DNA of 64,000 nt, taken from Celeribacter indicus. GTDB lineage: Bacteria; Pseudomonadota; Alphaproteobacteria; Rhodobacterales; Rhodobacteraceae. The DNA lies in assembly GCF_000819565.1 (NCBI RefSeq), contig NZ_CP004393.1:2728001-2792000 (forward strand), written 5' to 3'. The translations under genes were made by a program, and so were the position numbers. This document shows, in pieces, positions 1 through 64,000 of the stretch (position 1 is its first letter; each line of letters opens with the position of its first letter). The notes below the pieces were generated by a model that was given only the letters and a program-made list of their open reading frames with translations, did no database searches and had not been told where the DNA came from.

Positions 1-1709
1 ACCGCGAGGCCGGTCATGGTCCGCTCGCCCACAGGGGCCGAGGCCAGCGAGGTCAGTGCCGTCCAGATATGTTCCTTCACATCCGGAGTGATCTGGATGT
101 TCTCGCGCGTCAGGATGGCGACGATCCAGTCAGCCGCCCAGGCACGCTCCGACGTCTCGTGAATGCGGGCCAGCGGCTGTAGCGAGACGGAGTTCTCGTC
201 CGCGTCGGTCAGCTCTCCGCCGAGGTCATGCCAGTCGCCGCCCATGGCGAGCGAGGCGGCACGGATCGAACCGCCGAAGTCGAAGGCGAAGACCTGGCTG
301 CGCGGATACCGCCGAAACTGAAGCGCCATCAGTGCCAGCAGCACGGACTTGCCCGCCCCAGTCGGGCCCACGACGAGGGTGTGACCAACATCGCCGACAT
401 GAAGAGAAAACCGGAACGGGGTAGAGCCTTCGGTCCTGGCGTAGAGCAATGGAGAGTCGCCGAAATGCTCATCCTTTTCCGGCCCCGCCCAGACCGCCGA
501 AAGCGGAATCATATGGGCAAGATTCAATGTGCTGATCGGTGGCTGGCGGACATTGGCATAGGCATGTCCGGGCAGACTTCCGAGCCAGGCATCGACCGCA
601 TTGACCGTCTCGACCATGACGCTGAAATCGCGGGACTGGACGATCTTCTCGACCAGCCGCAGCTTCTCGTCGGCGCGGCGGACGTCCTCGTCCCAGACCG
701 TGATCGTGGCCGTGACATAGGCCATGCCAGCCACATCCGCGCCGAGTTCCTGCAGGGCCATGTCCGCATCAGCGGCCTTGTTCGCGGCATCTGTATCGAC
801 CAGCGCGGATTGCTCGTTGGTCATCACCTCCTTGAGGATCGCGGCGATGCTCTTACGCTTGGCAAACCACTGACGACGTATCCGGGTCAGCAGCTTGGTT
901 GCATCCAGCTTGTCTATGAGGATGGCCCGGGTCGACCAGCGATAGGGAAAGGCCACCCGGTTCAGCTCGTCGAGCAGGCCCGGGGTCGTGGCGCCGGGAA
1001 AGCCGGTAATCGTCAGAACGCGGAGGTGATGATCACCCAGACGCGGCTCCAGCCCACCGGCCAGCGGCTGGTCGGGTAAGAGCGCGTCGAGATAGACGGG
1101 CACCTCGGGCACGCGCACGCGATGCCGGTTGGTCGAGATCGTCGAATGCAGGTAGGTGAGCGTAGCGGCGTCATCGAGCCAGTGGCAGTCCGGCATGAAG
1201 CCGTCGAGCAGCGCCAGCACGCGATCGGTACGGTCGATGAAACCGCGCACCTGTTCCCAGGGGTTCACACCTGAGGTTTCGCGGCCCTCATAGAGCCAGG
1301 ATTCTGAACGTGCTGCATCCTCGGCGGGCGGGAGCCAGAGGAGGGTCAGGAAATAGCTGGATACGAAGTGGCTCCCCTCGTCCTCGAAATCGGCCTTGCG
1401 CTCGGCATCGACCAGCGCGGAAGCCGCATCCGGGAAGGTGCTCAGCGGATAGGTCGAGGCCTCGGAGCGCTGTGCTTCCACGAAGATCGCCCACCCGGAC
1501 CCGAGGCGGCGGAAGGCGTTGTTCAGCCGTCCTGCCACCGCGACCAGTTCGGCCGCGACGGCACTGTCGAGATCGGGACCCCGAAATTTCGCCGTCCTCT
1601 GAAACGAGCCGTCCTTGTTGAGGACCACGCCCTCCCCGACCAGCGCCACCCAGGGCAGGTAGTCGGCAAGACGCGACGCGGTGCGGCGGTATTCTGCGAG
1701 TTTCATCAT
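1..1709 (-). CDS. trbE: TrbE, conjugal transfer ATPase (VirB4 family), 3' end outside window
   Basis: The frame reads from an ATGATG start near 1709 to the left edge, about 569 codons, with no stop. It begins MKLAEYRRTASRLADYLPW, typical of TrbE. A Walker A motif GPTGAGKS lies near residue 447 (bases about 345-370); Walker B would fall beyond the edge. TrbE/VirB4 proteins are cytoplasmic or inner-membrane ATPases that power pilus assembly and substrate transfer in type IV secretion. The start lies 6 bases after the trbD stop, so the genes are co-transcribed and probably coupled. The usual family length is about 800 residues, so roughly a third is missing only because of the window edge. Whether the first or second ATG is used cannot be told. 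Confidence 0.93.
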   Translation of the reverse strand, partial: MMKLAEYRRTASRLADYLPWVALVGEGVVLNKDGSFQRTAKFRGPDLDSAVAAELVAVAGRLNNAFRRLGSGWAIFVEAQRSEASTYPLSTFPDAASALVDAERKADFEDEGSHFVSSYFLTLLWLPPAEDAARSESWLYEGRETSGVNPWEQVRGFIDRTDRVLALLDGFMPDCHWLDDAATLTYLHSTISTNRHRVRVPEVPVYLDALLPDQPLAGGLEPRLGDHHLRVLTITGFPGATTPGLLDELNRVAFPYRWSTRAILIDKLDATKLLTRIRRQWFAKRKSIAAILKEVMTNEQSALVDTDAANKAADADMALQELGADVAGMAYVTATITVWDEDVRRADEKLRLVEKIVQSRDFSVMVETVNAVDAWLGSLPGHAYANVRQPPISTLNLAHMIPLSAVWAGPEKDEHFGDSPLLYARTEGSTPFRFSLHVGDVGHTLVVGPTGAGKSVLLALMALQFRRYPRSQVFAFDFGGSIRAASLAMGGDWHDLGGELTDADENSVSLQPLARIHETSERAWAADWIVAILTRENIQITPDVKEHIWTALTSLASAPVGERTMTGLA

Positions 1710-1715
1710 GGGAGT

Positions 1716-1997
1716 TCACACCGAGAGATGACCGGGAATGCGCAAATGGCGGCGGGCGACCTCGACGAAGAGCGGATCGCGCCTGGCCGCCCAGACAGCA
1801 GCGATGTGGCCGACGGCCCAGATCAGGATCCCTACAAGCCAGAGCTGAAGCCCGAGGCCGACCGCACCGGCGAGCGTGCCATTCAGAATGGCAACCGAGC
1901 GCGGTGCGCCGCCGAGCAGGATCGGCTCGGTCAGCGCACGGTGAACCGGCACGCTGAACCCCGGCACCGCGTCGAGGGCCTCAAAACTCACCGCCAT
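1716..1997 (-). CDS. trbD: TrbD, VirB3-like conjugal transfer protein
   Basis: A 93-residue protein with a hydrophobic stretch around residues 35-65 (GTLAGAVGLGLQLWLVGILI) and a charged C-terminus, the profile of VirB3/TrbD inner-membrane components of type IV secretion systems. These proteins sit with the VirB4 ATPase at the pore base. Its ATG shares one base with the trbC stop (TGATG) and its stop is 6 bases before trbE. Identity rests on size, topology and the fixed trbB-C-D-E order rather than on a catalytic motif. Confidence 0.9.
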   Translation of the reverse strand: MAVSFEALDAVPGFSVPVHRALTEPILLGGAPRSVAILNGTLAGAVGLGLQLWLVGILIWAVGHIAAVWAARRDPLFVEVARRHLRIPGHLSV

Positions 1998-2329
1998 CAG
2001 ATCAGCGCTCCGCCACCGAAGCTGAAGAAGCTCAGGAAGAAGGACGAGGCCGCAAAGGCGATGGAAATCCCGAATACGATCTGGATCAGCCGCCGGAAGC
2101 CACCGCCGGTATCGCCGAAGGCCAGCGTCAGACCGGTGACGATGATGATGATCACCGCCACGATCTTGGCCACCGGCCCCTCGACGGAGTCGAGGATGGA
2201 TTGCAGAGGCGCTTCCCAGGGCATGGAAGAACCGGAGGCATGAGCGGCCGGGGCGATGAACAGGCTGACATAGGTGGCGGTGGCCGCAGTGGCGATGTGG
2301 CGCCGAATGCGCAGGGTGTGACGGATCAT
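1997..2329 (-). CDS. trbC: TrbC, VirB2-like pilin subunit
   Basis: A 110-residue protein with an N-terminal signal region (residues 1-31, ending near APAAHAS) and two long hydrophobic segments (about residues 52-72 and 82-105), as in conjugative prepilins of the TrbC/VirB2 class. In this family the leader is removed and, in IncP-type systems, the peptide is cyclised by the TraF peptidase; a TraF-type gene is present at 23406-23948. The start overlaps the trbB stop (ATGA), indicating translational coupling. Confidence 0.9.
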   Translation of the reverse strand: MIRHTLRIRRHIATAATATYVSLFIAPAAHASGSSMPWEAPLQSILDSVEGPVAKIVAVIIIIVTGLTLAFGDTGGGFRRLIQIVFGISIAFAASSFFLSFFSFGGGALI

Positions 2330-3321
2330 TCGAGGTCTCCTGGTTCGTGAGTAGTGGGTTCTGAAATGACAGGTGAAATCCGGTAGTCGCCGTCCGGCCC
2401 GAGGCCCTTGACGCGGGCGAGTTCAGCCAGACGCCGTGCGGACCCTCGACCGGCCAATACAGCGACGAAGTCGATGGTCTCCGCGATCATGGCGCGGGGC
2501 ACGGTGACGACGGCTTCCTGGATGAGCTGTTCGAGACGACGCAGCGCGCCGATCCCGGTACCGGCATGGACGGTGCCAATGCCGCCGGGATGTCCCGTGC
2601 CCCAGGCCTTGAGAAGGTCCAGCGCCTCGGCGCCACGCACCTCACCGATCGGAATACGATCGGGGCGCAGACGCAGCGAGGAGCGCACCAGGTCGGACAG
2701 GCTGGCAACACCGTCCTTGGTACGCATCGCCACGAGGTTCGGCGCGGCGCATTGCAGTTCTCGGGTGTCCTCGATGATCACGACGCGATCAGAGGTCTTG
2801 GCCACCTCGGCGAGCAGCGCATTGGTCAGCGTGGTCTTGCCGGTCGAGGTCCCACCAGCCACCAGGATATTGGCACGGGTCGCAACTGCTTGGCGCAGCG
2901 CCTCGGCCTGCGTCGGGGTCATGATCCCAGCAGAGACATAGTCGTCGAGCGTGAACACAGCGACAGCGGGCTTGCGGATGGCGAAGGCCGGGGCTGCGAC
3001 GACGGGTGGCAGGAGCCCCTCGAAACGCTCGCCTGTTTCCGGAAGCTCCGCAGAGACTCGCGGGGACTGGCTATGAACTTCGACGCCAACATGATGGGCG
3101 ACCAGCCGAACGATGCGCTCGCCATCGGCTGCGCTGAGCGTCTTGCCGCTGTCTGCCAGCCCCTCGGAAAGTCGGTCGATCCAGAGCCGCCCATCGGGGT
3201 TGAGCATCACCTCGACGATCATGGGGTCGTCCAGAAACCCGGCGATCGCCGGCCCGAGCGCGGTGCGCAGCATCCGCGCGCCTCTCCGGATCACCTCTGG
3301 TCTCTGATCGTTCTTTGCCAT
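2326..3321 (-). CDS. trbB: TrbB, VirB11-type secretion ATPase
   Basis: 331 residues. The Walker A segment GGTSTGKTT lies mid-protein (bases about 2830-2860), followed by an Asp box ([10 protein letters not shown]) and the downstream [20 protein letters not shown] and TVHAG segments typical of VirB11/GspE ATPases. These form hexamers on the cytoplasmic side and drive pilus assembly and DNA transfer. The start is MAKNDQRPE, with a G-rich stretch just upstream. It is the first gene of the trbBCDE run; the cargo island begins directly upstream, so its original promoter context may have been altered or may lie within the 460-base upstream gap. Confidence 0.95.
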
Positions 3322-3783
3322 GCCGGCCCCGTTCCCTTACGGGCGCCTCCAACAGGCGGCCCTGGATCGGGGTCGATTAAGAAAGTCGTAAATGCCTACG
3401 GCTCAACAGGTTTCCGCGGGGCGTAGTAGCGTGGCGTGCAAAGACAGGAAAACGGCGGAATGATCCTCAGATCCACTCTAGGAGGAAGGCGTCGCGGCCA
3501 CCGTCATGAGAACATGGCGGTTTCGGGCGAAGACCGGCCGTTCTCCGCACCTGCGAACCGAGATGGACGTTTTGTTGATAGCGGCCATTCCACCGGACGA
3601 TAAAACCGGGGCGTTGCCGCATCTCCGCATGACCGCTCGGAGCCCATTTCGACCGATGCTGCGATCGGCACGAATGTCAGCTCATTTTTTGCGACCACAA
3701 GCGGAGACCAAACAGGCTATGCTAGCTACAGCGAGATGCGTTCGTCTTCGTACAGTTGCCGCTATGTGAAATAGATATTGGAA
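3322..3783. other. Gene-poor stretch upstream of trbB; probable left junction of cargo island
   Basis: No convincing gene is present: short open frames on both strands lack ribosome sites and recognisable domains. The part at 3520-3720 has repeated GGCCGTT/GGCCATT-type words that look like decayed intergenic repeat sequence, but I cannot define a unit. Promoters for trbB (leftward) and the transporter (rightward) should lie here; none stands out. Confidence 0.4.
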
Positions 3784-5040
3784 ATGCTTCGGATTCCTCT
3801 TAGATATCTCTCGATCCTCGTCAGCGTCGCCCTGCTGGTTATCGGTAACGGCCTTCAACAGACGCTGGTCGGTCTGCGCGCGGGCATCGAAGGATATGCC
3901 GAAGAAACGGTCGGCGTGATGATGTCGGCCTATTTCGTCGGGTTTGTATTCGCCTCGATTCAGGCGCCGCGGGTGATCCAGCGGGTCGGGCATATCCGCG
4001 CCTTCGCTGCTTTCGCTTCGGCCGCGTCTGCCTTTGCGCTTTGCTTTGCGATCTTCGTCTCGCCGCCGGTCTGGATCGCGCTCAGGGTTGCACAGGGTGC
4101 TTGTTGGGCCGGGCTGATCATCATCGTGGAAAGCTGGCTCAATGCCTCAGCGGAACGCAGTTGGCGCGGACGTGTGCTCGCGATCTATTCCATCGTGATG
4201 TACGCGGCCTGGGCGGCGAGCCAGCCGATGGTCGGACTGGCGCCGACATCGGGCTTCGTTCTTTTCGCCGTCGTGTCGATCTGCCTGTCACTGGCACTGG
4301 TCCCGATCACGCTCAGCCGCGCGGGCGGTCCGGGCGTCGTGCTTGCAACGCGCCTGGAACTGAAGCGCCTCTTCGCGATCTCGCCGACGGCCCTTGCTGG
4401 GGCCTTTGTATTGGGCGCAACGGTCGCGGCCTTTTTCGGGATGGCGCCGGTGGCGAGCCAGCAGGCCGGCTTCACAGATACTCAGACCGGCACAATCCTC
4501 TCGGCGGCCCTGATCGGGGCTCTGGTCTTGCAATGGCCTTTGGGCTGGCTGTCGGACAAGGCCGATCGCCGTCTCATCATCCTCTGCAGCAGCCTCGCCG
4601 GTCTTCTCGCCGCACTTCTGCTCGGCCTGCTCCTGTCGAGTGCTGCGCAGATAGTTGCGGTTGTATTGTCCTTCGTTCTAGGCGGCACGCTTCTGCCGCT
4701 TTATTCGGTCTGTCTGGCCGAGGTGAACGACCGGATCGACGAGGGCGAGCTGATTGCCGCGGCGAGCGGCTTTGTGTTGGTTTACGGGGTCGGCTCCGCC
4801 GCCGGACCGTTCGCGGCAAGCGTGACGATGGGATGGGTGGGACCGTCCGGCCTGTTCTACTTCATCGTTGCGATCCTGGGCCTGTTCGCAGCCTACGGCA
4901 CCTTGCGTATCCGGCTTCGGGAAAAGACCGTCATCGCGGACAAGCAGCCCTACGTCGCCACGCCCAGCACCAGCCACGCGGCATTGCCATTGCATCCGGA
5001 CGCGCAGGATCGGGCCACAGGAGAACCCGCGCCGCGGTGA
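3784..5040 (+). CDS. MFS transporter
   Basis: A 418-residue protein with about twelve hydrophobic segments and MFS-like signatures: an early GIEGYAEETVGVMMSAYFVG region and the loop GWLSDKADRRL between helices 6 and 8. It resembles the YcaD-like MFS group. Substrate cannot be inferred. I prefer ATG 3784 (MLRIPLRY) over the in-frame TTG two codons earlier; neither has a strong Shine-Dalgarno. It ends 6 bases before the converging ftsH stop. The gene is not a standard member of heat-resistance loci, so it may be passenger or host-derived DNA caught at the island edge. Confidence 0.85.
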   Translation: MLRIPLRYLSILVSVALLVIGNGLQQTLVGLRAGIEGYAEETVGVMMSAYFVGFVFASIQAPRVIQRVGHIRAFAAFASAASAFALCFAIFVSPPVWIALRVAQGACWAGLIIIVESWLNASAERSWRGRVLAIYSIVMYAAWAASQPMVGLAPTSGFVLFAVVSICLSLALVPITLSRAGGPGVVLATRLELKRLFAISPTALAGAFVLGATVAAFFGMAPVASQQAGFTDTQTGTILSAALIGALVLQWPLGWLSDKADRRLIILCSSLAGLLAALLLGLLLSSAAQIVAVVLSFVLGGTLLPLYSVCLAEVNDRIDEGELIAAASGFVLVYGVGSAAGPFAASVTMGWVGPSGLFYFIVAILGLFAAYGTLRIRLREKTVIADKQPYVATPSTSHAALPLHPDAQDRATGEPAPR

Positions 5041-5046
5041 TCTGTT

Positions 5047-6879
5047 TCACGCTGCCTCGGCCGGCTGTTTGACGCCGTCGGCGATCCGCTTCAGATCCGC
5101 GTCTTCCAGCGTCTCGCGCTCCAGCAGTTCGGCCGAAGAGCTTTCCAGCAACGCGCGGTTCTCGTCCAGAAGCGCGAGTGTGCGCTCGAAAATGCTGTCG
5201 ATCACGTCCTTTACCGCCTGATCCATGCGTTCGGCAGTGGCGTCGCTGTAGCGACGATTCAGCCACGAGCCCTGGTCGCCCTGACCCAGGAAATTGCCAC
5301 GTTCGGTGTCGTAGGCCACGTGGCCCAGTTCGTCGTCCATGCCGTAGCGCGCCACCATCGACCGCGCGATGTCGGTGGCGCGGGCGAGATCGTCGGAGGC
5401 GCCGGTCGAAAGGTGGCCATAGATGATCTTTTCCGCCGCGCGGCCGCCCAGCAGGACGGCGATCTTGTTCTCCAGCTCCTCGCGGGTCATCAGGTAACGG
5501 TCCTCGGTCGGCCGCTGGATCGTGTAGCCGAGTGCGCCGATGCCGCGCGGGATGATGGAGACCTTGTGCACTTCGTCCACGCCCGGCAGGGCCATGCCGA
5601 CGATGGCGTGCCCCATCTCGTGATGGGCGACGATCTCGCGCTCCTTCTCATTCAGCCGACGGTTCTTCTTTTCCAGCCCGGCGACGATGCGCTCTACCGC
5701 TTGCGTGAAATCCTGCATCTCGACGTGGGTAGCCCGGCGCCGTGTCGCCATCAGTGCGGCCTCGTTCACCAGGTTTGCTAGGTCCGCGCCGGAAAACCCC
5801 GTGGTCAGCGCCGCGATCTGGTCCGGGTCGACGCCATCGGCCACCTTGATCTTCTTCATGTGCACTTCGAGAATCTGCACCCGCCCGGCGCGGTCGGGGC
5901 GGTCCACCAGCACCTGCCGGTCGAAACGGCCCGCGCGCAGCAACGCCGGGTCGAGGATTTCGGGCCGGTTCGTTGCGGCCAGCAGAACGACGCCCTCGGT
6001 CGGATCGAAACCGTCGAGTTCGGTCAGAAGCTGGTTCAACGTCTGCTCGCGTTCGTCATGGCCCCCGCCGGGATGCTGGCCCGCGGCGCGGGACCGGCCA
6101 AGCGCGTCCAATTCGTCCACGAAAATGATGGCCGGCGCTGCCTTCCTCGCCTGCTCGAAGAGGTCGCGTACCCGCGCGGCGCCGACGCCCACGAACATCT
6201 CCACGAATTCCGAGCCGGATATCGAGTAGAAAGGCACGCCCGCCTCGCCGGCAACGGCCTTGGCCAGCAACGTCTTGCCGGTGCCGGGCGGGCCGACGAG
6301 AAGCACGCCCTTGGGCATCCGCGCGCCCAGGCCGCCGTAATGCTCGGGGTCCTTCAGGAACTCGACGATCTCTTCAAGTTCCTGCTTGGCCTCGTCCACG
6401 CCCGCCACATCGTCGAAACCGACCTTGGTGTCGCTCTCGACATAGATCTTGGCCTTGCTCTTGCCGATCGACATGAAGCCGCCCATCCCCTGCCGCTCGG
6501 CGAACTTGCGGATGAAGAAAATCCAGATGCCGACGAAGACAAGCGCCGGCAGCACCCAGGATAGCAGCGTTGTGAGCCAGGTGTTCTCGACCGCCCCGGT
6601 ATAGGTGATATCGGCCTCTTCAAGACGCTCGATCATGTCGGCGGGCACGGTGGTGGCGACAAAACCGGTCTTGCCGTCCTGCGGCTCGCTGAACGTGCCG
6701 CGGATCGTATCGCTGCCGATCACGACTTCCTCGATGACACCCTCACCGAGATAATCCTCGAACTGGCTGTAGGGGATTGCGGCAATGGTCTGGGACTGCA
6801 CCCAGAGATCGCGAAGCAGAACGACCCCGAAGATCGCGAGCAGGACATACCAGAAATTGATCTGTGTTTTCTTGTCCAT
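5047..6879 (-). CDS. ftsH: FtsH, ATP-dependent membrane zinc protease
   Basis: 610 residues from ATG 6879, which is preceded by AGGAGG at good distance; an upstream in-frame extension is not credible. Transmembrane segments lie at residues about 9-24 and 102-123, flanking a periplasmic domain. The AAA domain has Walker A GPPGTGKT (196-203), Walker B IIFVDE (251-256) and an SRH region with [19 protein letters not shown]. The protease site HEMGH is at 420-424. FtsH extracts and degrades misfolded membrane proteins and some regulators. It is divergent from the Hsp20 operon and is a constant member of transmissible heat-resistance loci, hence an extra copy rather than the housekeeping gene. Confidence 0.95.
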
Positions 6880-7215
6880 TGGCGGCAATCCTCCTTTCTT
6901 GATGCTGCCAAACATAATTCCTGACACACCCTCTTGACAAGATTTTACGCCCTTCCCAAATGCTTGAGTGCGGGATGCCGCTGAATGGGTCCCGGAGATG
7001 TTGGTGAGATACGAGGCGTGTGCATGATGCAACGCTTCGGTCCCGTCATCGGCCGCGAGGTGCATCTGTTGGCCTTGCGTATCGAAACACGTGGTCGCCA
7101 TGCGTCTTCGTGCAGGCTCGCAACCGGGCCCCTCCCTTCGCGACAGTCCCGCAACGTGAAACGCGGTCCGCCCGCTGCGGACCCCCGATGTTGTGACCAG
7201 GAAGAGGAGGATACG
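6880..7215. promoter_or_regulatory. Divergent promoter region between ftsH and the hsp20-clpK operon
   Basis: For ftsH, a sigma70-like promoter is visible on the minus strand: TTGTCA (6935-6940), 17-base spacer, TTATGT (6912-6917). For the rightward operon, CTTGAC at about 6933 with a C-rich CCCAAAT downstream, or CTTGCG near 7076 with CGCCAT about 16 bases on, could be heat-shock sigma32-type sites, but both are poor matches. AGGAGG just before 7216 is the ribosome site of the first hsp20. No gene is seen in the gap. Confidence 0.4.
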
Positions 7216-7662
7216 ATGCTGAACTACGGACTGTCCCAGGCGCAATGGGATCCCTTCGCGGAACTGCGCCAGCTTCAATCGCAGATGAACCGCATGTTCG
7301 AAGGCGGCGGGCGTAGCCAGCGTGCAAGCGATGGCAACTGGCCCCCGGTCAACATGTGGCTGGGCGACGAAAGCGTGGTCGTCACCGCCGAGATGCCCGG
7401 TGTGGGCAAGGACGACATCGACCTGACGGTGCGCGAGAACACCCTGATCATTTCGGGCAAGCGCAATCCGTCCACCGATGACGAAGATGCCGCATGGCAT
7501 CGTCGCGAGCGCCCGCATGGCGAGTTCTCACGTTCCGTCCGCCTGCCGCTGCGCGTTGATCCCGACAAGGTCGAGGCACGCGCGAAGAACGGCGTGCTGG
7601 AGATCGAGATGGGCCGCCCCGATGCGGAACGGCCGCGCAAGATCAAGGTCAAGGCAAGCTGA
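7216..7662 (+). CDS. Small heat-shock protein Hsp20 (first of three)
   Basis: 148 residues starting MLNYGLSQAQWDPF after a GAGGAGG ribosome site; an in-frame extension upstream has no support. It has an alpha-crystallin domain from about residue 40 (VNMWLGDESVVVTAEMPGV) and the conserved A-x-x-x-NGVLEIEM end-strand motif. Small heat-shock proteins bind unfolding proteins and keep them available for refolding or disaggregation, here presumably by the ClpK encoded downstream. The C-terminus KIKVKAS lacks a clear IxI motif. It is the first gene of the plus-strand island operon. Confidence 0.92.
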   Translation: MLNYGLSQAQWDPFAELRQLQSQMNRMFEGGGRSQRASDGNWPPVNMWLGDESVVVTAEMPGVGKDDIDLTVRENTLIISGKRNPSTDDEDAAWHRRERPHGEFSRSVRLPLRVDPDKVEARAKNGVLEIEMGRPDAERPRKIKVKAS

Positions 7663-7689
7663 CAGCTGAAACGAGAGGAGGAAAGAACC

Positions 7690-8091
7690 ATGGCAAACGA
7701 AATGCAGAAAACCGGCGGCGATGTGGCCCGGTCCGAAGCGGAAGAAACCCGCGATACCGGCCCGACTTTCCGTCCCGCCACGGACATCTTCGAGAAGGAC
7801 GATGTGGTGACGCTGACCATCGACATGCCGGGCGTTGTCCCGGACAGCGTCGATGTCTCGGTCGAGAACCGCTCGCTCACGGTGCGGGGCACGATCGAGG
7901 CGCCCGTGCCCGAAGGCTATCGGCGCATCTATGCAGAATACGCGCCCGGCACCTTCGAGCGGGCCTTCAGCCTGCCCGACACCATCGACGCCGACAAGAT
8001 CGACGCCACCCATCGTGACGGCGTCCTCACGCTCACCCTGAAGAAGAGCGAGGCCGCCAAGCCGAAACAGATCAAGGTCAAGGCCGCCTGA
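7690..8091 (+). CDS. Small heat-shock protein Hsp20 (second)
   Basis: 133 residues with a strong AGGAGG-type site before ATG 7690. It has a short N-terminal arm of about 30 residues, then the alpha-crystallin domain (ATDIFEKDDVVTLTIDMPGV to HRDGVLTLTL). The N-terminal arm is much shorter than in the neighbouring Hsp20 proteins, so the substrate spectrum or oligomer may differ. C-terminal residues KQIKVKAA resemble those of the first copy, suggesting old duplication. It is separated from the first hsp20 by 27 bases and from the third by about 37, so it is one transcript. Confidence 0.92.
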   Translation: MANEMQKTGGDVARSEAEETRDTGPTFRPATDIFEKDDVVTLTIDMPGVVPDSVDVSVENRSLTVRGTIEAPVPEGYRRIYAEYAPGTFERAFSLPDTIDADKIDATHRDGVLTLTLKKSEAAKPKQIKVKAA

Positions 8092-8128
8092 GGCGACCCG
8101 GACCGAAACAGGAAAGGAGGAAATGACA

Positions 8129-8611
8129 ATGGCATTCAGCGATCTCATTCCCTGGGGCCGCGACCGCAACCAGCCGTCCGGCCGACGCAATGAAGACGAC
8201 AACCCCTTGATGTCGCTCCAGCGCGACCTCAACCGCGTGTTCGAGGATTTCTGGAGCCGGTTCGACAGCCCATTCGGCAGCATGGCCACCAATGGGCCGC
8301 GCACCGACATCTCGGAAACCGACGAGGCGATGCTGGTCTCGGTCGATCTGCCCGGCCTCGACGACAAGGATGTCGAGGTGAACGTCACCGACGACATGCT
8401 TACGATCCGCGGCGAGCGCGAGGAGAAGGCCGAGAAGGATGGCTTCACCTCGCAGTCCCGGCGCAGCTTCCACCGGATGATCCCGGTGCCGCCGGGCGTG
8501 GACGCCGAAAAGGCCGAGGCGGAGTTCAAGCGCGGCGTGCTGACCGTGACCCTGCCCAAGACCGAGGAGGCCAAGGCGCGCGTCAAGCGGATCGACGTCA
8601 AGTCCGGCTGA
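8129..8611 (+). CDS. Small heat-shock protein Hsp20 (third)
   Basis: 160 residues. Two ATGs lie six bases apart; the AGGAGG at 8115-8120 is only 2 bases from the first and 8 from the second, so I take 8129 (MAFSDLIPWG). The N-terminal region is about 50 residues with the conserved phenylalanine-rich NRVFEDFWSRF. The alpha-crystallin domain follows (RTDISETDEAMLVSVDLPGL to FKRGVLTVTLPKTEEA). It is the longest and most Hsp20-typical of the three and the closest to clpK. In known loci an Hsp20 partner precedes clpK and feeds aggregates to it; that role here is inferred from position. Confidence 0.92.
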   Translation: MAFSDLIPWGRDRNQPSGRRNEDDNPLMSLQRDLNRVFEDFWSRFDSPFGSMATNGPRTDISETDEAMLVSVDLPGLDDKDVEVNVTDDMLTIRGEREEKAEKDGFTSQSRRSFHRMIPVPPGVDAEKAEAEFKRGVLTVTLPKTEEAKARVKRIDVKSG

Positions 8612-8765
8612 CTTGGCTAGGGGCGCGGGGATTTGTCCGCGCCCTGACTCGCCCCATTTCACTGCTCGGCGTGTCGCTAACCGCCACATTTTGATGCCGG
8701 TCAAGGCAAGGCTCCACAACTTTGAATAAAATTGCGCCATAGCAAATAGTCAGGAGGAAGACAGG

Positions 8766-11609
8766 ATGGCAAACGGAATCTGTGACATCTGCAAGCGCCG
8801 CCCGGCCTCGTTCCGGGCGCAGGTATCGGTCAATGGCGAACGCCAGGTAATGGAGCTTTGTGACGATGATTACCGCAAGCTCGCACGCCAGCAGCGGCGG
8901 TCGTCCTCGCCGCTGGAATCGCTCTTCGGCGGCGGATCGCTCTTCGACGAATTCTTCGGTGACAGCCCGCTTGGCGGGATGGACCGGCGTATCGGCGACG
9001 AAAGCGAAGGTCAGCGCATTCCCGTAAATCGTGGCAGTCGGCGCGGCCAGGGCGGGGCGAGCATCGCCGATCGTCTTAGCGAACAGGGCAACAAGCTCTT
9101 GCAGGAGGCCGCGCAGAAAGCAGGGGAACTCGGCCGCTCCGAGGTCGATACCGAACATCTGCTCTTCGCGCTGAGTCACAGCGATGTGGTCAGGACGCTG
9201 CTGGAGCAATTCAAGATCGACGTGGACGACCTGCGCCGCCAGATCGACAAAGAGGCCCCTCGCGGCGAAGACAAACAGGATGGCGAGATCGGCGTCAGCC
9301 CGCGTCTGAAGGATGCGCTGAACCGCGCCTTCGTCGCCTCGAACGAGCTGGGCCATTCCTATGTCGGCCCGGAACACCTGCTGATCGGACTCGCCGAAGA
9401 AGGCGATGGCCTGGCCGCCGACATCCTTCGCAAGCTCGGCCTGACGCCGCAGTCGCTGCGCCAGCAGGTCACGAAGGTTGTGGGCCAGGGGGCCGAGGAG
9501 GGTCGGGTCGAGACGCCCTCGAACACGCCCGACCTCGATGAATTTTCTCGCGACCTCACGAAACTGGCTCGCGACGGCAAGCTCGACCCCGTTATCGGCC
9601 GCGCCCGCGAGATCGAGACCACGATCGAGGTTCTGGCGCGGCGCAAGAAGAACAACCCCGTGCTGATCGGCGAGCCCGGCGTCGGCAAGACCGCGATCAT
9701 CGAGGGCCTGGCACAACGGATCGTGGCTGGCGAGGTGCCCGAAGCTCTGCGCGACAAGCGGTTGGTCGAGCTGAACATCAACTCGATGGTCGCCGGATCG
9801 AAATATCGCGGCGAATTCGAGGAACGCATCCAGAAAGTGCTGAAGGAGATCGAGGCCAACAAGGACGATCTCGTGCTCTTTATCGACGAATTGCACACGA
9901 TCATGGGCGCGGGCCAGGGCGGCGGCGAAGGCGGGCTCGATGTGGCCAATACCTTCAAGCCGGCGCTGGCACGGGGCGAGTTGAACCTGATTGGTGCCAC
10001 CACACTCAATGAATACCAGAAGCACATCGAGAAGGACGCGGCACTGGAGCGGCGTTTCCAGCCGGTCTATGTCGATGAACCCACGGTGGCGCAGACCATC
10101 ATGATCCTGCGCGGCCTGCGCGACACGCTGGAGTCTCACCACAAGGTGACGATCACCGACGAGGCCATCGTCGCCGCGGCCGAATTGTCCGATCGCTATG
10201 TCACCGGCCGCTTCATGCCCGACAAGGCCATCGACCTGATCGACCAGGCCGCTGCGCGCGTGAAAATCAGCGCCACCGCACGGCCGGTGGACGTGCAGGA
10301 GCTGGAAGCGGAGACGAAGCAAATCCAGCGCGAACAGGATTACGCCGCCGCCCGCAAGCAATTCGACCGTGCAGGCGAACTGAAGAAGGAACTGGAGGAA
10401 AAGCAGACCGAACTGGATGCCCTGCTGGAAACCTGGAAACGCGACCGTGCCTCGGCCAGCGCCGAGGTGCGCACCGACCACATCGCGCAGATCGTCTCCA
10501 AGCTGACCGGCATCCCCGTCACCGACCTGACGACCGAGGAGCGCGAGAAGCTGCTGAAGCTGGAGGACCAGTTGCACGAGCGCGTCATCGGCCAGGATCA
10601 GGCGATCGGTGCGGTGGCCGACGCGGTGCGGCTGGCGCGCGCGGGGTTGCGCGAAGGGTCCGCCCCCACGGCGACATTCATGTTCCTCGGGCCCACCGGC
10701 GTCGGCAAGACCGAACTCGCCAAGGCGCTGGCCGAGACCGTCTATGGCGACGAGGATGCGATGATCCGCATCGACATGTCGGAATACGGCGAGCGCCACG
10801 CCGTCGCGCGGCTGGTGGGCGCCCCGCCGGGTTACGTGGGCTATGACGAGGGCGGCCAGCTGACCGAGCGCGTGCGCCGCCGCCCCTATTCGGTGGTTCT
10901 GCTGGACGAGATCGAAAAGGCCCACGCGGATGTCTACAACATCCTGTTGCAGGTCTTCGACGACGGGCGGCTGACCGACGGCAAGGGCCGGGTGGTGGAT
11001 TTCACCAACACCATCATCATCGCCACCTCGAACCTCGGCTCGGACATCATCCAGCGCAACCTCAAGAAGCGCGGCACGAAGGAGTTCGACGAGGGCAAGC
11101 AACGGGGTGAGTTGATGGAGGTGCTACGGCAGCATTTCCGCCCCGAGTTCATCAACCGGATCGACGAGATCATCGTCTTCCATTCGCTCAACCGCCCGGA
11201 AATCCGCCGGATCGTGGAGTTGCAGCTCGACCGCGTGGCGCGCACCGCGCTTGGTCAGGGCGTCGAGATGGCGTTCGATGAAAGCGTGACCGATCATTTC
11301 GCCGCCGTGGGCTTCCAGCCCGAATTCGGTGCCCGCGAATTGCGCCGCCTGATCCGGTCGGAACTGGAAACCGAACTGGCCCGCGCAATGCTCTCCGGCT
11401 CGGTCGAGGATGGCGACAAGGTCCGCGCCGCCTGGTCGGCGGAGGAGCAGAAGATCACCTTCGAGAAACAGGAGGTCGCGGAGGAGGACAGCGCCGAACC
11501 GGAAGACAAACCGGCTGACACGTCCGGCACCGCCGATGGCGATGAAGACAGTGAAGCCACGGACGCAAAAGGGGAGTCCGATGCGTCCGAGGAGGCTTCC
11601 GCGAAGTAA
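8766..11609 (+). CDS. clpK: ClpK/ClpG-type stand-alone protein disaggregase
   Basis: 947 residues after CAGGAGGAAGACAGG. N-terminus: a cysteine cluster (C6, C9, C32) forming the extra zinc-binding-like domain that marks ClpK/ClpG, then Clp_N repeats (about 100-240). NBD1 has Walker A GEPGVGKT (about 302-309) and Walker B VLFIDE. A middle region follows (about 480-560), then NBD2 with GPTGVGKT (about 642-649). The C-terminus has an acidic tail (about 905-947). No IGL/IGF ClpP-docking tripeptide is visible between SNLGS and LRQHFRPEF, so it should act as a disaggregase without ClpP, as known for ClpG. This family confers thermal tolerance and is the hallmark gene of transmissible heat-resistance loci. 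Confidence 0.95.
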
Positions 11610-11625
11610 CTGGAGGGTTTTGAAG

Positions 11626-12246
11626 ATGACACATGAAACCAACCCGATCCCCGGCTTCTGTTCCCTGTCGAAGAACTGGTGGGCCTTCGTGCTGCGCGGT
11701 GTGCTGGCGCTTGTCATCTCCGTGCTGGCCTGGTTCATGCCGGCCGAGGCGGTGCTGACGCTCACGCTGGTCTTCGGTGCCTTCGCCTTTGCCGATGGCG
11801 TCTTCGGCCTGATCGCGGCCGTGCGCCAGATGCGCGAGGGCGAACGCTGGGGCTGGCTCGCCTTCAGCGGCATCCTCGGCATCCTGACCGGCATCGTCGT
11901 GATCGTCTCGCCCTTCGTGGCGACTCTGGTTCTGGCCGTATTCCTCTGGGCCAGCATCGCCTTCTGGTCGGTCTTTTCGGGTCTGCTCGAGATCGTCACT
12001 GCGATCCGTCTGCGCAAGGAGATCGAGGGCGAGGTCTGGCTCGGGCTGAGCGGCATCGTGTCGGTCCTGCTGGGCGTCCTGATCGTCTGGTTCCTGGCAA
12101 CAAGCCCCGTTGAAACCCTGCTGGCCCTCGGCTGGCTGCTGGCGATCTATGCCGCGATCTTCGGCGTGACGATCATTCTGCTGGGCTTGAAGCTGCGAAA
12201 ATCCGGCGGCGGGGCCGACCATACCGCATCGGCGGAAACGGCCTGA
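11626..12246 (+). CDS. hdeD: HdeD family inner-membrane protein
   Basis: 206 residues starting MTHETNPIPGF, with a TGGAGGG ribosome site 9 bases upstream; it follows clpK by 16 bases. Six hydrophobic helices in pairs match the HdeD fold (DUF308), with the characteristic NWWAFVLRGVLALVISVLAW first helix. HdeD is linked to acid resistance in E. coli and occurs in heat-resistance loci between clpK and yfdX, the same place as here. Molecular function is unknown; a membrane stress role is inferred from context. Confidence 0.92.
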   Translation: MTHETNPIPGFCSLSKNWWAFVLRGVLALVISVLAWFMPAEAVLTLTLVFGAFAFADGVFGLIAAVRQMREGERWGWLAFSGILGILTGIVVIVSPFVATLVLAVFLWASIAFWSVFSGLLEIVTAIRLRKEIEGEVWLGLSGIVSVLLGVLIVWFLATSPVETLLALGWLLAIYAAIFGVTIILLGLKLRKSGGGADHTASAETA

Positions 12247-12283
12247 GACATCTGAAAGCAACCTGTTCTGAAAGGAGGTCACG

Positions 12284-12790
12284 ATGTTCAGCATGAGAGG
12301 TCATAACCGGCCGATGTCCCGGCCGACGATCCCCGGAACCGACCTGTCGTCGCCGGACGTGCCCACGGCGATCATCTATCGCCCGTCGCGCAGCGCGACC
12401 CAGTCGGGGCCGCGCCCGCGGCACTGGATACTGGAGTTCGAGCCCGCCGCATCCCCGGAGATCGAGCCGCTGATGGGCTGGACCGCCACGCGCGATCCCT
12501 ACCGGCCGATCCGGCTCAGCTTTCCGGATCGTGAAAGCGCCATCGACTACGCCGAACGGCAGAACTGGGATTACATTGTGCGGGACGAAAGCCAGCGCCG
12601 CCGCGGCCCCCGGCGGGAACCGATCTTCCGGCCCCTTGAAAGGTTGGACGGGCCGCAACCGCGCGTCCGGACCGAAGACCGCAAACCGCCCGCCGAGGAC
12701 GAGACCGATCCAGTGACCCTGGCCGCGCTGGAATCCTTCCCGGCCTCCGACCCGCCGGCCTGGACGGGAACGACCCTGGGGGGCCGCTGA
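12284..12790 (+). CDS. NDUFS4-like (complex I subunit family) small protein
   Basis: 168 residues, AAAGGAGG ribosome site. The segment IIYRPSRSATQSGPRPRHW to YAERQNWDYIV matches the ETC complex I 18-kDa (NDUFS4/NDUFA4-type) domain found in alphaproteobacteria. The N-terminal 25 residues and the C-terminal half (residues about 110-168, Arg/Pro/Asp-rich) are extra. The end ESFPASDPPAWTG is a short motif recurring in alphaproteobacterial stress-associated proteins. This gene is not part of the enterobacterial heat-resistance locus. Its role is unknown; it may be a moonlighting or decoy form rather than a respiratory subunit. Confidence 0.75.
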   Translation: MFSMRGHNRPMSRPTIPGTDLSSPDVPTAIIYRPSRSATQSGPRPRHWILEFEPAASPEIEPLMGWTATRDPYRPIRLSFPDRESAIDYAERQNWDYIVRDESQRRRGPRREPIFRPLERLDGPQPRVRTEDRKPPAEDETDPVTLAALESFPASDPPAWTGTTLGGR

Positions 12791-12876
12791 CGTATTGGAC
12801 GTGCGAAAACCGGCCCGCCGCATGTTCACATCACGATGAAGGACCGGACGACAGGAAACCGCAAAGGAGAAAGGAG

Positions 12877-13872
12877 ATGCCCATGTTCATTCGCAAGACA
12901 CTCGCCTCGTCCGTCAGTGCCCTGGCGCTGACATCCATGCTGGCCCTTTCGCCAGCCTTTGCCCAGGAGACATCGCAGCCCCCGACCGCCCAGACCAATG
13001 AGGCGGTAAGCGAAGCGGTGCAGGATGAAGCGTCCGCACAGGTCGACGAGAAACGGAAGAAACTTCTCAATGACGCAACTAGGGCACTTGCGGAAACGGA
13101 GACCGCTCTCAAGGCTCTCGATGAAGGAGACAGCGAGGCTGCGCTCGAAGCGCTGGCAGTCGCAACCGGCAAGCTTCAAAGCGTCGTCGCCCGCGATCCC
13201 GACCTCGCTCTTGCGCCTGTCGATGTCCAGCTGCTCCAACGTGATTTGTTGGGTGACGTGGAAACGATCGACGCGGCCCGCGAGGCAATCGAAAATCTGG
13301 TGGACGAAGGCAACCTCCAGGAGGCCCGCCCCCTGATGCGCGATTTTGCCAGCGAAATCGTGGTGGAGACCACCAATCTGCCGCTTGCCACCTACCCCGA
13401 CGCGCTTCTGCGCGCGACCTCCCAGATTGATGCAGGCGATGTGGAGACCGCGAAACAGACGCTTGCGACCGCGCTTGGAACCGTGGTCGTGACCGAGGAA
13501 GTGATCGCGCTTCCGGTTCTGAGGGCGCAACTCCTGATCGACGCTGCGGAAAATGCGCTTGGCGACGGTGAAAGCATGACTGCGGATACCGAAGCCGGGG
13601 AATCCGCGGCGGCCGAGACCGAGGATGCCGACGCCGCCGTCGATGCGGAACCGCTTTCGCCCGGCGAATATGTCGAGGCTGCGCGTAACCAACTCAGGAT
13701 TGCCGAAGCGCTCGGCTACGGCAACGAGGACGATTTCGAGGAACTGCACGAAAACCTCGATGAACTCGACGAGAAGATCGACGCCGCGCACGATACCGGC
13801 GGCATCTTCGACAAGATCGGCGACAGCTTCATCCGTCTCAAGCAGAGGCTGTTCGGAACGGATTCGGAATGA
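12877..13872 (+). CDS. yfdX: YfdX family periplasmic stress protein
   Basis: 331 residues. The signal peptide covers residues 1-29 (cleavage near AFAQE). ATG 12883 has better spacing from the GGAG than 12877. The YfdX helical domain spans about 55-215, rich in alternating Ala/Leu/Glu helices (DEKRKKLLNDATRALAETE). An acidic Ala/Glu linker (about 230-260) separates a second helical part. Most YfdX proteins are about 210 residues, so this one carries a C-terminal extension. YfdX proteins are periplasmic, holdase-like and occur in pairs in classical heat-resistance loci; only one is present here. Confidence 0.85.
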   Translation: MPMFIRKTLASSVSALALTSMLALSPAFAQETSQPPTAQTNEAVSEAVQDEASAQVDEKRKKLLNDATRALAETETALKALDEGDSEAALEALAVATGKLQSVVARDPDLALAPVDVQLLQRDLLGDVETIDAAREAIENLVDEGNLQEARPLMRDFASEIVVETTNLPLATYPDALLRATSQIDAGDVETAKQTLATALGTVVVTEEVIALPVLRAQLLIDAAENALGDGESMTADTEAGESAAAETEDADAAVDAEPLSPGEYVEAARNQLRIAEALGYGNEDDFEELHENLDELDEKIDAAHDTGGIFDKIGDSFIRLKQRLFGTDSE

Positions 13873-13961
13873 TGCGCTGCCCTTCCACAATCAACTGCCT
13901 TGCAACACCGGTGGCCGGATACCTCCGGCCACCTTTTCCACCGGCTTGAAGGAGATCGAAG

Positions 13962-15365
13962 ATGCCCGCACTTGTTTCTCGTCTTGGCCACATTCTGGTG
14001 GCTCTTTGCATCGTTTCGCTGACATTCGCGGCGCCGGTCGCGTCGCAGACGGCCGACCGTCCGCTATTTCGAAGCGACAGCGGACTGCCCACTCTGGCAC
14101 CCCTTCTGGCCGAGGTCACTCCGGCCGTGGTCAATATATCCGTCGAAAGCCGCCAGACAGCGGAGATGAACCCGCTCTTCAACGACCCGTTCTTCCGGCG
14201 GTTCTTCGATATGCCGCCCGTGCCGCAGCAGCCCACGCCGCGCCAGCAGATGAGCGCCGGGTCGGGTGTGATCATCGATTCCGAAGAAGGCTATGTCCTT
14301 ACCAATCACCACGTGATCGAAAACGGCGACCGGATCGTGGTCACGCTCAAGGATAGACGACAGTTCGATGCTGAACTCATCGGCAGTGACCCCGGAACCG
14401 ACATCGCATTATTGCAGATCGAAGCCGAGGATATCTCCGCGCTGGAGCTTGGGGACAGCGACAGCCTGCTTGTCGGGGACTATGTGCTCGCTATCGGAAA
14501 CCCTTTCGGCCTCGGACAGACGGTGACTTCCGGTATCGTCAGTGCATTGGGGCGCAGCGGCCTCAATGTCGACGGCTACGAGGATTTCATCCAGACCGAC
14601 GCGTCGATCAACCCCGGAAACTCGGGCGGCGCGCTGATCACCCTCGACGGGCGATTGGTCGGCATCAACACCGCGATCATCGCGCCGTCCGGCGGCAATG
14701 TCGGAATAGGATTCGCTGTGCCCGCCAACATGGCCAGCGCGGTCATGGATCAGCTGATCGAGTATGGCGAAGTGCGCAGAGGCCAGCTTGGTGTGATGAT
14801 TCAGGATTTCACGCCCGATCTTGCCGACGCATTGGGCATCGAAGCGGGCGTCGGCGCAGTGGTCACACAGGTCGAGCCCGACAGCGCGGCCGAGGAAGCC
14901 GGCTTGCAACCCGGCGACCTGATCGTCGCCGTCGATGGCCGCCCCGTAGCGGGCTCCGCCGATCTTCGCAGTCAGATCGGGCTGAAACGGATCGACAGCG
15001 ATGTCGAGTTGCAGGTCATTCGCGACGGCGAGGAACTGACTTTAAGTGCGACCCTGCGTGAAGGCGGGCTGGTCGCCGCCGCAACCGGCGAGCGCGCGTT
15101 CGACCGGCTTTCGGGAGCGGAGCTTCGCGACCTTCAACCGGGCGACCCGTTCTATGGCAACCTTTCCGGCGTCGTGGTTGCGCGGCTCGATCCGGGAAGC
15201 CGGGCGGCGCGTTCGGGATTGGAAGCGGGTGACATCATCCTCGCTGTCAACCGCGTGTCGGTCGCTTCGGTTGCGGATTTGCGCCAGCAACTGGCGCAGG
15301 TCGATGGGGCGCTCGCCCTCACCATTCAGCGAGGCGCGGCCCGCATCTTTCTGGTCATGCGCTGA
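13962..15365 (+). CDS. degP: DegP/HtrA-type periplasmic serine protease
   Basis: 467 residues with an AAGGAG site. The signal peptide ends near residue 29 (VASQTADRP). The trypsin-like domain has catalytic H116 (TNHHVIENGD), D147 (GTDIALLQI) and S221 (NSGGALI). Two PDZ domains follow at about 265-350 and 380-460; the second lacks a long regulatory tail. HtrA proteases degrade or hold misfolded envelope proteins. A DegP homologue closes the classical heat-resistance locus; here it is followed by grpE and htpX. 89 bases separate it from yfdX, so an internal promoter is possible. Confidence 0.94.
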   Translation: MPALVSRLGHILVALCIVSLTFAAPVASQTADRPLFRSDSGLPTLAPLLAEVTPAVVNISVESRQTAEMNPLFNDPFFRRFFDMPPVPQQPTPRQQMSAGSGVIIDSEEGYVLTNHHVIENGDRIVVTLKDRRQFDAELIGSDPGTDIALLQIEAEDISALELGDSDSLLVGDYVLAIGNPFGLGQTVTSGIVSALGRSGLNVDGYEDFIQTDASINPGNSGGALITLDGRLVGINTAIIAPSGGNVGIGFAVPANMASAVMDQLIEYGEVRRGQLGVMIQDFTPDLADALGIEAGVGAVVTQVEPDSAAEEAGLQPGDLIVAVDGRPVAGSADLRSQIGLKRIDSDVELQVIRDGEELTLSATLREGGLVAAATGERAFDRLSGAELRDLQPGDPFYGNLSGVVVARLDPGSRAARSGLEAGDIILAVNRVSVASVADLRQQLAQVDGALALTIQRGAARIFLVMR

Positions 15366-15395
15366 ACCTTGGTGGATATCGAAGAGGAGGGTTCC

Positions 15396-15968
15396 ATGTC
15401 CGAGACTGAAAAGAAACCCGAAGCCGTAGCGATCACCGATGACATTGGCCAAGACGCTAAGGGCCTTGGAACGATGCCGAAGGCGGAGGACAAAAGCCCG
15501 GAGGTCGACATCGCGCGTCTGACCGACAAGTGGAAGCGCGCGCTCGCTGATGCCGAAAACACCCGCAAGAGGGCAGACGCGTCGTACGCGGAGGGGCGTG
15601 AACACGGTATCGCCTTGGCCGTCGAGGCTCTCGCGCCTGCCCTTGACGCCCTGGCGCTCGGGATCGAGGCCGCGCGAGCAAATCCGGATGCCGAAGATCC
15701 CAGGATCGTTTCGCATCTTGAGGGTCTGTGCAATGCCCGGACGGCCTTCGAGACCGGACTGAAAGCACTCGGCGTGAGAACCATCGCGCCCGAGAACGCG
15801 CCTTTCGACGCAGCCCTGCACGAAGCGATGCAGATGCAGGAAACAGACAAAGTCAAACCCGGACAGGTCATGGTCTTGCATCGCCCCGGCTATGCCATCG
15901 GCCAGCGCCTGATCCGGCCTGCCCGCGTCACTGTGAGCGCCGCACCAGCCAAAGCGGCGGAGGCATAA
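15396..15968 (+). CDS. grpE: GrpE-type nucleotide exchange factor (divergent)
   Basis: 190 residues from ATG 15396, which has GAGGAGG upstream; the longer TTG-started frame is unsupported. It contains the GrpE coiled-coil entry DKWKRALADAENTRKRAD and the beta-domain signature (AMQMQETDKVKPGQVMVLHR). GrpE releases ADP from DnaK. The N-terminal tail is acidic and low-complexity. A second, element-borne GrpE without dnaK or dnaJ next to it implies that it works on the host DnaK, raising its cycle rate under stress; that is inference. It ends 3 bases before htpX. Confidence 0.88.
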   Translation: MSETEKKPEAVAITDDIGQDAKGLGTMPKAEDKSPEVDIARLTDKWKRALADAENTRKRADASYAEGREHGIALAVEALAPALDALALGIEAARANPDAEDPRIVSHLEGLCNARTAFETGLKALGVRTIAPENAPFDAALHEAMQMQETDKVKPGQVMVLHRPGYAIGQRLIRPARVTVSAAPAKAAEA

Positions 15969-15971
15969 GTA

Positions 15972-16847
15972 ATGCTGCGACTTGCGCTCTATCTCGGTGC
16001 GAACTTCGCGATCCTCGCGGTGCTGTCGGTGGCGTTCCGCCTGTTCGGCATCGACAGCCTGTTGCAGGCAAACGGCGTCGATCTGAACCTGACGGCGCTG
16101 CTGATCTTCGCCGGGGTGCTGGGCTTTGCCGGATCGCTGATCTCGCTCATTCTGTCCAAGAGCATGGCAAAGGCCGCGATGCGCGTGCAGGTCATCACCA
16201 CTCCACGCAGTGCGGTCGAGCGCTGGCTGATCGAAACCGTCCACGCCCAGGCGGATCGCGCCGGGATCGGGCGGCCCGAAGTCGGCATCTTCGATCACCC
16301 CTCGCCCAACGCCTTTGCCACCGGCTGGAATAGCAATGACGCACTGATCGCCGTCAGCACCGGCCTGTTGCATCATATGGACCGGGGCGAGGTCGAGGCG
16401 GTGCTAGCCCATGAGGTCAGTCATGCCGCCAATGGCGACATGGTGACGCTCGCGCTGATCCAGGGCGTGGTGAACACCTTCGTCATCTTCCTGTCACGCA
16501 TTGCCGGACTGCTGTTCGATCGGCTGATCCTGCGGATCGAGCGTGGCTATGGGCCGGGCTTCTGGATCGTGTCGCTGATCATGGAAATGGTCTTGGGCGT
16601 GCTGGCCATGGCCATCGTCATGTGGTTTTCGCGCTGGCGCGAGTACCGGGCCGATGCAGGCGGCGCGGCACTGGCAGGACGGCGCAACATGATCGCGGCG
16701 CTCGAACGGTTGCGGCAGGCGCAGAACGCACCGCCACTGCCCGAGGAAATGCGCGCCTTTGCCATCAGCGCTGGCCGCGTTCAGGCGCTCTTTGCCAGCC
16801 ATCCCCCGCTGGAGAAACGCATCGCCGCGCTGAGGCAGGGTGTATGA
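15972..16847 (+). CDS. htpX: HtpX-like M48 membrane metalloprotease
   Basis: 291 residues. Two N-terminal transmembrane helices lie at about 5-25 and 42-62. The zinc motif HEVSH is at 147-151 and the third ligand probably in REYRADAGGA near 221. Two more hydrophobic segments (about 160-182 and 195-218) lie between them, the HtpX topology. HtpX acts with FtsH in membrane protein quality control, in line with the FtsH encoded in the same island. It overlaps the next gene by ATGA. The length agrees with the family. Confidence 0.92.
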   Translation: MLRLALYLGANFAILAVLSVAFRLFGIDSLLQANGVDLNLTALLIFAGVLGFAGSLISLILSKSMAKAAMRVQVITTPRSAVERWLIETVHAQADRAGIGRPEVGIFDHPSPNAFATGWNSNDALIAVSTGLLHHMDRGEVEAVLAHEVSHAANGDMVTLALIQGVVNTFVIFLSRIAGLLFDRLILRIERGYGPGFWIVSLIMEMVLGVLAMAIVMWFSRWREYRADAGGAALAGRRNMIAALERLRQAQNAPPLPEEMRAFAISAGRVQALFASHPPLEKRIAALRQGV

Positions 16848-17509
16848 TCGCGATCTTCTCGCTCCTGCTTGTCATCGCCTTGTCACTGCTGATCGTTCGT
16901 ATCGGCACCATCGCGTTGACGATGACCGGCCTGACCGAAGAGGTTGCGAAGTTTCAGGCGCTCTCTGCCTTTTCCGGCGCGGGCTTCACCACCGACGAGG
17001 CCGAACACGTGGTCTCCGGGCCGGCACGCCGCCGCATCATCGGCCTGTTGATCCGGGCCGGCTCGGTGGGGATCGTGACCGCGATCTCGACGCTGATGCT
17101 GTCGATGATCGGGGCGGAGCGGCAGGCGACCGCGGATCGGTTGATCATACTCTTGCTCGGTGTGGCCCTCATCTTCGCTCTCGCCCGCTCTGAGCGGCTC
17201 GAACGGTGGGCCACCCCGTTGATCCGCCACGCCCTTCAGAAATCGACGGACCTCGATCTGCGGGACTATGCCCATGTGCTTCACCTGCGGGAGAATTTCG
17301 CGGTCGGGCGCGTCGAGGGGGCAGAAGGATCGGACTGGTCCGGGAAAACACTGAAAAGCCTGAACCTGCCCTCGCTCGGGATCAATGTTTTGGGGATCGA
17401 GCGTATGGATGGAAGCTATGTCGGCGTGCCCGACGGGGAAACGGCACTCAAGGCTGGGGACCGGGTGGTGCTATTCGGAGATCGGGACGAAATGGATCGT
17501 CTGGGGTAA
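16844..17509 (+). CDS. Membrane protein with TrkA-C (RCK_C) domain
   Basis: 221 residues starting inside the htpX stop (ATGA overlap). Residues 1-25, 60-85 and 95-115 are hydrophobic. Residues about 150-221 form a TrkA-C/RCK_C domain (LKSLNLPSLGINVLGIERMD to AGDRVVLFGDRDEM). Classical heat-resistance loci carry a KefB-type antiporter with related regulatory domains; here a short membrane anchor with the ligand-binding module is found instead. It is the last gene of the island operon. A potassium- or ligand-sensing role is a guess from the domain only. Confidence 0.8.
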   Translation: MIAIFSLLLVIALSLLIVRIGTIALTMTGLTEEVAKFQALSAFSGAGFTTDEAEHVVSGPARRRIIGLLIRAGSVGIVTAISTLMLSMIGAERQATADRLIILLLGVALIFALARSERLERWATPLIRHALQKSTDLDLRDYAHVLHLRENFAVGRVEGAEGSDWSGKTLKSLNLPSLGINVLGIERMDGSYVGVPDGETALKAGDRVVLFGDRDEMDRLG

Positions 17510-17793
17510 GAGCGGGTCGTTCATAGAGAGCCGTTGATCGAACCAGGCTAGAACGCCCCTCTGTAACTACTCGCTTCCGATAGCTGCCATTGGCGCAACG
17601 GTAGCGAAGTGCACTTTGTCCGCATAGCGCACGTTAGCCTCATCGGGACCTTCGCAGCCGCCGCGAATGGCCGTTGTCGCGAACGCAGCAGCAATTCGAG
17701 GTGATCACGGAGGTCCGCTCAGGGGCGAGCAACCCGGACATGCTGATCACGGCTACAGTTCCCACGTCTGCGGCGGCGGCAGGTGACATCTTT
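17510..17793. other. Right junction of the proteostasis island; no gene seen
   Basis: 284 bases between the TrkA-C gene and the ribbon-helix-helix gene, tail to tail. No gene or strong terminator was seen. Short CG-rich words such as GCGAATGGCCGTTGTCGCG suggest decayed intergenic repeat. It is a plausible insertion boundary because conjugation genes resume immediately after it. Confidence 0.35.
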
Positions 17794-18225
17794 TCAGCTA
17801 CCTGCCCCGCCATCAACATCCTCGGACACCTCTTGCCGCAGCTTCGGCCCCTGGGCCAGGCGTCTACCGAGAGCCGAGATGAATGCCTCGTAACGCTCCC
17901 CTGCCTTGGCCCGAGCCGCCTTGGCTGCGGGTTCCGGCAGAGCCGGTGTTGTTGCCAGCCAGAAACGTATGAACACCGCCAGGCTTTCGATGGAGATCCC
18001 GACATCGCGTTCCAGCCGGGTGATCCGCCTGTCGATCTGATCCAGGCGTCGGGCCAGAACCGCCTCGCGGCGCTCTCCGTCATCCGGAGAGAGGAAGGAT
18101 GCGATCGCGGCCTCGGCCACCATCGACTGGGATCGATCACGCCGGGCGGCGAAGTCTGCCAGCATCTGCATTACCTCGGGATCGAGGTAGACCGAGATCT
18201 TCGTCTTCTTGCGGCTGGTGGTCAT
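17794..18225 (-). CDS. Ribbon-helix-helix DNA-binding protein (relaxosome or coupling accessory)
   Basis: 143 residues from ATG 18225, with GGAGC 9 bases upstream; a TTG two codons earlier overlaps the traG stop. Residues about 8-50 (KKTKISVYLDPEVMQMLADF) form an RHH/CopG domain. A helical segment ERREAVLARRLDQIDRRITR follows and could oligomerise, and a hydrophobic helix lies near 80-95. It sits directly downstream of traG. In related conjugative elements such a gene is often described as a TraD-like or CopG protein assisting the coupling protein or relaxosome. The exact DNA target is unknown; palindromes upstream of the relaxase are candidates. Confidence 0.8.
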   Translation of the reverse strand: MTTSRKKTKISVYLDPEVMQMLADFAARRDRSQSMVAEAAIASFLSPDDGERREAVLARRLDQIDRRITRLERDVGISIESLAVFIRFWLATTPALPEPAAKAARAKAGERYEAFISALGRRLAQGPKLRQEVSEDVDGGAGS

Positions 18226-18227
18226 GA

Positions 18228-20213
18228 TCAAAGCTCCATGCCGTCGTCGGGATTGAGGGAGACCTGCCGCGCGACACCGCGCATCTGCTGCATGATGCGG
18301 CGATTGCGAATGGCACCGTCCTCCTCATCCTCGGGTGGGTCGAATTCAAACTCGTTCTCAATGGGGGACTGCCTGTCGACCGGCCGAGGCTGCGCCAGCT
18401 CCGGCTGAAGACGGCGCTCTGACGCAGTCGGGTCCTCATCCTCCGATCCCGTCTCGGATACTGGCTCCAACTCGTCGTTCTGCGTTGGGACTGCCAGACT
18501 GCTCCAGTCATCCTTCCCCGAAGCGCCCACATTCCCCAAATCGGGTGGCGGCAAGACCCGCTCGGTGAACCGCGCATCTTTGTAATACCGTGCTTTTGTC
18601 GCCCGGATCGGCGGTGTGCCGGCCACCATGACGATCTCATCGGACGGCGGCAGTTGCATGATTTCTCCGGGGGTGAGCAACGCCCGCGCGGTCTCCGATC
18701 GGGACACCATGAGATGGCTGAGCCACGGCGCCAGACGGTGCCCGGCATAGTTCTTCATCGCCTTCATCTCGGTAGCGGTGCCGAGAGCGTCGGATACCCG
18801 CTTCGCCGTGCGCTCATCATTGGTCGCGAAGCTCACCCGGACGTGGCAATTGTCGAGGATCGAGTTGTTTGGGCCGTAGGCCTTTTCGATCTGGTTCAGC
18901 GACTGGGCGATGAGGAAGCTCTTCAGCCCGTAGCCCGCCATGAAGGCCAGCGCGCTCTCGAAGAAATCCAACCGGCCAAGCGCCGGGAACTCATCGAGCA
19001 TCAGAAGCAGCCGATGACGGTCATCCTTACCCTGTAGGTCTTCGGTCAGGCGTCGGCCGATTTGGTTGAGGATCAGCCGGATGAGCGGCTTGGTGCGATT
19101 GATGTCAGAGGGCGGCACCACGAGATACAGCGTGACGGGGCGCACTCCCCCGACAATGTCACCGATCCGCCAGTCGCAGCGGCGCGTGACCTGCGCGACC
19201 ACGGGGTCGCGATAGAGGCCAAGGAAAGACATCGCCGTCGAAAGCACACCGGAGCGTTCATTCTCGGACTTGTTGAGCAACTCGCGGGCGGCGCTGGCGA
19301 CCACGGGATGCGGCCCCGCCTCGCCCAGGTGCGGCGTCCGCATCATCGCGCGGAGTGTGGCCTCCACGGGGCGCCGCGGGTCGGACAGGAAGTTGGCGAC
19401 ACCGGCCAGCGTCTTGTCCTTCTCGGCATAGAGCACATGCAGGATCGCACCGACGAGCAAGCTGTGGCTGGTCTTCTCCCAGTGGTTTCGCCTCTCCAGG
19501 CTCCCCTCGGGGTCGACGAGGATGTCGGCGATGTTCTGGACATCGCGAACCTCCCACTCCCCACGGCGCACTTCCAGCAAGGGGTTGTAGGCCGAGGAGT
19601 TCGGATTGGTCGGATCGAAGAGGAGGACCCGACCGTGCCGGGCGCGGAACCCTGCGGTCAGTTGCCAGTTCTCGCCCTTGATGTCATGAACGATGGCCGA
19701 GCCGGGCCAGGTGAGAAGCGAGGGTACGACAAGCCCTACCCCCTTGCCGGATCGCGTCGGCGCGAAGCAGAGTACATGCTCCGGCCCATCGTGGCGCAGG
19801 TATTCCCGCTCATAGCGGCCGAGGACCACTCCATCCGGGTCCAGCAATCCAGCCGCCTTCACCTCGCCCTTCTCGGCCCATCGGGCTGATCCATAGGTCG
19901 CAACGTTGCGGGCCTCGCGGGCACGCCAGACCGACATGGCGATGGCCACACCGATGGCGATGAAGCCCCCAGAGGCGGCGATGATCCCGCCTGTCGCGAA
20001 AATCGGCGGCGCGTAGGCCTCGTAGAAATACCACCACCAGAAGATGGCGGGAGGATAGTAGACGGGCGTCCCGAACAGCTCGAACCAGGGCGGTCCCAGC
20101 TGTGCCTGATAGCCGAGGCTCGCGGCCACGTATTGCGTCGCGCCCCAGGTGGTGGCCAGAATGATGAGGAAGACGATAGAGATTTGCCCCCAGAGGATCT
20201 TGGTCGCGGACAT
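18228..20213 (-). CDS. traG: TraG, type IV coupling protein (VirD4 family)
   Basis: 661 residues. Two or three N-terminal transmembrane segments lie at residues about 10-32 and 72-97. Walker A is PTRSGKGVG (about 152) and Walker B is LLLMLDEFPALG (about 405). The tail after residue 560 is acidic and variable. TraG/VirD4 proteins dock the relaxase-DNA complex at the secretion channel and energise DNA transfer. It lies between the relaxase gene and the RHH gene. In Tn4371-like elements traG normally adjoins trbB; here 14 kb of cargo separates them. Confidence 0.95.
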   Translation of the reverse strand: MSATKILWGQISIVFLIILATTWGATQYVAASLGYQAQLGPPWFELFGTPVYYPPAIFWWWYFYEAYAPPIFATGGIIAASGGFIAIGVAIAMSVWRAREARNVATYGSARWAEKGEVKAAGLLDPDGVVLGRYEREYLRHDGPEHVLCFAPTRSGKGVGLVVPSLLTWPGSAIVHDIKGENWQLTAGFRARHGRVLLFDPTNPNSSAYNPLLEVRRGEWEVRDVQNIADILVDPEGSLERRNHWEKTSHSLLVGAILHVLYAEKDKTLAGVANFLSDPRRPVEATLRAMMRTPHLGEAGPHPVVASAARELLNKSENERSGVLSTAMSFLGLYRDPVVAQVTRRCDWRIGDIVGGVRPVTLYLVVPPSDINRTKPLIRLILNQIGRRLTEDLQGKDDRHRLLLMLDEFPALGRLDFFESALAFMAGYGLKSFLIAQSLNQIEKAYGPNNSILDNCHVRVSFATNDERTAKRVSDALGTATEMKAMKNYAGHRLAPWLSHLMVSRSETARALLTPGEIMQLPPSDEIVMVAGTPPIRATKARYYKDARFTERVLPPPDLGNVGASGKDDWSSLAVPTQNDELEPVSETGSEDEDPTASERRLQPELAQPRPVDRQSPIENEFEFDPPEDEEDGAIRNRRIMQQMRGVARQVSLNPDDGMEL

Positions 20214-20240
20214 GACTGTCGCTCCTTTCCGGTGTGTTGA

Positions 20241-21995
20241 TCAAAGGCCAAGACCGCGCTTGCGGCCAAAGTCCCAGTCCACTCCGCTGTCCCCGCGCGC
20301 GACGCCGGTGACATCCCGGCCGAGGTGCTTTTCGAGAGACGGAGACCAGGGCACCAACTGGAAGCCGAGCGCGCCGTCAGCTCCAAAGCCCTCGATCATG
20401 GCAAAACGGCCCGAAGCCAGCACGAGACGCTGGCGATAGATGCCGCTGACGTAGTCACCCGCCCCCGCCTTGCCGAACGGCAACCCGGTTTCCGCTGCGA
20501 GCTGCGTGCCAACCGCCTGCAGCTCCCGGTCGCGCAAGGTTCCGAGCAGGCGCCGGGCAAAGACCACCCTGCCGTCCCGCCGCTCTCCTAGCCCTTCCGT
20601 GACCAGGTGCTCGGCCCGGGCTTCCAGGGCCTCCCGGACCTCGGCACCGAAGCCCTGGTCCGACAAGGCGAGCGGGTCGCGCGCGATTGCCTGCCGGTCG
20701 AGCCAGGTCGCCCCGGACGCGGTCACCTGCGCAGCGAGATCCAGGTCGGACCGAGCCGCTAGCGCGACACGACGCTGGCCGCGCACATCGTCATAGGTGC
20801 GGAGCTCCACGATCGAGCCCGGGGCACTGTCGCCGGCGGCGTCGAGATGGGGCAGACGGATATGGTGGCTCCGGCCATCGACACCATCGACGACGGCATA
20901 GGCTGTCCCCTTCAGCTCGTCATCGAGACCCCGCTGGACCAGACGACCGATGACGGGAACATCGAGGCTCTCCGCGGCAAGGACGTAACTCGAGGACCCG
21001 CGCTCGATCCCCCGGTCCGTCAGCGCCCGATGCATCCGCTTGATGATGTCGCCACGTTCCCCCATCTCGCGCAGGACCGCCTCGGCATCGTCCCTGATGT
21101 GCCATTGCGACTGTCCGATCTGGTCGGCGACGCCGAGCACTTCCAGCTTTCGCAACCGCCCGACCTTCAGCGCGTGAAACACATCCGGCTGCCGATCCGC
21201 ATCCGGCGCCATATCGAGGATGCGCGAACGCCCGGCATCCCGGAGCAATTGACGATCGAGCTGCGTCCAGCGCTCGGCCCCGATCTGTCGCTCAAGCGAC
21301 CGGCGGATGTCGAGATCACTGCGTGGGCCCAGTTCCTGGGTGATGAGATCGCGTGCCCTGTCGCGCATCCCCTCCTTGATGTAGTCCCGCGAGATCACGA
21401 GATCCTCGCCGTCGTCGCGCGCACCCCGAACGATCAGATGGACATGCGGATGGGCGGTGTTCCAGTGATCGACGCCGACCCAATCAAGAGACGTGCCGAG
21501 ATCCTGCTCCATTCGCCCGACGAGATCGCGGGTGAAGGATTGCAGATCAGACATGTCCGGCGCGTCGTCGGGCGAGACGATGAAGCGGAAATGATGACGG
21601 TCATCGCGACACCGCCCGGCGAAGGCCCGGCCATCGGCATCCTCCGTTCCCGGCCCGAAGAGCCTGGCCTTCTCCCCATCCCGGGTCACGCCATCCCGGC
21701 GCAGGTAATCGAGGTGGGCTCCGAGAGGCGCGGACGTCCCGCTGTGCCGCACCACACGCGCCTTGATCACCGCGCCGCGCGTGCGAGCGGTGATGAGGCG
21801 GTTGGCCTGAATGCTGGCGCGCTGACCACGCCCGAAGCGGGACCGATTGCTCGGGGTGACGCGCCCGGCCCGCGACACACCACCCCCGGCCTTTTTCGCC
21901 GCAGCCAGGGCCTGTGCGACAAAGGGCCGGCCCTGCTGCACCCGTGTCGAGCGGATACGCCCCGGACGGATGCGGAACTCGCGATCATCGGGCAT
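20241..21995 (-). CDS. Relaxase (VirD2-like, DUF3363 type)
   Basis: 584 residues from ATG 21995 (MPDDREFRIRPG). A likely catalytic tyrosine lies in HLDYLRRDG (Y97) and the metal-binding HPHVHL motif at 182-187, followed by IVRG. This is the arrangement of VirD2/MOBP-type relaxases with a long C-terminal DUF3363 region. The enzyme nicks oriT, stays on the 5' end and is pumped with the strand. The five-codon longer start lies inside one of the upstream palindromes. Three palindromes lie in the 230-base gap upstream and a fourth overlaps the leader, so autoregulation or oriT placement there is likely. Confidence 0.93.
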   Translation of the reverse strand: MPDDREFRIRPGRIRSTRVQQGRPFVAQALAAAKKAGGGVSRAGRVTPSNRSRFGRGQRASIQANRLITARTRGAVIKARVVRHSGTSAPLGAHLDYLRRDGVTRDGEKARLFGPGTEDADGRAFAGRCRDDRHHFRFIVSPDDAPDMSDLQSFTRDLVGRMEQDLGTSLDWVGVDHWNTAHPHVHLIVRGARDDGEDLVISRDYIKEGMRDRARDLITQELGPRSDLDIRRSLERQIGAERWTQLDRQLLRDAGRSRILDMAPDADRQPDVFHALKVGRLRKLEVLGVADQIGQSQWHIRDDAEAVLREMGERGDIIKRMHRALTDRGIERGSSSYVLAAESLDVPVIGRLVQRGLDDELKGTAYAVVDGVDGRSHHIRLPHLDAAGDSAPGSIVELRTYDDVRGQRRVALAARSDLDLAAQVTASGATWLDRQAIARDPLALSDQGFGAEVREALEARAEHLVTEGLGERRDGRVVFARRLLGTLRDRELQAVGTQLAAETGLPFGKAGAGDYVSGIYRQRLVLASGRFAMIEGFGADGALGFQLVPWSPSLEKHLGRDVTGVARGDSGVDWDFGRKRGLGL

Positions 21996-22005
21996 GGGAG
22001 GTCCC

Positions 22006-22136
22006 CACACAGTGCGAAACAGCGATCATTTTCACAAACTTAGGCACATCTCGCACGGTGCGAACACGCGCCACACGGTGCGGATCGCAGCAAAAACATG
22101 AACAAAAACAACCGCCCAACCACCGCGCACCGTGCG
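22006..22136. repeat. Four CRCAC-N-GTGCG palindromes upstream of the relaxase (operator or oriT candidate)
   Basis: Copies: CACAC-A-GTGCG (22006-22016), CGCAC-G-GTGCG (22052-22062), CACAC-G-GTGCG (22072-22082) and CGCAC-C-GTGCG (22126-22136). Two are perfect 5-bp inverted repeats around one central base and two have a single arm mismatch. Centre spacings are 46, 20 and 54. The first is 11 bases before the relaxase ATG, the others lie in the non-coding gap before the transglycosylase gene. The intervening sequence is A-rich (about 22085-22115). Binding by the RHH protein or relaxosome is inferred. Confidence 0.65.
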
Positions 22137-22238
22137 CCCTTTTATCCTGCCATCCTTCGGTCGTGGTGCCTGCCGCCACCGCCCGTCCCCTCAGAAGCAC
22201 GCCCGAGTACGACGGAATGCGAAGTGTCGTCGCGCAGG

Positions 22239-23000
22239 TCATGGCCGGGCCTCACCAGTTTCTCGCCTGACGAAGAGGCCCTCAGGCTGCGGGGCCAGGC
22301 CCGGCTGTGGCACCGCCGGGACGGGTGAAGGAGCGCGGCCGACCGTCCGGTGAGGCGACACAGAACCGAACACAGACGCGCCGTCGTCGCGGCTGATGAA
22401 GATCGCCGCCTCACGCCAATCGAGCGGCCGGGCTACAGTAATAACGGTGCCCGATGGCCGCTCGCCAAGCAGCGCGGGCGCAAGCGCAGCGACATAGGCG
22501 CGCGTCTCGGCCGGCAACGGACGATCCGCCAGTCGGTAGTCTTCGTAGCGGGCGGGACCGGCATTATATGCCGCCAGCATCGCCGCGACATTGCCATAGC
22601 GGTCCCACATCTCGCGCAGATAGGCCGTCCCCGCGAGGATGTTGTCATGCGGCTCGAAAGGGTCTTGGCCAAGACCATGACGGATGCGCAGCCCGGCCCA
22701 GGTGTCGGGCATGACCTGCATCAGCCCCATCGCGCCAGCAGAAGAAACCGCGCGAAGATCGCCCGCGCTCTCTACCCGCATCACGGCCATGATCCATGTC
22801 GTCGGAATGCCGAAGCGCTGCGATGCCTCGGTGACTTGGGCGGCGTAGGGATGCGCGGCGATTGCGTGTTCGGGCACACCGGTTTGCGCCAAGAGCGGCT
22901 GCGTGGCGGTGACCGGGATGAGGAGGCCGGAAAGAAGAAGGAGTATGCGGCGGCAGATGCCACCTCTCCCCGAGGCGGGACGGGTGCAGGACATTGTCAT
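22239..23000 (-). CDS. Conjugation-associated lytic transglycosylase (SLT family)
   Basis: 253 residues from ATG 23000, which overlaps the upstream stop (ATGA). A signal segment spans residues about 16-40 (ILLLLSGLLIPV). The SLT domain carries catalytic E77 (VMRVESAG), GAMGLMQVMPDTW and AAYNAGP. It cleaves peptidoglycan so that the mating pore can cross the wall, the VirB1/TrbN role. The Pro-rich C-terminus is variable. It forms a translationally coupled row with DUF736, TraF, DUF2840 and the partition genes. Confidence 0.92.
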   Translation of the reverse strand: MTMSCTRPASGRGGICRRILLLLSGLLIPVTATQPLLAQTGVPEHAIAAHPYAAQVTEASQRFGIPTTWIMAVMRVESAGDLRAVSSAGAMGLMQVMPDTWAGLRIRHGLGQDPFEPHDNILAGTAYLREMWDRYGNVAAMLAAYNAGPARYEDYRLADRPLPAETRAYVAALAPALLGERPSGTVITVARPLDWREAAIFISRDDGASVFGSVSPHRTVGRAPSPVPAVPQPGLAPQPEGLFVRRETGEARP

Positions 23001-23338
23001 TGTCCGTCCCGCTCGTCGCGCGTCTTCGGGCGGGTCCAGTGCAACCCCCACGCCCTGCCCGCCTCATCCGACTGGAACAGGCGGGCGCGGATCGGATGCC
23101 GGAAAACCGGATCATCGAGCAGGACCGAGACGAATGCCCCTGCGGTTTCGCCGGTGTGTTTCCAGCCCGCGCCAACCTCCGGGCCCTCCTCGTCACCGAG
23201 ATGGATGCGATAGGCGGGAGCTTTCTCTGAATCGACATTGTCTGTGGGAACGAAGGTCAGTTCCAGGTCGAGAGAGAGCGTACGCAGTTGTCCGGCATAG
23301 CCAGACGAGGTGCGGGTGAATTGGCCGATCTGTGGCAT
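22997..23338 (-). CDS. DUF736 family protein (copy 1)
   Basis: 113 residues from ATG 23338 with GGAG before it (MPQIGQFTRTSSGYAG). The family is small, beta-rich and found almost only on alphaproteobacterial plasmids and conjugative elements; function is unknown, with single-strand DNA binding often proposed. A second, only distantly similar member is encoded at 28670-28993. It is coupled to the transglycosylase gene by an ATGA overlap. Confidence 0.88.
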   Translation of the reverse strand: MPQIGQFTRTSSGYAGQLRTLSLDLELTFVPTDNVDSEKAPAYRIHLGDEEGPEVGAGWKHTGETAGAFVSVLLDDPVFRHPIRARLFQSDEAGRAWGLHWTRPKTRDERDGQ

Positions 23339-23405
23339 TGGAGGCTCCTTCCTCATGCGGTAAATGGGAGGCAGGCCGCTCGCACGTCCCGCCATGAGCG
23401 CGCCG

Positions 23406-23948
23406 TCACCGATCCGGCGCGCGCCAGACGAGGCGGCCATCGCCACCCTCGTCGGTGAACAGTGGACTGGCCCGGCCGATCACTGCCGAGGTGGGGAACG
23501 GACCGAAGTAGCGGCCATCGAAGCTGTCAGAGACCGCCGGGTTCATCAGAAAGACCTCGCCCTCCGCGATGGTGCGGCAGCCCTGCCAGACGGGAAGATC
23601 ACGGCCCTGGCTGTCGCGCTCTCGCGCCTCCCCCAGGTGTCTGCCATCGACGGTGATCGCAGCACCGTCACGGCAGACCCGTTGTCCCGGCAGCCCGATG
23701 ACGTGTTTCAGGATCGGCACATCGCGACCGACATAGCCGCGCGCAACCATGAAACCTGCAAAGGGTTCGGGCGGCATGACCACGACCAGATCTGGCACCG
23801 CGAGCCGGTCCACCGGCGCGATGGTGTAGAAACCAATCGGCACGCTGGCCGAGGCGTTCCAGACCAGCCGTGGCGCAGTCGGAATGCTGCCGGCGATGAC
23901 GGCGGCAAGCGCCGCAACCGTCACCATGATGTAGCGGGCACGGGTCAT
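23406..23948 (-). CDS. traF: TraF, S26 family conjugative signal peptidase
   Basis: 180 residues from ATG 23948 inside the DUF2840 stop. A single N-terminal membrane segment spans about 6-24. The catalytic Ser (S35 in ASASVPIGFY) and Lys (K81 in PILKHVIGLPG) match the S26C/TraF signature. TraF processes and, in IncP systems, cyclises the TrbC prepilin. It lies about 20 kb from trbC, in the DNA-processing half of the element, as usual for Tn4371-like orders. Confidence 0.92.
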   Translation of the reverse strand: MTRARYIMVTVAALAAVIAGSIPTAPRLVWNASASVPIGFYTIAPVDRLAVPDLVVVMPPEPFAGFMVARGYVGRDVPILKHVIGLPGQRVCRDGAAITVDGRHLGEARERDSQGRDLPVWQGCRTIAEGEVFLMNPAVSDSFDGRYFGPFPTSAVIGRASPLFTDEGGDGRLVWRAPDR

Positions 23949-24466
23949 TTTCCGATCTCCCGGCGCCGGAGCCATGCGGCATGGCGTTCCGCCGCATAGG
24001 GTCGCGGCGCTTCGCCCGCCTTCATCCAGTGGGCGACATGGCGCCAGTGATCGGGATCGACGTCGGCCGGATCGATGCCGAGACCCTCGATGGCATCGAC
24101 ATGGCGGAGGACCTTCTCGACCTTGGGCCAGCCTTCGATCTTCAACAAAATCTCGCCACCGGGGCGTACGAAGGGCAGCGTCTGACAGGCGCTACCAGGC
24201 GCGATCGCGCGCAGAATGTCGATGCGCGAAACAACGGTTCCGTAGTCATTCGCCGCCCAGCGGACGAAGCCAAACACGGCGCCGGGACGGAAGAAGACGA
24301 TGCGGCGGCTGCGGTCGAGGATCTGCGTTCCGGCCTCCTGGCCGAACCTGATCCAGAACTCGATCCGCTTCTCCACCCAGGTCAGTTCCACGCGCGTCAG
24401 CGCGCCGCGGGAATGGGCGTCGAAAGGTCCGTCTCCCGTCACGTCAGGGATCACAAAGCCGGTCAT
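23945..24466 (-). CDS. DUF2840 family protein
   Basis: 173 residues matching the DUF2840 pattern: an ELTWVEKRIEFWIRFG core, FGFVRWAANDYGT and the C-terminal HWMKAGEAPRPYAAERHAAW region. Members are found next to traF and parA in conjugative elements; function is unknown. It overlaps both neighbours by ATGA. The C-terminal HWMKAGEAP pattern recurs as WIKAGEAPSAHGRAAA in the next small protein, an unexplained shared motif. Confidence 0.88.
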   Translation of the reverse strand: MTGFVIPDVTGDGPFDAHSRGALTRVELTWVEKRIEFWIRFGQEAGTQILDRSRRIVFFRPGAVFGFVRWAANDYGTVVSRIDILRAIAPGSACQTLPFVRPGGEILLKIEGWPKVEKVLRHVDAIEGLGIDPADVDPDHWRHVAHWMKAGEAPRPYAAERHAAWLRRREIGK

Positions 24467-24717
24467 TGAGGTTCTCCTTCGGGTTCCGGGTATTCGCGCC
24501 CGAGCAACTCGCGCAGCATGTCAGCGACAGTGACGCCGCGGCTGAAAGCTGCGACCTTGATGCGACCGCGCAGGTCCGGGGTGATGTCGATGGTGAGCCG
24601 GGCCGTATAGATCGCCGCCGCGCGACCGTGTGCGGATGGCGCCTCGCCAGCCTTGATCCAGGTCTCGGCATCGACTGGCCGCGCGGCGAAACCACGCTTG
24701 TCATTGCGCCCGGTCAT
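24463..24717 (-). CDS. Small ParB-like / ribbon-helix-helix partition partner
   Basis: 84 residues, overlapping parA and DUF2840 by ATGA on each side. Residues about 38-75 (ARLTIDITPDLRGRIKVAAF, then RGVTVADMLRELL) form a ribbon-helix-helix fold. A small DNA-binding protein directly after a ParA gene is the usual centromere-binding partner. Residues 18-33 carry the WIKAGEAP motif also found at the DUF2840 C-terminus. The centromere site is not identified. Confidence 0.75.
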   Translation of the reverse strand: MTGRNDKRGFAARPVDAETWIKAGEAPSAHGRAAAIYTARLTIDITPDLRGRIKVAAFSRGVTVADMLRELLGREYPEPEGEPQ

Positions 24718-25367
24718 ACCGCCACCTTCCCAAGACCGAGGCGCCCGATCTCAGACGTCAGCGCCGCGATCTCTCGGGCAGCAGGCGATTGACGGTCGAT
24801 GTCACTGGCGAGGCGACCGGTTTGCGCCGCATCTGCAAAGACGACGCGCTGACCAATCGTGCTGGCAAGCACAGGAGGATTGTGATCCGCCAGCGCCTCG
24901 GCGGTGTCCCGGGCGATGACGGTGCGCGCGCCGCAGCGGTTGAGCAGGAAGCGGGCGACAAGTTCCGGCCGATACATGCGGGCCTCCGCAAGGAGGGACA
25001 ACATCTCGGCAGAGGCCCAGCCATCGAATGGCGAGGGCTGTACCGGGATCAGCACCAGATCGGCGGTGAGCAGCGCTGAGCGCATGAGCCCGGCAACACG
25101 CGGTGGGCCATCGATAACGACATGATCGACTGTGCGGGCAAGTTCGGGGACTTCGCGGTGCAGGGTGTCACGGGCCAGGCCAAGGGTGCCGAAGAGCCGC
25201 GGCAGACCTTCGCGGGCGCGTTGCTGCGACCAGTCCAGGGCGGAGCCTTGCGGGTCGGCATCGATCAGGGTGACGCGCTTGCCCTGTATCGCCAATTCAC
25301 CAGCAATATGGAGCGCCAGCGTCGTCTTGCCGACGCCACCCTTCTGATTGAGCAGAGCGACGATCAT
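24714..25367 (-). CDS. parA: ParA partition ATPase
   Basis: 217 residues beginning MIVALLNQKGGVGKTT, the deviant Walker A of ParA/Soj ATPases, followed by LIDADPQGSALDW and VVIDGPP (Walker B region). It is the short, no-HTH type (ParA type Ib/III), so it probably does not bind an operator by itself. It starts inside the repA stop (ATGA) and works with the adjacent small RHH protein in segregation. Confidence 0.95.
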   Translation of the reverse strand: MIVALLNQKGGVGKTTLALHIAGELAIQGKRVTLIDADPQGSALDWSQQRAREGLPRLFGTLGLARDTLHREVPELARTVDHVVIDGPPRVAGLMRSALLTADLVLIPVQPSPFDGWASAEMLSLLAEARMYRPELVARFLLNRCGARTVIARDTAEALADHNPPVLASTIGQRVVFADAAQTGRLASDIDRQSPAAREIAALTSEIGRLGLGKVAV

Positions 25368-26539
25368 TCGCCACCTCCCGGCAATTCGAGAGGAAGGCGG
25401 GGCGTATCTGGATGATCGGAGGCTGCTGCGACGCCCTTATCGGAAGCCGTTCCCGGCACCGATGGGGCGACGGCTGCCTTCGTCTTGCCGGCCTGGCTCA
25501 GGCTTTTTGCGGTGGCACGGATGAGGTTTTCCACATCACGCGCGCGCTCTTCAAAGTTAGACTCTTTGTTAGACTCTAAGTTAAGGGGGCGATTTCCGCT
25601 TTTGCTTCCGTGCGTTACCCCCTGTTTGGGTTCCTGATAGCACGAGCCTTTGGTTCCCGATAGCACGATAGCCCGGGTTCCCGATAGCACGAGCCCATTC
25701 ACAGGTTTTCCACAGCCCGGAGTAGGCTCGAAAGCCAGCAGCTTGCGTCCACCAACCTCAGTCTCGAGAAAGAGCGTGTAGCCCGGCAGCGGCTGCCGCC
25801 GGATGATGTCGCGAAGCTCGAAGGCGAAGCGCTTGAAGGGGGACAGCGCCCCGGACTTCTGGTGAAGATGATGGAAGTCGAAACGCCAGCCATCGCGCTG
25901 TCGGCCACCATGCTTGCGCACCAGGCGATACAGCCAGCGGTCAAGCCCGCCGGTCAGGTCGAAATACGCCCGGTCGATGGTGAGGACGAGCGCATTGTCG
26001 AGCACGGCCTGGTAGAACCAGTCGGGCACGATCAACTCGATGCCGTCCGGGCGCCCCTCCCTGTCGCTGCGCTCCTGCCATTCGTTGATCCAGGAGAAGC
26101 GATGGCGGCGTCCTTCCGCAGGCTGCCGGATCGAGGTGGAGATCGTCGTCGACTGCAGACGATCCAGCGCCGCCTTCAGGCGCTGGTAATCCCGCGCACT
26201 GGTTCCGCGACCAACATAGGTGAGGATCTCATATGGGGTGGCGGCCATCAGCCGGGAGGTGCGCAGCCCCGCGTCACGCGCCTCGACGATCTGGCTCGCC
26301 GCCCAGATCAGGATGTCGGCATCCCAGATTGTGGCCATACCGTGATCGGGAACGGCCTCGACCCGAATGCTGACGCTGCCAGCGGCAAAGTCGATCGGCG
26401 CAACACGCTTAGACTTGGCGAGGGAAAAGAAGGGATAGGCCATGAGGTCCTGCGCATCTCTGGGGGCGAAGTCACCGGGCAACGCGCGGAACAGATCGAG
26501 CTGTCCACGCTCGGAACGGGGTCTGCGTCCATCGGTCAT
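25364..26539 (-). CDS. repA: RepA, replication initiator protein
   Basis: 391 residues. Residues about 30-270 match the plasmid replication initiator RepA (RPA) family: LMAYPFFSLAKSKRVAPIDF, ADILIWAASQIVEA, TPYEILTYVGRG and the winged-helix part LTGGLDRWLYRLVRKHGG. The remaining C-terminal 120 residues are low-complexity and encode three LSGT/CYQE-like repeats because the DNA carries direct repeats (see oriV entry). An initiator suggests that the element replicates as a plasmid or has a plasmid-like phase. It is coupled to parA by an overlap and follows the HTH gene by 18 bases. Confidence 0.93.
   Translation of the reverse strand: MTDGRRPRSERGQLDLFRALPGDFAPRDAQDLMAYPFFSLAKSKRVAPIDFAAGSVSIRVEAVPDHGMATIWDADILIWAASQIVEARDAGLRTSRLMAATPYEILTYVGRGTSARDYQRLKAALDRLQSTTISTSIRQPAEGRRHRFSWINEWQERSDREGRPDGIELIVPDWFYQAVLDNALVLTIDRAYFDLTGGLDRWLYRLVRKHGGRQRDGWRFDFHHLHQKSGALSPFKRFAFELRDIIRRQPLPGYTLFLETEVGGRKLLAFEPTPGCGKPVNGLVLSGTRAIVLSGTKGSCYQEPKQGVTHGSKSGNRPLNLESNKESNFEERARDVENLIRATAKSLSQAGKTKAAVAPSVPGTASDKGVAAASDHPDTPRLPLELPGGGE
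25527..25714. other. Candidate vegetative origin inside repA: iterons, A+T-rich stretch, two DnaA boxes
   Basis: Three 17-bp direct repeats GGTTCCYGATAGCACGA lie at 25629-25645, 25652-25668 and 25677-25693 (23- and 25-bp steps; copies 2 and 3 identical, copy 1 with one change). Next to them, 25549-25586 is unusually A+T-rich, with TTAGACTCT repeated. TTTTCCACA, which fits the DnaA-box consensus TTWTNCACA, occurs at 25527-25535 and 25706-25714, on either side. The order box, A+T-rich, iterons, box is that of an iteron origin. It overlaps the coding sequence for the variable RepA C-terminus. Confidence 0.65.
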
Positions 26540-26557
26540 GAAGGTGTCGCCCCCAGG

Positions 26558-26839
26558 TCAGCGCACGAAGCGGCCGGGCTGCGGGAGGTTCGGGAGCGTG
26601 TGGCGTTTCGCTGGCAGCACCTGCCCGCGCGGGTCGGAAGTCGAGGTGACAGCGCCGCGTCCGACCCAAGCCTGCAGGTCCTCGATCGCATAGACCACGC
26701 GTCCGCCCAGCTTGTGGTAGGCGGGACCGGTGCCGTAGGTCCGGTGCTTCTCCAGCGTCCGAGCCGACAGGCTCAGGAACTGGGCGGCTTCCTTGGTGCG
26801 CAGATAGCGCGGGGGAAGTTCGGTTGAGATAGCGGACAT
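26558..26839 (-). CDS. Helix-turn-helix protein (AlpA/excisionase-like)
   Basis: 93 residues. Residues about 9-60 (PRYLRTKEAAQFLSLSARTL, then YHKLGGRVVYAIEDLQAWV) are an HTH_17/MerR-like DNA-binding domain used by excisionase and AlpA-type regulators. In Tn4371-like elements a comparable gene beside repA is proposed as recombination directionality factor. It is upstream of repA on the same strand and probably controls it or excision. The basic C-terminal tail is of unknown use. Confidence 0.82.
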   Translation of the reverse strand: MSAISTELPPRYLRTKEAAQFLSLSARTLEKHRTYGTGPAYHKLGGRVVYAIEDLQAWVGRGAVTSTSDPRGQVLPAKRHTLPNLPQPGRFVR

Positions 26840-26976
26840 CGGGAGTCTCCCTACTGTGTGTGACCAGTGCCGCGAAACAGCGGCTGATGACGGTCACGAT
26901 GGCGAAGCGCGTCCGGTCAGATGCAGTGGGAAGGTAGCAGGGGTAAATCCGCACACCGCGGCGCGGGATCGCCGAC

Positions 26977-27751
26977 CTAGAGGCGGCGCTGGTGACGCAG
27001 GAGCTTGCGATAGCCGCCAGCGATCAGGTCACGCCCCTCGCGAAGGAGGCTGGAGACGGCAAAGCGGGCCGAGGAGACCTGCCATTCATCGCGGTCCAGG
27101 CGACCGGTCCGGAAGAGGACCTCGGCGATCTGCTTTTGGGTCGCGCCATGAAAGGCAGCGTCGGAGGCTTGAAGGACACGCCGCAGGCGCGCTTTCTGCT
27201 GCGCGGTCAGACGGGTGTCGCGGGGGATGGATCGACGTCGATGCTGATCCGCCAGGAGCCGCTGGATTGCTTCGATGCGGTCGAGCCCCTCGAGGCCGAG
27301 AGGAACGGTGGCCACAAGCCGACCACGGTCTTTCAGGGGAGCGACGAGATGCAGGTATGTCCCGTCCGGCAGCCTGTGGCGCAGGTGCTTGCCAATGGGG
27401 GACGCCCTGCCCGTCGGGGCGACTATTTCACTACCGCGGGCGTCTGCCTCTTCGGCCAGTGCCTCGGGGGCGGCAACGAGCACCACGACACCTGTATCGA
27501 CCGCCGGACACCAGAACACCTCCGCAACGGAGGCGGGCAGCCCGGGCCGGATCGGGAAAGCACAACCCCCATCGACGGCCGACCTGATCCCTCAGATCAA
27601 CCCTCTCCGGGGGTTCTCCTGCGAGCTTCGCGTAGTCATGCTGATATTCGGGATTGCGGCGCAGGCATTCCCAGCCGAGGTCCGGCGCAGCCAAATCATC
27701 AAGATAGTCGTAGGCGGCCTGGTCACGCCAATTCGAGCGATCAGGTTGCAT
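26977..27751 (-). pseudogene. DUF6499-DUF2285 regulator gene broken by a frameshift
   Basis: The 5' part (from ATG 27751) encodes the DUF6499 transcriptional-regulator domain (NWRDQAAYDYLDDLAAPDL, then WECLRRNPEYQHDYAKL). The 3' part, in another frame down to 26977, encodes the DUF2285 domain (HLRHRLPDGTYLHLVAPL onward). Homologous element proteins usually carry both in one chain of about 250 residues. The frames meet around 27535-27545, where VGRRWGLCFPDPAR should continue into LPASVAEVFWCP; one base appears lost (or two gained). It could be genuine inactivation, programmed shifting or a sequence error. An internal GTG at about 27519 could still start the second half. Confidence 0.7.
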
Positions 27752-27830
27752 GGCATCGCCTCTCCCCTGGGTTGATCACAAGAAAGGATTCCAAGAGATC
27801 AATCACTTGGGAAGCCCGTCGCAAGGCATC

Positions 27831-27855
27831 AGGTGATGCGTGAAACGCATCACCT
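27831..27855. terminator. Perfect 11-bp hairpin after the DUF2285-like gene
   Basis: AGGTGATGCGT (27831-27841), loop GAA, ACGCATCACCT (27845-27855), immediately after the stop of the gene ending at 27858. There is no T-run on the minus strand, so it may be a processing or stability hairpin, or a protein-binding palindrome, rather than a classical terminator. Confidence 0.5.
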
Positions 27856-27857
27856 CC

Positions 27858-28127
27858 TCAGGCGGTTCGCCCCGCCGCCAACTGCCGATACCCTTCCGAG
27901 CTCAACCAACGCGCGCGTTCAAGATGTGCGTCATGGACCAGACGCACCCGCTCTGGCTCTGTCTGCGCATCGAGACCTAGAATGATCTGCGCGGCCTCCT
28001 GCCAGCTCGCGCCCTCGCCTGCAGCATCGAGCAAACGCATATACTGCGCCATGTGATGACGGTCATACTCAGTCACCACGTCCCCCTGCGGCGGTACATC
28101 CTGCAAGCTGCTGATCGTCACGCGCAT
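27858..28127 (-). CDS. DUF2285 family small DNA-binding-like protein
   Basis: 89 residues from ATG 28127 (a GTG two codons earlier is the alternative). It contains the pattern YDRHHMAQYMRLLDAAGEG, WQEAAQIILGLD, HLERARWLSSEGYRQL, typical of short DUF2285 members encoded beside the longer one on conjugative elements. Function is unknown; a role in transfer regulation is assumed. It lies between the XRE regulator and the frameshifted regulator gene. Confidence 0.75.
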   Translation of the reverse strand: MRVTISSLQDVPPQGDVVTEYDRHHMAQYMRLLDAAGEGASWQEAAQIILGLDAQTEPERVRLVHDAHLERARWLSSEGYRQLAAGRTA

Positions 28128-28226
28128 CCCCACGGCGTTTGCTGCACATCCTTAGCACAGCCAGTTGACAGTTTTGTGAGCACGGCAATAGCGCAATTCG
28201 GCTCTCTGCAAAACCTGCCGGAAAGG

Positions 28227-28475
28227 TCAGGCCTTCGAGGCAGCCTTCGCCTGAACATGCATCACTCCTATCCCCTGGTCGGAGTTCAGGAGCAGAATGC
28301 CATTCGCCTCGAAAGCCCGTCGGACCTGATCGCGCGTGGTCTCATAGACCTCGAGCCCGCTTTCGGACTCGAGGCGCTTGAGCGCGGTCAAAGATACCCG
28401 GGCCTCATCCGCCAGCTGCTCCTGTGTCCAGCCAAGAAGCGCCCGCGCGGCCCGTGATTGTCGGGCGGTGATCAT
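28227..28475 (-). CDS. XRE family transcriptional regulator
   Basis: 82 residues from ATG 28475, which follows GGGAGGTGATCTGC; the 10-codon longer frame is unlikely. Residues 2-60 (ITARQSRAARALLGWTQEQL, then SLTALKRLES) are a Cro/C1-type helix-turn-helix, with a short tail. Its -10 region upstream is embedded in a palindrome (28518-28532) and a second inverted repeat follows (28538-28561), so it most likely represses itself. Small XRE proteins of this kind control transfer or excision genes in many elements. Confidence 0.88.
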   Translation of the reverse strand: MITARQSRAARALLGWTQEQLADEARVSLTALKRLESESGLEVYETTRDQVRRAFEANGILLLNSDQGIGVMHVQAKAASKA

Positions 28476-28517
28476 GCAGATCACCTCCCATCCGGCCCGG
28501 CGCAAACGCCAGAACTA

Positions 28518-28561
28518 CGACTATTATAGTCGCTTATCAGAATTTCACCACCAAAATTCTG
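28518..28561 (-). promoter_or_regulatory. Promoter and operator palindromes of the XRE gene
   Basis: On the minus strand a perfect TATAAT lies inside the palindrome CGACTA-N3-TAGTCG (28518-28532). A second inverted repeat CAGAATTT-N8-AAATTCTG spans 28538-28561 and overlaps the expected -35 zone. The arrangement fits negative autoregulation by the XRE protein. Confidence 0.6.
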
Positions 28562-28634
28562 ACGTGTTTACATCGCGTTTTCGCTTTCTCGCCGGAAATT
28601 TCGGGAACTGATTCGGTTGCCCTGTTCGGCGATC

Positions 28635-28658
28635 GGCCCCGGCCTTTCGACCGGGGCC
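28635..28658 (-). terminator. GC-rich hairpin downstream of the second DUF736 gene
   Basis: GGCCCCGG (28635-28642) pairs with CCGGGGCC (28651-28658), 8-nt loop, 12 bases after the stop at 28670. There is no clear T-run, so it is an intrinsic-terminator-like or 3'-protecting hairpin. Confidence 0.5.
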
Positions 28659-28669
28659 TCGCGACGGCG

Positions 28670-28993
28670 TTATTCGCCGCGGCGACCGTTGGGGCGGGAC
28701 CAGATCAGAGCGTAGCTCTCGCCGTCTTCGTCGTCGAAGAGATTGGCGTAGATCGGGGCGGTGAAGCTCGGATCGTCGAGCTTGAGGCCCAGATAGTCGC
28801 GGCCCTCGCCCGAGCGTTTGGACCAGGCGGCGCCGATCTCGGCGCGGCCCACCAGGACCCGGTGGCTGGGGGCGTTCTCGCCGGTGGCGCGGGTGTCGGG
28901 AACGATGCGCACGCCCTGGACCTGGACGCTGAGGGTGACGATTTCGCCGGTGAATTCGTTGCCGGTCTTCTTGAAAGTGCCGATGGTTGCCAT
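28670..28993 (-). CDS. DUF736 family protein (copy 2)
   Basis: 107 residues starting MATIGTFKKTGNEFTG, the canonical DUF736 N-terminus, through LIWSRPNGRRGE. It is closer to the family norm than copy 1 at 22997-23338. Plasmid- and element-specific, of unknown function. A stand-alone transcription unit: hairpin downstream and 330 bases of non-coding DNA upstream. Confidence 0.9.
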   Translation of the reverse strand: MATIGTFKKTGNEFTGEIVTLSVQVQGVRIVPDTRATGENAPSHRVLVGRAEIGAAWSKRSGEGRDYLGLKLDDPSFTAPIYANLFDDEDGESYALIWSRPNGRRGE

Positions 28994-29321
28994 TTTAAGT
29001 CTCCGTCTTCCGTTTCCGGGTCCGCACCATTGCGGCCCGATGGCGATCGACAGGCCGGAGACGACCGGCGGCGCACCCCCGGCGTGCCGGGGGCTGGACA
29101 GCAAAGGCAGAACTTTCTTGTCTCGCGCGGAATGGGCGCAGCCCAGGGGAAGAAAGTTATGGCGGCGCTGTTGCGCCAAGCCGGTCGAGGCGTAGCCGAT
29201 CTTCGGCCAGATCAGGCCATTGAAAGGGCCGTATGGAGCGGACATGGGACGGGTCAGAACGGAGACGATGGCAACCGCGGATGCCCGCCAGCCTGACCGG
29301 CCTTTCCACCGGCAGGTTTGC
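28994..29321. other. Non-coding gap upstream of DUF736 copy 2
   Basis: About 330 bases with no gene that I can support. It contains the promoter region of the DUF736 gene (leftward). A GC-rich short inverted pair, CCGGCGGCGCACCCCCGGCGTGCCGG, around 29070 may be structural. Confidence 0.35.
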
Positions 29322-29987
29322 TCACCCGCGACAGGCCATACGCATCACTCTCCAGGCGCCCCGCCCGACGTGCCCCCCGCGATCGCAGGTGCAGTCTGCC
29401 GCTCGAACGCTCCGCCCCCTCCACCGCACGGCCACGGGCCGCGACGCGGGCCTCATGCCGATCCGCACACCGCCCCATACCGGCAATCTGAGGATTGGGA
29501 TGACAGTCCAGCAGTGATCAGGCCCCGCCTCATCGGATCGCCTGCAGTGACAGGCGCTCACGGGAGAGCTGTCCGAAGGCTCGGCTGCCGAACCCGCAAT
29601 GCGAAGAAAGGCGGAAACGCCTACAGCGCCAGCGCCGATGACGGCGAAGATCATCTGCCAGGTCTCCGAGGGCATCATGGCCCTGGCGATCCCGAGGGTT
29701 GCGTGGAAGCCAGCGAGCACCGCCGGCACCACGAAGATCAGCGCGATGACAAACCGCGCCCAGAGCGGGCGCACGTGCATGATCAGCGCCTGACCGATGG
29801 CAAGCGTCAACCCTGCAGCGAAGCCGCCGACGAGGATTGCACCGAACCAGCCTGCGCCGGTTCCATAGGCCCATATGCCGGTATGAAGTCCGACGAGGAA
29901 CGGCAGGGCGAAGACCGCGAGGTTGAACACCAACCAGCACAGGCCCGCAATGGCCGCGAAAGATGTAAGGATTCCGAGAACGATCAT
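29322..29987 (-). CDS. Hypothetical four-helix membrane protein
   Basis: 221 residues from ATG 29987 (GGGAG upstream). Residues 1-125 contain four hydrophobic helices (IVLGILTSFAAIAGLCWLVF and onward) and look like a genuine membrane protein of conjugative elements. Residues about 133-221 are Arg/Cys/Trp-rich with no hydrophobic pattern (CHCRRSDEAGPDHCW...), unlike the front. They may be read-through after a lost stop codon or a frameshift, so the true end could be near 29585. Function is unknown. Confidence 0.6.
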   Translation of the reverse strand: MIVLGILTSFAAIAGLCWLVFNLAVFALPFLVGLHTGIWAYGTGAGWFGAILVGGFAAGLTLAIGQALIMHVRPLWARFVIALIFVVPAVLAGFHATLGIARAMMPSETWQMIFAVIGAGAVGVSAFLRIAGSAAEPSDSSPVSACHCRRSDEAGPDHCWTVIPILRLPVWGGVRIGMRPASRPVAVRWRGRSVRAADCTCDRGGHVGRGAWRVMRMACRG

Positions 29988-30120
29988 GGTGGAGTCTCCC
30001 GTTTGACTTGGAACGGTCGCGCCTTCCACCACCACCATGGCGCAAGGCGAACATAGCATGAAATCGCCCGGCATGGCGAGAGTTCTGCCGGGCATGGTAT
30101 CGATGGATTGCAGGCAGCGC

Positions 30121-31047
30121 TCACGCGCTGCCCTCCGCGAGGCGGTAGACCGGGATACCCATCTTGCGGGCCTTGTCGGCCAAGTTTTCCTGAATGCCGG
30201 TACCCGGGAAGACGATGACCCCGATCGGCATGGCATCGAGCATCCGGTCGTTGCGCTTGAAGGGCGCGGCCTTGGCGTGTCTCGTCCAGTCGGGCTTAAA
30301 GGCAACCTGCGGCACCTTCCGGTTGTCGGCCCAGGTGGCCGCAATGCGTTCTGCGCCTTTCGGGCTGCCGCCGTGCAGGAGCACCATGTCGGGATGCTTG
30401 GCATGAACCTGATCGAGCCTGCCCCAGATCAGCCGGTGATCGGTGGTATCCCCGCCCGAGAAGGCAATCTTCGGCCCGGCGGGCAAGAGCACCTCATTGT
30501 CGGCGCGTCGCTTGGCGGCGAGGAAGTCGCGGCTGTCGATCATGGCCGAGGTCATCTGGCGATGGTTGAGCCGTGATCCGGAGCGCGGCGACCAGGGCGT
30601 GCCGGTGGTACGCAGGAAGAGGTCGGCGGCAGTATCGCGGAAAGTCTCCATGCTGTCGCGGCGCTCGATCAGGTTTTGTCCGATGCCGATCAGGCTCTCC
30701 AACTGGACGGATTTCACTTCGCTACCGTCCTGTTCGCGCTGAAGGCGCTTCTGAGCCTGCTCGTTATCGTCGAGTTTACGTTCGATCCGCTCGACCGCGC
30801 GGTGGAAGGTGTTGACGGTGGACCACATGATTTCGTCGAGGTCGAAATCAAGGCTGGTATCGGCCATGGTGGAGATCAGGGCGTCGAAGATGTCGGCGAC
30901 CGCGCCCTGGATGGCGGTATCCTCTGGCGTGCTCCGGGGATCGGCCTCGCCCTCGGCGGGACGGTAGCCATAGAGTTCGAGCGCTTCGATGACATGGCCG
31001 GTGGGAGACGTGCTGTGATCAGGTTCGAATTCGTCATGGGCATACAT
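30121..31047 (-). CDS. DUF2493 domain protein (Rossmann/SLOG-like)
   Basis: 308 residues. The N-terminal 170 residues are helical with a charged coiled segment (ERIERKLDDNEQAQKRLQRE). The C-terminal 120 residues are DUF2493: KIAFSGGDTTDHRLIWGRLD, MVLLHGGSPKGAERIAATWA and IGVIVFPGTG, a DprA/SLOG-like nucleotide-binding fold. Such proteins are common on alphaproteobacterial plasmids; a nucleotide or DNA-processing role is inferred only from fold. It stands alone between hairpins. Confidence 0.88.
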   Translation of the reverse strand: MYAHDEFEPDHSTSPTGHVIEALELYGYRPAEGEADPRSTPEDTAIQGAVADIFDALISTMADTSLDFDLDEIMWSTVNTFHRAVERIERKLDDNEQAQKRLQREQDGSEVKSVQLESLIGIGQNLIERRDSMETFRDTAADLFLRTTGTPWSPRSGSRLNHRQMTSAMIDSRDFLAAKRRADNEVLLPAGPKIAFSGGDTTDHRLIWGRLDQVHAKHPDMVLLHGGSPKGAERIAATWADNRKVPQVAFKPDWTRHAKAAPFKRNDRMLDAMPIGVIVFPGTGIQENLADKARKMGIPVYRLAEGSA

Positions 31048-31390
31048 GGGATGTATCCTTCGGCTGGACCGCGACCGTCGCGGCCTTCATGGCGACGACA
31101 AGCCCACGGGCGCTCCGGTCTGGCAGTCCGAGCCTCAGGCGAGGACCTTGATGGCAAAGCCCGGCTGATTTGCTTCGCGCTGTAAAGGCGGGGGAGACGG
31201 GGTCCCCACGCGACCTGTCGCGTGGGGTGGCGGGCCGCCGACGGAAATCAGTCGGGCGCCGCCATTGCCGGGCCGGAGCGTTTGTGGGCCGCTCGCCCTC
31301 TCAAGAAGGCCAAGGCGCGGGTCTTTTGCCGAGGTGCTACACCCCTTGCCCATGGCGGGATCGGTTATCCTCGATCACGGCCCTCTCTGG
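31048..31390. other. Gap between primase and DUF2493 genes with an 11-bp hairpin
   Basis: No gene seen. CCCCACGCGAC (31204-31214) pairs with GTCGCGTGGGG (31217-31227), a near-perfect stem with a 2-4 base loop, probably ending the primase transcript although no T-run follows. A short palindrome CCGCGACCGTCGCGG lies in the DUF2493 leader near 31072. Confidence 0.5.
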
Positions 31391-32437
31391 CTATGGTGCG
31401 CGCGACATGAAGCGTCTGACGTCTTCGGGAGCGATCTGCACCCGGATCCGCGCCCGAAGCGCCTCCAGGCCGAGGCTCACGAGATCGTCGTTGAAATCTC
31501 CCAGCATGGGCGAAAGCGTGATGGCCTCGATCCCGGCCTCGATGGCCCGGTCCACCAGACTGTCCCGTGCCGCGTCGCCTGCCGGATCGTTGTCGCGGAC
31601 GATATAGAGCCTGCGCAGATGCGGCGGGAACAGGATAGCAGCGAGATGTCCGGCCGAGAGTGCGGAGACCATCGGCATGATCGGCAATGCCTGCCGCAGC
31701 GAGAGGATGGTCTCGATCCCCTCGCCCGCTGCCATGACATCCTGCGCCTCGCCAAACCGCACGGCGTTTCCGAGCAGATCTCCCATCGCCTTTCTCGGCG
31801 GATCGACCGGCGCTTTCCCAGAGCCGTCACGTTGAATCCAGGTGCGATGCGCACCGGTGATCCTGCCATCGAGGTCGGTGACGGCGGCGATCATGGCCGG
31901 CCAGGTTTCGGTTGGGCCGTCGCTCTCCGCGCGCCAGTAGCAGGTCGGGTGGAACCGCAGGTTCGCGGTTCCGCGTAAATCCGCAATGCCGCGTATCCGT
32001 AAATACGCCTCTGCGAGACTGCCGGTGAGCGGTTGCGTCATGCGCCAGAGCCGGCGGGCAACTTCGGACGATCCCGATGGTGCTGGCGGTGTTCGGGATC
32101 GGCGGGAGTTTGGCTCCGGTTCAAGATGCGGCAGGCTGAGAAAGCGGCGCGCTTCTTCGGCAATGTCGGCGAAGTCGATGAGGCCAAGACTTTCGCCGAT
32201 CACGTCGAGCAGATCGCCATGTTCCCCGCTCTGCGCATCGGTCCATTTTCCAGCCGCGCCCTTACCGGCCTCCGGCCCGGTCAGACGGACAAACATCGAA
32301 CGACCGGGCGTGTTTCGCACATCCCCAACCTGCCAGTAATTGCCCTGCTTGCGCCCGTTCGAGAGATAGTGGCGGCACACCGCCTCGGCCTGTCGGCCGA
32401 GACGCTGCGCCAGCTCGGAAGCGTTGAGACGTGCCAT
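31391..32437 (-). CDS. TOPRIM-domain primase-like protein
   Basis: 348 residues from ATG 32437, which shares a base with the upstream stop (TGATG). Residues 1-130 (DUF7146-like) are followed by a catalytic TOPRIM region: VMAAGEGIETILSLRQALP (the conserved E), then LYIVRDNDPAGDAA (the DxD acidic pair). This is the plasmid/phage primase type that lays primers or helps copy the transferred strand. It is tightly coupled to the giant helicase upstream, so the two likely act together during establishment in the recipient. Confidence 0.9.
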   Translation of the reverse strand: MARLNASELAQRLGRQAEAVCRHYLSNGRKQGNYWQVGDVRNTPGRSMFVRLTGPEAGKGAAGKWTDAQSGEHGDLLDVIGESLGLIDFADIAEEARRFLSLPHLEPEPNSRRSRTPPAPSGSSEVARRLWRMTQPLTGSLAEAYLRIRGIADLRGTANLRFHPTCYWRAESDGPTETWPAMIAAVTDLDGRITGAHRTWIQRDGSGKAPVDPPRKAMGDLLGNAVRFGEAQDVMAAGEGIETILSLRQALPIMPMVSALSAGHLAAILFPPHLRRLYIVRDNDPAGDAARDSLVDRAIEAGIEAITLSPMLGDFNDDLVSLGLEALRARIRVQIAPEDVRRFMSRAP

Positions 32438-35400
32438 CACGCAGCCCCCCGCTCGGAGATGCGCTCGACCGGGAAGCGGTCGAGCAGTTTGCCGATGATC
32501 TCCGGCCCCGATGCGTCCACCGGCACGAAGAAGCGGAGTTTCCATGAGATGATCTCGCTGAAGAGACCATAGGTTCGCAACCGATCGCGCATGGTATCGG
32601 TGAAGCCCGTCAGTTCGATACGGTTCGCGCCCATGACGCGGACGCGGCGCAGTTGCAGCCCCTCGGTGAGATCAAGGATCGTTCGGCCTTCGATCAACGC
32701 GGCATAGGCGGCATCCGGCGTCAGGCTGCTGGTGACGCCACTGGTCGAAGCATTGGTAGCCCATGCCGACGAGACACGGCGACCGATGATGCGTTCGCCC
32801 TCGTCGGTCTGGAGTCGATAGACGCGGGAGGAGTCTTGCGGCAAGCGTTTCCAGATCGGCAGCAGGAGCCCGGTCACCATATGCAGGATGCTGTCGGTGA
32901 ACTCCGGCACTTCGTCCAACTCGGCCTGCCATGCCGAGGCGAAGGCAGCGCGCTCGGCCTCTACCCAGTGGGTCTCGCCCATCGCCCGCATGGGCAGGTT
33001 CATTGCTTCCATCGGCCGGATCAGCCGGACGCGGCGCTCGATCTCGCCATCGTCCAGCATCACGCTGGTGGTGGGGATCTGCACGGCGGCACGACCGGAC
33101 CGCTCGTTCACGAGCAGCTTCGCCCGCGGATCATCCAGCTCCGCCAGGGCTGCATCGAGCGTGACCGGCTGATTGCGTTTGCGCTCGGTGAGCGTCAGGA
33201 GCCGGGTTTCCGCGCCAGTCCCCGGATGGGTGTGGATCACCTGCCGGCCTGTGACGATGAAGCTTTCGGCCTTCAGCGTTTCCAGCCCCATGTCATAGGT
33301 GCCGGATGCAATCGCCCCGTCGATCCGCGCCTGCAGAAGCTGCTCGAAGGCCGAGAACAGGATGCCCTGCAACTCGATGGTCAGCGCCAGCAGGCGATTG
33401 AGGAAGGTGGTGATCGGCGGCAGTTCGTCCTTCACACCGTTGCTGTCCATCAGCTTCAGGCCGGTGGCGGACTCAAACCGTTCGAGCGAGCATCCCTCGA
33501 CCTTGCCGCGCACGATCAACAGGTAGAGCTGGCGCAACGCATCGCGGGCATAGGCGGATTCCAGATTGTCCTCGGGCCGGAGCAGTCCCTGACCACCTGT
33601 CTGGCGCTGGCCGCGGGTGATCGCGCCCAGGGTGTCGAGGCGACGGGCAATCGTGCTAAGGAAACGCTTCTCAGCCTTCACATCCGTGGCGATGGGTCGG
33701 AACAGCGGCGGCTGCGCCTGATTGGTGCGGTTGGTGCGCCCGAGCCCCTGAATGGCGGCATCCGCCTTCCAGCCCGGCTCCAGCAGGTAGTGCACCCGCA
33801 GCCGCTGGTTCCGCGCCGAGAGGTCCGCGTGATAGCTGCGCCCGGTGCCCCCGGCATCAGAAAAGACAAGAATGCGCTTCTGGTCATCCATGAAGGCCGA
33901 GGTCTCTGCCAGGTTTGCGGACGGCGCACGGTTCTCGACCGCCAGACGCGCCGATGCACCATCGCCCTTGCGCACGATGCGCCGGGACCGCCCCGTAACC
34001 TCGGCCACCAGGTCGGTGCCGAAGCGCTGGACGATCTGGTCGAGTGCTCCCGGCACGGGCGGAAGCGACCCGAGCTGCTCCAGCATCTCATCGCGCCGGA
34101 CGACGGCTTCTCGGCTTTCGACCGGCTGCCCATCGCGGAACACGGGCCGCGAGGACAAATTGCCTTCGCTGTCGGTGAAGGGCTCATAGAGTTGCACCGG
34201 GAAGGAATGCTGCAAGTACGAGCCGACATATTCCCGTGGCGTGACGTCGACGGAGATGTCGTTCCATTCGTCGGTGGGGATTTCTGCCAGCCGCCGTTCC
34301 ATCAGCGCCTCGCCGGTGGAGACGATCTGGATGACGGCGGCATGGCCCGCCTCGAGATCGGCATCGATCGAGCGGATCAGTGTCGGCGTCTTCATTGAGG
34401 TCAGCAGATGCCCGAAGAAGCGTTGCTTGGTGCTCTCGAAGGCCGACCGCGCTGCGGATTTGGCCTGCCGGTTTAGCGTGCCTTCACTGCCGGTAATGTT
34501 GGCCGCCTCCATCGCCGCGTCCAGGTTTCCATGGATCACGGCGAACGCGGCCGCGTAAGCGTCATAGATGCGGCGCTGTTCGTCCGTGAGCTGATGCTCG
34601 ATCAGTTCATATTCGACGCCATCATAGGAGAGTGAGCGGGCGGTATAGAGGCCGAGAGATCGCAGATCGCGGGCCAGCACTTCCATGGCCGCAACGCCAC
34701 CGGCGTCGATCGCCTCGACGAATTCGGCCCGAGTCTGGAACGGAAAATCCTCGCCGCCCCAGAGGCCGAGGCGCTGCGCATAGGCGAGATTGTGAACCGT
34801 GGTGGCGCCGGTCGCCGAGACATAGACCACGCGCGCATCGGGCAGCGCGTGCTGGAGCCGCAGGCCCGCGCGTCCCTGCTGCGAGGCGGCGATATCGCCG
34901 CGGTCTCCCTTGCCGCCACCGGCATTCTGCATGGCATGGCTTTCGTCGAAAATGATGACCCCATCGAAGTCCCTGCCCAACCATTCGACGATCTGCTTCA
35001 CACGCGAAACCTTCTCTCCGCGGTCATCGGAGCGCAGCGTGGCATAGGTGGTAAACAGGATGCCTTCCGACAGCGTGATTGGCTTTCCCTGCGGGAAGCG
35101 TGACAGAGGTGTGACCAGCAGTCGCTCCATGCCGAGCGCCGACCAGTCGCGTTGCGCGTCCTCGATCAGCTTGTCGGATTTGGAAATCCAGACCGCCTTG
35201 CGGCGACCGCGCAGCCAGTTGTCGAGGATGATCCCGGCCGACTGACGGCCCTTGCCGGCGCCGGTGCCGTCACCCAGCATAAAACCCCGGCGGAAGCGGA
35301 TAGCGCCAGCGGCATCCTCGGCGGCGGCGCGCACGTTGTCGAAATGCTCGTCCACGGTCCAGGCACCGGCGAGATGATCGGCATGGGCTTCACCTGTGTA

Positions 35401-36759
35401 GATCACCGTTTCGAGCTGGGCGTCCGACAGACGCGCGCAGATGTCAGCGGGCAGCATGGCGCGGTAAGACGGCCTGGGTGGTGCGACCGAGGCCATGGCG
35501 GCGGATTGCACCAGCTTGGTCGGGTGCGGCGCGGCGCCAGGTATGCGCAGCGATTGCAGCGCATATTCCTCATAGATCGCGTCCGACAGCCGCGCGCCCT
35601 CGGGCGGCACCCAGTCCACGGTCTCATACTCGAGCTCCACCCCCTCGGGATCGGACGCTGGTGCGGCGGCGGGTCGGGACGCTGTGGCGCGAGCGAGATA
35701 ACCGCGCACGGTCTTCGGGGCAGCCGCCAGCACGGGAGAAGCGACCTTCGGGAGCGAGACCGGCAAGCGCGGCGGAACCTGGCTTTCGATCCAGCCGAGC
35801 AGCGTGCTGACGTCGGGTGCAATCTCTGGTGAGGCCGGGAAGATGGCAGAGTCGTTGGCGGGCAGCTTGTCGATCACTGTCAGCCGCGTGTCGATGCGGG
35901 TGCCATGCCTGGAAAAGACCGCGCCATCGATGGCCGCGGTGAAGACCACGCGGCCACGGTCCTGCAAGCGCATGAAAGCATCGCGCCAGGCCGGTGCTTC
36001 CGGTCCGAAGTTCCCCCCGGTGATCGTGACCAGCCGTCCGCCAGGAGCAAGCCGGGCCAGCGCCGAGGCAATATGGCGAAGGGAAGCATCCGCCATCCGT
36101 CCCTCGACATTGGCCATGACCGAGAAGGGCGGGTTCATCAGCACCACCGACGGCACAGCCTCCGGGGTCAGATGATCGTCGATCTGGGCGGCGTCGAACC
36201 GGGTGACGGGAAAGGCCGGAAAGAGGGAAGAGAGAAGATCGGCGCGGGTCTCGGCGAGTTCGTTGAGGATCAACGAACCGCCCGCGGTCTGGGCCAGGAT
36301 AGCCATCAGGCCGGTGCCGGCCGAGGGTTCCAGCACCACGTCATCAGGCGTGATCGCGGCCGCCGCCAGCGCGGCAAGACCGAGAGGCAGAGGCGTGCTG
36401 AACTGCTGGAAGCTCTGGCTTTCCTCGGAGCGGCGGGTCTGCGTCGGCAGTAGGCCCGCGATCTTCGCCAGAGGACCGAGCCGGGACGCCGGAGAACCGG
36501 CTTTGCGGAAAAGCGCCTTTCCGTATTTGCGCAGGAACAGAACCGTGGCGACTTCGCAGGCCTCATAGGCGAGCTTCCAGTCCCACGCGCCGCTGGCGTC
36601 GGAGGCGCCGAAAGCGCTTTCCATGGCACTGCGGAGGTCCGCAGTATTGACGCGTTGACCGCGTTCGAGATGGGGAAGGAGGAGATTGGCGGCGGCCAGG
36701 ATCGCTGGCGCAGCCGCCAGCGGCGTGACCGGATCGGTCACGGGAGATGAGATATTCAT
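32437..36759 (-). CDS. Strawberry-notch-type DNA methyltransferase-helicase
   Basis: 1440 residues from ATG 36759 (MNISSPVTDP; a longer frame is unsupported). The N-terminal methyltransferase part has EPSAGTGLMAI (motif I) and NPPFSV (motif IV). The helicase part has Walker A GDGTGAGKGRQSAG (about 495), FDESHAMQNA (about 605), SATGATT and the SNO C-terminal block FSDAGGTGRSYHADLSARN followed by GLGRTNRTNQAQPPLF (motif VI). These very large proteins are typical of alphaproteobacterial plasmids and elements; biochemical role is unproven, with antirestriction or DNA remodelling likely. The stop overlaps the primase start. Confidence 0.93.
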   Translation of the reverse strand: MNISSPVTDPVTPLAAAPAILAAANLLLPHLERGQRVNTADLRSAMESAFGASDASGAWDWKLAYEACEVATVLFLRKYGKALFRKAGSPASRLGPLAKIAGLLPTQTRRSEESQSFQQFSTPLPLGLAALAAAAITPDDVVLEPSAGTGLMAILAQTAGGSLILNELAETRADLLSSLFPAFPVTRFDAAQIDDHLTPEAVPSVVLMNPPFSVMANVEGRMADASLRHIASALARLAPGGRLVTITGGNFGPEAPAWRDAFMRLQDRGRVVFTAAIDGAVFSRHGTRIDTRLTVIDKLPANDSAIFPASPEIAPDVSTLLGWIESQVPPRLPVSLPKVASPVLAAAPKTVRGYLARATASRPAAAPASDPEGVELEYETVDWVPPEGARLSDAIYEEYALQSLRIPGAAPHPTKLVQSAAMASVAPPRPSYRAMLPADICARLSDAQLETVIYTGEAHADHLAGAWTVDEHFDNVRAAAEDAAGAIRFRRGFMLGDGTGAGKGRQSAGIILDNWLRGRRKAVWISKSDKLIEDAQRDWSALGMERLLVTPLSRFPQGKPITLSEGILFTTYATLRSDDRGEKVSRVKQIVEWLGRDFDGVIIFDESHAMQNAGGGKGDRGDIAASQQGRAGLRLQHALPDARVVYVSATGATTVHNLAYAQRLGLWGGEDFPFQTRAEFVEAIDAGGVAAMEVLARDLRSLGLYTARSLSYDGVEYELIEHQLTDEQRRIYDAYAAAFAVIHGNLDAAMEAANITGSEGTLNRQAKSAARSAFESTKQRFFGHLLTSMKTPTLIRSIDADLEAGHAAVIQIVSTGEALMERRLAEIPTDEWNDISVDVTPREYVGSYLQHSFPVQLYEPFTDSEGNLSSRPVFRDGQPVESREAVVRRDEMLEQLGSLPPVPGALDQIVQRFGTDLVAEVTGRSRRIVRKGDGASARLAVENRAPSANLAETSAFMDDQKRILVFSDAGGTGRSYHADLSARNQRLRVHYLLEPGWKADAAIQGLGRTNRTNQAQPPLFRPIATDVKAEKRFLSTIARRLDTLGAITRGQRQTGGQGLLRPEDNLESAYARDALRQLYLLIVRGKVEGCSLERFESATGLKLMDSNGVKDELPPITTFLNRLLALTIELQGILFSAFEQLLQARIDGAIASGTYDMGLETLKAESFIVTGRQVIHTHPGTGAETRLLTLTERKRNQPVTLDAALAELDDPRAKLLVNERSGRAAVQIPTTSVMLDDGEIERRVRLIRPMEAMNLPMRAMGETHWVEAERAAFASAWQAELDEVPEFTDSILHMVTGLLLPIWKRLPQDSSRVYRLQTDEGERIIGRRVSSAWATNASTSGVTSSLTPDAAYAALIEGRTILDLTEGLQLRRVRVMGANRIELTGFTDTMRDRLRTYGLFSEIISWKLRFFVPVDASGPEIIGKLLDRFPVERISERGAA

Positions 36760-36994
36760 GTCGGGGAACCTCGGAGAGCGGGAACGGGGAGGACCCGGAC
36801 GGCGCTCTCTCTCAACCACCCGGACTCACCCTGTCCCGGTACCTCTCTGACTCTTCATCATAGGCCCCATAACCTCGCAGACTTGACGGCGACAGCGCTC
36901 CGCCATCAACTTTCGCGAGGCATAATTGATTAGAATTGATATTCATGAGATACATAGATCTGAAACCAATCATCATGGCTGAGATCTGAATTTC

Positions 36995-38539
36995 ATGGAG
37001 CAGGCGCAAAGGAATCCGTTTTCAGGTGCCGTAACCGTTTTTCACGAGCGCTGGCTCCCCGAGGAGGCCACACCTGCGGGCTATGCTGCGCTGATCGATG
37101 CCTATGCGCTCGCAACGCCCCTGCCCCGGACACTTTCCGCCATCGGCCCACGTCACAAGGTCTACGCGGCCGACGGCTGGCGCCTCTACACGCCCCGCCA
37201 TGAACCCGAGGCGAGCCTCATCGGTCATCTGACCTTCGCGCTGCGCTACGAGGGGCTGGATCTGACGGTTCTCAAGCGGCTGTTCAAGGCAACCGGCCCA
37301 GAGCCGGTCCAGGCCATTGTCGAGGCCGCCCCGACGGGCAGCTACGCGCGCAGGGTCTGGTTCCTCTACGAGTGGCTCCTCGGCGCAGAATTGGATCTGC
37401 CCGACGCCACGCGCGGCAATTACGCGCCCGTGGTCGATACCAGGCTCCAATGGGACGCAGAGGGCGCCCCCTCGCCGCGCCACCGGGTCCGCAACAACCT
37501 GCCCGGCACCCCGGATTTTTGCCCGATGATCTTCCGCACAGCGGCAATCGAAGCCTTCATCGCCCGCGATCTGGCAGCCGAGGCCCGCGCGGTGCTGGCC
37601 GAGGTGCCCGCCGATCTGCTGGCGCGCACGGCGGCCTTCCTGCTGCTCAAGGATTCACGGTCGAGTTTCCAGATCGAAGGCGAGAACCCGCCCCAGGATC
37701 GCATCCGGCGCTGGGGCCAGATCATCGGTGAAGCCGGGCGCCATCCGATCGACCGGGCAGAACTCGAACGCCTGCAACGCATCGTCATCGGCGATGCCCG
37801 CTTCGTCCATCTGGGCCTGCGGCAGGACGGTGGCTTCATTGGCGAGCATGACCGCGCGACCGGCGCCCCCCTGCCCGATCACGTCAGCGCCCGGCATGAA
37901 GACCTGCCTGCGCTGATCACCGGGCTCGAAGCGTTCGACCGCGACGTCGCCCCGGGGCTCGACCCTGTTCTGGCCGCCGCCGGCCTCGCCTTCGGCTTCG
38001 TCTATATCCACCCGTTCGAGGACGGCAACGGGCGCCTCCATCGCTACCTGATCCACCACGTGCTTGCTGCACGCGGCTTCAATCCGCCCGGGCTGGTCTT
38101 CCCGGTGTCAGCGGTGATCCTCGAACGGATCGAGGCCTACCGACAGGTGCTCGAGAGCTATTCGCGTCGACTGCTGCCCAATGTCAGCTGGCACCCAACC
38201 GATCGCGGGAACGTCGAGGTTCTGAACGACACCGGCGATTTCTATCGCTTCTTCGATGCAACGCCCCATGCCGAATTCCTCTTCGCCTGCGTGGCCCAGA
38301 CAATCGACCACGACCTGCCAGCAGAGACCCGATTCCTGCGTGCCTATGACGGGTTCAAGTCCCGCGTCTCGGGCCTGATCGACATGCCCGACCGCGTGCT
38401 CGACCTGCTGTTTCGCTTCCTGCACCAGAACGGTGGCAGACTCTCCGGACGTGCCAGAGCGAAGGAGTTCTCCGCTCTGACCGACGGGGAGGCCGACCGG
38501 ATCGAAGCTATCTATGCAGAGTTGCAGGACGAGTTCTGA
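36995..38539 (+). CDS. Fic family AMPylation enzyme with N-terminal inhibitory motif
   Basis: 514 residues. The Fic core HPFEDGNGRLHR at 339-350 is complete (HxFxDGNGRxxR). A matching inhibitory helix motif S-FQI-EG (S224 to G229) lies N-terminal to it, as in class II Fic proteins, so the enzyme should be self-restrained. The first about 200 residues include a DNA-binding-like N-terminus seen in many DUF4172-type Fic proteins, and the C-terminus is probably a winged helix. It transfers AMP to a target hydroxyl; the target is unknown. It is transcribed alone, divergent from the giant helicase; the ATG has a weak ribosome site. Confidence 0.92.
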   Translation: MEQAQRNPFSGAVTVFHERWLPEEATPAGYAALIDAYALATPLPRTLSAIGPRHKVYAADGWRLYTPRHEPEASLIGHLTFALRYEGLDLTVLKRLFKATGPEPVQAIVEAAPTGSYARRVWFLYEWLLGAELDLPDATRGNYAPVVDTRLQWDAEGAPSPRHRVRNNLPGTPDFCPMIFRTAAIEAFIARDLAAEARAVLAEVPADLLARTAAFLLLKDSRSSFQIEGENPPQDRIRRWGQIIGEAGRHPIDRAELERLQRIVIGDARFVHLGLRQDGGFIGEHDRATGAPLPDHVSARHEDLPALITGLEAFDRDVAPGLDPVLAAAGLAFGFVYIHPFEDGNGRLHRYLIHHVLAARGFNPPGLVFPVSAVILERIEAYRQVLESYSRRLLPNVSWHPTDRGNVEVLNDTGDFYRFFDATPHAEFLFACVAQTIDHDLPAETRFLRAYDGFKSRVSGLIDMPDRVLDLLFRFLHQNGGRLSGRARAKEFSALTDGEADRIEAIYAELQDEF

Positions 38540-38550
38540 GGCGTTGCACC

Positions 38551-39195
38551 TTACCCGAACCGCTGCCCCGCCTCGGTGAAAGTGTAGCCGTTGGCGATGA
38601 TGGCCTCATCGACAACGTCATCCGAGGACAGATAATCGTATTCGCGCTCGAGCTGGCGGTAGAGCCAGCGGGCGAGATCGCGCAACGCCTCGATCACGCC
38701 TTCCTCGGCATCGGCGGTCATGTCCTGATATGTCGGACTGTCACGCTCGACCGAGATCCCCATGCAATATTCGTGGTAATAATGGCCGCGACGGCTGGCC
38801 TCGGCGCGAAGCTGATAGAAATTACGCCGCTGGACCGCCTGCAGGGCATCGGCGATGCGGTGCAGCTCGGAGTCCTGCGGCGCGTATTCCCTGATCCGGC
38901 CCGGGGCGCCCTTGCGGTAGGCATAGAAGGTTTCGAAGCAGGCGCCATCGCCCTGGCTCCAGAAGCCGCGAAACCAGATGCAGGGGGCTTGCCGTGTGCC
39001 GCCGCCCATCAACCGGACGGCGTGGGTCTTGAGGTCGAGGCCGAGGATCTCCGCGATGCGCTGGAAATCCTCATAGACGGCATCATACCAGTCATCGTCG
39101 AAGCCCCCCTCGCGATACCAGGCGCGGGCTTTGTCCCGTGCCGTTTCGGAAAGTTCCTCAAACCGGTAGACGATGGTTTCGATAATATCAGGCAT
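38551..39195 (-). CDS. Conserved element protein (antitoxin-of-stability-system-like)
   Basis: 214 residues from ATG 39195 (MPDIIETIVYRFEELSE). It is rich in Trp/Tyr/Glu, with the pattern KARAWYREGGFDDDWYDAVY and LASWL-like helices near the C-terminus (LRDLARWLYRQLEREYDYL). Similar plasmid proteins are annotated as antitoxin of toxin-antitoxin stability system, without firm proof. It overlaps the preceding gene by 8 bases, so the pair is co-translated. It converges with the Fic gene, 11 bases away. Confidence 0.7.
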   Translation of the reverse strand: MPDIIETIVYRFEELSETARDKARAWYREGGFDDDWYDAVYEDFQRIAEILGLDLKTHAVRLMGGGTRQAPCIWFRGFWSQGDGACFETFYAYRKGAPGRIREYAPQDSELHRIADALQAVQRRNFYQLRAEASRRGHYYHEYCMGISVERDSPTYQDMTADAEEGVIEALRDLARWLYRQLEREYDYLSSDDVVDEAIIANGYTFTEAGQRFG

Positions 39196-39604
39196 AGGGA
39201 TCGCCTCCGTCGAGAACGATGGCAAGCCAGCCGTCCGTGTAGATCCAGTCCACCGTCTCTCCGGTGGCGAGATCAAGGACATGCGCCCCGCCGCCGAACC
39301 CGTCCACACGCGGCTTCGAGCAGCTATTGGCGTATTGCATCCCCCAGAGGCCGGTCAGGCCGAACTCCTTCGCGCAGCGTTTGACGAACTGGATGACATG
39401 CTCGGGATCGCCTGTGACGTCATCACGCATCCAGAGCTGGGTTCCGCCATGCTCGGGCTGAATGGAGAGCAGGAAGCCGTCCGAGGGCGGATCTTCAGCG
39501 GCGCTCTCATTCGAGAGCGCGTTGTAGAGATCAAGCGCGCGGGCAGCATTCTCGGGGGTACCCACGTCAAGCAGGCAGGAGAAATGGGTGAAATAGTCGG
39601 CCAT
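39188..39604 (-). CDS. Hypothetical element protein, 138 aa
   Basis: 138 residues, MADYFTHFSCLLDVGTPENA onward. It has an acidic, beta-rich composition with DGGDPYA at the end and GLTGLWGMQYANSCSKPRVD in the middle; no catalytic motif is recognised. It is coupled with the 214-residue gene downstream. Its start lies 22 bases after an intrinsic terminator hairpin, an unusual arrangement also found before the gene at 53671-53976. Function is unknown. Confidence 0.72.
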   Translation of the reverse strand: MADYFTHFSCLLDVGTPENAARALDLYNALSNESAAEDPPSDGFLLSIQPEHGGTQLWMRDDVTGDPEHVIQFVKRCAKEFGLTGLWGMQYANSCSKPRVDGFGGGAHVLDLATGETVDWIYTDGWLAIVLDGGDPYA

Positions 39605-39626
39605 ATCAGGCTCCTGAAATGAGAAA

Positions 39627-39645
39627 GCCCGGCGCGGGGCCGGGC
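39627..39645 (-). terminator. Intrinsic terminator immediately before a start codon
   Basis: Minus strand: GCCCGGC, loop CCCGC, GCCGGGC followed by TTTCTCATTTC. It lies 27 bases after the stop of the 173-residue gene and 22 bases before ATG 39604, whose AGGAG site lies between. Either a plain terminator with a new promoter upstream, or a control point for read-through. Confidence 0.7.
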
Positions 39646-39672
39646 GAAGGGGATGGGAAGGCGGATGAGGAA

Positions 39673-40194
39673 TCAGGCGGCCTGAAGCCGACCGATCTGC
39701 ACGACACCCCGCCAGGCCGGGTCGACCAGACGGGCATCGAGAGCGGTGGCATCGCGCCGCAGATCACACGCTGTCTCGTATTCGCCCCGATCCTGGGCTG
39801 CCATCGCCTGCCCTCGGAGACGACAGGCCTTCTGCACCACACGCCGCGCCTCCGCCTCGGAGGCGACCGGCGCGCACCAGATCAAGCCGGCCAATGTGAT
39901 CCGTCCTGCCAAACACAACCGTTGCTGGTGGTCCTGAAGCACCAGCAGGTTCGGGGTGAAACCCGGCATGTCTTCCGCGCGAAGCCCGCCGGGGCGGCCC
40001 CGACGCGCGGCACACCCAATGGCCTCGTCAAGCTCTCGGAACCGACCGAGGAGGACGGTGGTCTGGACTGGCCAGGAGCCGAGGTCGGGATCATGAACCA
40101 AGGTTTCGCCGACGCAGATCAGGCTGAAGGGGCCGGCGTCTGCGAGCATTGCTGGCAGTGCATTGGCCGGAAAACAGGAAGTAAGTGCGTTCAT
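39673..40194 (-). CDS. Hypothetical element protein, 173 aa
   Basis: 173 residues from ATG 40194 (MNALTSCFPANALPAMLADA). It has a hydrophobic front and a charged helical end (RLRGQAMAAQDRGEYETACD), with a QLCLAGRITLAG-type central strand. No known domain. It carries the hairpin leader shared with parB and ardC, whose 3' arm supplies the ribosome site 8 bases upstream, suggesting common control of these establishment-region genes. Confidence 0.72.
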   Translation of the reverse strand: MNALTSCFPANALPAMLADAGPFSLICVGETLVHDPDLGSWPVQTTVLLGRFRELDEAIGCAARRGRPGGLRAEDMPGFTPNLLVLQDHQQRLCLAGRITLAGLIWCAPVASEAEARRVVQKACRLRGQAMAAQDRGEYETACDLRRDATALDARLVDPAWRGVVQIGRLQAA

Positions 40195-40202
40195 CGGGAC
40201 AT

Positions 40203-40254
40203 CTCCGCGACGGGCGCCGAAGGCCTCTCCCCCGGCTTTCAATCCGTCACGGAG
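40203..40254 (-). promoter_or_regulatory. Hairpin leader with Shine-Dalgarno in 3' arm (copy A, before 173-aa gene)
   Basis: Minus strand: CCGTGACGGATTG ... GGCGCCCGTCGCGGAG. The two arms pair (CCGTGACGG with CCGTCGCGG, one G-U). The GGAG that serves as ribosome site is at the end of the 3' arm, 8 bases from ATG 40194. Confidence 0.65.
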
Positions 40255-40409
40255 CCCCCTCCCTTCTCTGCCTCTCTCTGTCCGGCGGCACCAATGGGGG
40301 CGCCCCTCCTTCAGGACGAAGCAGGCAAGAGGCCTGTTTCATCTGGATAGTATGATTGCGTTCGCGCTATGGTGTGGACACATATTGTAGATTTTACTTG
40401 GAGCGGATA

Positions 40410-40739
40410 TTGAGCAGAGTGGGTTTTATTTCTCTGGTGTCCTTCGCGTGCTTTGGCATTCCGGCACAGGCCCAGACCATTCCCCGTTACGATGTTGCAA
40501 GCTACTGCCAACAAGTCGCGGATGTTAGCGGTGGATCCGCGATGATCCGTAACGGCTGCATGGATATGGAACAGCAGGCTTATGACGTCCTGAAACCCGT
40601 TTGGTCACAACTGTCCGGCACTTCGCGCAATTACTGCGATGAGGTCGCGCGGGTTAGCGGTGGGTCTTATAGTATCCTTCAAGGCTGCATCGAAATGGAA
40701 ACCGATGCCGCGAGATCGCCTCGTTCCTTTGAATACTGA
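40410..40739 (+). CDS. Secreted protein with two cysteine-pair repeats
   Basis: 109 residues from TTG 40410 (GGAG just upstream); a longer frame from 40356 would put 18 charged residues before the signal peptide. The signal peptide ends at PAQAQ (about residue 21). Two repeats of the form YC-x2-VA-x-VSGGS-x3-I-x-GC-x2-ME follow. This repeat is seen in other uncharacterised alphaproteobacterial exported proteins. It is co-directional with two further envelope genes. Function is unknown. Confidence 0.75.
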   Translation: MSRVGFISLVSFACFGIPAQAQTIPRYDVASYCQQVADVSGGSAMIRNGCMDMEQQAYDVLKPVWSQLSGTSRNYCDEVARVSGGSYSILQGCIEMETDAARSPRSFEY

Positions 40740-40747
40740 GAATATTT

Positions 40748-41200
40748 ATGAAACCAGTTTCCACAATCCTGGCCGCCGCATTCGGTGCTCTCCTGTTCAC
40801 CCCAGCGCAGGCTGACTTCATAGACATCCGTTGGTCGGTTGTCGGTTTCACCGGCGAAGCGTGGTTTATCGACCCGCAAAGTGTCATCGGTCAGTCTCAG
40901 ACCTTCAATCGCGGATACGCAGAAGGCGTTTTCTATAACTGCGACTATGCTGGTCAGTCTTCCTCCTATACCCCGTATGACAATGACGCCTTTTTCACCA
41001 ATCCCGAATTTGAATTGTTCTTGCCGCTTCGCGAGGAAATGACGCTAAGCAGCGAAACCCTTTTTGTTCACCGCATCACTTGTGAGGGTGGCGGCAACCC
41101 AGCCAAGCGGCATGTGATGTATCCATTCGTCACGAACGAGGCGCGGAAGTCGGCTTGGTACCTGTTCGAAGGCGGGGTGTTCTCGCTCTATAACCCGTGA
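40748..41200 (+). CDS. Exported hypothetical protein, 150 aa
   Basis: 150 residues with a signal peptide (residues 1-22, cleavage after TPAQA). The mature part is beta-rich and aromatic (WSVVGFTGEAWFIDPQSVIG), with two cysteines (in FYNCDYAG and RITCEGGG) that could pair. No family is recognised. It follows the cysteine-repeat gene by 8 bases and precedes the coiled-coil membrane gene by 18, so they form one unit. Base composition looks less GC-rich than the conjugation genes. Confidence 0.75.
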   Translation: MKPVSTILAAAFGALLFTPAQADFIDIRWSVVGFTGEAWFIDPQSVIGQSQTFNRGYAEGVFYNCDYAGQSSSYTPYDNDAFFTNPEFELFLPLREEMTLSSETLFVHRITCEGGGNPAKRHVMYPFVTNEARKSAWYLFEGGVFSLYNP

Positions 41201-41218
41201 TCTGAAAGGGGCGTCGAA

Positions 41219-42259
41219 GTGAAAGCTTTTCTGAAAGGATTCGGCATTGTTGTTGCCCTGACAATCGCGGGCATGATCCTTGCAACGGTTGCGCCGAAAA
41301 TTGGGGTATGGGTCGGGCTGGTTTTCCTCGCAATACCTTTGGTGGCGGTGTTCAAACCTCTCCCCCAACTTCACTTGGGGCACCGCGCATTCAGCGCGTC
41401 CGTCGCGTTCTTTGTCGGACTTCTGACCACTGCAGCGTCCTATGGCCTCGTGTCGGATACGCAGCGCCTGGCTGATCTGCGGGCAACGGACCCTGCCGCC
41501 TATCTGGCAGAACTTGAAGATCGCGATCAAACCAAGTGGCTTTCGGAGTTGGAAGACCTGGCTCCCGAACGCTACGCCATAGAAGCGGCGAAGGTCGCTG
41601 AGGCAGAAGCGGCGCGCAAGGCCGAGGTTGAGGCTGCGGACGCCGCCCGAAAAGCTGAGGCTGAAGCCGCAGCCGCGGCGCGGGCGGAGGAAGTTGCGGC
41701 AACACGCCAAGCCGAACAGGCAGCTAAGGTTGCCAGCTATATCGAGCAATTGGACCGGGAGATGGCCTCTATCCCCGGCGTGCAGGCATCGAAGTATACC
41801 GGCGACGTTGCCACCATCAACACCGGCCTGTTGCTCATCGGTGCATGGGCATTGCTGTATGAGGAAGGCAACGCGCTGGATCTGAACGATGAAGCCCGGC
41901 AGAAGCGCCAGAAGTTCCGGCAGTTGCTTGTCCGCAAACAGATGGAGCTGCTGCCCATCATGCGAGACGCTTACGGCCCGGCGATGCGCCAGCAACTTTG
42001 GGAAGCGGACGGCAGCGCCCGGACTATCGGTGCGGGCTATCGCACAGTGGAATTCGTATCTGCGGCCTTCGCACGCAATGCCAATATCAAGCAGATCCAT
42101 TTGGAAATTCGGGAAAACCTCATGATGCTGAGGTTCACCCGCGCACAATATAAGTGGATCAAGCAGGCATCTGAGTTCAGCTATTACGATATGGATGTTC
42201 CAAAAGACTCTGATATCGTGAAATGGGAACGTGACGGAGGTTATCGGGTCCTTGACTGA
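41219..42259 (+). CDS. Membrane-anchored coiled-coil protein
   Basis: 346 residues. Hydrophobic segments at about 7-27, 29-48 and 60-80 form an N-terminal membrane hairpin or bundle. A long Ala/Glu/Lys coiled coil follows (about 120-175, KAEVEAADAARKAEAEAAAA). A globular C-terminus contains WALLYEEGNALDLNDEARQK and ends DIVKWERDGGYRVLD. No known family. Third gene of the 40410-42259 unit; the architecture suggests a cytoplasmic sensor or tether at the membrane. It overlaps the next, converging gene by 19 bases. Confidence 0.72.
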   Translation: MKAFLKGFGIVVALTIAGMILATVAPKIGVWVGLVFLAIPLVAVFKPLPQLHLGHRAFSASVAFFVGLLTTAASYGLVSDTQRLADLRATDPAAYLAELEDRDQTKWLSELEDLAPERYAIEAAKVAEAEAARKAEVEAADAARKAEAEAAAAARAEEVAATRQAEQAAKVASYIEQLDREMASIPGVQASKYTGDVATINTGLLLIGAWALLYEEGNALDLNDEARQKRQKFRQLLVRKQMELLPIMRDAYGPAMRQQLWEADGSARTIGAGYRTVEFVSAAFARNANIKQIHLEIRENLMMLRFTRAQYKWIKQASEFSYYDMDVPKDSDIVKWERDGGYRVLD

Positions 42260-42579
42260 CGGATGTTCCCAGATTTTTCTTTTTGTGCCTGTTTGGCGCA
42301 GATCCGCCCGATGCTGGTGGGGCTCAAGCTGAATTCCCGCGCCAGGCTTTTCATCGTTTCTCCGGCAAGGTTGCGTTCGTATATTTGCGCGTCCCTGTCG
42401 GCGTTGTCGGCGCGATTTTTCTGCACCTTATCAAAATCGTTCCGCTCGCTTTCGGTCCAAACCTTGTATACTTCCTTGTTGCGGTCCCGATTTCGGATCC
42501 GGACGACGTATCGTCCGTCCACCATGCCTCGCACCTCATAAGAACCGCCTGCAAATTCAATCCGGTCACCCAGACTCAT
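42241..42579 (-). CDS. Hypothetical protein with C-terminal helix-turn-helix
   Basis: 112 residues. An N-terminal KOW-like beta part (GDRIEFAGGSYEVRGMVDGR, YVVRIRNRD) is followed by a charged linker. A helix-turn-helix comes next, around residues 70-100 (YERNLAGETMKSLAREFSLS, TSIGRICAKQ), resembling sigma-region-4-like folds. It is convergent with the coiled-coil gene and probably transcribed separately. Function is unknown; DNA binding is likely. Confidence 0.65.
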   Translation of the reverse strand: MSLGDRIEFAGGSYEVRGMVDGRYVVRIRNRDRNKEVYKVWTESERNDFDKVQKNRADNADRDAQIYERNLAGETMKSLAREFSLSPTSIGRICAKQAQKEKSGNIRQSRTR

Positions 42580-42928
42580 GCCTCTGCCCTTTCACTGAAA
42601 ATACGAGGCATCAATAGCAGCAACACGACCGCATTTCCAACTGTCAGGAAACGGCGCGGGGGACGCATTGGAATGCCCGAGTCCCTCCTCTATCCCCTAT
42701 CTGCTTGGCAGCAACCCAGGCCGCGAAAGGCCTCGTGACCGTCAACGCCCCCTCATCGGAGCTGTTGCCCAGGACCTTTGCAACAGCCTGAGAGCGCTCT
42801 GAAAATCGAGCCTGGATCATAGGTGGCTCAGCGGTTCTGATGCAGGCAACTCCAGGCGCCTTGAGAGGCCGCGGCGCCGACGTCCGGGGGCAATGCGCCA
42901 GAGGGGGTGAATGAGGCGCTTGTGCGCT
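42580..42928. other. Gene-free stretch
   Basis: About 350 bases between two leftward genes. No gene, hairpin or repeat could be supported. Confidence 0.4.
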
Positions 42929-43093
42929 TCATTCAAAAGGATCCAGTTCCAGCTTCACCATGTCTTCGTCGCCGTCGAACTCATCGGCCGGCATGGCGCC
43001 GTGGGTTCCGTCCCCGGCTTGGAACACGACGATCACGACCATCAGAGTGGTGGCGAGGCTGGCGGCGAAAGCGGTGGCATCTGCATAGGACAT
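42929..43093 (-). CDS. Small membrane-anchored peptide, 54 aa
   Basis: A 54-codon gene from ATG 43093 with AGGAG 10 bases upstream. Residues 8-25 form a single hydrophobic helix (AFAASLATTLMVVIVVF), followed by an acidic tail ending MVKLELDPFE. Its leader holds a perfect hairpin (43118-43136). A 31-bp stretch of its 3' end recurs in inverted orientation at 43437-43467 (27 of 31 bases identical). Function is unknown. Confidence 0.65.
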   Translation of the reverse strand: MSYADATAFAASLATTLMVVIVVFQAGDGTHGAMPADEFDGDEDMVKLELDPFE

Positions 43094-43736
43094 CGGGATT
43101 GGCTCCTGTCACTGGAGGCGGGGGACCATCCCCCGCGCTGACCAGGCGCCCGACGTGTCTGACCGGATCTGCACTCACCCTCGGGCGTTCGGACTGGCTC
43201 CGAAGCCCCGAGGGCGGCACGCATGCGTAAGCCGACCCTTCATGGGTTGATTGTCAAAGAGACGGATCAGACCAAGGTTAGCGAATGGAAGCGGGGGTGG
43301 TGTCTTGCATCCGACAGGTGCCGGATCTCCCCTTGCAGATGCTTCGCCCGGCCAACCCTTACCGCAGCATCAACAGAGGAATTGCGTTACAGGCCGGAGA
43401 TGGGACCGAACCCATGGCACGTGCCTTGATGGGATGACGGGGACATGGTGAAGTTGGAACTGGAGCCGCCGCGTGACTCTCCGCCCCCTGTACACGGCAT
43501 GACGGTCATGCGACCTGACCGCTTGATGGGCGGTGGTGCGACAGTGGTTCTGGAGGCCAGGTCACAGCGCTCGAATGATCTGAATACAGAGCGATCCGCC
43601 GGGCAAAGCCCCGCAACGCGCACCTGCGGGCACAACAAATATGCCCATGTGCGACTTGTTTCGATCACGCCGATCTTTCCAAAACCGCGAGATTCAATTA
43701 GGATTCGACGAAAAGACAGACGACTGGGGCGACGCG
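43094..43736. other. Gap upstream of ietA: hairpin, and inverted relic of the 54-aa gene
   Basis: 43118-43136 is a perfect hairpin (GCGGGGGA, loop CCA, TCCCCCGC) in the leader of the 54-residue gene. 43437-43467 is an inverted, slightly diverged copy of that gene's 3' end, reading DGDMVKLELEP on the plus strand. The rest should hold the ietAS promoter; no clear one is seen. It looks like an insertion junction. Confidence 0.5.
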
Positions 43737-44744
43737 GTGTCAAATGCAAAACAGATACTGGCGATGCTCAGAAGCCAGGCGGAAGGCGATGAAGAACAGT
43801 TCTTCTCCATCGCGCTTCAGGTTGCGGCTGGTGAAGCCCGCCAGGGACACCGTGCGACCGCAGAGGATATCCGTGCGGCAGTAGATGCCGCACGTTCACA
43901 GCGCGGGACGCGGGCGTCTGTCCCGATCGCCTTTTCTCGGCCACGTGGAGACCTCGACAGCCTTCTCGATCTGCGGGACCCGCAGATCCATCTTGCCGAT
44001 GTGGTGCTGAATGCAGATGTGAAAGGTCATCTCGAAGCGGTTGTGCTTCAGCAACAGCGTCGGGATTGGCTCCGGGAACATGGGAAGACACCGAGCCGCC
44101 GCCTCCTCTTTGCCGGACCTCCCGGATCGGGGAAGACGATGACCGCCGAGGCGCTCGCGGGCGAACTCCATCTTCCTCTGTTCGTGATCCGTCTCGAAAC
44201 CCTGATCACGCGCTTTATGGGGGAAACGGCCGCCAAACTGCGTCTTGTTTTCGACGAAGCGCAGAAGCGCAGAGGTGTTTATCTCTTTGATGAATTCGAT
44301 GCCGTAGGCAGCAACAGGTTGGCGACGAATGATGTCGCAGAAATGCGGCGGGTACTGAACAGCTTCCTGCAGTTCATGGAAGAGCCTTCTGCGACCGACA
44401 GTGTTCTGGTGGCTGCCACGAACCATCCCTCTCTTCTCGACCGCGCGCTACTACGGCGCTTCGATGAAGTTCTGCAGTTCGAGATGCCATCAGCAGATGA
44501 AGTGCGCGCCATTATCAAGGCCCATCTGTCGCCGATGAAATATCCCAAGATCAATTGGAAAACCATTGTTGCCGCGGCCACCTGCCTCAGTCAGGCGGAG
44601 ATTGTCCATGCGGCAGAAGAGGCTGTGAAAGCCGCAATCCTTTCAGAACGAAATCAGATTTCCACCGCCGATCTGACGCGCGAGCTTCGCAAACGCCAGG
44701 CCATGAGAACGGTGTTCTCTGAAGAACAGGGGCACATTGGCTGA
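43737..44744 (+). CDS. ietA: IetA-like AAA+ ATPase of the IetAS defence pair
   Basis: 335 residues if started at GTG 43737 (MSNAKQILAMLRSQAEGDEE), which matches where the family N-terminus should begin; a longer ATG start at 43641 is possible but lacks a ribosome site. AAA+ core: Walker A GPPGSGKT (127-134), Walker B YLFDEFD (182-188), sensor-1 VLVAATNHPSLLDRALLRRF. Its partner gene overlaps by 8 bases and encodes a subtilisin-like protease. An ATPase-subtilase pair is the IetAS system, first described for plasmid incompatibility and later shown to protect against phage. Confidence 0.85.
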   Translation: MSNAKQILAMLRSQAEGDEEQFFSIALQVAAGEARQGHRATAEDIRAAVDAARSQRGTRASVPIAFSRPRGDLDSLLDLRDPQIHLADVVLNADVKGHLEAVVLQQQRRDWLREHGKTPSRRLLFAGPPGSGKTMTAEALAGELHLPLFVIRLETLITRFMGETAAKLRLVFDEAQKRRGVYLFDEFDAVGSNRLATNDVAEMRRVLNSFLQFMEEPSATDSVLVAATNHPSLLDRALLRRFDEVLQFEMPSADEVRAIIKAHLSPMKYPKINWKTIVAAATCLSQAEIVHAAEEAVKAAILSERNQISTADLTRELRKRQAMRTVFSEEQGHIG

Positions 44745-47238
44745 GTACGAGCACCGACATATCGACCTGAGCGGTCTTTCGACTATCCGCAATTACAAGT
44801 CCCCAGGCAGTAACGCCCGCCAACGGCCGCTTCAGCGTATCCGTGAGGAACATGGCCAGCGCATTGTCGGCGAACTGGAATCCGCCTTCGAGGCGTCTGA
44901 TCTCGGACGAGAGGATTTGGGGGCACCCGAGGGAACTCCAGCATCCGACGGCGTCTACCTTGAGGTGGAGCTCGCGCCCTCTGTGGGACCAACCACGCTG
45001 GAGAAGACGCGCGAGGGGACACGCCAGGGCGCCGTCACACTTTCCGAAACAGGCGCCCGTCGCATCGCCCTCTTCGTCCCCGACGAAACCAGAGATGTCT
45101 TTGAGGCGGTTTTCAGGGATTACGCCTTTACGGAAGTTGACGAAGGTGCCGAGGCCCCGAAGAAGTCCCGCGTCGAGCCTGTCGAGCATATCCGCGCCGC
45201 GCGCTTGCGAACGTTCTGGCGCGACGATCCCCTGGCTCTGCCCGATGATCCGCAGGCGGAAATGTGGTGGGCCTTGTGGTGTTTTGCCGACCGCCTCGAA
45301 CGTGTTGAGACCAGCGCTCAGCGGCTCGGCCTGACCGTCGGGGGAGAAGACAGCTGGCTGCACTTCCCCGAAGTCGTGGTTCTTCCAGTGCATGGGCGCA
45401 GAGCAGCGATCGAGATGCTGCTGTTTTCAACGGGAGGCATTTCCGAGATCCGGCGAGCGAGTGATACGCCGACAGTATTCACGGATGAACTCGAGGAGAT
45501 GGCGAACGCGTTCGTGGATGATCTGGCCGAAAGGATCACCTGGCCAGGCCGCGACGTGCCCGCGGTTTGCCTCCTTGATACGGGTGTGAACCGCGGCCAT
45601 CCGCTGATTGAACCTGCCCTGGCTCCCGGTGACATGCACGCTGTGCATGCTGATTGGGGGGTGGATGATGATAGTCCCAGCGGGCATGGATCCGGAATGG
45701 CCGGGCTGGCGCTCCACGGCGACCTGACAATGCCGTTGGGAGATGCGTCGCGTCCAATGCTTGCGCATCGCCTCGAGTCCGTCAAAATCCTTCCGCCGGA
45801 CGGATTCGAGCAAAATGATCCCGGCTCCTATGGTGCGATCACAACCTCCGCCAGCTCGCTTCCGGAGATATCGGCTGCCGAGCGGCCGAGGGTCTTTTGC
45901 ATGGCCGTGACGAATGAAAACCGGTCGGGAGCGGAGCCAACGGCTTGGAGCTCTGCTCTCGACCAGATCTCGGCGGGCGTGGACGCAATCGAGGAAGGCC
46001 CGGACCATATTCGGCGCCTTTTCGTCCAGGCGATCGGCAACATCGCGGACAGCTCGCGCGCCGAGGACATTGCCGATGGCGACGCGTTTCCGGGAGAAGA
46101 TCCTGCACAGGCATGGAATGTCCTGACGGTCGGCGGCACAACTCTGAAATCAGAAATCGCAGAGGCCGGTTACCGAGACTGGCGCGGATGGTCACCTCCC
46201 GGGGACCGCAGCCCCTACAGTCGGACGAGCGCGCTATGGCGCGCGGGGCAGTCGCCGATCAAGCCGGAGATCGTCTTTGAAGCTGGAAACCGCGCGCTGA
46301 GCAGATCGGGGTTCGAAGCACTGTCGGGCCTCCCTTCCCTCTCGGTGCTCACCACGGCGAAATCGATCGCTCCGCATCCGGTGACACCGTTCTGGGCAAC
46401 CAGCGCAGCGACAGCGCAAGCGGCACGGCTTACGACGCGGATCATGGCTGAGCACCCGGAGTATTGGCCAGAGACCATCCGCGCCCTGACCGTGCACAGC
46501 GCCCGGTGGACGCCGCATATGCTTGCGGAATTCAACGCGACCGCGTCAAAGTCGGACAGAAAGGCGCTCGCAAGAAAATACGGATACGGGGTACCGGATG
46601 TTCGGCGCGCCCTTGCTTCGGCCCGCGATGATCTTGCGTTGGTCGCCGAGCAATATATCCAACCGTTCCGGGTCGAGAATGGCAGCGTGCGCTTCTCGGA
46701 TGCTCATGTCTACCGCCTGCCCTGGCCCCGACAAGTCCTTGAGGATTTGGGCGACCAGCCTGTGCGCCTCAAGGTGACGCTCTCATATTTTGTAGAGCCG
46801 AACCCAAGCTTTGCAAGCGCGATTGATCCTGCCCGATATCAGTCTTTTGGGTTGCGCTTCGACCTCAAGCGGGCACGCGAAACCGACGGGAATTTCCTGC
46901 GCCGGGTGAACAAGGATGACCGTGGCGAAAACGACCCTCGCCCGATCAACGAGGACAACGACGGCTGGTTCTTCGGGCCGAAGTTGATCTCTGCCGGCTC
47001 CATTCACATGGATATCTGGGAGGGCAGCGCCGTCGAGCTCGTGGAACGTGATCTCCTCTATGTCTACCCGATCTCGGGCTGGTGGCGCGAAAGGCGAGCC
47101 CTGGGGCGAGCGAACAGCAAGGCCCGCTATGCGCTCGTTATCGGCATCGAAACCCCGGAGGTCGACGTCGATCTGATGACGCCCATCCAGACCGAAGTCG
47201 CGGCCTTGCTTCAGACCGGTATCGATATCGAAGTTTGA
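44737..47238 (+). CDS. ietS: IetS-like subtilisin-family (S8) serine protease
   Basis: 833 residues from TTG 44737, overlapping ietA by 8 bases, which indicates translational coupling. There is no signal peptide, so it is cytoplasmic. The S8 triad is visible: D281 (CLLDTGVN), H317 (SGHGSGMAG) and S556 (FWATSAATAQ). About 230 residues precede the protease domain and about 230 follow. In IetAS the protease is the presumed effector and the ATPase the regulator or recogniser; that division is inferred. Confidence 0.88.
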   Translation: MAEYEHRHIDLSGLSTIRNYKSPGSNARQRPLQRIREEHGQRIVGELESAFEASDLGREDLGAPEGTPASDGVYLEVELAPSVGPTTLEKTREGTRQGAVTLSETGARRIALFVPDETRDVFEAVFRDYAFTEVDEGAEAPKKSRVEPVEHIRAARLRTFWRDDPLALPDDPQAEMWWALWCFADRLERVETSAQRLGLTVGGEDSWLHFPEVVVLPVHGRRAAIEMLLFSTGGISEIRRASDTPTVFTDELEEMANAFVDDLAERITWPGRDVPAVCLLDTGVNRGHPLIEPALAPGDMHAVHADWGVDDDSPSGHGSGMAGLALHGDLTMPLGDASRPMLAHRLESVKILPPDGFEQNDPGSYGAITTSASSLPEISAAERPRVFCMAVTNENRSGAEPTAWSSALDQISAGVDAIEEGPDHIRRLFVQAIGNIADSSRAEDIADGDAFPGEDPAQAWNVLTVGGTTLKSEIAEAGYRDWRGWSPPGDRSPYSRTSALWRAGQSPIKPEIVFEAGNRALSRSGFEALSGLPSLSVLTTAKSIAPHPVTPFWATSAATAQAARLTTRIMAEHPEYWPETIRALTVHSARWTPHMLAEFNATASKSDRKALARKYGYGVPDVRRALASARDDLALVAEQYIQPFRVENGSVRFSDAHVYRLPWPRQVLEDLGDQPVRLKVTLSYFVEPNPSFASAIDPARYQSFGLRFDLKRARETDGNFLRRVNKDDRGENDPRPINEDNDGWFFGPKLISAGSIHMDIWEGSAVELVERDLLYVYPISGWWRERRALGRANSKARYALVIGIETPEVDVDLMTPIQTEVAALLQTGIDIEV

Positions 47239-47326
47239 TTCCTGCACGGCTCACCACCTCTCATAATTTTACCTTCCCCTTCATTGGGTGAGCTTTGGGT
47301 TTGACGAACTTCTTGGAAGGGTTCGC

Positions 47327-47633
47327 CTATTTGCGTTTGCCATTCGGACGCGCGATCAGTTTCTCAATTGCAGAATCAGCCATGCTTTCGCAGCCAATGG
47401 CCTCTGTGTAACGTTTCACGAGGGCCAGAGTTTTGTGGCCGGTTCCGTTCCTATCTCTTGCGCTGTGGCTCCAACCTCGCCCAAACGACGCGCGCACGCC
47501 TTCCTTAAGCCGTGGGCTAAACACTGGGGCAGCTTGGCCTCATCGGTTCTGCGTTGCATGAGATTGCCCAGTCCACCGGCGGAGCGGATGGTGCCTTTCT
47601 GCGTGGCTACAAAGGGGCCTCCTTTGATGTGAG
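47327..47633 (-). pseudogene. Tyrosine integrase remnant (C-terminal part, frameshifted)
   Basis: Minus-strand reading from 47633 gives GGPFVATQKGTIRSAGGL, then LPQCLAHGLRKACARRLGEV and GATAQEIG, the box-II region (HGLRKA) of phage-type integrases. After a one-base loss near 47447 the other frame continues TGHKTLALVKRYTEAIG to a stop at 47327, including the GHKT histidine and the nucleophile tyrosine. The N-terminal two thirds are gone. It cannot be functional; it marks former insertion of a mobile unit next to ietAS. Confidence 0.85.
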
Positions 47634-47753
47634 CTAAAGCGTTTTGCTTTTTATCTGAGACAGGGAAAAAGCAAAACGCAGTGCAACATATAAGCGTTGT
47701 GAGCGCTTCGCCCTAAATCTGTGATTCAGATTTAATGCGAAACGCTTTAATGG
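47634..47753. repeat. Inverted-repeat element with nested hairpins (MITE-like)
   Basis: Outer ends TAAAGCGTTTTGC (from 47634) and GCGAAACGCTTTA (to about 47753) are inverted repeats with one mismatch. Inside, GCGTTTTGCTTTTT pairs with AAAAAGCAAAACGC (47638-47681, 13-nt loop) and AAATCTG-TGATT-CAGATTT forms a second hairpin near 47715-47735. No coding capacity. It could be a miniature inverted-repeat element, an attachment remnant or a double terminator. Confidence 0.6.
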
Positions 47754-47855
47754 AATGAACGGCCTTCCCACTCACCGACATTCATGAGGAGAGCAGAGAA
47801 GCTCCAGAGGCAACCAAAAGGAGACATGGGAGGGTAACTACGCAGAAAACCTTGG

Positions 47856-48119
47856 CTATGCGACTGTCTGCGTTGCCACCACAGGCAAGAAACCTGCGGT
47901 TTTCGCGGCCATCATAAACGCTTTGCGCGCCTCGCCGACAGGGGCCATGCAATCCATTGCAGCTTCAATTGTCTCCAGTGCGCGTTGCCGCGCGTCGTCT
48001 GACACGGGCCATTTGCGGTGAAGCCAGTGGCGCGCTTTTTCGATGGTGCCGAATTTCTGCACGTCGCCCTCGGGTGAAGTGACGAGCGACAGGGGAGTGC
48101 CCCAGTAAATTTCGATCAA
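47856..48119 (-). CDS. DUF982 family small protein
   Basis: 87 residues if started at TTG 48119 (LIEIYWGTPLSLVTSPEG). It matches DUF982: SLVTSPEGDVQKFGTIEKAR, W(P)VSDDARQRALETIEAAMD and GEARKAFMMAAKTAGF. The family is common in rhizobia and other alphaproteobacteria, of unknown function and often on plasmids. The frame stays open for 126 codons upstream, but that part has no ATG with a ribosome site and no DUF982 character. Confidence 0.8.
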   Translation of the reverse strand: MIEIYWGTPLSLVTSPEGDVQKFGTIEKARHWLHRKWPVSDDARQRALETIEAAMDCMAPVGEARKAFMMAAKTAGFLPVVATQTVA

Positions 48120-48866
48120 GGTCTTTTTCTTTCTCGGATACAAACCGCATGACCGTAGAGACGGGATCGCGGTTTCGGGCAGCGCGTGGCATGCGGCCAA
48201 CGGCATCTGCCCTTTTGGGTGACTTGGTTCAGATGAACTCAAGAGAAATGACCGGACGTGGCGCGGCGCAGGTGAATGTCTCCACCATGCATCTTCGTCG
48301 CACAGGCTTATTGCACCGTACTGCGGACCCTTCGTCCTGGTCAGGTGATGAATTTTGCGACTGAAAAAACAACCGCGTCGTCTGTCTCGCGCGGATTGCG
48401 GCGGGGCAGAGACACATCTGCGGACCATTTTGTGAATGCGCCACGGGCCAGACGTATGATCCATAGATAGATACTCTGTCGCCGAAATACGAGGCATTTT
48501 TCTGAGAAAGCCTCGAAACCCGCCTTAGCTATGGAAAACAATCACTATTATTTTCTGAAACTCGGGCAAGCGAGGCCGCGTCTTGCCATCCGACGGTGAC
48601 GGTGGGGACAAGTTGCACCGCTCGCATGTCATTTCACTGGTAATGCGGTGCGCGATCCCCCATATCTTTTGAGGTTACAAGGAAATTCTCACAGGCGGGC
48701 GACGACCCGCGCCATCGCTGCGGTGCGCAATTTGCCCCCAGTTTCTCCTCGTATCCGGACGACACACCAAACGAACTGGTCCCAAGTTGCCGATCCCGAG
48801 GAGGCTGCCACATGTCTGTGGCGTCTTTCCCGCATCCGCAGGTTGCTCCCGCAAAGGACACTCGAC
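48120..48866. other. Long gene-poor stretch
   Basis: About 750 bases. No gene, IS or RNA could be recognised. An AGGAGG followed by ATG at 48812 starts a frame that overlaps the next gene in another register. The part around 48535-48560 is A+T-rich and may be promoter sequence. Confidence 0.4.
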
Positions 48867-49061
48867 ATGACAAAACACATTGGTCACAGCACCGAAACCG
48901 ACGCCGAGAAAACACCCATCACACAAAAGCCCCAGATCAAGACCATCAAGCCGACCACTGGCGAGGCGCCGAAACCGCGTCGCTCGATTTTCGATGCGTC
49001 GTATGCCCCCATCGGCTCCGAATTGCGCAAGGCGTGGTCGCGCCATAATCGCAAATCATGA
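48867..49061 (+). CDS. Small basic hypothetical protein, 64 aa
   Basis: 64 residues, MTKHIGHSTETDAEKTPITQ onward, ending in a distinctive IFDASYAPIGSELRKAWSRH. Basic C-terminus, Thr/Lys/Pro-rich middle, probably unstructured in part. AAAGGA lies upstream. It is 57 bases before the transglutaminase-like gene and likely shares its transcript. No known family. Confidence 0.55.
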   Translation: MTKHIGHSTETDAEKTPITQKPQIKTIKPTTGEAPKPRRSIFDASYAPIGSELRKAWSRHNRKS

Positions 49062-49118
49062 GACCACCGAAGGTGCCCCGGCATCCGGAAGCTGGACGAA
49101 ACAAACAGGAAACGCGCC

Positions 49119-49940
49119 ATGACCCCACCTGATCTTCGCATCAAACTCGGCTGCCGTTTCCAGTTCGAGCTGCCGCAACCGACCCCGATGATCGCGCTTT
49201 TGAACGTACATTTCTCACGGGTCAGCGATCTGGAATACCCGGATCACCTCACCACCACGCCCCGCGTGCCGATGAGCGGCTATCGTGACGGGTTCGGCAA
49301 TTGGTGCACGCGGCTGATCGCGCCACAAGGGCGCTTCACCGTCGAGACACAAACGATCATCCGGGATACAGGCCTGCCCGACGCGCGCCCCGAAATCGGC
49401 GCACAGGCCCCGGTTGAGGCCCTACCGGACGAGGTGCTCGTCTATCTTTTGGGCAGCCGGTATTGCGACACCGACACGCTATCCGACACGGCTTGGCTGT
49501 TGTTTCAAAACACGGCCCCCGGATTGGCTCGGGTGCAGGCGATCTGCGATTTCGTGCATGGACATATCCGTTTCGATTACCTTGCTGCGGATGCCACCCG
49601 CAGCGCCGCGCAGGCCTATCGCGAGGCGCAGGGCGTCTGTCGCGATTACGCGCATCTGGCGATCACCTTTTGCCGCTGCATGAACATTCCCTCGCGCTAT
49701 TGCACCGGCTATCTGGGCGACATCGGCATGGAGCCGCCCTATCCGCCGGGCGATTTCGCTGCCTGGATGGAGGTCTGGCTCGATGGGCGCTGGTGGGTGT
49801 TCGATCCGCGCAACAACATGCTGCGCATTGGACGGGTTCTGGTCGCGCAAGGGCGGGATGCCGCGGACGTGCCGCTGACCCATTCTTTTGGCGAAAGCCT
49901 CCTGTCAAGTTTCGAAGTCTGGAGCGATCAGATCACATGA
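49119..49940 (+). CDS. Transglutaminase-like protein (copy 1)
   Basis: 273 residues. An N-terminal beta region (GCRFQFELPQPTPMIALLNV) precedes a transglutaminase-like core with the cysteine C174 (GVCRDYAHLA) and the acidic FDPRNN. The position that is His in canonical members (HAW) is Ala here (DFAAWMEVWLDGRWW), and the same is true of the paralogue at 61109-62008. Probably cytoplasmic; peptide cleavage or a non-catalytic role are both possible. The ribosome site is AGGAAA. Confidence 0.85.
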   Translation: MTPPDLRIKLGCRFQFELPQPTPMIALLNVHFSRVSDLEYPDHLTTTPRVPMSGYRDGFGNWCTRLIAPQGRFTVETQTIIRDTGLPDARPEIGAQAPVEALPDEVLVYLLGSRYCDTDTLSDTAWLLFQNTAPGLARVQAICDFVHGHIRFDYLAADATRSAAQAYREAQGVCRDYAHLAITFCRCMNIPSRYCTGYLGDIGMEPPYPPGDFAAWMEVWLDGRWWVFDPRNNMLRIGRVLVAQGRDAADVPLTHSFGESLLSSFEVWSDQIT

Positions 49941-50162
49941 CCACCCACCAATTGGCGGCCCCAAAAACCGCGCCGCACCCGGACCGTCAAATCTTTTATT
50001 TCTTTTCCTTTGCTATTCGGAGCCACGTCCTGTACCCAATAGGAGCAACGTTTTTTCCATCTGCATCCTGTCTCCCTTATCGGTTCCAGTCTGCCATTTC
50101 GATCAGACTGTGCCGGGCATCCGCATTCCCGTGGGCTGCAAAATAATCAAGGAGACATCACA

Positions 50163-50369
50163 ATGGCCAATGGCACTGTGAAATGGTTCAACCAATCTAA
50201 AGGCTTCGGCTTCATCGAACCGAAATCAGGTGGGCGCGACATTTTCGTCCACATTTCGGCTATGGAACGCGGCGGCATCGCGCATCTGGATGAAGGTCAA
50301 GACGTGACCTTCGATGTCGAAGCCGGACGCGACGGACGCGAGTCCGCGACCAATCTGGCACTCGCCTGA
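50163..50369 (+). CDS. Cold-shock protein (CspA family)
   Basis: 68 residues. A single cold-shock domain with RNP1 KGFGFIEP and RNP2 DIFVHIS after TVKWFNQS, the usual length. It binds single-stranded nucleic acid and acts as RNA chaperone or antiterminator. It has a good AAGGAG site and about 220 bases of upstream non-coding sequence that may form a cold-responsive leader. It lies within a patchwork cargo region. Confidence 0.95.
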
Positions 50370-50425
50370 TCTGACCGGTTTCGGACCCGGCGGTCATTGC
50401 CGGGTCCCACAACCAAGGAGGCTTC

Positions 50426-50644
50426 ATGCCCCATAAAGACAAGGCCGCCTCCCTGTTTCGCCAAACGACGACCAAGCCGGTCACGCCGCATGACCGTACG
50501 GCTGCGGCGGCCCGCGAGATCATCGAAACAGAAGCGGCGCGACGCGCAGACCTGACGGCCAGCCTCAAGGCCGCACGACTGTCGCGCGACGCAGGCAAGG
50601 TCGCGCCTGACGGTCCGCCTGCCTCCGACAAGAAAAACACTTGA
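50426..50644 (+). CDS. Small hypothetical protein, 72 aa
   Basis: 72 residues with AAGGAGG upstream. A helical, Ala/Arg/Thr-rich centre (DRTAAAAREIIETEAARRAD) and polar ends; no known family. It is 56 bases after the cold-shock gene and probably on the same transcript. Confidence 0.6.
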   Translation: MPHKDKAASLFRQTTTKPVTPHDRTAAAAREIIETEAARRADLTASLKAARLSRDAGKVAPDGPPASDKKNT

Positions 50645-50707
50645 GCCGATTTCATGGGCTCAAGATGAAATTCCGGGATGTTTCCGGAATACGATGGAGG
50701 GCCAAAC

Positions 50708-50869
50708 ATGACACTCAAAAAGACCCCCGCAGGTGAGACCCCTGCGATGATGACCATTACTCAAAAGAAGAAGAAATCCGACCTCGGTTGGCATCATTTC
50801 TTTGAGCGCCTTGCGACAGAAAAGACTTTGGACACACGACAAGCCTTGCCGCAAAACGTCCAGGAATGA
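50708..50869 (+). CDS. Small basic hypothetical protein, 53 aa
   Basis: 53 residues from ATG 50708 with GGAGGG 6 bases upstream (MTLKKTPAGETPAMMTITQK). It has a lysine run KKKKS and an aromatic helix GWHHFFERLATEK. No family recognised. Last of three small genes after transglutaminase copy 1; a hairpin terminator follows about 110 bases later. Confidence 0.6.
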   Translation: MTLKKTPAGETPAMMTITQKKKKSDLGWHHFFERLATEKTLDTRQALPQNVQE

Positions 50870-50978
50870 CGTCATCTCTCTATAACGTATGGAAGATGGC
50901 GTTTTCGGTGGACCGACTGAGCGCGGTCAGGCTCCAATAGAGCCGATCAGCGTTCGTTGATGCACCACCGGAAGGTGA

Positions 50979-51011
50979 AGCGGCAGAGCATCGTCTCTGC
51001 CGCTTTGCTTT
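50979..51011 (+). terminator. Strong intrinsic terminator
   Basis: AGCGGCAGAG (50979-50988), loop CATCGT, CTCTGCCGCT (50995-51004), followed by TTGCTTTTA. The perfect 10-bp stem with a T-rich tail would end the csp and small-gene transcript. Confidence 0.8.
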
Positions 51012-51036
51012 TACAAACCGCGTTTCATGATTCCAA

Positions 51037-51190
51037 GCTTTCCAATTCCAATATACCGCCATTGATAATGCTACGAGGGTTCGCGCACTCAAAGTCTACG
51101 AGAAACACACTCAGACCAATGCAATCAACTTCGTGAACAACGTCATTGAAAAGTTCCCATTCCGCATCCGCGAGATCAGGATGGATAACG
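51037..51190 (+). pseudogene. Transposase fragment (IS481/IS3-like DDE core)
   Basis: Reading QYTAIDNATRVRALKVYEKH, then TQTNAINFVNNVIEKFPFRI and REIRMDN without stop, this is the middle of an integrase-core transposase. The family motif would be TDNG; here it is MDN and the similarity then ends. No start, terminal repeats or second half is present, so it is a scrap of an old insertion. Confidence 0.75.
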
Positions 51191-51286
51191 TCCTATGTCG
51201 GAAAATTCTGGCCGCTTAGGTCAGCAAGTCGTTTGGAATCCGGCTGACCGGGTACCTTTATAATGTTGCCCAGACGGGCTCTGCCG

Positions 51287-51544
51287 TCAAGAAATGATCT
51301 CTTCCATAGCAAACACAGGGTAAGGGGGACAACCTTGTCCCCTTCGCGGCGCCGATCCGTGGCCCGCTGCATAGCCGCCTTTGTCGGGCGGTAGCGCGAT
51401 AATTTCCCCTTGTTGGCCCCACGCTCCATGGGCCAGTGCGAGGTAGAGCGCCACGCGCAGGGCGTTGTCGTCCAACTCGTGGTCAGTGACCATCTCAAGC
51501 AAGTATTGCAGCTTGACCTTGCAGAAGGGCAAAGGCTCAGACAT
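51287..51544 (-). CDS. Hypothetical protein, 85 aa (possibly truncated)
   Basis: 85 residues starting MSEPLPFCKVKLQYLLEMVT after a strong GGGAGGGGG site. Residues 1-45 look like a true helical domain (DDNALRVALYLALAHGAWG), resembling the front of small plasmid DNA-binding proteins. The rest (GHGSAPRRGQGCPPYP) looks unfolded, so the gene is probably cut or shifted. Function is unknown. Confidence 0.4.
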   Translation of the reverse strand: MSEPLPFCKVKLQYLLEMVTDHELDDNALRVALYLALAHGAWGQQGEIIALPPDKGGYAAGHGSAPRRGQGCPPYPVFAMEEIIS

Positions 51545-52032
51545 TGCCCCCTCCCGAAATTGCGATCAGGCTCGCGATCTGGTATTCAGTTCGTGCAAAC
51601 TTTACGATTTGGCCGTTGACGCGGCTGCCAGCTCTGTCAGCGGCCTTTCGATTTTTAGCCCCCAGAAATGGTTCGCCAGAGGCTCAAAAAAACACAATTA
51701 AATTAAAAGGTTGGGTTTTCTGTCTCGTCAGCTCAAACTATTTAATTTCCTCACCCCTCGCAGTCCTCTCCCGACTGGGATGACACACTGCCCGCTTCGT
51801 GCGGGAGTGGGTTTTGGCCGGCATTGGGGAAGACCAAATTTTGTCTCCGTTTCCGGCTTCTGACCGCGTGCGATTAGGGGATGCCACCCTTCCTGCTTGA
51901 AGACGCGCATGAGGGCGCCGACCCCTCTTCGGAACTTCAGGTTTGCGATAGGGCAACCCCAGCTTGAGCTGACAGGACTGCCGTGCCATTGCTGAAACTC
52001 AGCCGAAATCTGACGGCGGGGCGGTACCTGCG
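51545..52032. other. Gene-free stretch
   Basis: About 490 bases. Only a small hairpin (CCCGC-TTCGT-GCGGG near 51791-51805) and an A+T-rich segment (51690-51715) are visible. No gene is supported. Confidence 0.4.
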
Positions 52033-53007
52033 TCACGGCCAAAGCATCCAGAGGTAGGCGACATATCCGGTTACAAGAACCGCGCCCTCACGCCGACCGA
52101 TCCTCAGGCCGGTAGCGGCAAACAGCACCAACAGAAGTGACACCGCCACCATCACGGGCGCGTCGAACCCTGCGATTTCGGATGGGACCTGTGACGGGGC
52201 GATAAGGGCGGTCGTTCCCCCGATCCCGAGAATGTTGTAAATGTTCGACCCGACCACGTTGCCGAACGCCACATCCCCATGGCGTTTCAAGGCGGCGATG
52301 ACCGACGTGATCAGCTCCGGCATGGAGGTGCCGACCGCCACGATGGTCAATCCAATCACCGTCTCGGAGACCCCGAACCCGCGCGCCAGCGCCACAGCTC
52401 CGCTCACAAGGAAAGATCCGCCAGCGACCACAAGTATCAAGCCGGCAAGGGCAATAAGAATGGGGACGGCGAGACGCTTCACCGCATGAGGCGGGGCGAG
52501 TCCCGGGTCGACCTCTGCCAGCGCCAGGCTCTTGTCGTGCAGGGCTCCTCCATCAGCCGCGCCCCTTTCCTGATGGATCACGAACCAGATGTAACCGATC
52601 AGCACGACCACGAGCCCTGCGCCCGCCATCCGCCCCATGGGCACGGCCCAGGCGAGCACCGCAAAGCCTGCTGCGACCGCCAGCATCACGATGGCATCCC
52701 TGCGAAGCGCGGACCGCGCAACAACGATCGGACAGATGAGGGCAGACACGCCTGCGATTAGAAGGATGTTCGCGATGTTGGAGCCCACAATATTGCCGTA
52801 AGCAATGCCCGGCGATCCGTTCAACCCCGCCTGCACCGATGTCACCAGCTCTGGCATTGAGGTTCCAAAACCCACGAGCGTCAGGCCGATCACCAGTGGT
52901 GAGATCCCGATGCGCTCGGCCGCCTGTACGGCCCCGCGCACCAGTAGCTCTCCCCCGGCAACCAGCAAAATCAGACCGCCCAGCAGCGGCACCCAGGTTT
53001 CAATCAT
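52033..53007 (-). CDS. Calcium/sodium antiporter (CaCA family)
   Basis: 324 residues from ATG 53007 (MIETWVPLLGG, GGAG upstream); the longer frame has no support. It has two inverted halves, each with the alpha-repeat signature: GFGTSMPELVTSVQAGLNG plus GNIVGSNIANILLI, and AVGTSMPELITSVIAALKRH plus GNVVGSNIYNILGI. About ten transmembrane helices. It exchanges Na+ for Ca2+ or similar cations at the inner membrane. Next to YnfA, it could be part of a small membrane cargo. Confidence 0.94.
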   Translation of the reverse strand: MIETWVPLLGGLILLVAGGELLVRGAVQAAERIGISPLVIGLTLVGFGTSMPELVTSVQAGLNGSPGIAYGNIVGSNIANILLIAGVSALICPIVVARSALRRDAIVMLAVAAGFAVLAWAVPMGRMAGAGLVVVLIGYIWFVIHQERGAADGGALHDKSLALAEVDPGLAPPHAVKRLAVPILIALAGLILVVAGGSFLVSGAVALARGFGVSETVIGLTIVAVGTSMPELITSVIAALKRHGDVAFGNVVGSNIYNILGIGGTTALIAPSQVPSEIAGFDAPVMVAVSLLLVLFAATGLRIGRREGAVLVTGYVAYLWMLWP

Positions 53008-53149
53008 GATTGCCACTCCACGGGCTGACGTCGACACGATCCCGATTATCTGGAAGGTCGCCCCCATCGCCGCAAGGTGCTGCGAAACATATATTTTTCC
53101 CGACCGCCGACCTCGGTGTGGCGCAGCAGGGCAGGACAGGCTCAGGGCA

Positions 53150-53473
53150 TCAGGCTGCGCGGGGACCAAGCAGGATGACGAAGGCGCCAAGGAGGCACAG
53201 ACTGCCCCCGGTCAGGTCCCACAGGGTCGGTCGCTGCCCCTCCATGCTCCACATCCAGAGCAGCGACGCGATGATGTAAACCCCACCATAAGCGGCAAAG
53301 GCGCGACCCGCGGCCTCGGTATCGATCAAAGCGAGCAGCCCGCCGAAGAGGACCAAGCTGGTCACGCCCGGCACGAGCCACCAGATCGAAGCGCCGCGCC
53401 ACCACGACCAGAGCGCGAAACAGCCTGCGATCTCGGCCAGGGCAGCCAGCGGGTAGATAAGAAAGGTCGTCAT
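53150..53473 (-). CDS. ynfA: YnfA family inner-membrane protein
   Basis: 107 residues, four hydrophobic helices, with the family signatures [17 protein letters not shown] and [15 protein letters not shown]. It resembles small multidrug-resistance transporters in fold; the transport role is debated. It precedes the antiporter gene on the same strand by about 140 bases. Confidence 0.93.
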
Positions 53474-53670
53474 GCGTCATGTCTCCGATGGAAAGCACGT
53501 CTCATTGAGGGCGGATGAAGGCCCTGCTTGGACAACAGTCCAAGTTGCCTTTAAGCGCGGATCGTCCGCACCTCTGGAAAGAAATGCCGACGATCGGGCC
53601 GAGATTGCAAAACCCACCGCGCCGATAAGCCCCGGGAAACTCCTTGCATGTTTTCAACGCGACGTAAGGC

Positions 53671-53976
53671 TCAATCCCAAAGACCATCAGCGATCTCGCG
53701 CGCAATCATGGCCCGAGTTCTCATCATCACCTCATCGCCGCTCGTGTCGATATGACCGTAAAATCGGGCATGACCGCCATTCGCGGCCCAATCGGCGTAG
53801 CGGCAGTATTCTCGCTTTTCGAGGCGAAAGACACGCATATCTTCGGCCCAATGCGGTTTCGGCTCCACCACCACGGTGATGCCGTCGCGGGTTTCCTCCC
53901 AGGGCAGCGTGCGCTCCGAAGGCGGGTTGGCGCTGTCCTCGCGGAAGATCTGGTCAATATCGATCGTTGCAGGCAT
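53671..53976 (-). CDS. Hypothetical element protein, 101 aa
   Basis: 101 residues from ATG 53976 (MPATIDIDQIFREDSANPPS). Acidic front, then EETRDGITVVVEPKPHWAED, MRVFRLEKREYCRYADW and a helical end TRAMIAREIADGLWD. It is downstream of parB, with a terminator hairpin ending about 20 bases before its ATG, the same arrangement as at 39604. Function is unknown. Confidence 0.7.
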   Translation of the reverse strand: MPATIDIDQIFREDSANPPSERTLPWEETRDGITVVVEPKPHWAEDMRVFRLEKREYCRYADWAANGGHARFYGHIDTSGDEVMMRTRAMIAREIADGLWD

Positions 53977-53990
53977 CAGGATTCTCCAAA

Positions 53991-54017
53991 GAAAAAGCCC
54001 GGTCACGAGGACCGGGC
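53991..54017 (-). terminator. Intrinsic terminator of parB, just before the next start codon
   Basis: Minus strand: GCCCGGTC, loop CTCGT, GACCGGGC, then TTTTTCTTT. Perfect 8-bp stem. It lies 57 bases after the parB stop and about 20 before ATG 53976. Confidence 0.85.
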
Positions 54018-54073
54018 GCGTTTCTGAAACGGAAGAGATGTGGCGGGGCAGCCAACGCCGCCCCACCTGAAGA

Positions 54074-56200
54074 TCATTCGGCGGCGACCATTGGCTGCTC
54101 CTCGCCCTCCGTGGCGTCTTCATCCTCGCCATTGCCGGCAAGGAATTCAGGCAGATCATCCGCCTCCGTGTCGCCCCCGGCATCCACCGCGATATCGGCA
54201 TCGCGATCTACCATGCGCAGCGGCTCCGGCAACCAGCCGGTTTCGGCCAGCAGGCGCTCGGCCTCCGTGGCCATATCGCTCTTCTTCAAATGGTCGATGA
54301 GCTGGGCGGCCCGCTCGCCGGCGCCCTCACGCACCGCCTCGATGATCCGCGGCTTGGTCACGCGACCGAGATAGTTGCCGACGGTCGGCCGCCAGCCCAC
54401 CGCCACCATGTCGAGGCCCGTCGCCCGCGCCAGCCGGTCGGCCTGGGACAGGCGCACATCGAGCCCGTGCTGGCTGACGCCCATGCCGCCATATGGGTTG
54501 GGCTTCTCGTGCAGCGCATTGACGCCGAAGCTGACGCAATGGGCGAGCAACTCCATCCGGGTGTCGTCGTCCTGATCGACCAGCCAGTCCCAGAGTGCCG
54601 CATCGTCGGCCGGGATATGATCGCCCCAGCGTTCGTGCCGCTCGGCGATGGCGCGCGCCGAGACGCTCTCCCCCAGGTCATCGGCCTGCGCCGGGAAATG
54701 AACCTCCCGGACATGAGCCTCGAGGCACCCCCTGGTGGACTGCGGCAGGAAGCAATCGGTGACCAGCCGATGCAGCAGCGCCGTCAGAGCCACATGCGGG
54801 TTTATCGCCACGGCGTCGCGGAGCGCCAGCGTGCGATGCGCAGTCAACTCGCTGACGAGGCGATCGGGCAGAGGCCGGATGGTTTCGACCTCATCGTCCT
54901 CCTCGGGTTCGGTCGCCGTGCAACCCACCATGATGACCGCGCGCTGCACACCACCGGACTCGCCGCCCTCGGGAGAACACCCATCGGCCCCCTGCCCTTC
55001 CTGACCTTCCACCACCTCATCGTCGGCACGGACATAGCCGCGCTCGACGGCAAGCTGGCCGTCGTGGCGGAGGCTGACGAAGACACCGGCACGGGCCATC
55101 TGGTCCGCGTCATAGCGCATCGGCCGGTTTTCGAAGGCCTCCAGTGCCTCCTCGATCTCGCCGAGACGGACATCCACCTCGTCGGGGAACTCGTCGGCCT
55201 GGGCATATTCCGCCTCCAGCCCGTAGAACTCGTCCCGCAGCTTCTCGCGCTCGGCGCGTTCCTCGTCGGTCAGGTCGATGGTGGTGCCGGTCAGGCGACG
55301 CAGGCCACTTGTATGGCCATAGGGGAAATCCGCCGCGACCTCGATCCACTTCCAGCCCTCGGCGGCGATGGTTTCTGCCTCGGTCTTCAGCTTCTCGCCC
55401 GCCAGCCGGTCGAGCAGCACCGGGTCCTGAAGCCAGCCGCCATCGTCCTGCTGGAAGAGATCGCGCAGAACATAGCCGCCCGCCGCCTCATAGGCCTCGA
55501 TGCCGACGAAGAGCGTCCGCTTGTCGGAAGCGCGCACCGTGGTCTCGGTCAGCATGCGACGGATGGTGTAGGGCTCCTTCTGCCAGCCATCCTTGATCGC
55601 CTCCCAGACCTGTTCTTGGCGGGCGTGGTCGTCAGAAACGGTGAAGGCCATGAGCTGTTCCAGCGTCATGCCGTCCTCGGCATAGGTCTCGAGCAGCGCC
55701 GGCGAGACCGAGACCAGGCGCAGGCGCTGCTTCACCACCTTGGCGTCGACGAAGAAGGCCGCGGCGATTTCATCCTCGCTCATGCCCTTCTCACGAAGGA
55801 CCTGGAAGGCGCGGAACTGGTCGAGCGGATGCAGTGGCGCGCGCTCGATATTCTCGGCCAGCGAAACCTCGTCGATTAGGATATCGTCTCCGGCCTCCGA
55901 GACGGTACAGGGAACCGGCGCGGTCTTGTTAAGGCGCTTCTGTTTCACCAACAGTTCCAGCGCACGATAGCGGCGGCCGCCAGCCGGCACCTCGAAGAGG
56001 CCGGTTTCCTGCCCTTCGGCGTCGAGCTCGGGCCGGACATGCAGGGACTGGATCAGCCCGCGGCGGGCGATGGACTCGGCCAGTTCCTCGACCGAGATGC
56101 CGGCCGTCACCCGCCGGACGTTGGACTGGCTGAGCACCAGCTTGTTGAAGGGGATGTCGCGCGAGGACGACATGGTGATTTTCTGCGTGGCAGTGGCCAT
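54074..56200 (-). CDS. parB: ParB/RepB-type partition-like DNA-binding protein (large)
   Basis: 708 residues. The ParB N domain (about 15-120) has LVLSQSNVRRV, GLIQSLHVRPE, VPAGGRRYRALELL and EVSLAENIERAPLHPLDQF. An HTH/KorB-like part follows (MSEDEIAAAFFVDAKVVKQR). The long remaining 500 residues, with acidic linkers and a poorly known C-terminal region, are typical of element-encoded ParB-like proteins, roughly twice the size of chromosomal ParB. It may act in stability or as nuclease or regulator. The hairpin leader (copy B) covers the ribosome site; a terminator follows. Confidence 0.92.
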   Translation of the reverse strand: MATATQKITMSSSRDIPFNKLVLSQSNVRRVTAGISVEELAESIARRGLIQSLHVRPELDAEGQETGLFEVPAGGRRYRALELLVKQKRLNKTAPVPCTVSEAGDDILIDEVSLAENIERAPLHPLDQFRAFQVLREKGMSEDEIAAAFFVDAKVVKQRLRLVSVSPALLETYAEDGMTLEQLMAFTVSDDHARQEQVWEAIKDGWQKEPYTIRRMLTETTVRASDKRTLFVGIEAYEAAGGYVLRDLFQQDDGGWLQDPVLLDRLAGEKLKTEAETIAAEGWKWIEVAADFPYGHTSGLRRLTGTTIDLTDEERAEREKLRDEFYGLEAEYAQADEFPDEVDVRLGEIEEALEAFENRPMRYDADQMARAGVFVSLRHDGQLAVERGYVRADDEVVEGQEGQGADGCSPEGGESGGVQRAVIMVGCTATEPEEDDEVETIRPLPDRLVSELTAHRTLALRDAVAINPHVALTALLHRLVTDCFLPQSTRGCLEAHVREVHFPAQADDLGESVSARAIAERHERWGDHIPADDAALWDWLVDQDDDTRMELLAHCVSFGVNALHEKPNPYGGMGVSQHGLDVRLSQADRLARATGLDMVAVGWRPTVGNYLGRVTKPRIIEAVREGAGERAAQLIDHLKKSDMATEAERLLAETGWLPEPLRMVDRDADIAVDAGGDTEADDLPEFLAGNGEDEDATEGEEQPMVAAE

Positions 56201-56207
56201 GTCAGGG

Positions 56208-56260
56208 TCTCCGTGACGGACGCCGGGGAGCCTCTCTCTCCGGCAACCAGCCCGTCACGA
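56208..56260 (-). promoter_or_regulatory. Hairpin leader with Shine-Dalgarno in 3' arm (copy B, before parB)
   Basis: Minus strand: CGTGACGGGCTGG ... GGCGTCCGTCACGGAGAC. The arms CGTGACGG and CCGTCACG pair perfectly; GGAG is at the base of the 3' arm, 8 bases from ATG 56200. Confidence 0.65.
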
Positions 56261-56316
56261 ACCCCCCACCCTCCTTTCCCTCTCATGGCCGAGCCGAGGA
56301 TGATCGCGCAGACCCA

Positions 56317-56805
56317 TCAGAGGTCGCCGCGGGCGCGCAGGATGGTCTCCCGGCCAGCCCCGGTGATGATGTGGTCGTGCAGTATCACCCCCAGGGACGC
56401 AGAGGCGTTTCGGATTTCTTTCGTCATCGCGAGGTCGGCCGCCGAGGGTTCGGGATCGCCGGCCGGATGATTGTGGACGATGATCAGCGCCGAGGCATTG
56501 AGCGACAGGCATCGCCGCAGCACCTCCCGGGGATAGACCGGGACATGATCGACTGTGCCGATGGCGAGGCATTCGTCGGAGATCAGCCGGTTCCTCCGGT
56601 CGAGATAGAGGACATGGAAGCGCTCCACATCACCTCTGATGGTGAGGGCGCAATAGTCGAGCACCGCCTGCCAGGACGACAGGACAGGGTTCTGATTGAG
56701 GTGGCGCAGCAGGATCTGCCGGGCCTCGTAGACCACGGCCTGCTCCTGGGCGGAGAACCGGAGCGGCTGCGGTTCGATGGCGGATATTCTCGTGTTTCGT
56801 GTCAT
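56317..56805 (-). CDS. radC: RadC family JAMM/MPN protein
   Basis: 162 residues from ATG 56805 (GGAG upstream). The JAMM-type metal site is visible as IVHNHPAGDPEPSAADL (H111, H113, D124), with PREVLRRCLSLNASALI before it. RadC-like proteins occur on most Tn4371-like elements; the old repair role is not supported and their real function is unknown. It lacks the HhH domain of the chromosomal protein, as is common for element copies. Its leader resembles, in weaker form, that of parB and ardC. Confidence 0.93.
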   Translation of the reverse strand: MTRNTRISAIEPQPLRFSAQEQAVVYEARQILLRHLNQNPVLSSWQAVLDYCALTIRGDVERFHVLYLDRRNRLISDECLAIGTVDHVPVYPREVLRRCLSLNASALIIVHNHPAGDPEPSAADLAMTKEIRNASASLGVILHDHIITGAGRETILRARGDL

Positions 56806-56813
56806 GGTCCTGT

Positions 56814-56863
56814 TCTCCAACGGGCAGCCGGCCGGGCGCCGAGCTTTCAGCGCGTCACGAGGA
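56814..56863 (-). promoter_or_regulatory. Degenerate copy of the hairpin leader (copy C, before radC)
   Basis: Minus strand: CGTGACGCGCTGAAAGC ... GGCGCCCGG ... CCCGTTGGAG. It shares the start and end blocks of copies A, B and D and the same GGAG-to-ATG distance, but the arms no longer pair well. Confidence 0.45.
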
Positions 56864-56915
56864 GAAGCGCCGCCCTCTTCCTTCGAAGAGCGCGGCGCAG
56901 AAGCTGCAGAACCCC

Positions 56916-57311
56916 TCAGGAACGCCGGGGCTCCGCATCGGGGCGTGTCCCGCCTGGCAGACGGCCCGAGCGATAAAGCAGGCGTTCTGCATCGCGAATG
57001 CTGCCGGTTTCGCGGGCGGCCTTGGCCCAGACCGAGATCGGGAAGTCCCCCGTGAACAGCAGATCCCGCTCGATACCCATGCCGAAGGGCAGCCGGATCG
57101 AGCGCAGTTCGTTGAGGCTCCAGGAGCCAAGTTCGGGGTAGCCAATGTCGGCCAGGCCAAACATGATGTCACCGTCCTCGTCGAGCTCGGTCGCAAGCCA
57201 GACACCGGCGCCAAAGGGATTGAAGAACTTCACGACCGGAATGTGATCCTGATCGCGATCGCGGCCATTCGCCAGCAAGCGGTCACGCTGTGTGTCGGTC
57301 AGGAGGATCAT
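56916..57311 (-). CDS. DUF2958 family protein
   Basis: 131 residues, MILLTDTQRDRLLANGRDRD, with the family pattern PVVKFFNPFGAGVWLATELD and FGLADIGYPELGSWSLNEL. Element and plasmid specific, of unknown function, very often encoded next to ardC. Start overlaps the ardC stop (ATGA), so the two are co-translated. Confidence 0.9.
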   Translation of the reverse strand: MILLTDTQRDRLLANGRDRDQDHIPVVKFFNPFGAGVWLATELDEDGDIMFGLADIGYPELGSWSLNELRSIRLPFGMGIERDLLFTGDFPISVWAKAARETGSIRDAERLLYRSGRLPGGTRPDAEPRRS

Positions 57312-58270
57312 GCCGCAGCCCTCCCTTCCGTCGGGGTCTGCCGCTCAACATCGGTGCTGTCGTCGGGCAGATGGGCCAGCAGCCAGTCGGCCGCCTTGCT
57401 GGCCTGCGAGGCGGCGCGGACGATGGCCCGCGAATCCTCGCGCATCACCTCCAGCCAGGAGCCGATGTAATCGGCGTGGCGCACAGTCGGGACGATCCCG
57501 AGCGAGGCGCAACAGAACGCGCTCGAAATCTCGGCGATCAGTTCCTCGAAGGCGTATTTCTTCGTGCCGAAGCCGCCCGAGAAATCCCGAGCCAATCGGG
57601 AGCTATGCCCCGTTGCGTGCCCGATTTCGTGCAGCGCCGTGCGGTGCCAGTTAATCGGCTCGAAATACGCTTGCGGAGGTGGCACCTGTACATAATCCTG
57701 CGATGGGACATAAAAGGCGCGGTTGCCGCCGATCCGAAAGTCGATGCCGGTCGCCCCGATCAGCGCTTCGACCCGCGGCTCGATCAGCCCGGGGGGTGGC
57801 GGCGGCGCCTCAACGGCGATGTCGTCGGGCAGCCCCTCGCATTGCGCCGCATTGAACACGGTAAAGCGCTTCAGGAACGGGATGCTGTTTGCATCTTCTC
57901 CGGTCTCCCGCGCGCGGCGCTTCTCGTCTTCAGGCGTGAAACGGTCGGCATAGACGACGGTCGTGCCCCGCTCGCCCTTGCGGACATTGCCGCCGAGCGA
58001 CAGCGCCTGGCGGAAGGTCAGCCACTGCTGGGTTGGATAGCCCTGCTGGATGACGGCACCCCAGAGGATCAGGACGTTGATCCCGGAATATTGCCAACCC
58101 GTGCTGGCGTTGCGCGGCATGGCGAGCGGCGCCTGCGCCGCCGCCGTTCCCCAGGGCTGGGCCCAGGGCAGCCGGCCCTCCTCCAGCTCGGCGATGATCT
58201 TGTCGGTAATGTCGTCATAAAGGTTCGTGCGCGGGCCGCTTTTGCGGGCTGCGCGATGCTCTCTGGCCAT
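57308..58270 (-). CDS. ardC: ArdC family antirestriction protein
   Basis: 320 residues. The N-terminal ssDNA-binding domain has LPWAQPWG, NASTGWQYSGINVLILWGA and GERGTTVVYADRF. The C-terminal zincin-like domain has HEIGH at 214-218 and a downstream glutamate in FEELIAEISSAF. ArdC proteins coat incoming single-stranded DNA and protect it from restriction in the recipient. First gene of the ardC-DUF2958 unit, with the hairpin leader (copy D) covering its ribosome site. Confidence 0.94.
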   Translation of the reverse strand: MAREHRAARKSGPRTNLYDDITDKIIAELEEGRLPWAQPWGTAAAQAPLAMPRNASTGWQYSGINVLILWGAVIQQGYPTQQWLTFRQALSLGGNVRKGERGTTVVYADRFTPEDEKRRARETGEDANSIPFLKRFTVFNAAQCEGLPDDIAVEAPPPPPGLIEPRVEALIGATGIDFRIGGNRAFYVPSQDYVQVPPPQAYFEPINWHRTALHEIGHATGHSSRLARDFSGGFGTKKYAFEELIAEISSAFCCASLGIVPTVRHADYIGSWLEVMREDSRAIVRAASQASKAADWLLAHLPDDSTDVERQTPTEGRAAA

Positions 58271-58277
58271 CGGAATG

Positions 58278-58330
58278 ATCTCCGCGACGGGCGCCGGAGG
58301 CCTCTCCTCCAGTCCTCAACCCGTCACGGA
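58278..58330 (-). promoter_or_regulatory. Hairpin leader with Shine-Dalgarno in 3' arm (copy D, before ardC)
   Basis: Minus strand: CCGTGACGGGTTGAGG, inner GGAGG-AGAGG-CCTCC stem, then GGCGCCCGTCGCGGAG. CCGTGACGGG pairs with CCCGTCGCGG (one G-U). GGAG ends 9 bases before ATG 58270. Confidence 0.7.
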
Positions 58331-58579
58331 AAACCCGCCCGCACTCTCACTCTCAGGGGGCGTTGCGGGGCCTCCCCACTGATGGGGGTGCGTCGGCAAC
58401 GCCAGTGCCGACCAAGGGGAAGGCTTTCCCCTCCCGGTTGGTCATAGTATCCCTTCACACACTTCAGGTGCCCCCCGATCCAACGCCCCCGTCCGATTTG
58501 CGCTCTATGCTATCCGTCTCCCCGACAACCGGCTGCGCGCCCTTCTCCCATCTATGCGATCGTGTTTCATTCCGGGATC

Positions 58580-58843
58580 ATGAACACGGCGTTTCTCTTG
58601 ATAGCGATGTATTCCGGGCGACCGATCATTCCCGCTGAGGATGTCGCCAGGGATTTTTTCGGTCTGAGTACCGACAAGTTCATCCGCAAAGTCTCGGCCG
58701 GTTCCATCGCCCTTCCTCTCGTCCGCATGGAAGCGTCGCAGAAATGCGCCAAAGGCGTCCATATCGATGATCTGGCCGAGTACCTGGACAAGAGGCGGGC
58801 TGCAGCCGTCAAGGAATGCCTGCAACTGCAGGGCCTTCGGTAA
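58580..58843 (+). CDS. PrtN-like (pyocin activator family) protein
   Basis: 87 residues from ATG 58580 (MNTAFLLIAMYSGRPIIPAE); a GTG 18 bases upstream is the alternative. It follows the PrtN pattern through KFIRKVSAGSIALPLVRMEA and KGVHIDDLAEYLDKRRAAAV. PrtN activates pyocin genes in Pseudomonas; the many element-borne homologues are short DNA-binding proteins of unknown target. Divergent from ardC. Confidence 0.88.
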   Translation: MNTAFLLIAMYSGRPIIPAEDVARDFFGLSTDKFIRKVSAGSIALPLVRMEASQKCAKGVHIDDLAEYLDKRRAAAVKECLQLQGLR

Positions 58844-58931
58844 GCGTGTTCCCATCTGAAAATCGCCGAAGGCCAGCCTGCTGCCCATGGCACGAAGCGA
58901 CCACCCTCCTCACCTCGCCCGACAGCACGGA

Positions 58932-58968
58932 TTGAATTCTGTCAGAAAACTGCGTATATTTCTGACAG
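58932..58968 (+). promoter_or_regulatory. abiE promoter overlapping a perfect palindromic operator
   Basis: -35 TTGAAT (58932-58937), 17-base spacer, -10 TATATT (58955-58960). The palindrome CTGTCAGAAA (58939-58948), 10-base centre, TTTCTGACAG (58959-58968) covers the spacer and -10. AbiEi antitoxins are known to repress their own promoter by binding inverted repeats; this is the obvious site. Confidence 0.8.
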
Positions 58969-58978
58969 GAGAACGATC

Positions 58979-59572
58979 ATGCAGCGCCTTGCCGAACAGA
59001 TATTGACCCATGCAGAAGGGCTTCCGGAAGGAGCGCCACTTGCCGCAAAGGGCCTGTTGCACCTCGGCAGCCGTGCCGGTGTGGATCAGGCCTTGTCGCG
59101 CCTCGCCGAGCGCGGTCAGTTGATCCGTGCCGGGCGCGGGGTTTACCTGCGACCAATCAAAAGCCGGTTTGGAACGCGCGCGCCGTCCGTGGAACAGGCT
59201 GTCGAGGCCCTCGCGGCGCAACGTGGCGAAGTCATCGTTCCAACCGGCGCCGCCGAAGCGAATGCACTCGGCCTGACCACGCAAGTGCCTGTTCGCTCCG
59301 TGTACCTGACCTCGGGTCGCAGCCGCACGCTCTCATTGGGCAAACAACTCGTGGAACTGCGCCACGCCCCCCGATGGCAACTCGCCCTCGGGAAGAGGCC
59401 GGCTGGCAGTGCTGTTCGCGCCCTGGCCTGGCTCGGGCCGGAACAGGCAGAGACAGCTCTGAGATCGCTGAAGCAGAAACTGCCCGCAGCGGCGTTTGAC
59501 GAATTGGTAACCGCAGCACCGCAGTTCCCGACCTGGCTTGCACGCAGTGTCGGAAAGGCGGCGCATGTCTGA
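58979..59572 (+). CDS. abiEi: AbiEi antitoxin (DUF6088)
   Basis: 197 residues with AGGAG 8 bases upstream. N-terminal winged helix (residues about 1-60: AKGLLHLGSRAGVDQALSRL, then GQLIRAGRGVYLRP), followed by the AbiEi C-terminal domain (PTGAAEANALGLTTQVPVRS, YLTSGRSRTLSLGKQLVEL). It is intact and preceded by its operator. It represses the operon and counteracts the nucleotidyltransferase toxin AbiEii, whose gene follows with an 8-base overlap but is broken. Confidence 0.93.
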   Translation: MQRLAEQILTHAEGLPEGAPLAAKGLLHLGSRAGVDQALSRLAERGQLIRAGRGVYLRPIKSRFGTRAPSVEQAVEALAAQRGEVIVPTGAAEANALGLTTQVPVRSVYLTSGRSRTLSLGKQLVELRHAPRWQLALGKRPAGSAVRALAWLGPEQAETALRSLKQKLPAAAFDELVTAAPQFPTWLARSVGKAAHV

Positions 59573-60420
59573 ACCCTTCCTGTCGTTGTCGTCTGCAGAC
59601 CGCAAGGAGGCCCTGGCCGTCGCTGCAGATCGCTCCGGGCGGCCCGCGCACCTGCTCGAAAAGGACGTCTGGGTTGTCTGGCCCTTCAGACCCTCTTCAG
59701 GTCCGAGCTTGGTGAGCACCTCGTCTTCAAGGGCGGAACATCCCTTTCCAAAGCCTATGGGGCGATCAAACGCTTCTCCGAAGACGTTGATCTGACCTAT
59801 GACATTCGGGCAATCGCGCCTGATCTGGTGGGCGAACGCTCCGAAGCCCTGCCAACCACACGCAGCGAGGAAAAGCGCTGGTCGAAAGCTGTCCGGGATC
59901 GCTTGCCGAAATGGGTCGACGAAACGACACAGCCCTTGATCCAGGACGCCATTGAAGCGCAGGGGCTCCCCGCCTCGACACGGGCAGATGGCGACACGCT
60001 TTTCATCGGTTACGAGGCCGCCTCTTCTGGCCCCGGCTATGTCGCCCCCAAGCGTAATGCTGGAATTCGGCGCGAGATCGACCGGCGAGCCTGCGTGACG
60101 TCTCCTGCGACGCGAACGGGCTGATCGACGGCGTGACCTTTCCAACCGCGACACCGCGCGTGATGCATGCCGAACGAACCTTTTGGGAGAAGGCCACGGC
60201 GATCCATGTTTTCTGCGTCCAGGGACGGCTCCGCGGGGAGCGCTTCGCACGCCATTGGCATGACCTGGTACGCCTCGACGATGCAGGCATCGCGGATGTG
60301 GCTATTTCCGACCGCGGCCTCGGCTCTGCAGTAGCGCGGCACAAGCGCATGTTCTTTCCGGAGAAGCTACTGAGGCATCTCGATCTTCCATCGCCTACTC
60401 GATTTTGGTGTCATTCGCCG
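59565..60420 (+). pseudogene. AbiEii toxin gene (nucleotidyltransferase), multiply frameshifted
   Basis: Starts MSEPFLSLSSADRKEALAVA inside the antitoxin stop. One base is missing near 59682 (after DVWVVW); the next frame then reads ALQTLFRSELGEHLVFKGGT, SLSKAYGAIKRFSEDVDLTY with the GG(T)S and DVD nucleotidyltransferase motifs intact, through GYVAPK. Further shifts near 60045 and 60095 are needed to reach DVSCDANGLIDGVTFPTATP, ERTFWEKATAIHVFC and RHKRMFFPEK, after which the expected C-terminus is lost. No full-length toxin can be made. Confidence 0.85.
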
Positions 60421-60917
60421 ATCCCTGGTCGTGCGCTTCCGATGCGCGGTCCGGATCGCTCGAAAGGGTCACCACCATGCGGCAGAGCCAAGGCTGTCCT
60501 GTCTTCTGAACGTTCAGGCACACTCACGGGTTGGATCGACACGGGCCGGCTCGAGTAGAGGGCACGCAGATCGGCCTCGGCCACGCCGTCGGCCAGCATG
60601 ACGAGACGGATCATCGGATCGGCAAGCATCTCTTCGAGGAAGAAATCGGTCAGTGCCTTGCCGGTGAGCTTGTCCTTGGCGACCGCATTCTCCAACTCGG
60701 CGAGCTGTACGGTGAGCGTTCGGTTGGGCCCGGGATGCGTGGCATGCGGATGGAGCCGCACGAGAACGGACGATGTCCATGTGCCCGGTTCGATCCAGTT
60801 CACAGGCTCCAGAAGCTGGGTCTCGATTTCGTATTCGCCCGGCGGAAGGGCTTCATTGAAACTCGGAAGTTCGAACGGTCGAAGAAAAATGGCGGTCGTC
60901 TTGATTGAAGAGGTCAT
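60411..60917 (-). CDS. Hypothetical protein, 168 aa
   Basis: 168 residues from ATG 60917 with GGAGC upstream (MTSSIKTTAIFLRPFELPSF). Front part beta-rich (LPPGEYEIETQLLEPVNWIE), middle helical (LTVQLAELENAVAKDKLTGK, ALTDFFLEEMLADP), tail Arg/Pro-rich and probably unfolded. No known family, though similar short proteins occur in gene clusters of alphaproteobacteria. Its 3' end touches the decayed AbiEii tail, so the junction may have cost the toxin its C-terminus. Confidence 0.65.
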   Translation of the reverse strand: MTSSIKTTAIFLRPFELPSFNEALPPGEYEIETQLLEPVNWIEPGTWTSSVLVRLHPHATHPGPNRTLTVQLAELENAVAKDKLTGKALTDFFLEEMLADPMIRLVMLADGVAEADLRALYSSRPVSIQPVSVPERSEDRTALALPHGGDPFERSGPRIGSARPGIGE

Positions 60918-61108
60918 CTCGATGCTCCAGAATAGTTTGCGATTGCGGGCACCCGCACGAAAAGATGATCGTGGGGCCTTGTCTTGTCGGCCATAAGGCC
61001 GCGTCACCGGATCTGGCGAGCGGCACGGCCTCAACCTTCGTCAACGGCGGTCGGTCTCAGGAGTCGACATGACGCGAACAGACCGGTCCGAGGTTGGGAT
61101 GCCAGCGC

Positions 61109-62008
61109 TCAATTCCGAGCACCAAGCGGCGCCTTCCCCGGGTCGTTGCGCGCATCCCAGGTCCAGACTTCGAATTGGGTCAATGTGTTTGGCCCGAAAG
61201 TTTGCGTCAGCGGCACGTCCGCTGCATCCCGACCGCGGGCGATCAGGATTCTCCCCTTGCGCCGGGTGTTGTTTCGCGGATCGAAGACCCACCAGCGACC
61301 GTCGAGAAAGACCTCCATCCAGGCCGCGAAATCACCGGGCGGATGAGGCTCGGGTTCGCCGATATCGCTCAAATAGCCGGTGCAGTAGCGCGCCGGAATA
61401 TTCATGCAACGGCAGAAGGCGATGGCGAGATGGGCGAAATCGCGGCAGACGCCGTGCCGCCCGGCCAGCGTTTCCGACGCGGTGCGCGTCGCACTCGCCT
61501 GCATGTAGTCGAACGAGACCGCAGAATGCACGAAGTCGCATATCGCCTGGACACGCGCCCAGCCCGGCGGCGTATGCTCGAACAGATGCCAAGCCTCGCT
61601 CGACAGAAGGTCCGTGTCGCAATAGCGGCTGCCCAAGAGGTAAACCAGGGTTTCCAGGGGCAGGTTCTGAACCGGATGCTGCGCCGCATGGGGCGCGACC
61701 GGATCGGGCAAGCCGGAATCCCGGAAAATCCCGTCAGAGGATAACGTGAACTCTCCGGCCGGAGCCACCATCCGCGTGCACCAGTTTCCGAACCCGTCCC
61801 GATAGCTTTCGAGCGGCACGCTTGGCGAGGTCACCAGATAGTCGGCGCGCTCGAGATCACCGAAGCGCGAGTAGTACACGTTCAGCATCGCAATAAGGGG
61901 CGTCGGCTGCGTCAGCCGATAGCGCAGGCGGCACCCAATGTGCATCCGTATGCCGGAGGCGTCGTCATGGGCTGATCCGGGTGCTTTATCGGCCAAGGGC
62001 ACACTCAC
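61109..62008 (-). CDS. Transglutaminase-like protein (copy 2)
   Basis: 299 residues from GTG 62008 (overlaps the upstream gene by 23 bases) or 278 from ATG 61945; neither has a clear ribosome site. It is closely similar to the protein at 49119-49940 over its whole length: QPTPLIAMLNVYYSRFGDLE, SYRDGFGNWCTRMVAPAG, YLLGSRYCDTDLLSSEAW, GVCRDFAHLAIAFCRCMNIP, and FDPRNN. The canonical catalytic His is again Ala (DFAAWMEVFLDG). Function is unknown. Part of a leftward three-gene unit. Confidence 0.85.
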   Translation of the reverse strand: MSVPLADKAPGSAHDDASGIRMHIGCRLRYRLTQPTPLIAMLNVYYSRFGDLERADYLVTSPSVPLESYRDGFGNWCTRMVAPAGEFTLSSDGIFRDSGLPDPVAPHAAQHPVQNLPLETLVYLLGSRYCDTDLLSSEAWHLFEHTPPGWARVQAICDFVHSAVSFDYMQASATRTASETLAGRHGVCRDFAHLAIAFCRCMNIPARYCTGYLSDIGEPEPHPPGDFAAWMEVFLDGRWWVFDPRNNTRRKGRILIARGRDAADVPLTQTFGPNTLTQFEVWTWDARNDPGKAPLGARN

Positions 62009-62795
62009 GATTCGACAGTTGAAAGCCCCGGTCGCAGCGCCAGCGATTACCGGACCGATCGAGATGGGCGTTTTCCGGCAGGTCGATCGCTACACAGGCG
62101 TTGTTCTCGGGCTCATATCCCCGCTCGCAGCGCCATCCCGCTCCATAGGGATCAGGGTCGAGGAAGGCATTCGCCGGAAGCACTACCGGGTCGCAGCGGT
62201 CATTGATCTCGAAGAAGCCCCTCTCACAGGCCCATTCCGCCCCATAGTCCGCATTGGTGAGATAGCCGTTCTCGGGCACCGCAATTGGAACGCAGGCGGC
62301 AGAGGTCGCGGTGAAACCGCGCTCGCAGGCCCACCCGGAGTCCGAGGGATCGTCGGTCAGATAAGCATTGTCCGGAAGGGTGATCGGAACGCATGCGTCC
62401 CGATCCTGCCGATAACCGCGCTCGCACTGCCAGTCATGTCCGGACGATTGCAGGAAAGCATTGAGCGGAACCGGGATCGCCTTGCAGGACGTGCCGCCAA
62501 CCTCTTCGTATCCGCGCCGGCACGACCAGCCCGACCCGTAGGACCGTCCCGTCGCGTAAGCGTTTTCAGGAATGTCGATTGCGATGCATTCTGCACCGTT
62601 CGCCCGGAACCCCAGGACACAATCCCATCCGCCGCCATAACTCCGCGCTTCTGCATTTTCCGGCACCGGCCCCATCCCGTCCTGCGCGAGGACCGGATAG
62701 GCCAGCAAGGCAATCACGCCCGCGAAAGAAGCGACCTCTGCCAACCGGCTCGCCCGCGAAGACGCTGGAGAACCGATTGATGGTGCGCGGCTCAT
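61986..62795 (-). CDS. Exported protein with about seven tandem cysteine repeats
   Basis: 269 residues, starting in the upstream stop (ATGA). A signal segment ends about residue 38 (LAYPVLAQDG). The mature part is built of repeats of about 32 residues, each IP-x-NA-(Y/F)-L ... W-x-C-x-RGY/F ... C, with two cysteines per unit. Such repeats probably form small disulphide-linked modules in the periplasm or outside the cell. Only loosely related repeats are known in other alphaproteobacteria; function is unknown. Confidence 0.8.
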   Translation of the reverse strand: MSRAPSIGSPASSRASRLAEVASFAGVIALLAYPVLAQDGMGPVPENAEARSYGGGWDCVLGFRANGAECIAIDIPENAYATGRSYGSGWSCRRGYEEVGGTSCKAIPVPLNAFLQSSGHDWQCERGYRQDRDACVPITLPDNAYLTDDPSDSGWACERGFTATSAACVPIAVPENGYLTNADYGAEWACERGFFEINDRCDPVVLPANAFLDPDPYGAGWRCERGYEPENNACVAIDLPENAHLDRSGNRWRCDRGFQLSNRECALGR

Positions 62796-63178
62796 TCTCC
62801 GTCCACCACGGATTCCGCGCGCTCCGGCGCCCCATCAACGTCGAGAGATGCCAGGCAGGCCTGCGCGATGTCGCGGTTCGGCGCCTCGGTGCCCGGCACA
62901 GTCGCCCAGCCGGCCTTCATCAACGCATCCCGGCGCTGATAGCTCGAAGCCGCCCGGATCGTCGCGAACTTTTCCGCGCGTTCCGGATCGGTTCGGGCCA
63001 TGTCGAGGCAAATCGGCACCATCGCCGCGACCACATCGTCATGAGACATCGCCACCGCCCTGTCATGTGCGGTTCCGCCGGTCACCCAGCCACCCCAGGT
63101 AAAACCGGCGACGCCGACGAAAACAACGCCGATCAGGACACCGTAGATGCCCGGCTTGAGCCATTCGGGAGTTTTCAT
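62792..63178 (-). CDS. Small membrane-anchored hypothetical protein
   Basis: 128 residues from ATG 63178 with AGGAGG upstream (MKTPEWLKPGIYG). One transmembrane helix at about 10-33 (IYGVLIGVVFVGVAGFTWGG), then a helical domain with VVAAMVPICLDMARTDPERA and ATIRAASSYQRRDALMKAGW. Similar proteins of unknown role occur in alphaproteobacteria. First gene of the three-gene unit ending at 61109. Confidence 0.75.
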   Translation of the reverse strand: MKTPEWLKPGIYGVLIGVVFVGVAGFTWGGWVTGGTAHDRAVAMSHDDVVAAMVPICLDMARTDPERAEKFATIRAASSYQRRDALMKAGWATVPGTEAPNRDIAQACLASLDVDGAPERAESVVDGE

Positions 63179-63300
63179 TTCATATCCTCCTGCGGAGAAA
63201 GCGCCGCCTCGCTGTGAAAGGTCTTCCAGGTCGCAGTCAACTGCCGGTACAGCGCCTTCTCCTTCGCCTGGCTTGCGGGGAGGCCGCCGGCCTCCCTTCA

Positions 63301-64000
63301 TCATGCAACCATCCGCTCCGGACGCCCGCCAGCGCGCCGGCGCGACCGCCGCCTCTTCTGCGGCTTCGGCGTCTCGTCCGTGGCCTCCCAGGGGCGGCCG
63401 CCAGCAACCGCGACGCGCATGCCAAGCACCTTTTCGATGGCCTTGAGCTCCGTCACCTCATCGGCGGCACAGAACGCAATCGCGCGACCGTCACGACCGG
63501 CACGGGCCGTCCGGCCAATCCGGTGCACGTAGTTCTCGGGCACGTTCGGAAGGTCGAAATTGTAGACATGTCCCACGCCCGGAATGTCGATCCCGCGGGC
63601 CGCGACATCCGTCGCCACCAGCACATGCACCGATCCGTCCCGAAACGCACCGAGCGCCCTGTCGCGTTGGCCCTGGCTTTTGTTGCCGTGGATCGAGGCG
63701 GTCGCGAAACCGGCACGATCGAGCTGCTTCATCAACCGTTCCGCGCCATGCTTGGTGCGCGAAAAGACCAGTGCGCGGTCCTCCCGATGCCCATGCAGAA
63801 GACCGATCAGCAGGTCCTGCTTTCCTTCCTTGGTGACGAAATGCACCGAATGGGTCACCTTGTCGGCGACCTTGCCCGGCGGCGAGGCCTCGACGCGCAC
63901 GGGCTCGCTCAGGTATTCGCGGGACAGATCGGCCATCGTTTTCGGCATGGTGGCCGAAAACATCATGGTCTGGCGCTCCTTGCCGAGCATCGGCGCGATA
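63301..64000 (-). CDS. DEAD-box RNA helicase, RhlE-type, 5' end outside window
   Basis: The frame enters from the right edge and ends at 63301. Visible motifs: SAT in FSATMPKTMADL (motif III), the helicase C domain with LVFSRTKHGAERL (motif IV), DVAARGIDIPGV (motif V) and HRIGRTARAGRDG (motif VI). The basic tail KRRRSRRRAGGRPERMVA is a typical RNA-binding end. It unwinds RNA, often in ribosome assembly or cold adaptation. The gene continues upstream beyond 64000. Confidence 0.95.
   Translation of the reverse strand, partial: IAPMLGKERQTMMFSATMPKTMADLSREYLSEPVRVEASPPGKVADKVTHSVHFVTKEGKQDLLIGLLHGHREDRALVFSRTKHGAERLMKQLDRAGFATASIHGNKSQGQRDRALGAFRDGSVHVLVATDVAARGIDIPGVGHVYNFDLPNVPENYVHRIGRTARAGRDGRAIAFCAADEVTELKAIEKVLGMRVAVAGGRPWEATDETPKPQKRRRSRRRAGGRPERMVA

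Follow-up and report, generated by a model that had tools for sequence, protein, structure and literature searches.

A covarying hairpin leader upstream of ardC, parB-like and further genes on probable conjugative or mobilizable elements of Alphaproteobacteria

Described leaders and the copies in Celeribacter indicus

The radC RNA motif precedes DNA-modification and antirestriction genes. In the parts of the original report considered here, this motif (RF01754) is presented as a probable cis-regulatory element of Proteobacteria, and the same report introduces the STAXI motif, which lies near genes for antirestriction proteins, integrases and ssDNA-binding proteins and may form a structure in ssDNA (PMC2864571). 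On the pLS20-family plasmids of Bacillus, repeated conserved regions termed EGeRS1, with a predicted RNA or ssDNA structure, are located directly before the ribosome sites of establishment operons, that of ardC included, and define an establishment regulon; in the sections consulted, the authors state that there is no evidence for an ssDNA- or RNA-dependent mechanism (PMC8708921). Closest in kind to the leader described here are EGeRS1 and the radC RNA motif. In the literature considered, the timing of anti-defence genes in conjugative elements has been worked out for few plasmids, and a covarying leader before several gene families offers a testable RNA-level answer to this problem as well as a handle for a trans-acting factor.

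The window, i.e., the whole stretch of 64,000 nucleotides of the C. indicus genome that was analyzed, contains three strong leaders, preceding a gene for a 173-aa protein, a parB-like gene and ardC, and one decayed leader before radC, all on the minus strand. The palindrome pattern CGTGACGG...CCGTCRCG gave four matches at three places (40206-40251, 56212-56259 and 58283-58328), the parB copy being matched on both strands. A mere 0.02 matches were expected by chance and four were reached in none of 100 shuffles, which places the claim of the preliminary description, one and the same leader before these three genes, on firm ground. It had also described a GGAG closing the 3' arm at 8-9 bases from the ATG, and this is what all three strong copies exhibit: the final G of the arm doubles as the first one of GGAG, followed by a gap of 8 bases for the 173-aa gene and parB and of 9 bases for ardC.

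In a search with R1, a model built from 25 seeds, the window leaders scored 79.3 (ardC), 78.3 (173-aa gene) and 63.7 bits (parB) with E values from 2e-23 to 2.5e-18, and these scores are not independent of the model, as the 173-aa and parB copies and also a near relative of the ardC copy were among the seeds. The match for ardC (58268..58340) comprises the stem-loop CGTGACGGG...CCCGTCGCG at 58283-58328, GGAG at 58283-58280 and the ATG at 58270-58268 and leads into a gene (57308..58270) for a 320-aa protein with ArdcN and MPTase-PolyVal domains. That for parB (56198..56271; stem-loop 56212-56259, ATG 56200-56198) precedes a gene for a 708-aa protein with a ParB_N domain (54074..56200). The third (40192..40263; stem-loop 40206-40251, ATG 40194-40192) belongs to the 173-aa gene (39673..40194), whose product has no Pfam match and groups with a leader-bearing 182-186 aa family by single-linkage blastp (1e-4).

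Further genes on the same strand of the window encode a relaxase-like protein (DUF3363), a coupling protein, a replication initiator, a Toprim protein and a Strawberry-notch-type protein. The genes for the T4SS coupling protein and the relaxase-like protein (18228-22010, minus strand) indicate that the island is either conjugative or mobilizable; a scan of 20 frames, a subset of all frames, matched no further type IV secretion family. The leader-bearing genes as a group probably belong to such elements of Alphaproteobacteria. Among the 109 records matching in a plasmid search, 67 are predicted to be non-mobilizable and 38 to be conjugative. Divergent from ardC in the window lies a gene for a DUF6088/AbiEi-type antitoxin (58979-59572, plus strand). 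On a Ketogulonicigenium plasmid (L169, 36707-37502), genes for DUF6499 and DUF2285 overlap, an arrangement described for the frameshifted activator FseA in the part of the respective report considered (PMC10359603).

Distribution across gene families and taxa

The R1 model was searched through 80 loci collected by ArdC. It returned 227 matches at E <= 1, and 196 of these lie at E <= 1.2e-12, without exception on the ardC strand; the 31 weaker ones are made up of 15 radC copies, 15 matches on the reverse strand, all but one of which echo a palindromic leader, and one other. By eye, a leader is visible at 79 ArdC starts (60 distinct upstream sequences). A pattern parsed 78 of them, and the 79th (L122) is leader-bearing as well. 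The 80th locus (L087) has no model match before ardC and was excluded from the inspection of ArdC starts and from the ardC tree since its ArdC match begins at residue 8. A stricter pattern, which itself demanded GGAG with a start codon 4-12 nt downstream, yielded 186 leaders in the same 80 loci, all 186 on the ardC strand and 183 with the ATG 7-9 nt past GGAG. The genes that follow encode ArdC (77), ParB (69), members of a 180-186 aa family (39) and, in one case, a 94-aa frame. A broader set of 105 matches, 104 of which are followed by a frame, comprises ParB (44), ArdC (27), DUF932-like proteins (12) and the 182-186/173-aa family (11), the remainder being a pair of short relatives and eight singles, L132 (see below) among them; five of the eight are frames of 5-29 aa. 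The DUF932 assignment is based on an E value of 5e-4, under the Pfam cut-off (20.3 versus 23 bits), together with the annotation of the records. The leader is thus narrowly placed before the start codons of a coherent set of four gene families; note that this placement is partly built in, as pattern and model include the start codon, while the long frames that follow are not. Any gene after a leader is a candidate settling gene, and the leader therefore serves as a marker for more such genes.

A degenerate copy had been described before radC. In the window alone, this copy (56803..56871, minus strand; ATG 56805-56803) reaches 11.7 bits at an E value of 0.21, which is not significant on its own, and precedes a gene for a 162-aa protein with a RadC JAB domain (56317..56805, minus strand). 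It is the relatives that lend it support. The 15 radC copies among the weaker model matches in the ArdC loci lie directly before the gene (best 24.4 bits, E 2.9e-4) and another search added one more; 15 of these 16 are followed by an open frame with an HNHP motif, while the locus of the remaining one ends within the frame. All 16 retain a GACG/CGTC core and eight have TTCTCC facing GGAGAA. Upstream of them, GAG-N3-GAG occurs in 6, RAG-N3-RAG in 10 and NAG-N3-GAG in 15.

The C. indicus genome carries ten strong leaders. Six are on the largest contig, three of these beyond the limits of the window, and two further contigs account for the remaining four. About 90 nt past one of its leaders (L132, C4:18923) an apparent transposase gene is found, and this leader seems to have been severed from its gene by the insertion. 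In a family-level sample, 27 of 295 genomes had a pattern match, some of them by chance, and a reversed control pattern gave four matches in the same 295 genomes. Pattern rows judged by eye to be due to chance were dropped (L009, L017, L018, L025 and L034 from the 295-genome search, L003 and L007 from another search). Matches were present in 28 of 385 genomes of a class sample and in 34 of 398 of a phylum sample, the C. indicus genome being counted in both, and all matching genomes of the phylum sample belong to the window's own class. The nearest named records of the ArdC loci are mostly Rhodobacteraceae and other Alphaproteobacteria. One leader-bearing ardC locus (L081) resides in a metagenome assembly labelled Thiocapsa, a gammaproteobacterium, which may reflect transfer out of the class or misbinning.

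Fold, covariation and conserved boxes

The leader folds into a hairpin of two parts: the outer stem (CGUGACGGG/CCCGUCRCG) is nearly invariant, whereas the inner one covaries and is capped by an AGAGG loop. RNAalifold, applied to the MAFFT alignment of the 25 seeds, predicted both the outer and the inner helix, and six of the 18 predicted pairs are doubly changed. A larger alignment, A5, holds 102 distinct leaders drawn from 69 loci, 15 of them among the 80 ArdC loci, with near-duplicates omitted. Here, 96.4% of the cells pair, both sides change in 16 of the 18 pairs (142 cells) as against 7.4 pairs in shuffles, and the covariation score is 0.360 compared with 0.203 for shuffled alignments (reached in 0 of 500) and no more than 0.096-0.098 after sliding. 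Being fitted to the model, A5 leans to pairing, and its shuffle test ignores relatedness, which can inflate the result.

Gene trees were used to count events instead of sequences. On the ardC tree (78 leaders), 16 of 53 changes are compensatory and four break a pair; on the parB tree, which contains one leader per locus and 54 of the 69 parB leaders found by pattern, the corresponding figures are 10 of 29 and three; both tests took the best-pairing register of the inner arms and are biased toward structure. In the parB tree set, 35 of the 54 leaders pair seven of the eight inner positions, not eight. The compensatory changes on both trees are all located in the inner stem. Covariation of the outer stem is understated because seeds and tree rows were picked by this nearly fixed stem, and compensated outer pairs are present in the model-found set, e.g., in L147, L160 and L164. 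The covariation check that had been proposed in the preliminary description is thus positive, and the compensatory changes support a structured mRNA leader of the sense strand. That position and pairing are kept has held up as well. The loop, in contrast, is not the variable part it had been taken for: the terminal AGAGG is found in 70 of the 102 distinct leaders, and it is the inner stem that varies.

The polarity of the remaining changes is informative about the acting strand. One-sided changes on the ardC tree lead into G-U in 22 cases and into A-C in two (p 3.6e-5), those on the parB tree in 10 and two cases, respectively (p 0.039), and the stem cells of A5 contain 241 G-U versus 33 A-C. 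As there is no reason for a G-U excess in a duplex site, these data point to a leader that acts as a single strand of mRNA sense, that is as RNA or, less likely, as ssDNA.

A second box, best read as AGAG-NN-AGAG, begins 23-32 nt ahead of the conserved TGACGG. GAG-N3-GAG is present in 82 and RAG-N3-RAG in 98 of 101 copies, and mononucleotide shuffles average 1.2% and 2.4%. In the window, the box appears as GAGAGTGAGAG (AGAG-NN-AGAG, 58344..58354) upstream of the ardC hairpin, as GAGGGAAAG (RAG-N3-RAG, 56274..56282) upstream of the parB hairpin and as GAG-GCA-GAG (40266..40274) upstream of that of the 173-aa gene, always on the minus strand. The combination of a variable stem with a fixed purine box on either side suggests that a protein or another RNA may recognise them, although the AGAG box might also be a site in DNA. 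Whether this box pairs with the inner 3' arm was considered by eye, and the idea was dropped as the arm changes and the box does not. An upstream frame closed by the conserved TGA in the stem was likewise weighed by eye and set aside, since the distance to the AGAG box varies and no frame is fixed.

Outside the common leader and directly upstream of it, ardC has a distal conserved region (58357..58431, minus strand) that consists of GGGGAAAGCCTTCCCC, a variable middle and a second palindrome. The palindromes GGGGAA..TTCCCC and, in most copies, GCGGGG..CCCCGC flank its variable part. The region occurs in 62 copies in the loci examined (44 variants, some loci overlapping), with GACGG at most 60 nt downstream in 43 of the 44 variants and a variant leader downstream in the remaining one, and it is also found before DUF932-like genes. 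It was set apart from the leader RNA in view of its invariant palindromes and a predicted consensus without any doubly changed pair, the latter suggesting that it is possibly a DNA site.

Ribosome site, alternative readings and comparison with known systems

Of the 101 A5 cells at each position of GGAG, 94 are paired at the first G, 95 at the second, 65 at the A and 81 at the last G. The A and the last G, whose partners are upstream pyrimidines, are nearly devoid of covariation because the ribosome site itself is fixed. Pairing beyond GGAG was rejected, as 53 and 40 of the 101 cells in A5 columns 10 and 11 do not pair. The one candidate for a second state, a mini hairpin immediately 5' of the main stem that would compete with it, is convincing by eye and barely better than shuffles (p 0.029). 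Compared with 300 other starts carrying GGAG at 7-9 nt, the leaders are predicted to be stabler (mean -39.7 versus -25.7 kcal/mol over 75 nt) and their GGAG to be less often unpaired, with a mean probability of 0.19 versus 0.27 (p 6.5e-4), a small effect. On these predictions, the ribosome site appears to be partly held by the hairpin, and an action of the leader on translation is likely. Of the earlier proposal, selection for an RNA structure whose 3' arm carries the ribosome site at its base is supported by the compensatory changes, the G-U excess and the narrow start distance, whereas the translational switch does not follow from a modest drop in access with neither a second state nor a trans factor found.

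We favour, with a probability of roughly 0.7, a cis-acting structured 5' mRNA leader that is shared by genes for ArdC, ParB-like, DUF932-like and 182-186 aa proteins, is decayed in front of those for RadC, lowers translation and allows a common trans-acting factor to co-ordinate these genes. The comparisons support that the final base pairs of the outer stem take up the first two G of GGAG; the hairpin, by holding the ribosome site, would lower translation. A hypothetical factor common to the leaders would read the AGAG box and the loop and set the output of an equally hypothetical switch. The leader-bearing genes would in this way be co-ordinated post-transcriptionally, plausibly around establishment in the recipient; gene content and the analogy with Bacillus pLS20 suggest that they may be needed early in a new host. 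A more far-reaching version, which we put forward tentatively and at somewhat less than even odds, is an undescribed RNA family forming a post-transcriptional establishment regulon, in which one RNA-binding factor reads the doubled AGAG box and the AGAGG loop of many leaders simultaneously and sets how strongly the antirestriction, ParB-like and further settling genes of alphaproteobacterial conjugative elements are translated.

The hairpin might instead serve mRNA stability or RNase III processing, or act as an attenuation or antitermination element, in each case without a direct effect on ribosome access. We regard this as unlikely. Such roles would agree with a long and very stable helix and, according to the part of the report considered, Bacillus EGeRS1, which is also situated just before the ardC ribosome site, stops read-through from an upstream promoter (PMC8708921). 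However, they have no need for the narrow distance to GGAG and ATG that is kept in four gene families, and a run of four T follows the stem in just 3 of the 102 distinct leaders and a run of five in none.

Less probable still is an ssDNA hairpin active in the transferred strand, where it would be a promoter of the Frpo kind or would be bound by ArdC or a different ssDNA-binding protein. The G-U bias is compatible with it, as ssDNA tolerates G-T pairs, and typing of three plasmid relatives classed them as conjugative, MOBP and MPF_T. Moreover, in the portions of the literature consulted, ArdC-N is described as ssDNA-binding (PMC5512222) and Frpo ssDNA promoters are known from leading regions (PMC11541004). 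The hairpin holds the ribosome site and ends 8-9 nt before the ATG, though, which leaves no room for a leadered transcript starting at or after it, and no -10/-35-like pair is seen in it by eye. A duplex operator, where a dimeric protein bound to the palindrome would repress transcription of the downstream genes, had been named as the alternative in the preliminary description and is just as improbable: a nearly invariant outer stem is expected of an operator and several copies exist within one genome, but G-U and A-C changes should then be equal rather than 22 versus 2 and 10 versus 2, one outer position is most often occupied by U-G (68 of 100 cells), which spoils a DNA palindrome, inner-stem changes come as compensated pairs, and a simple duplex sigma-70 scan found no promoter-like site at 58200-58800.

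The covarying RNA leader is real, is without a match in Rfam 15 and was not met in the literature searched. The earlier statement that no element of this kind has been described holds in this sense, i.e., for Rfam 15 at the leaders tested and for titles and abstracts in one library. At the leaders of the window and of 15 related loci, no Rfam 15 family was above threshold, sub-threshold matches around the ardC leader reaching at most 14.1 bits. For the radC RNA (RF01754), the best match in the C. indicus genome had 16.7 bits compared with a curated cut-off of 40, which none exceeded, and there was no match in the window at E <= 10 or in the 15 related loci at E <= 2. A search of a paper on Mesorhizobium elements (PMC8627217) for ardC, parB and DUF2958 gave no hit, and the ardC leader had no match in a phage collection.

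EGeRS1 and the leader described here are alike in being repeated, structured (by prediction in EGeRS1) and positioned right before ribosome sites including that of ardC. As portrayed in the parts of the paper considered, EGeRS1 is a multi-branched region of 400-750 bp in Bacillus, whereas the present leader is about 75 nt long, has the ribosome site in its stem and covaries. The radC RNA is represented by a model of 149 positions, the 40-bit cut-off of which no match in the C. indicus genome reaches. STAXI, judged by its description, is composed of repeated pseudoknots, often with UUCG loops, in contrast to one hairpin per start. Frpo/ssi promoters contain -10 and -35 elements; the present stem leads into a ribosome site and start codon instead. 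In its GAG-N3-GAG box, the leader is reminiscent of TRAP targets with their spaced GAG motifs. SD-sequestering leaders, such as RNA thermometers and those of the CsrA or TRAP type, have their ribosome site in a stem, and in this respect, as far as their description goes, the present leader resembles them.
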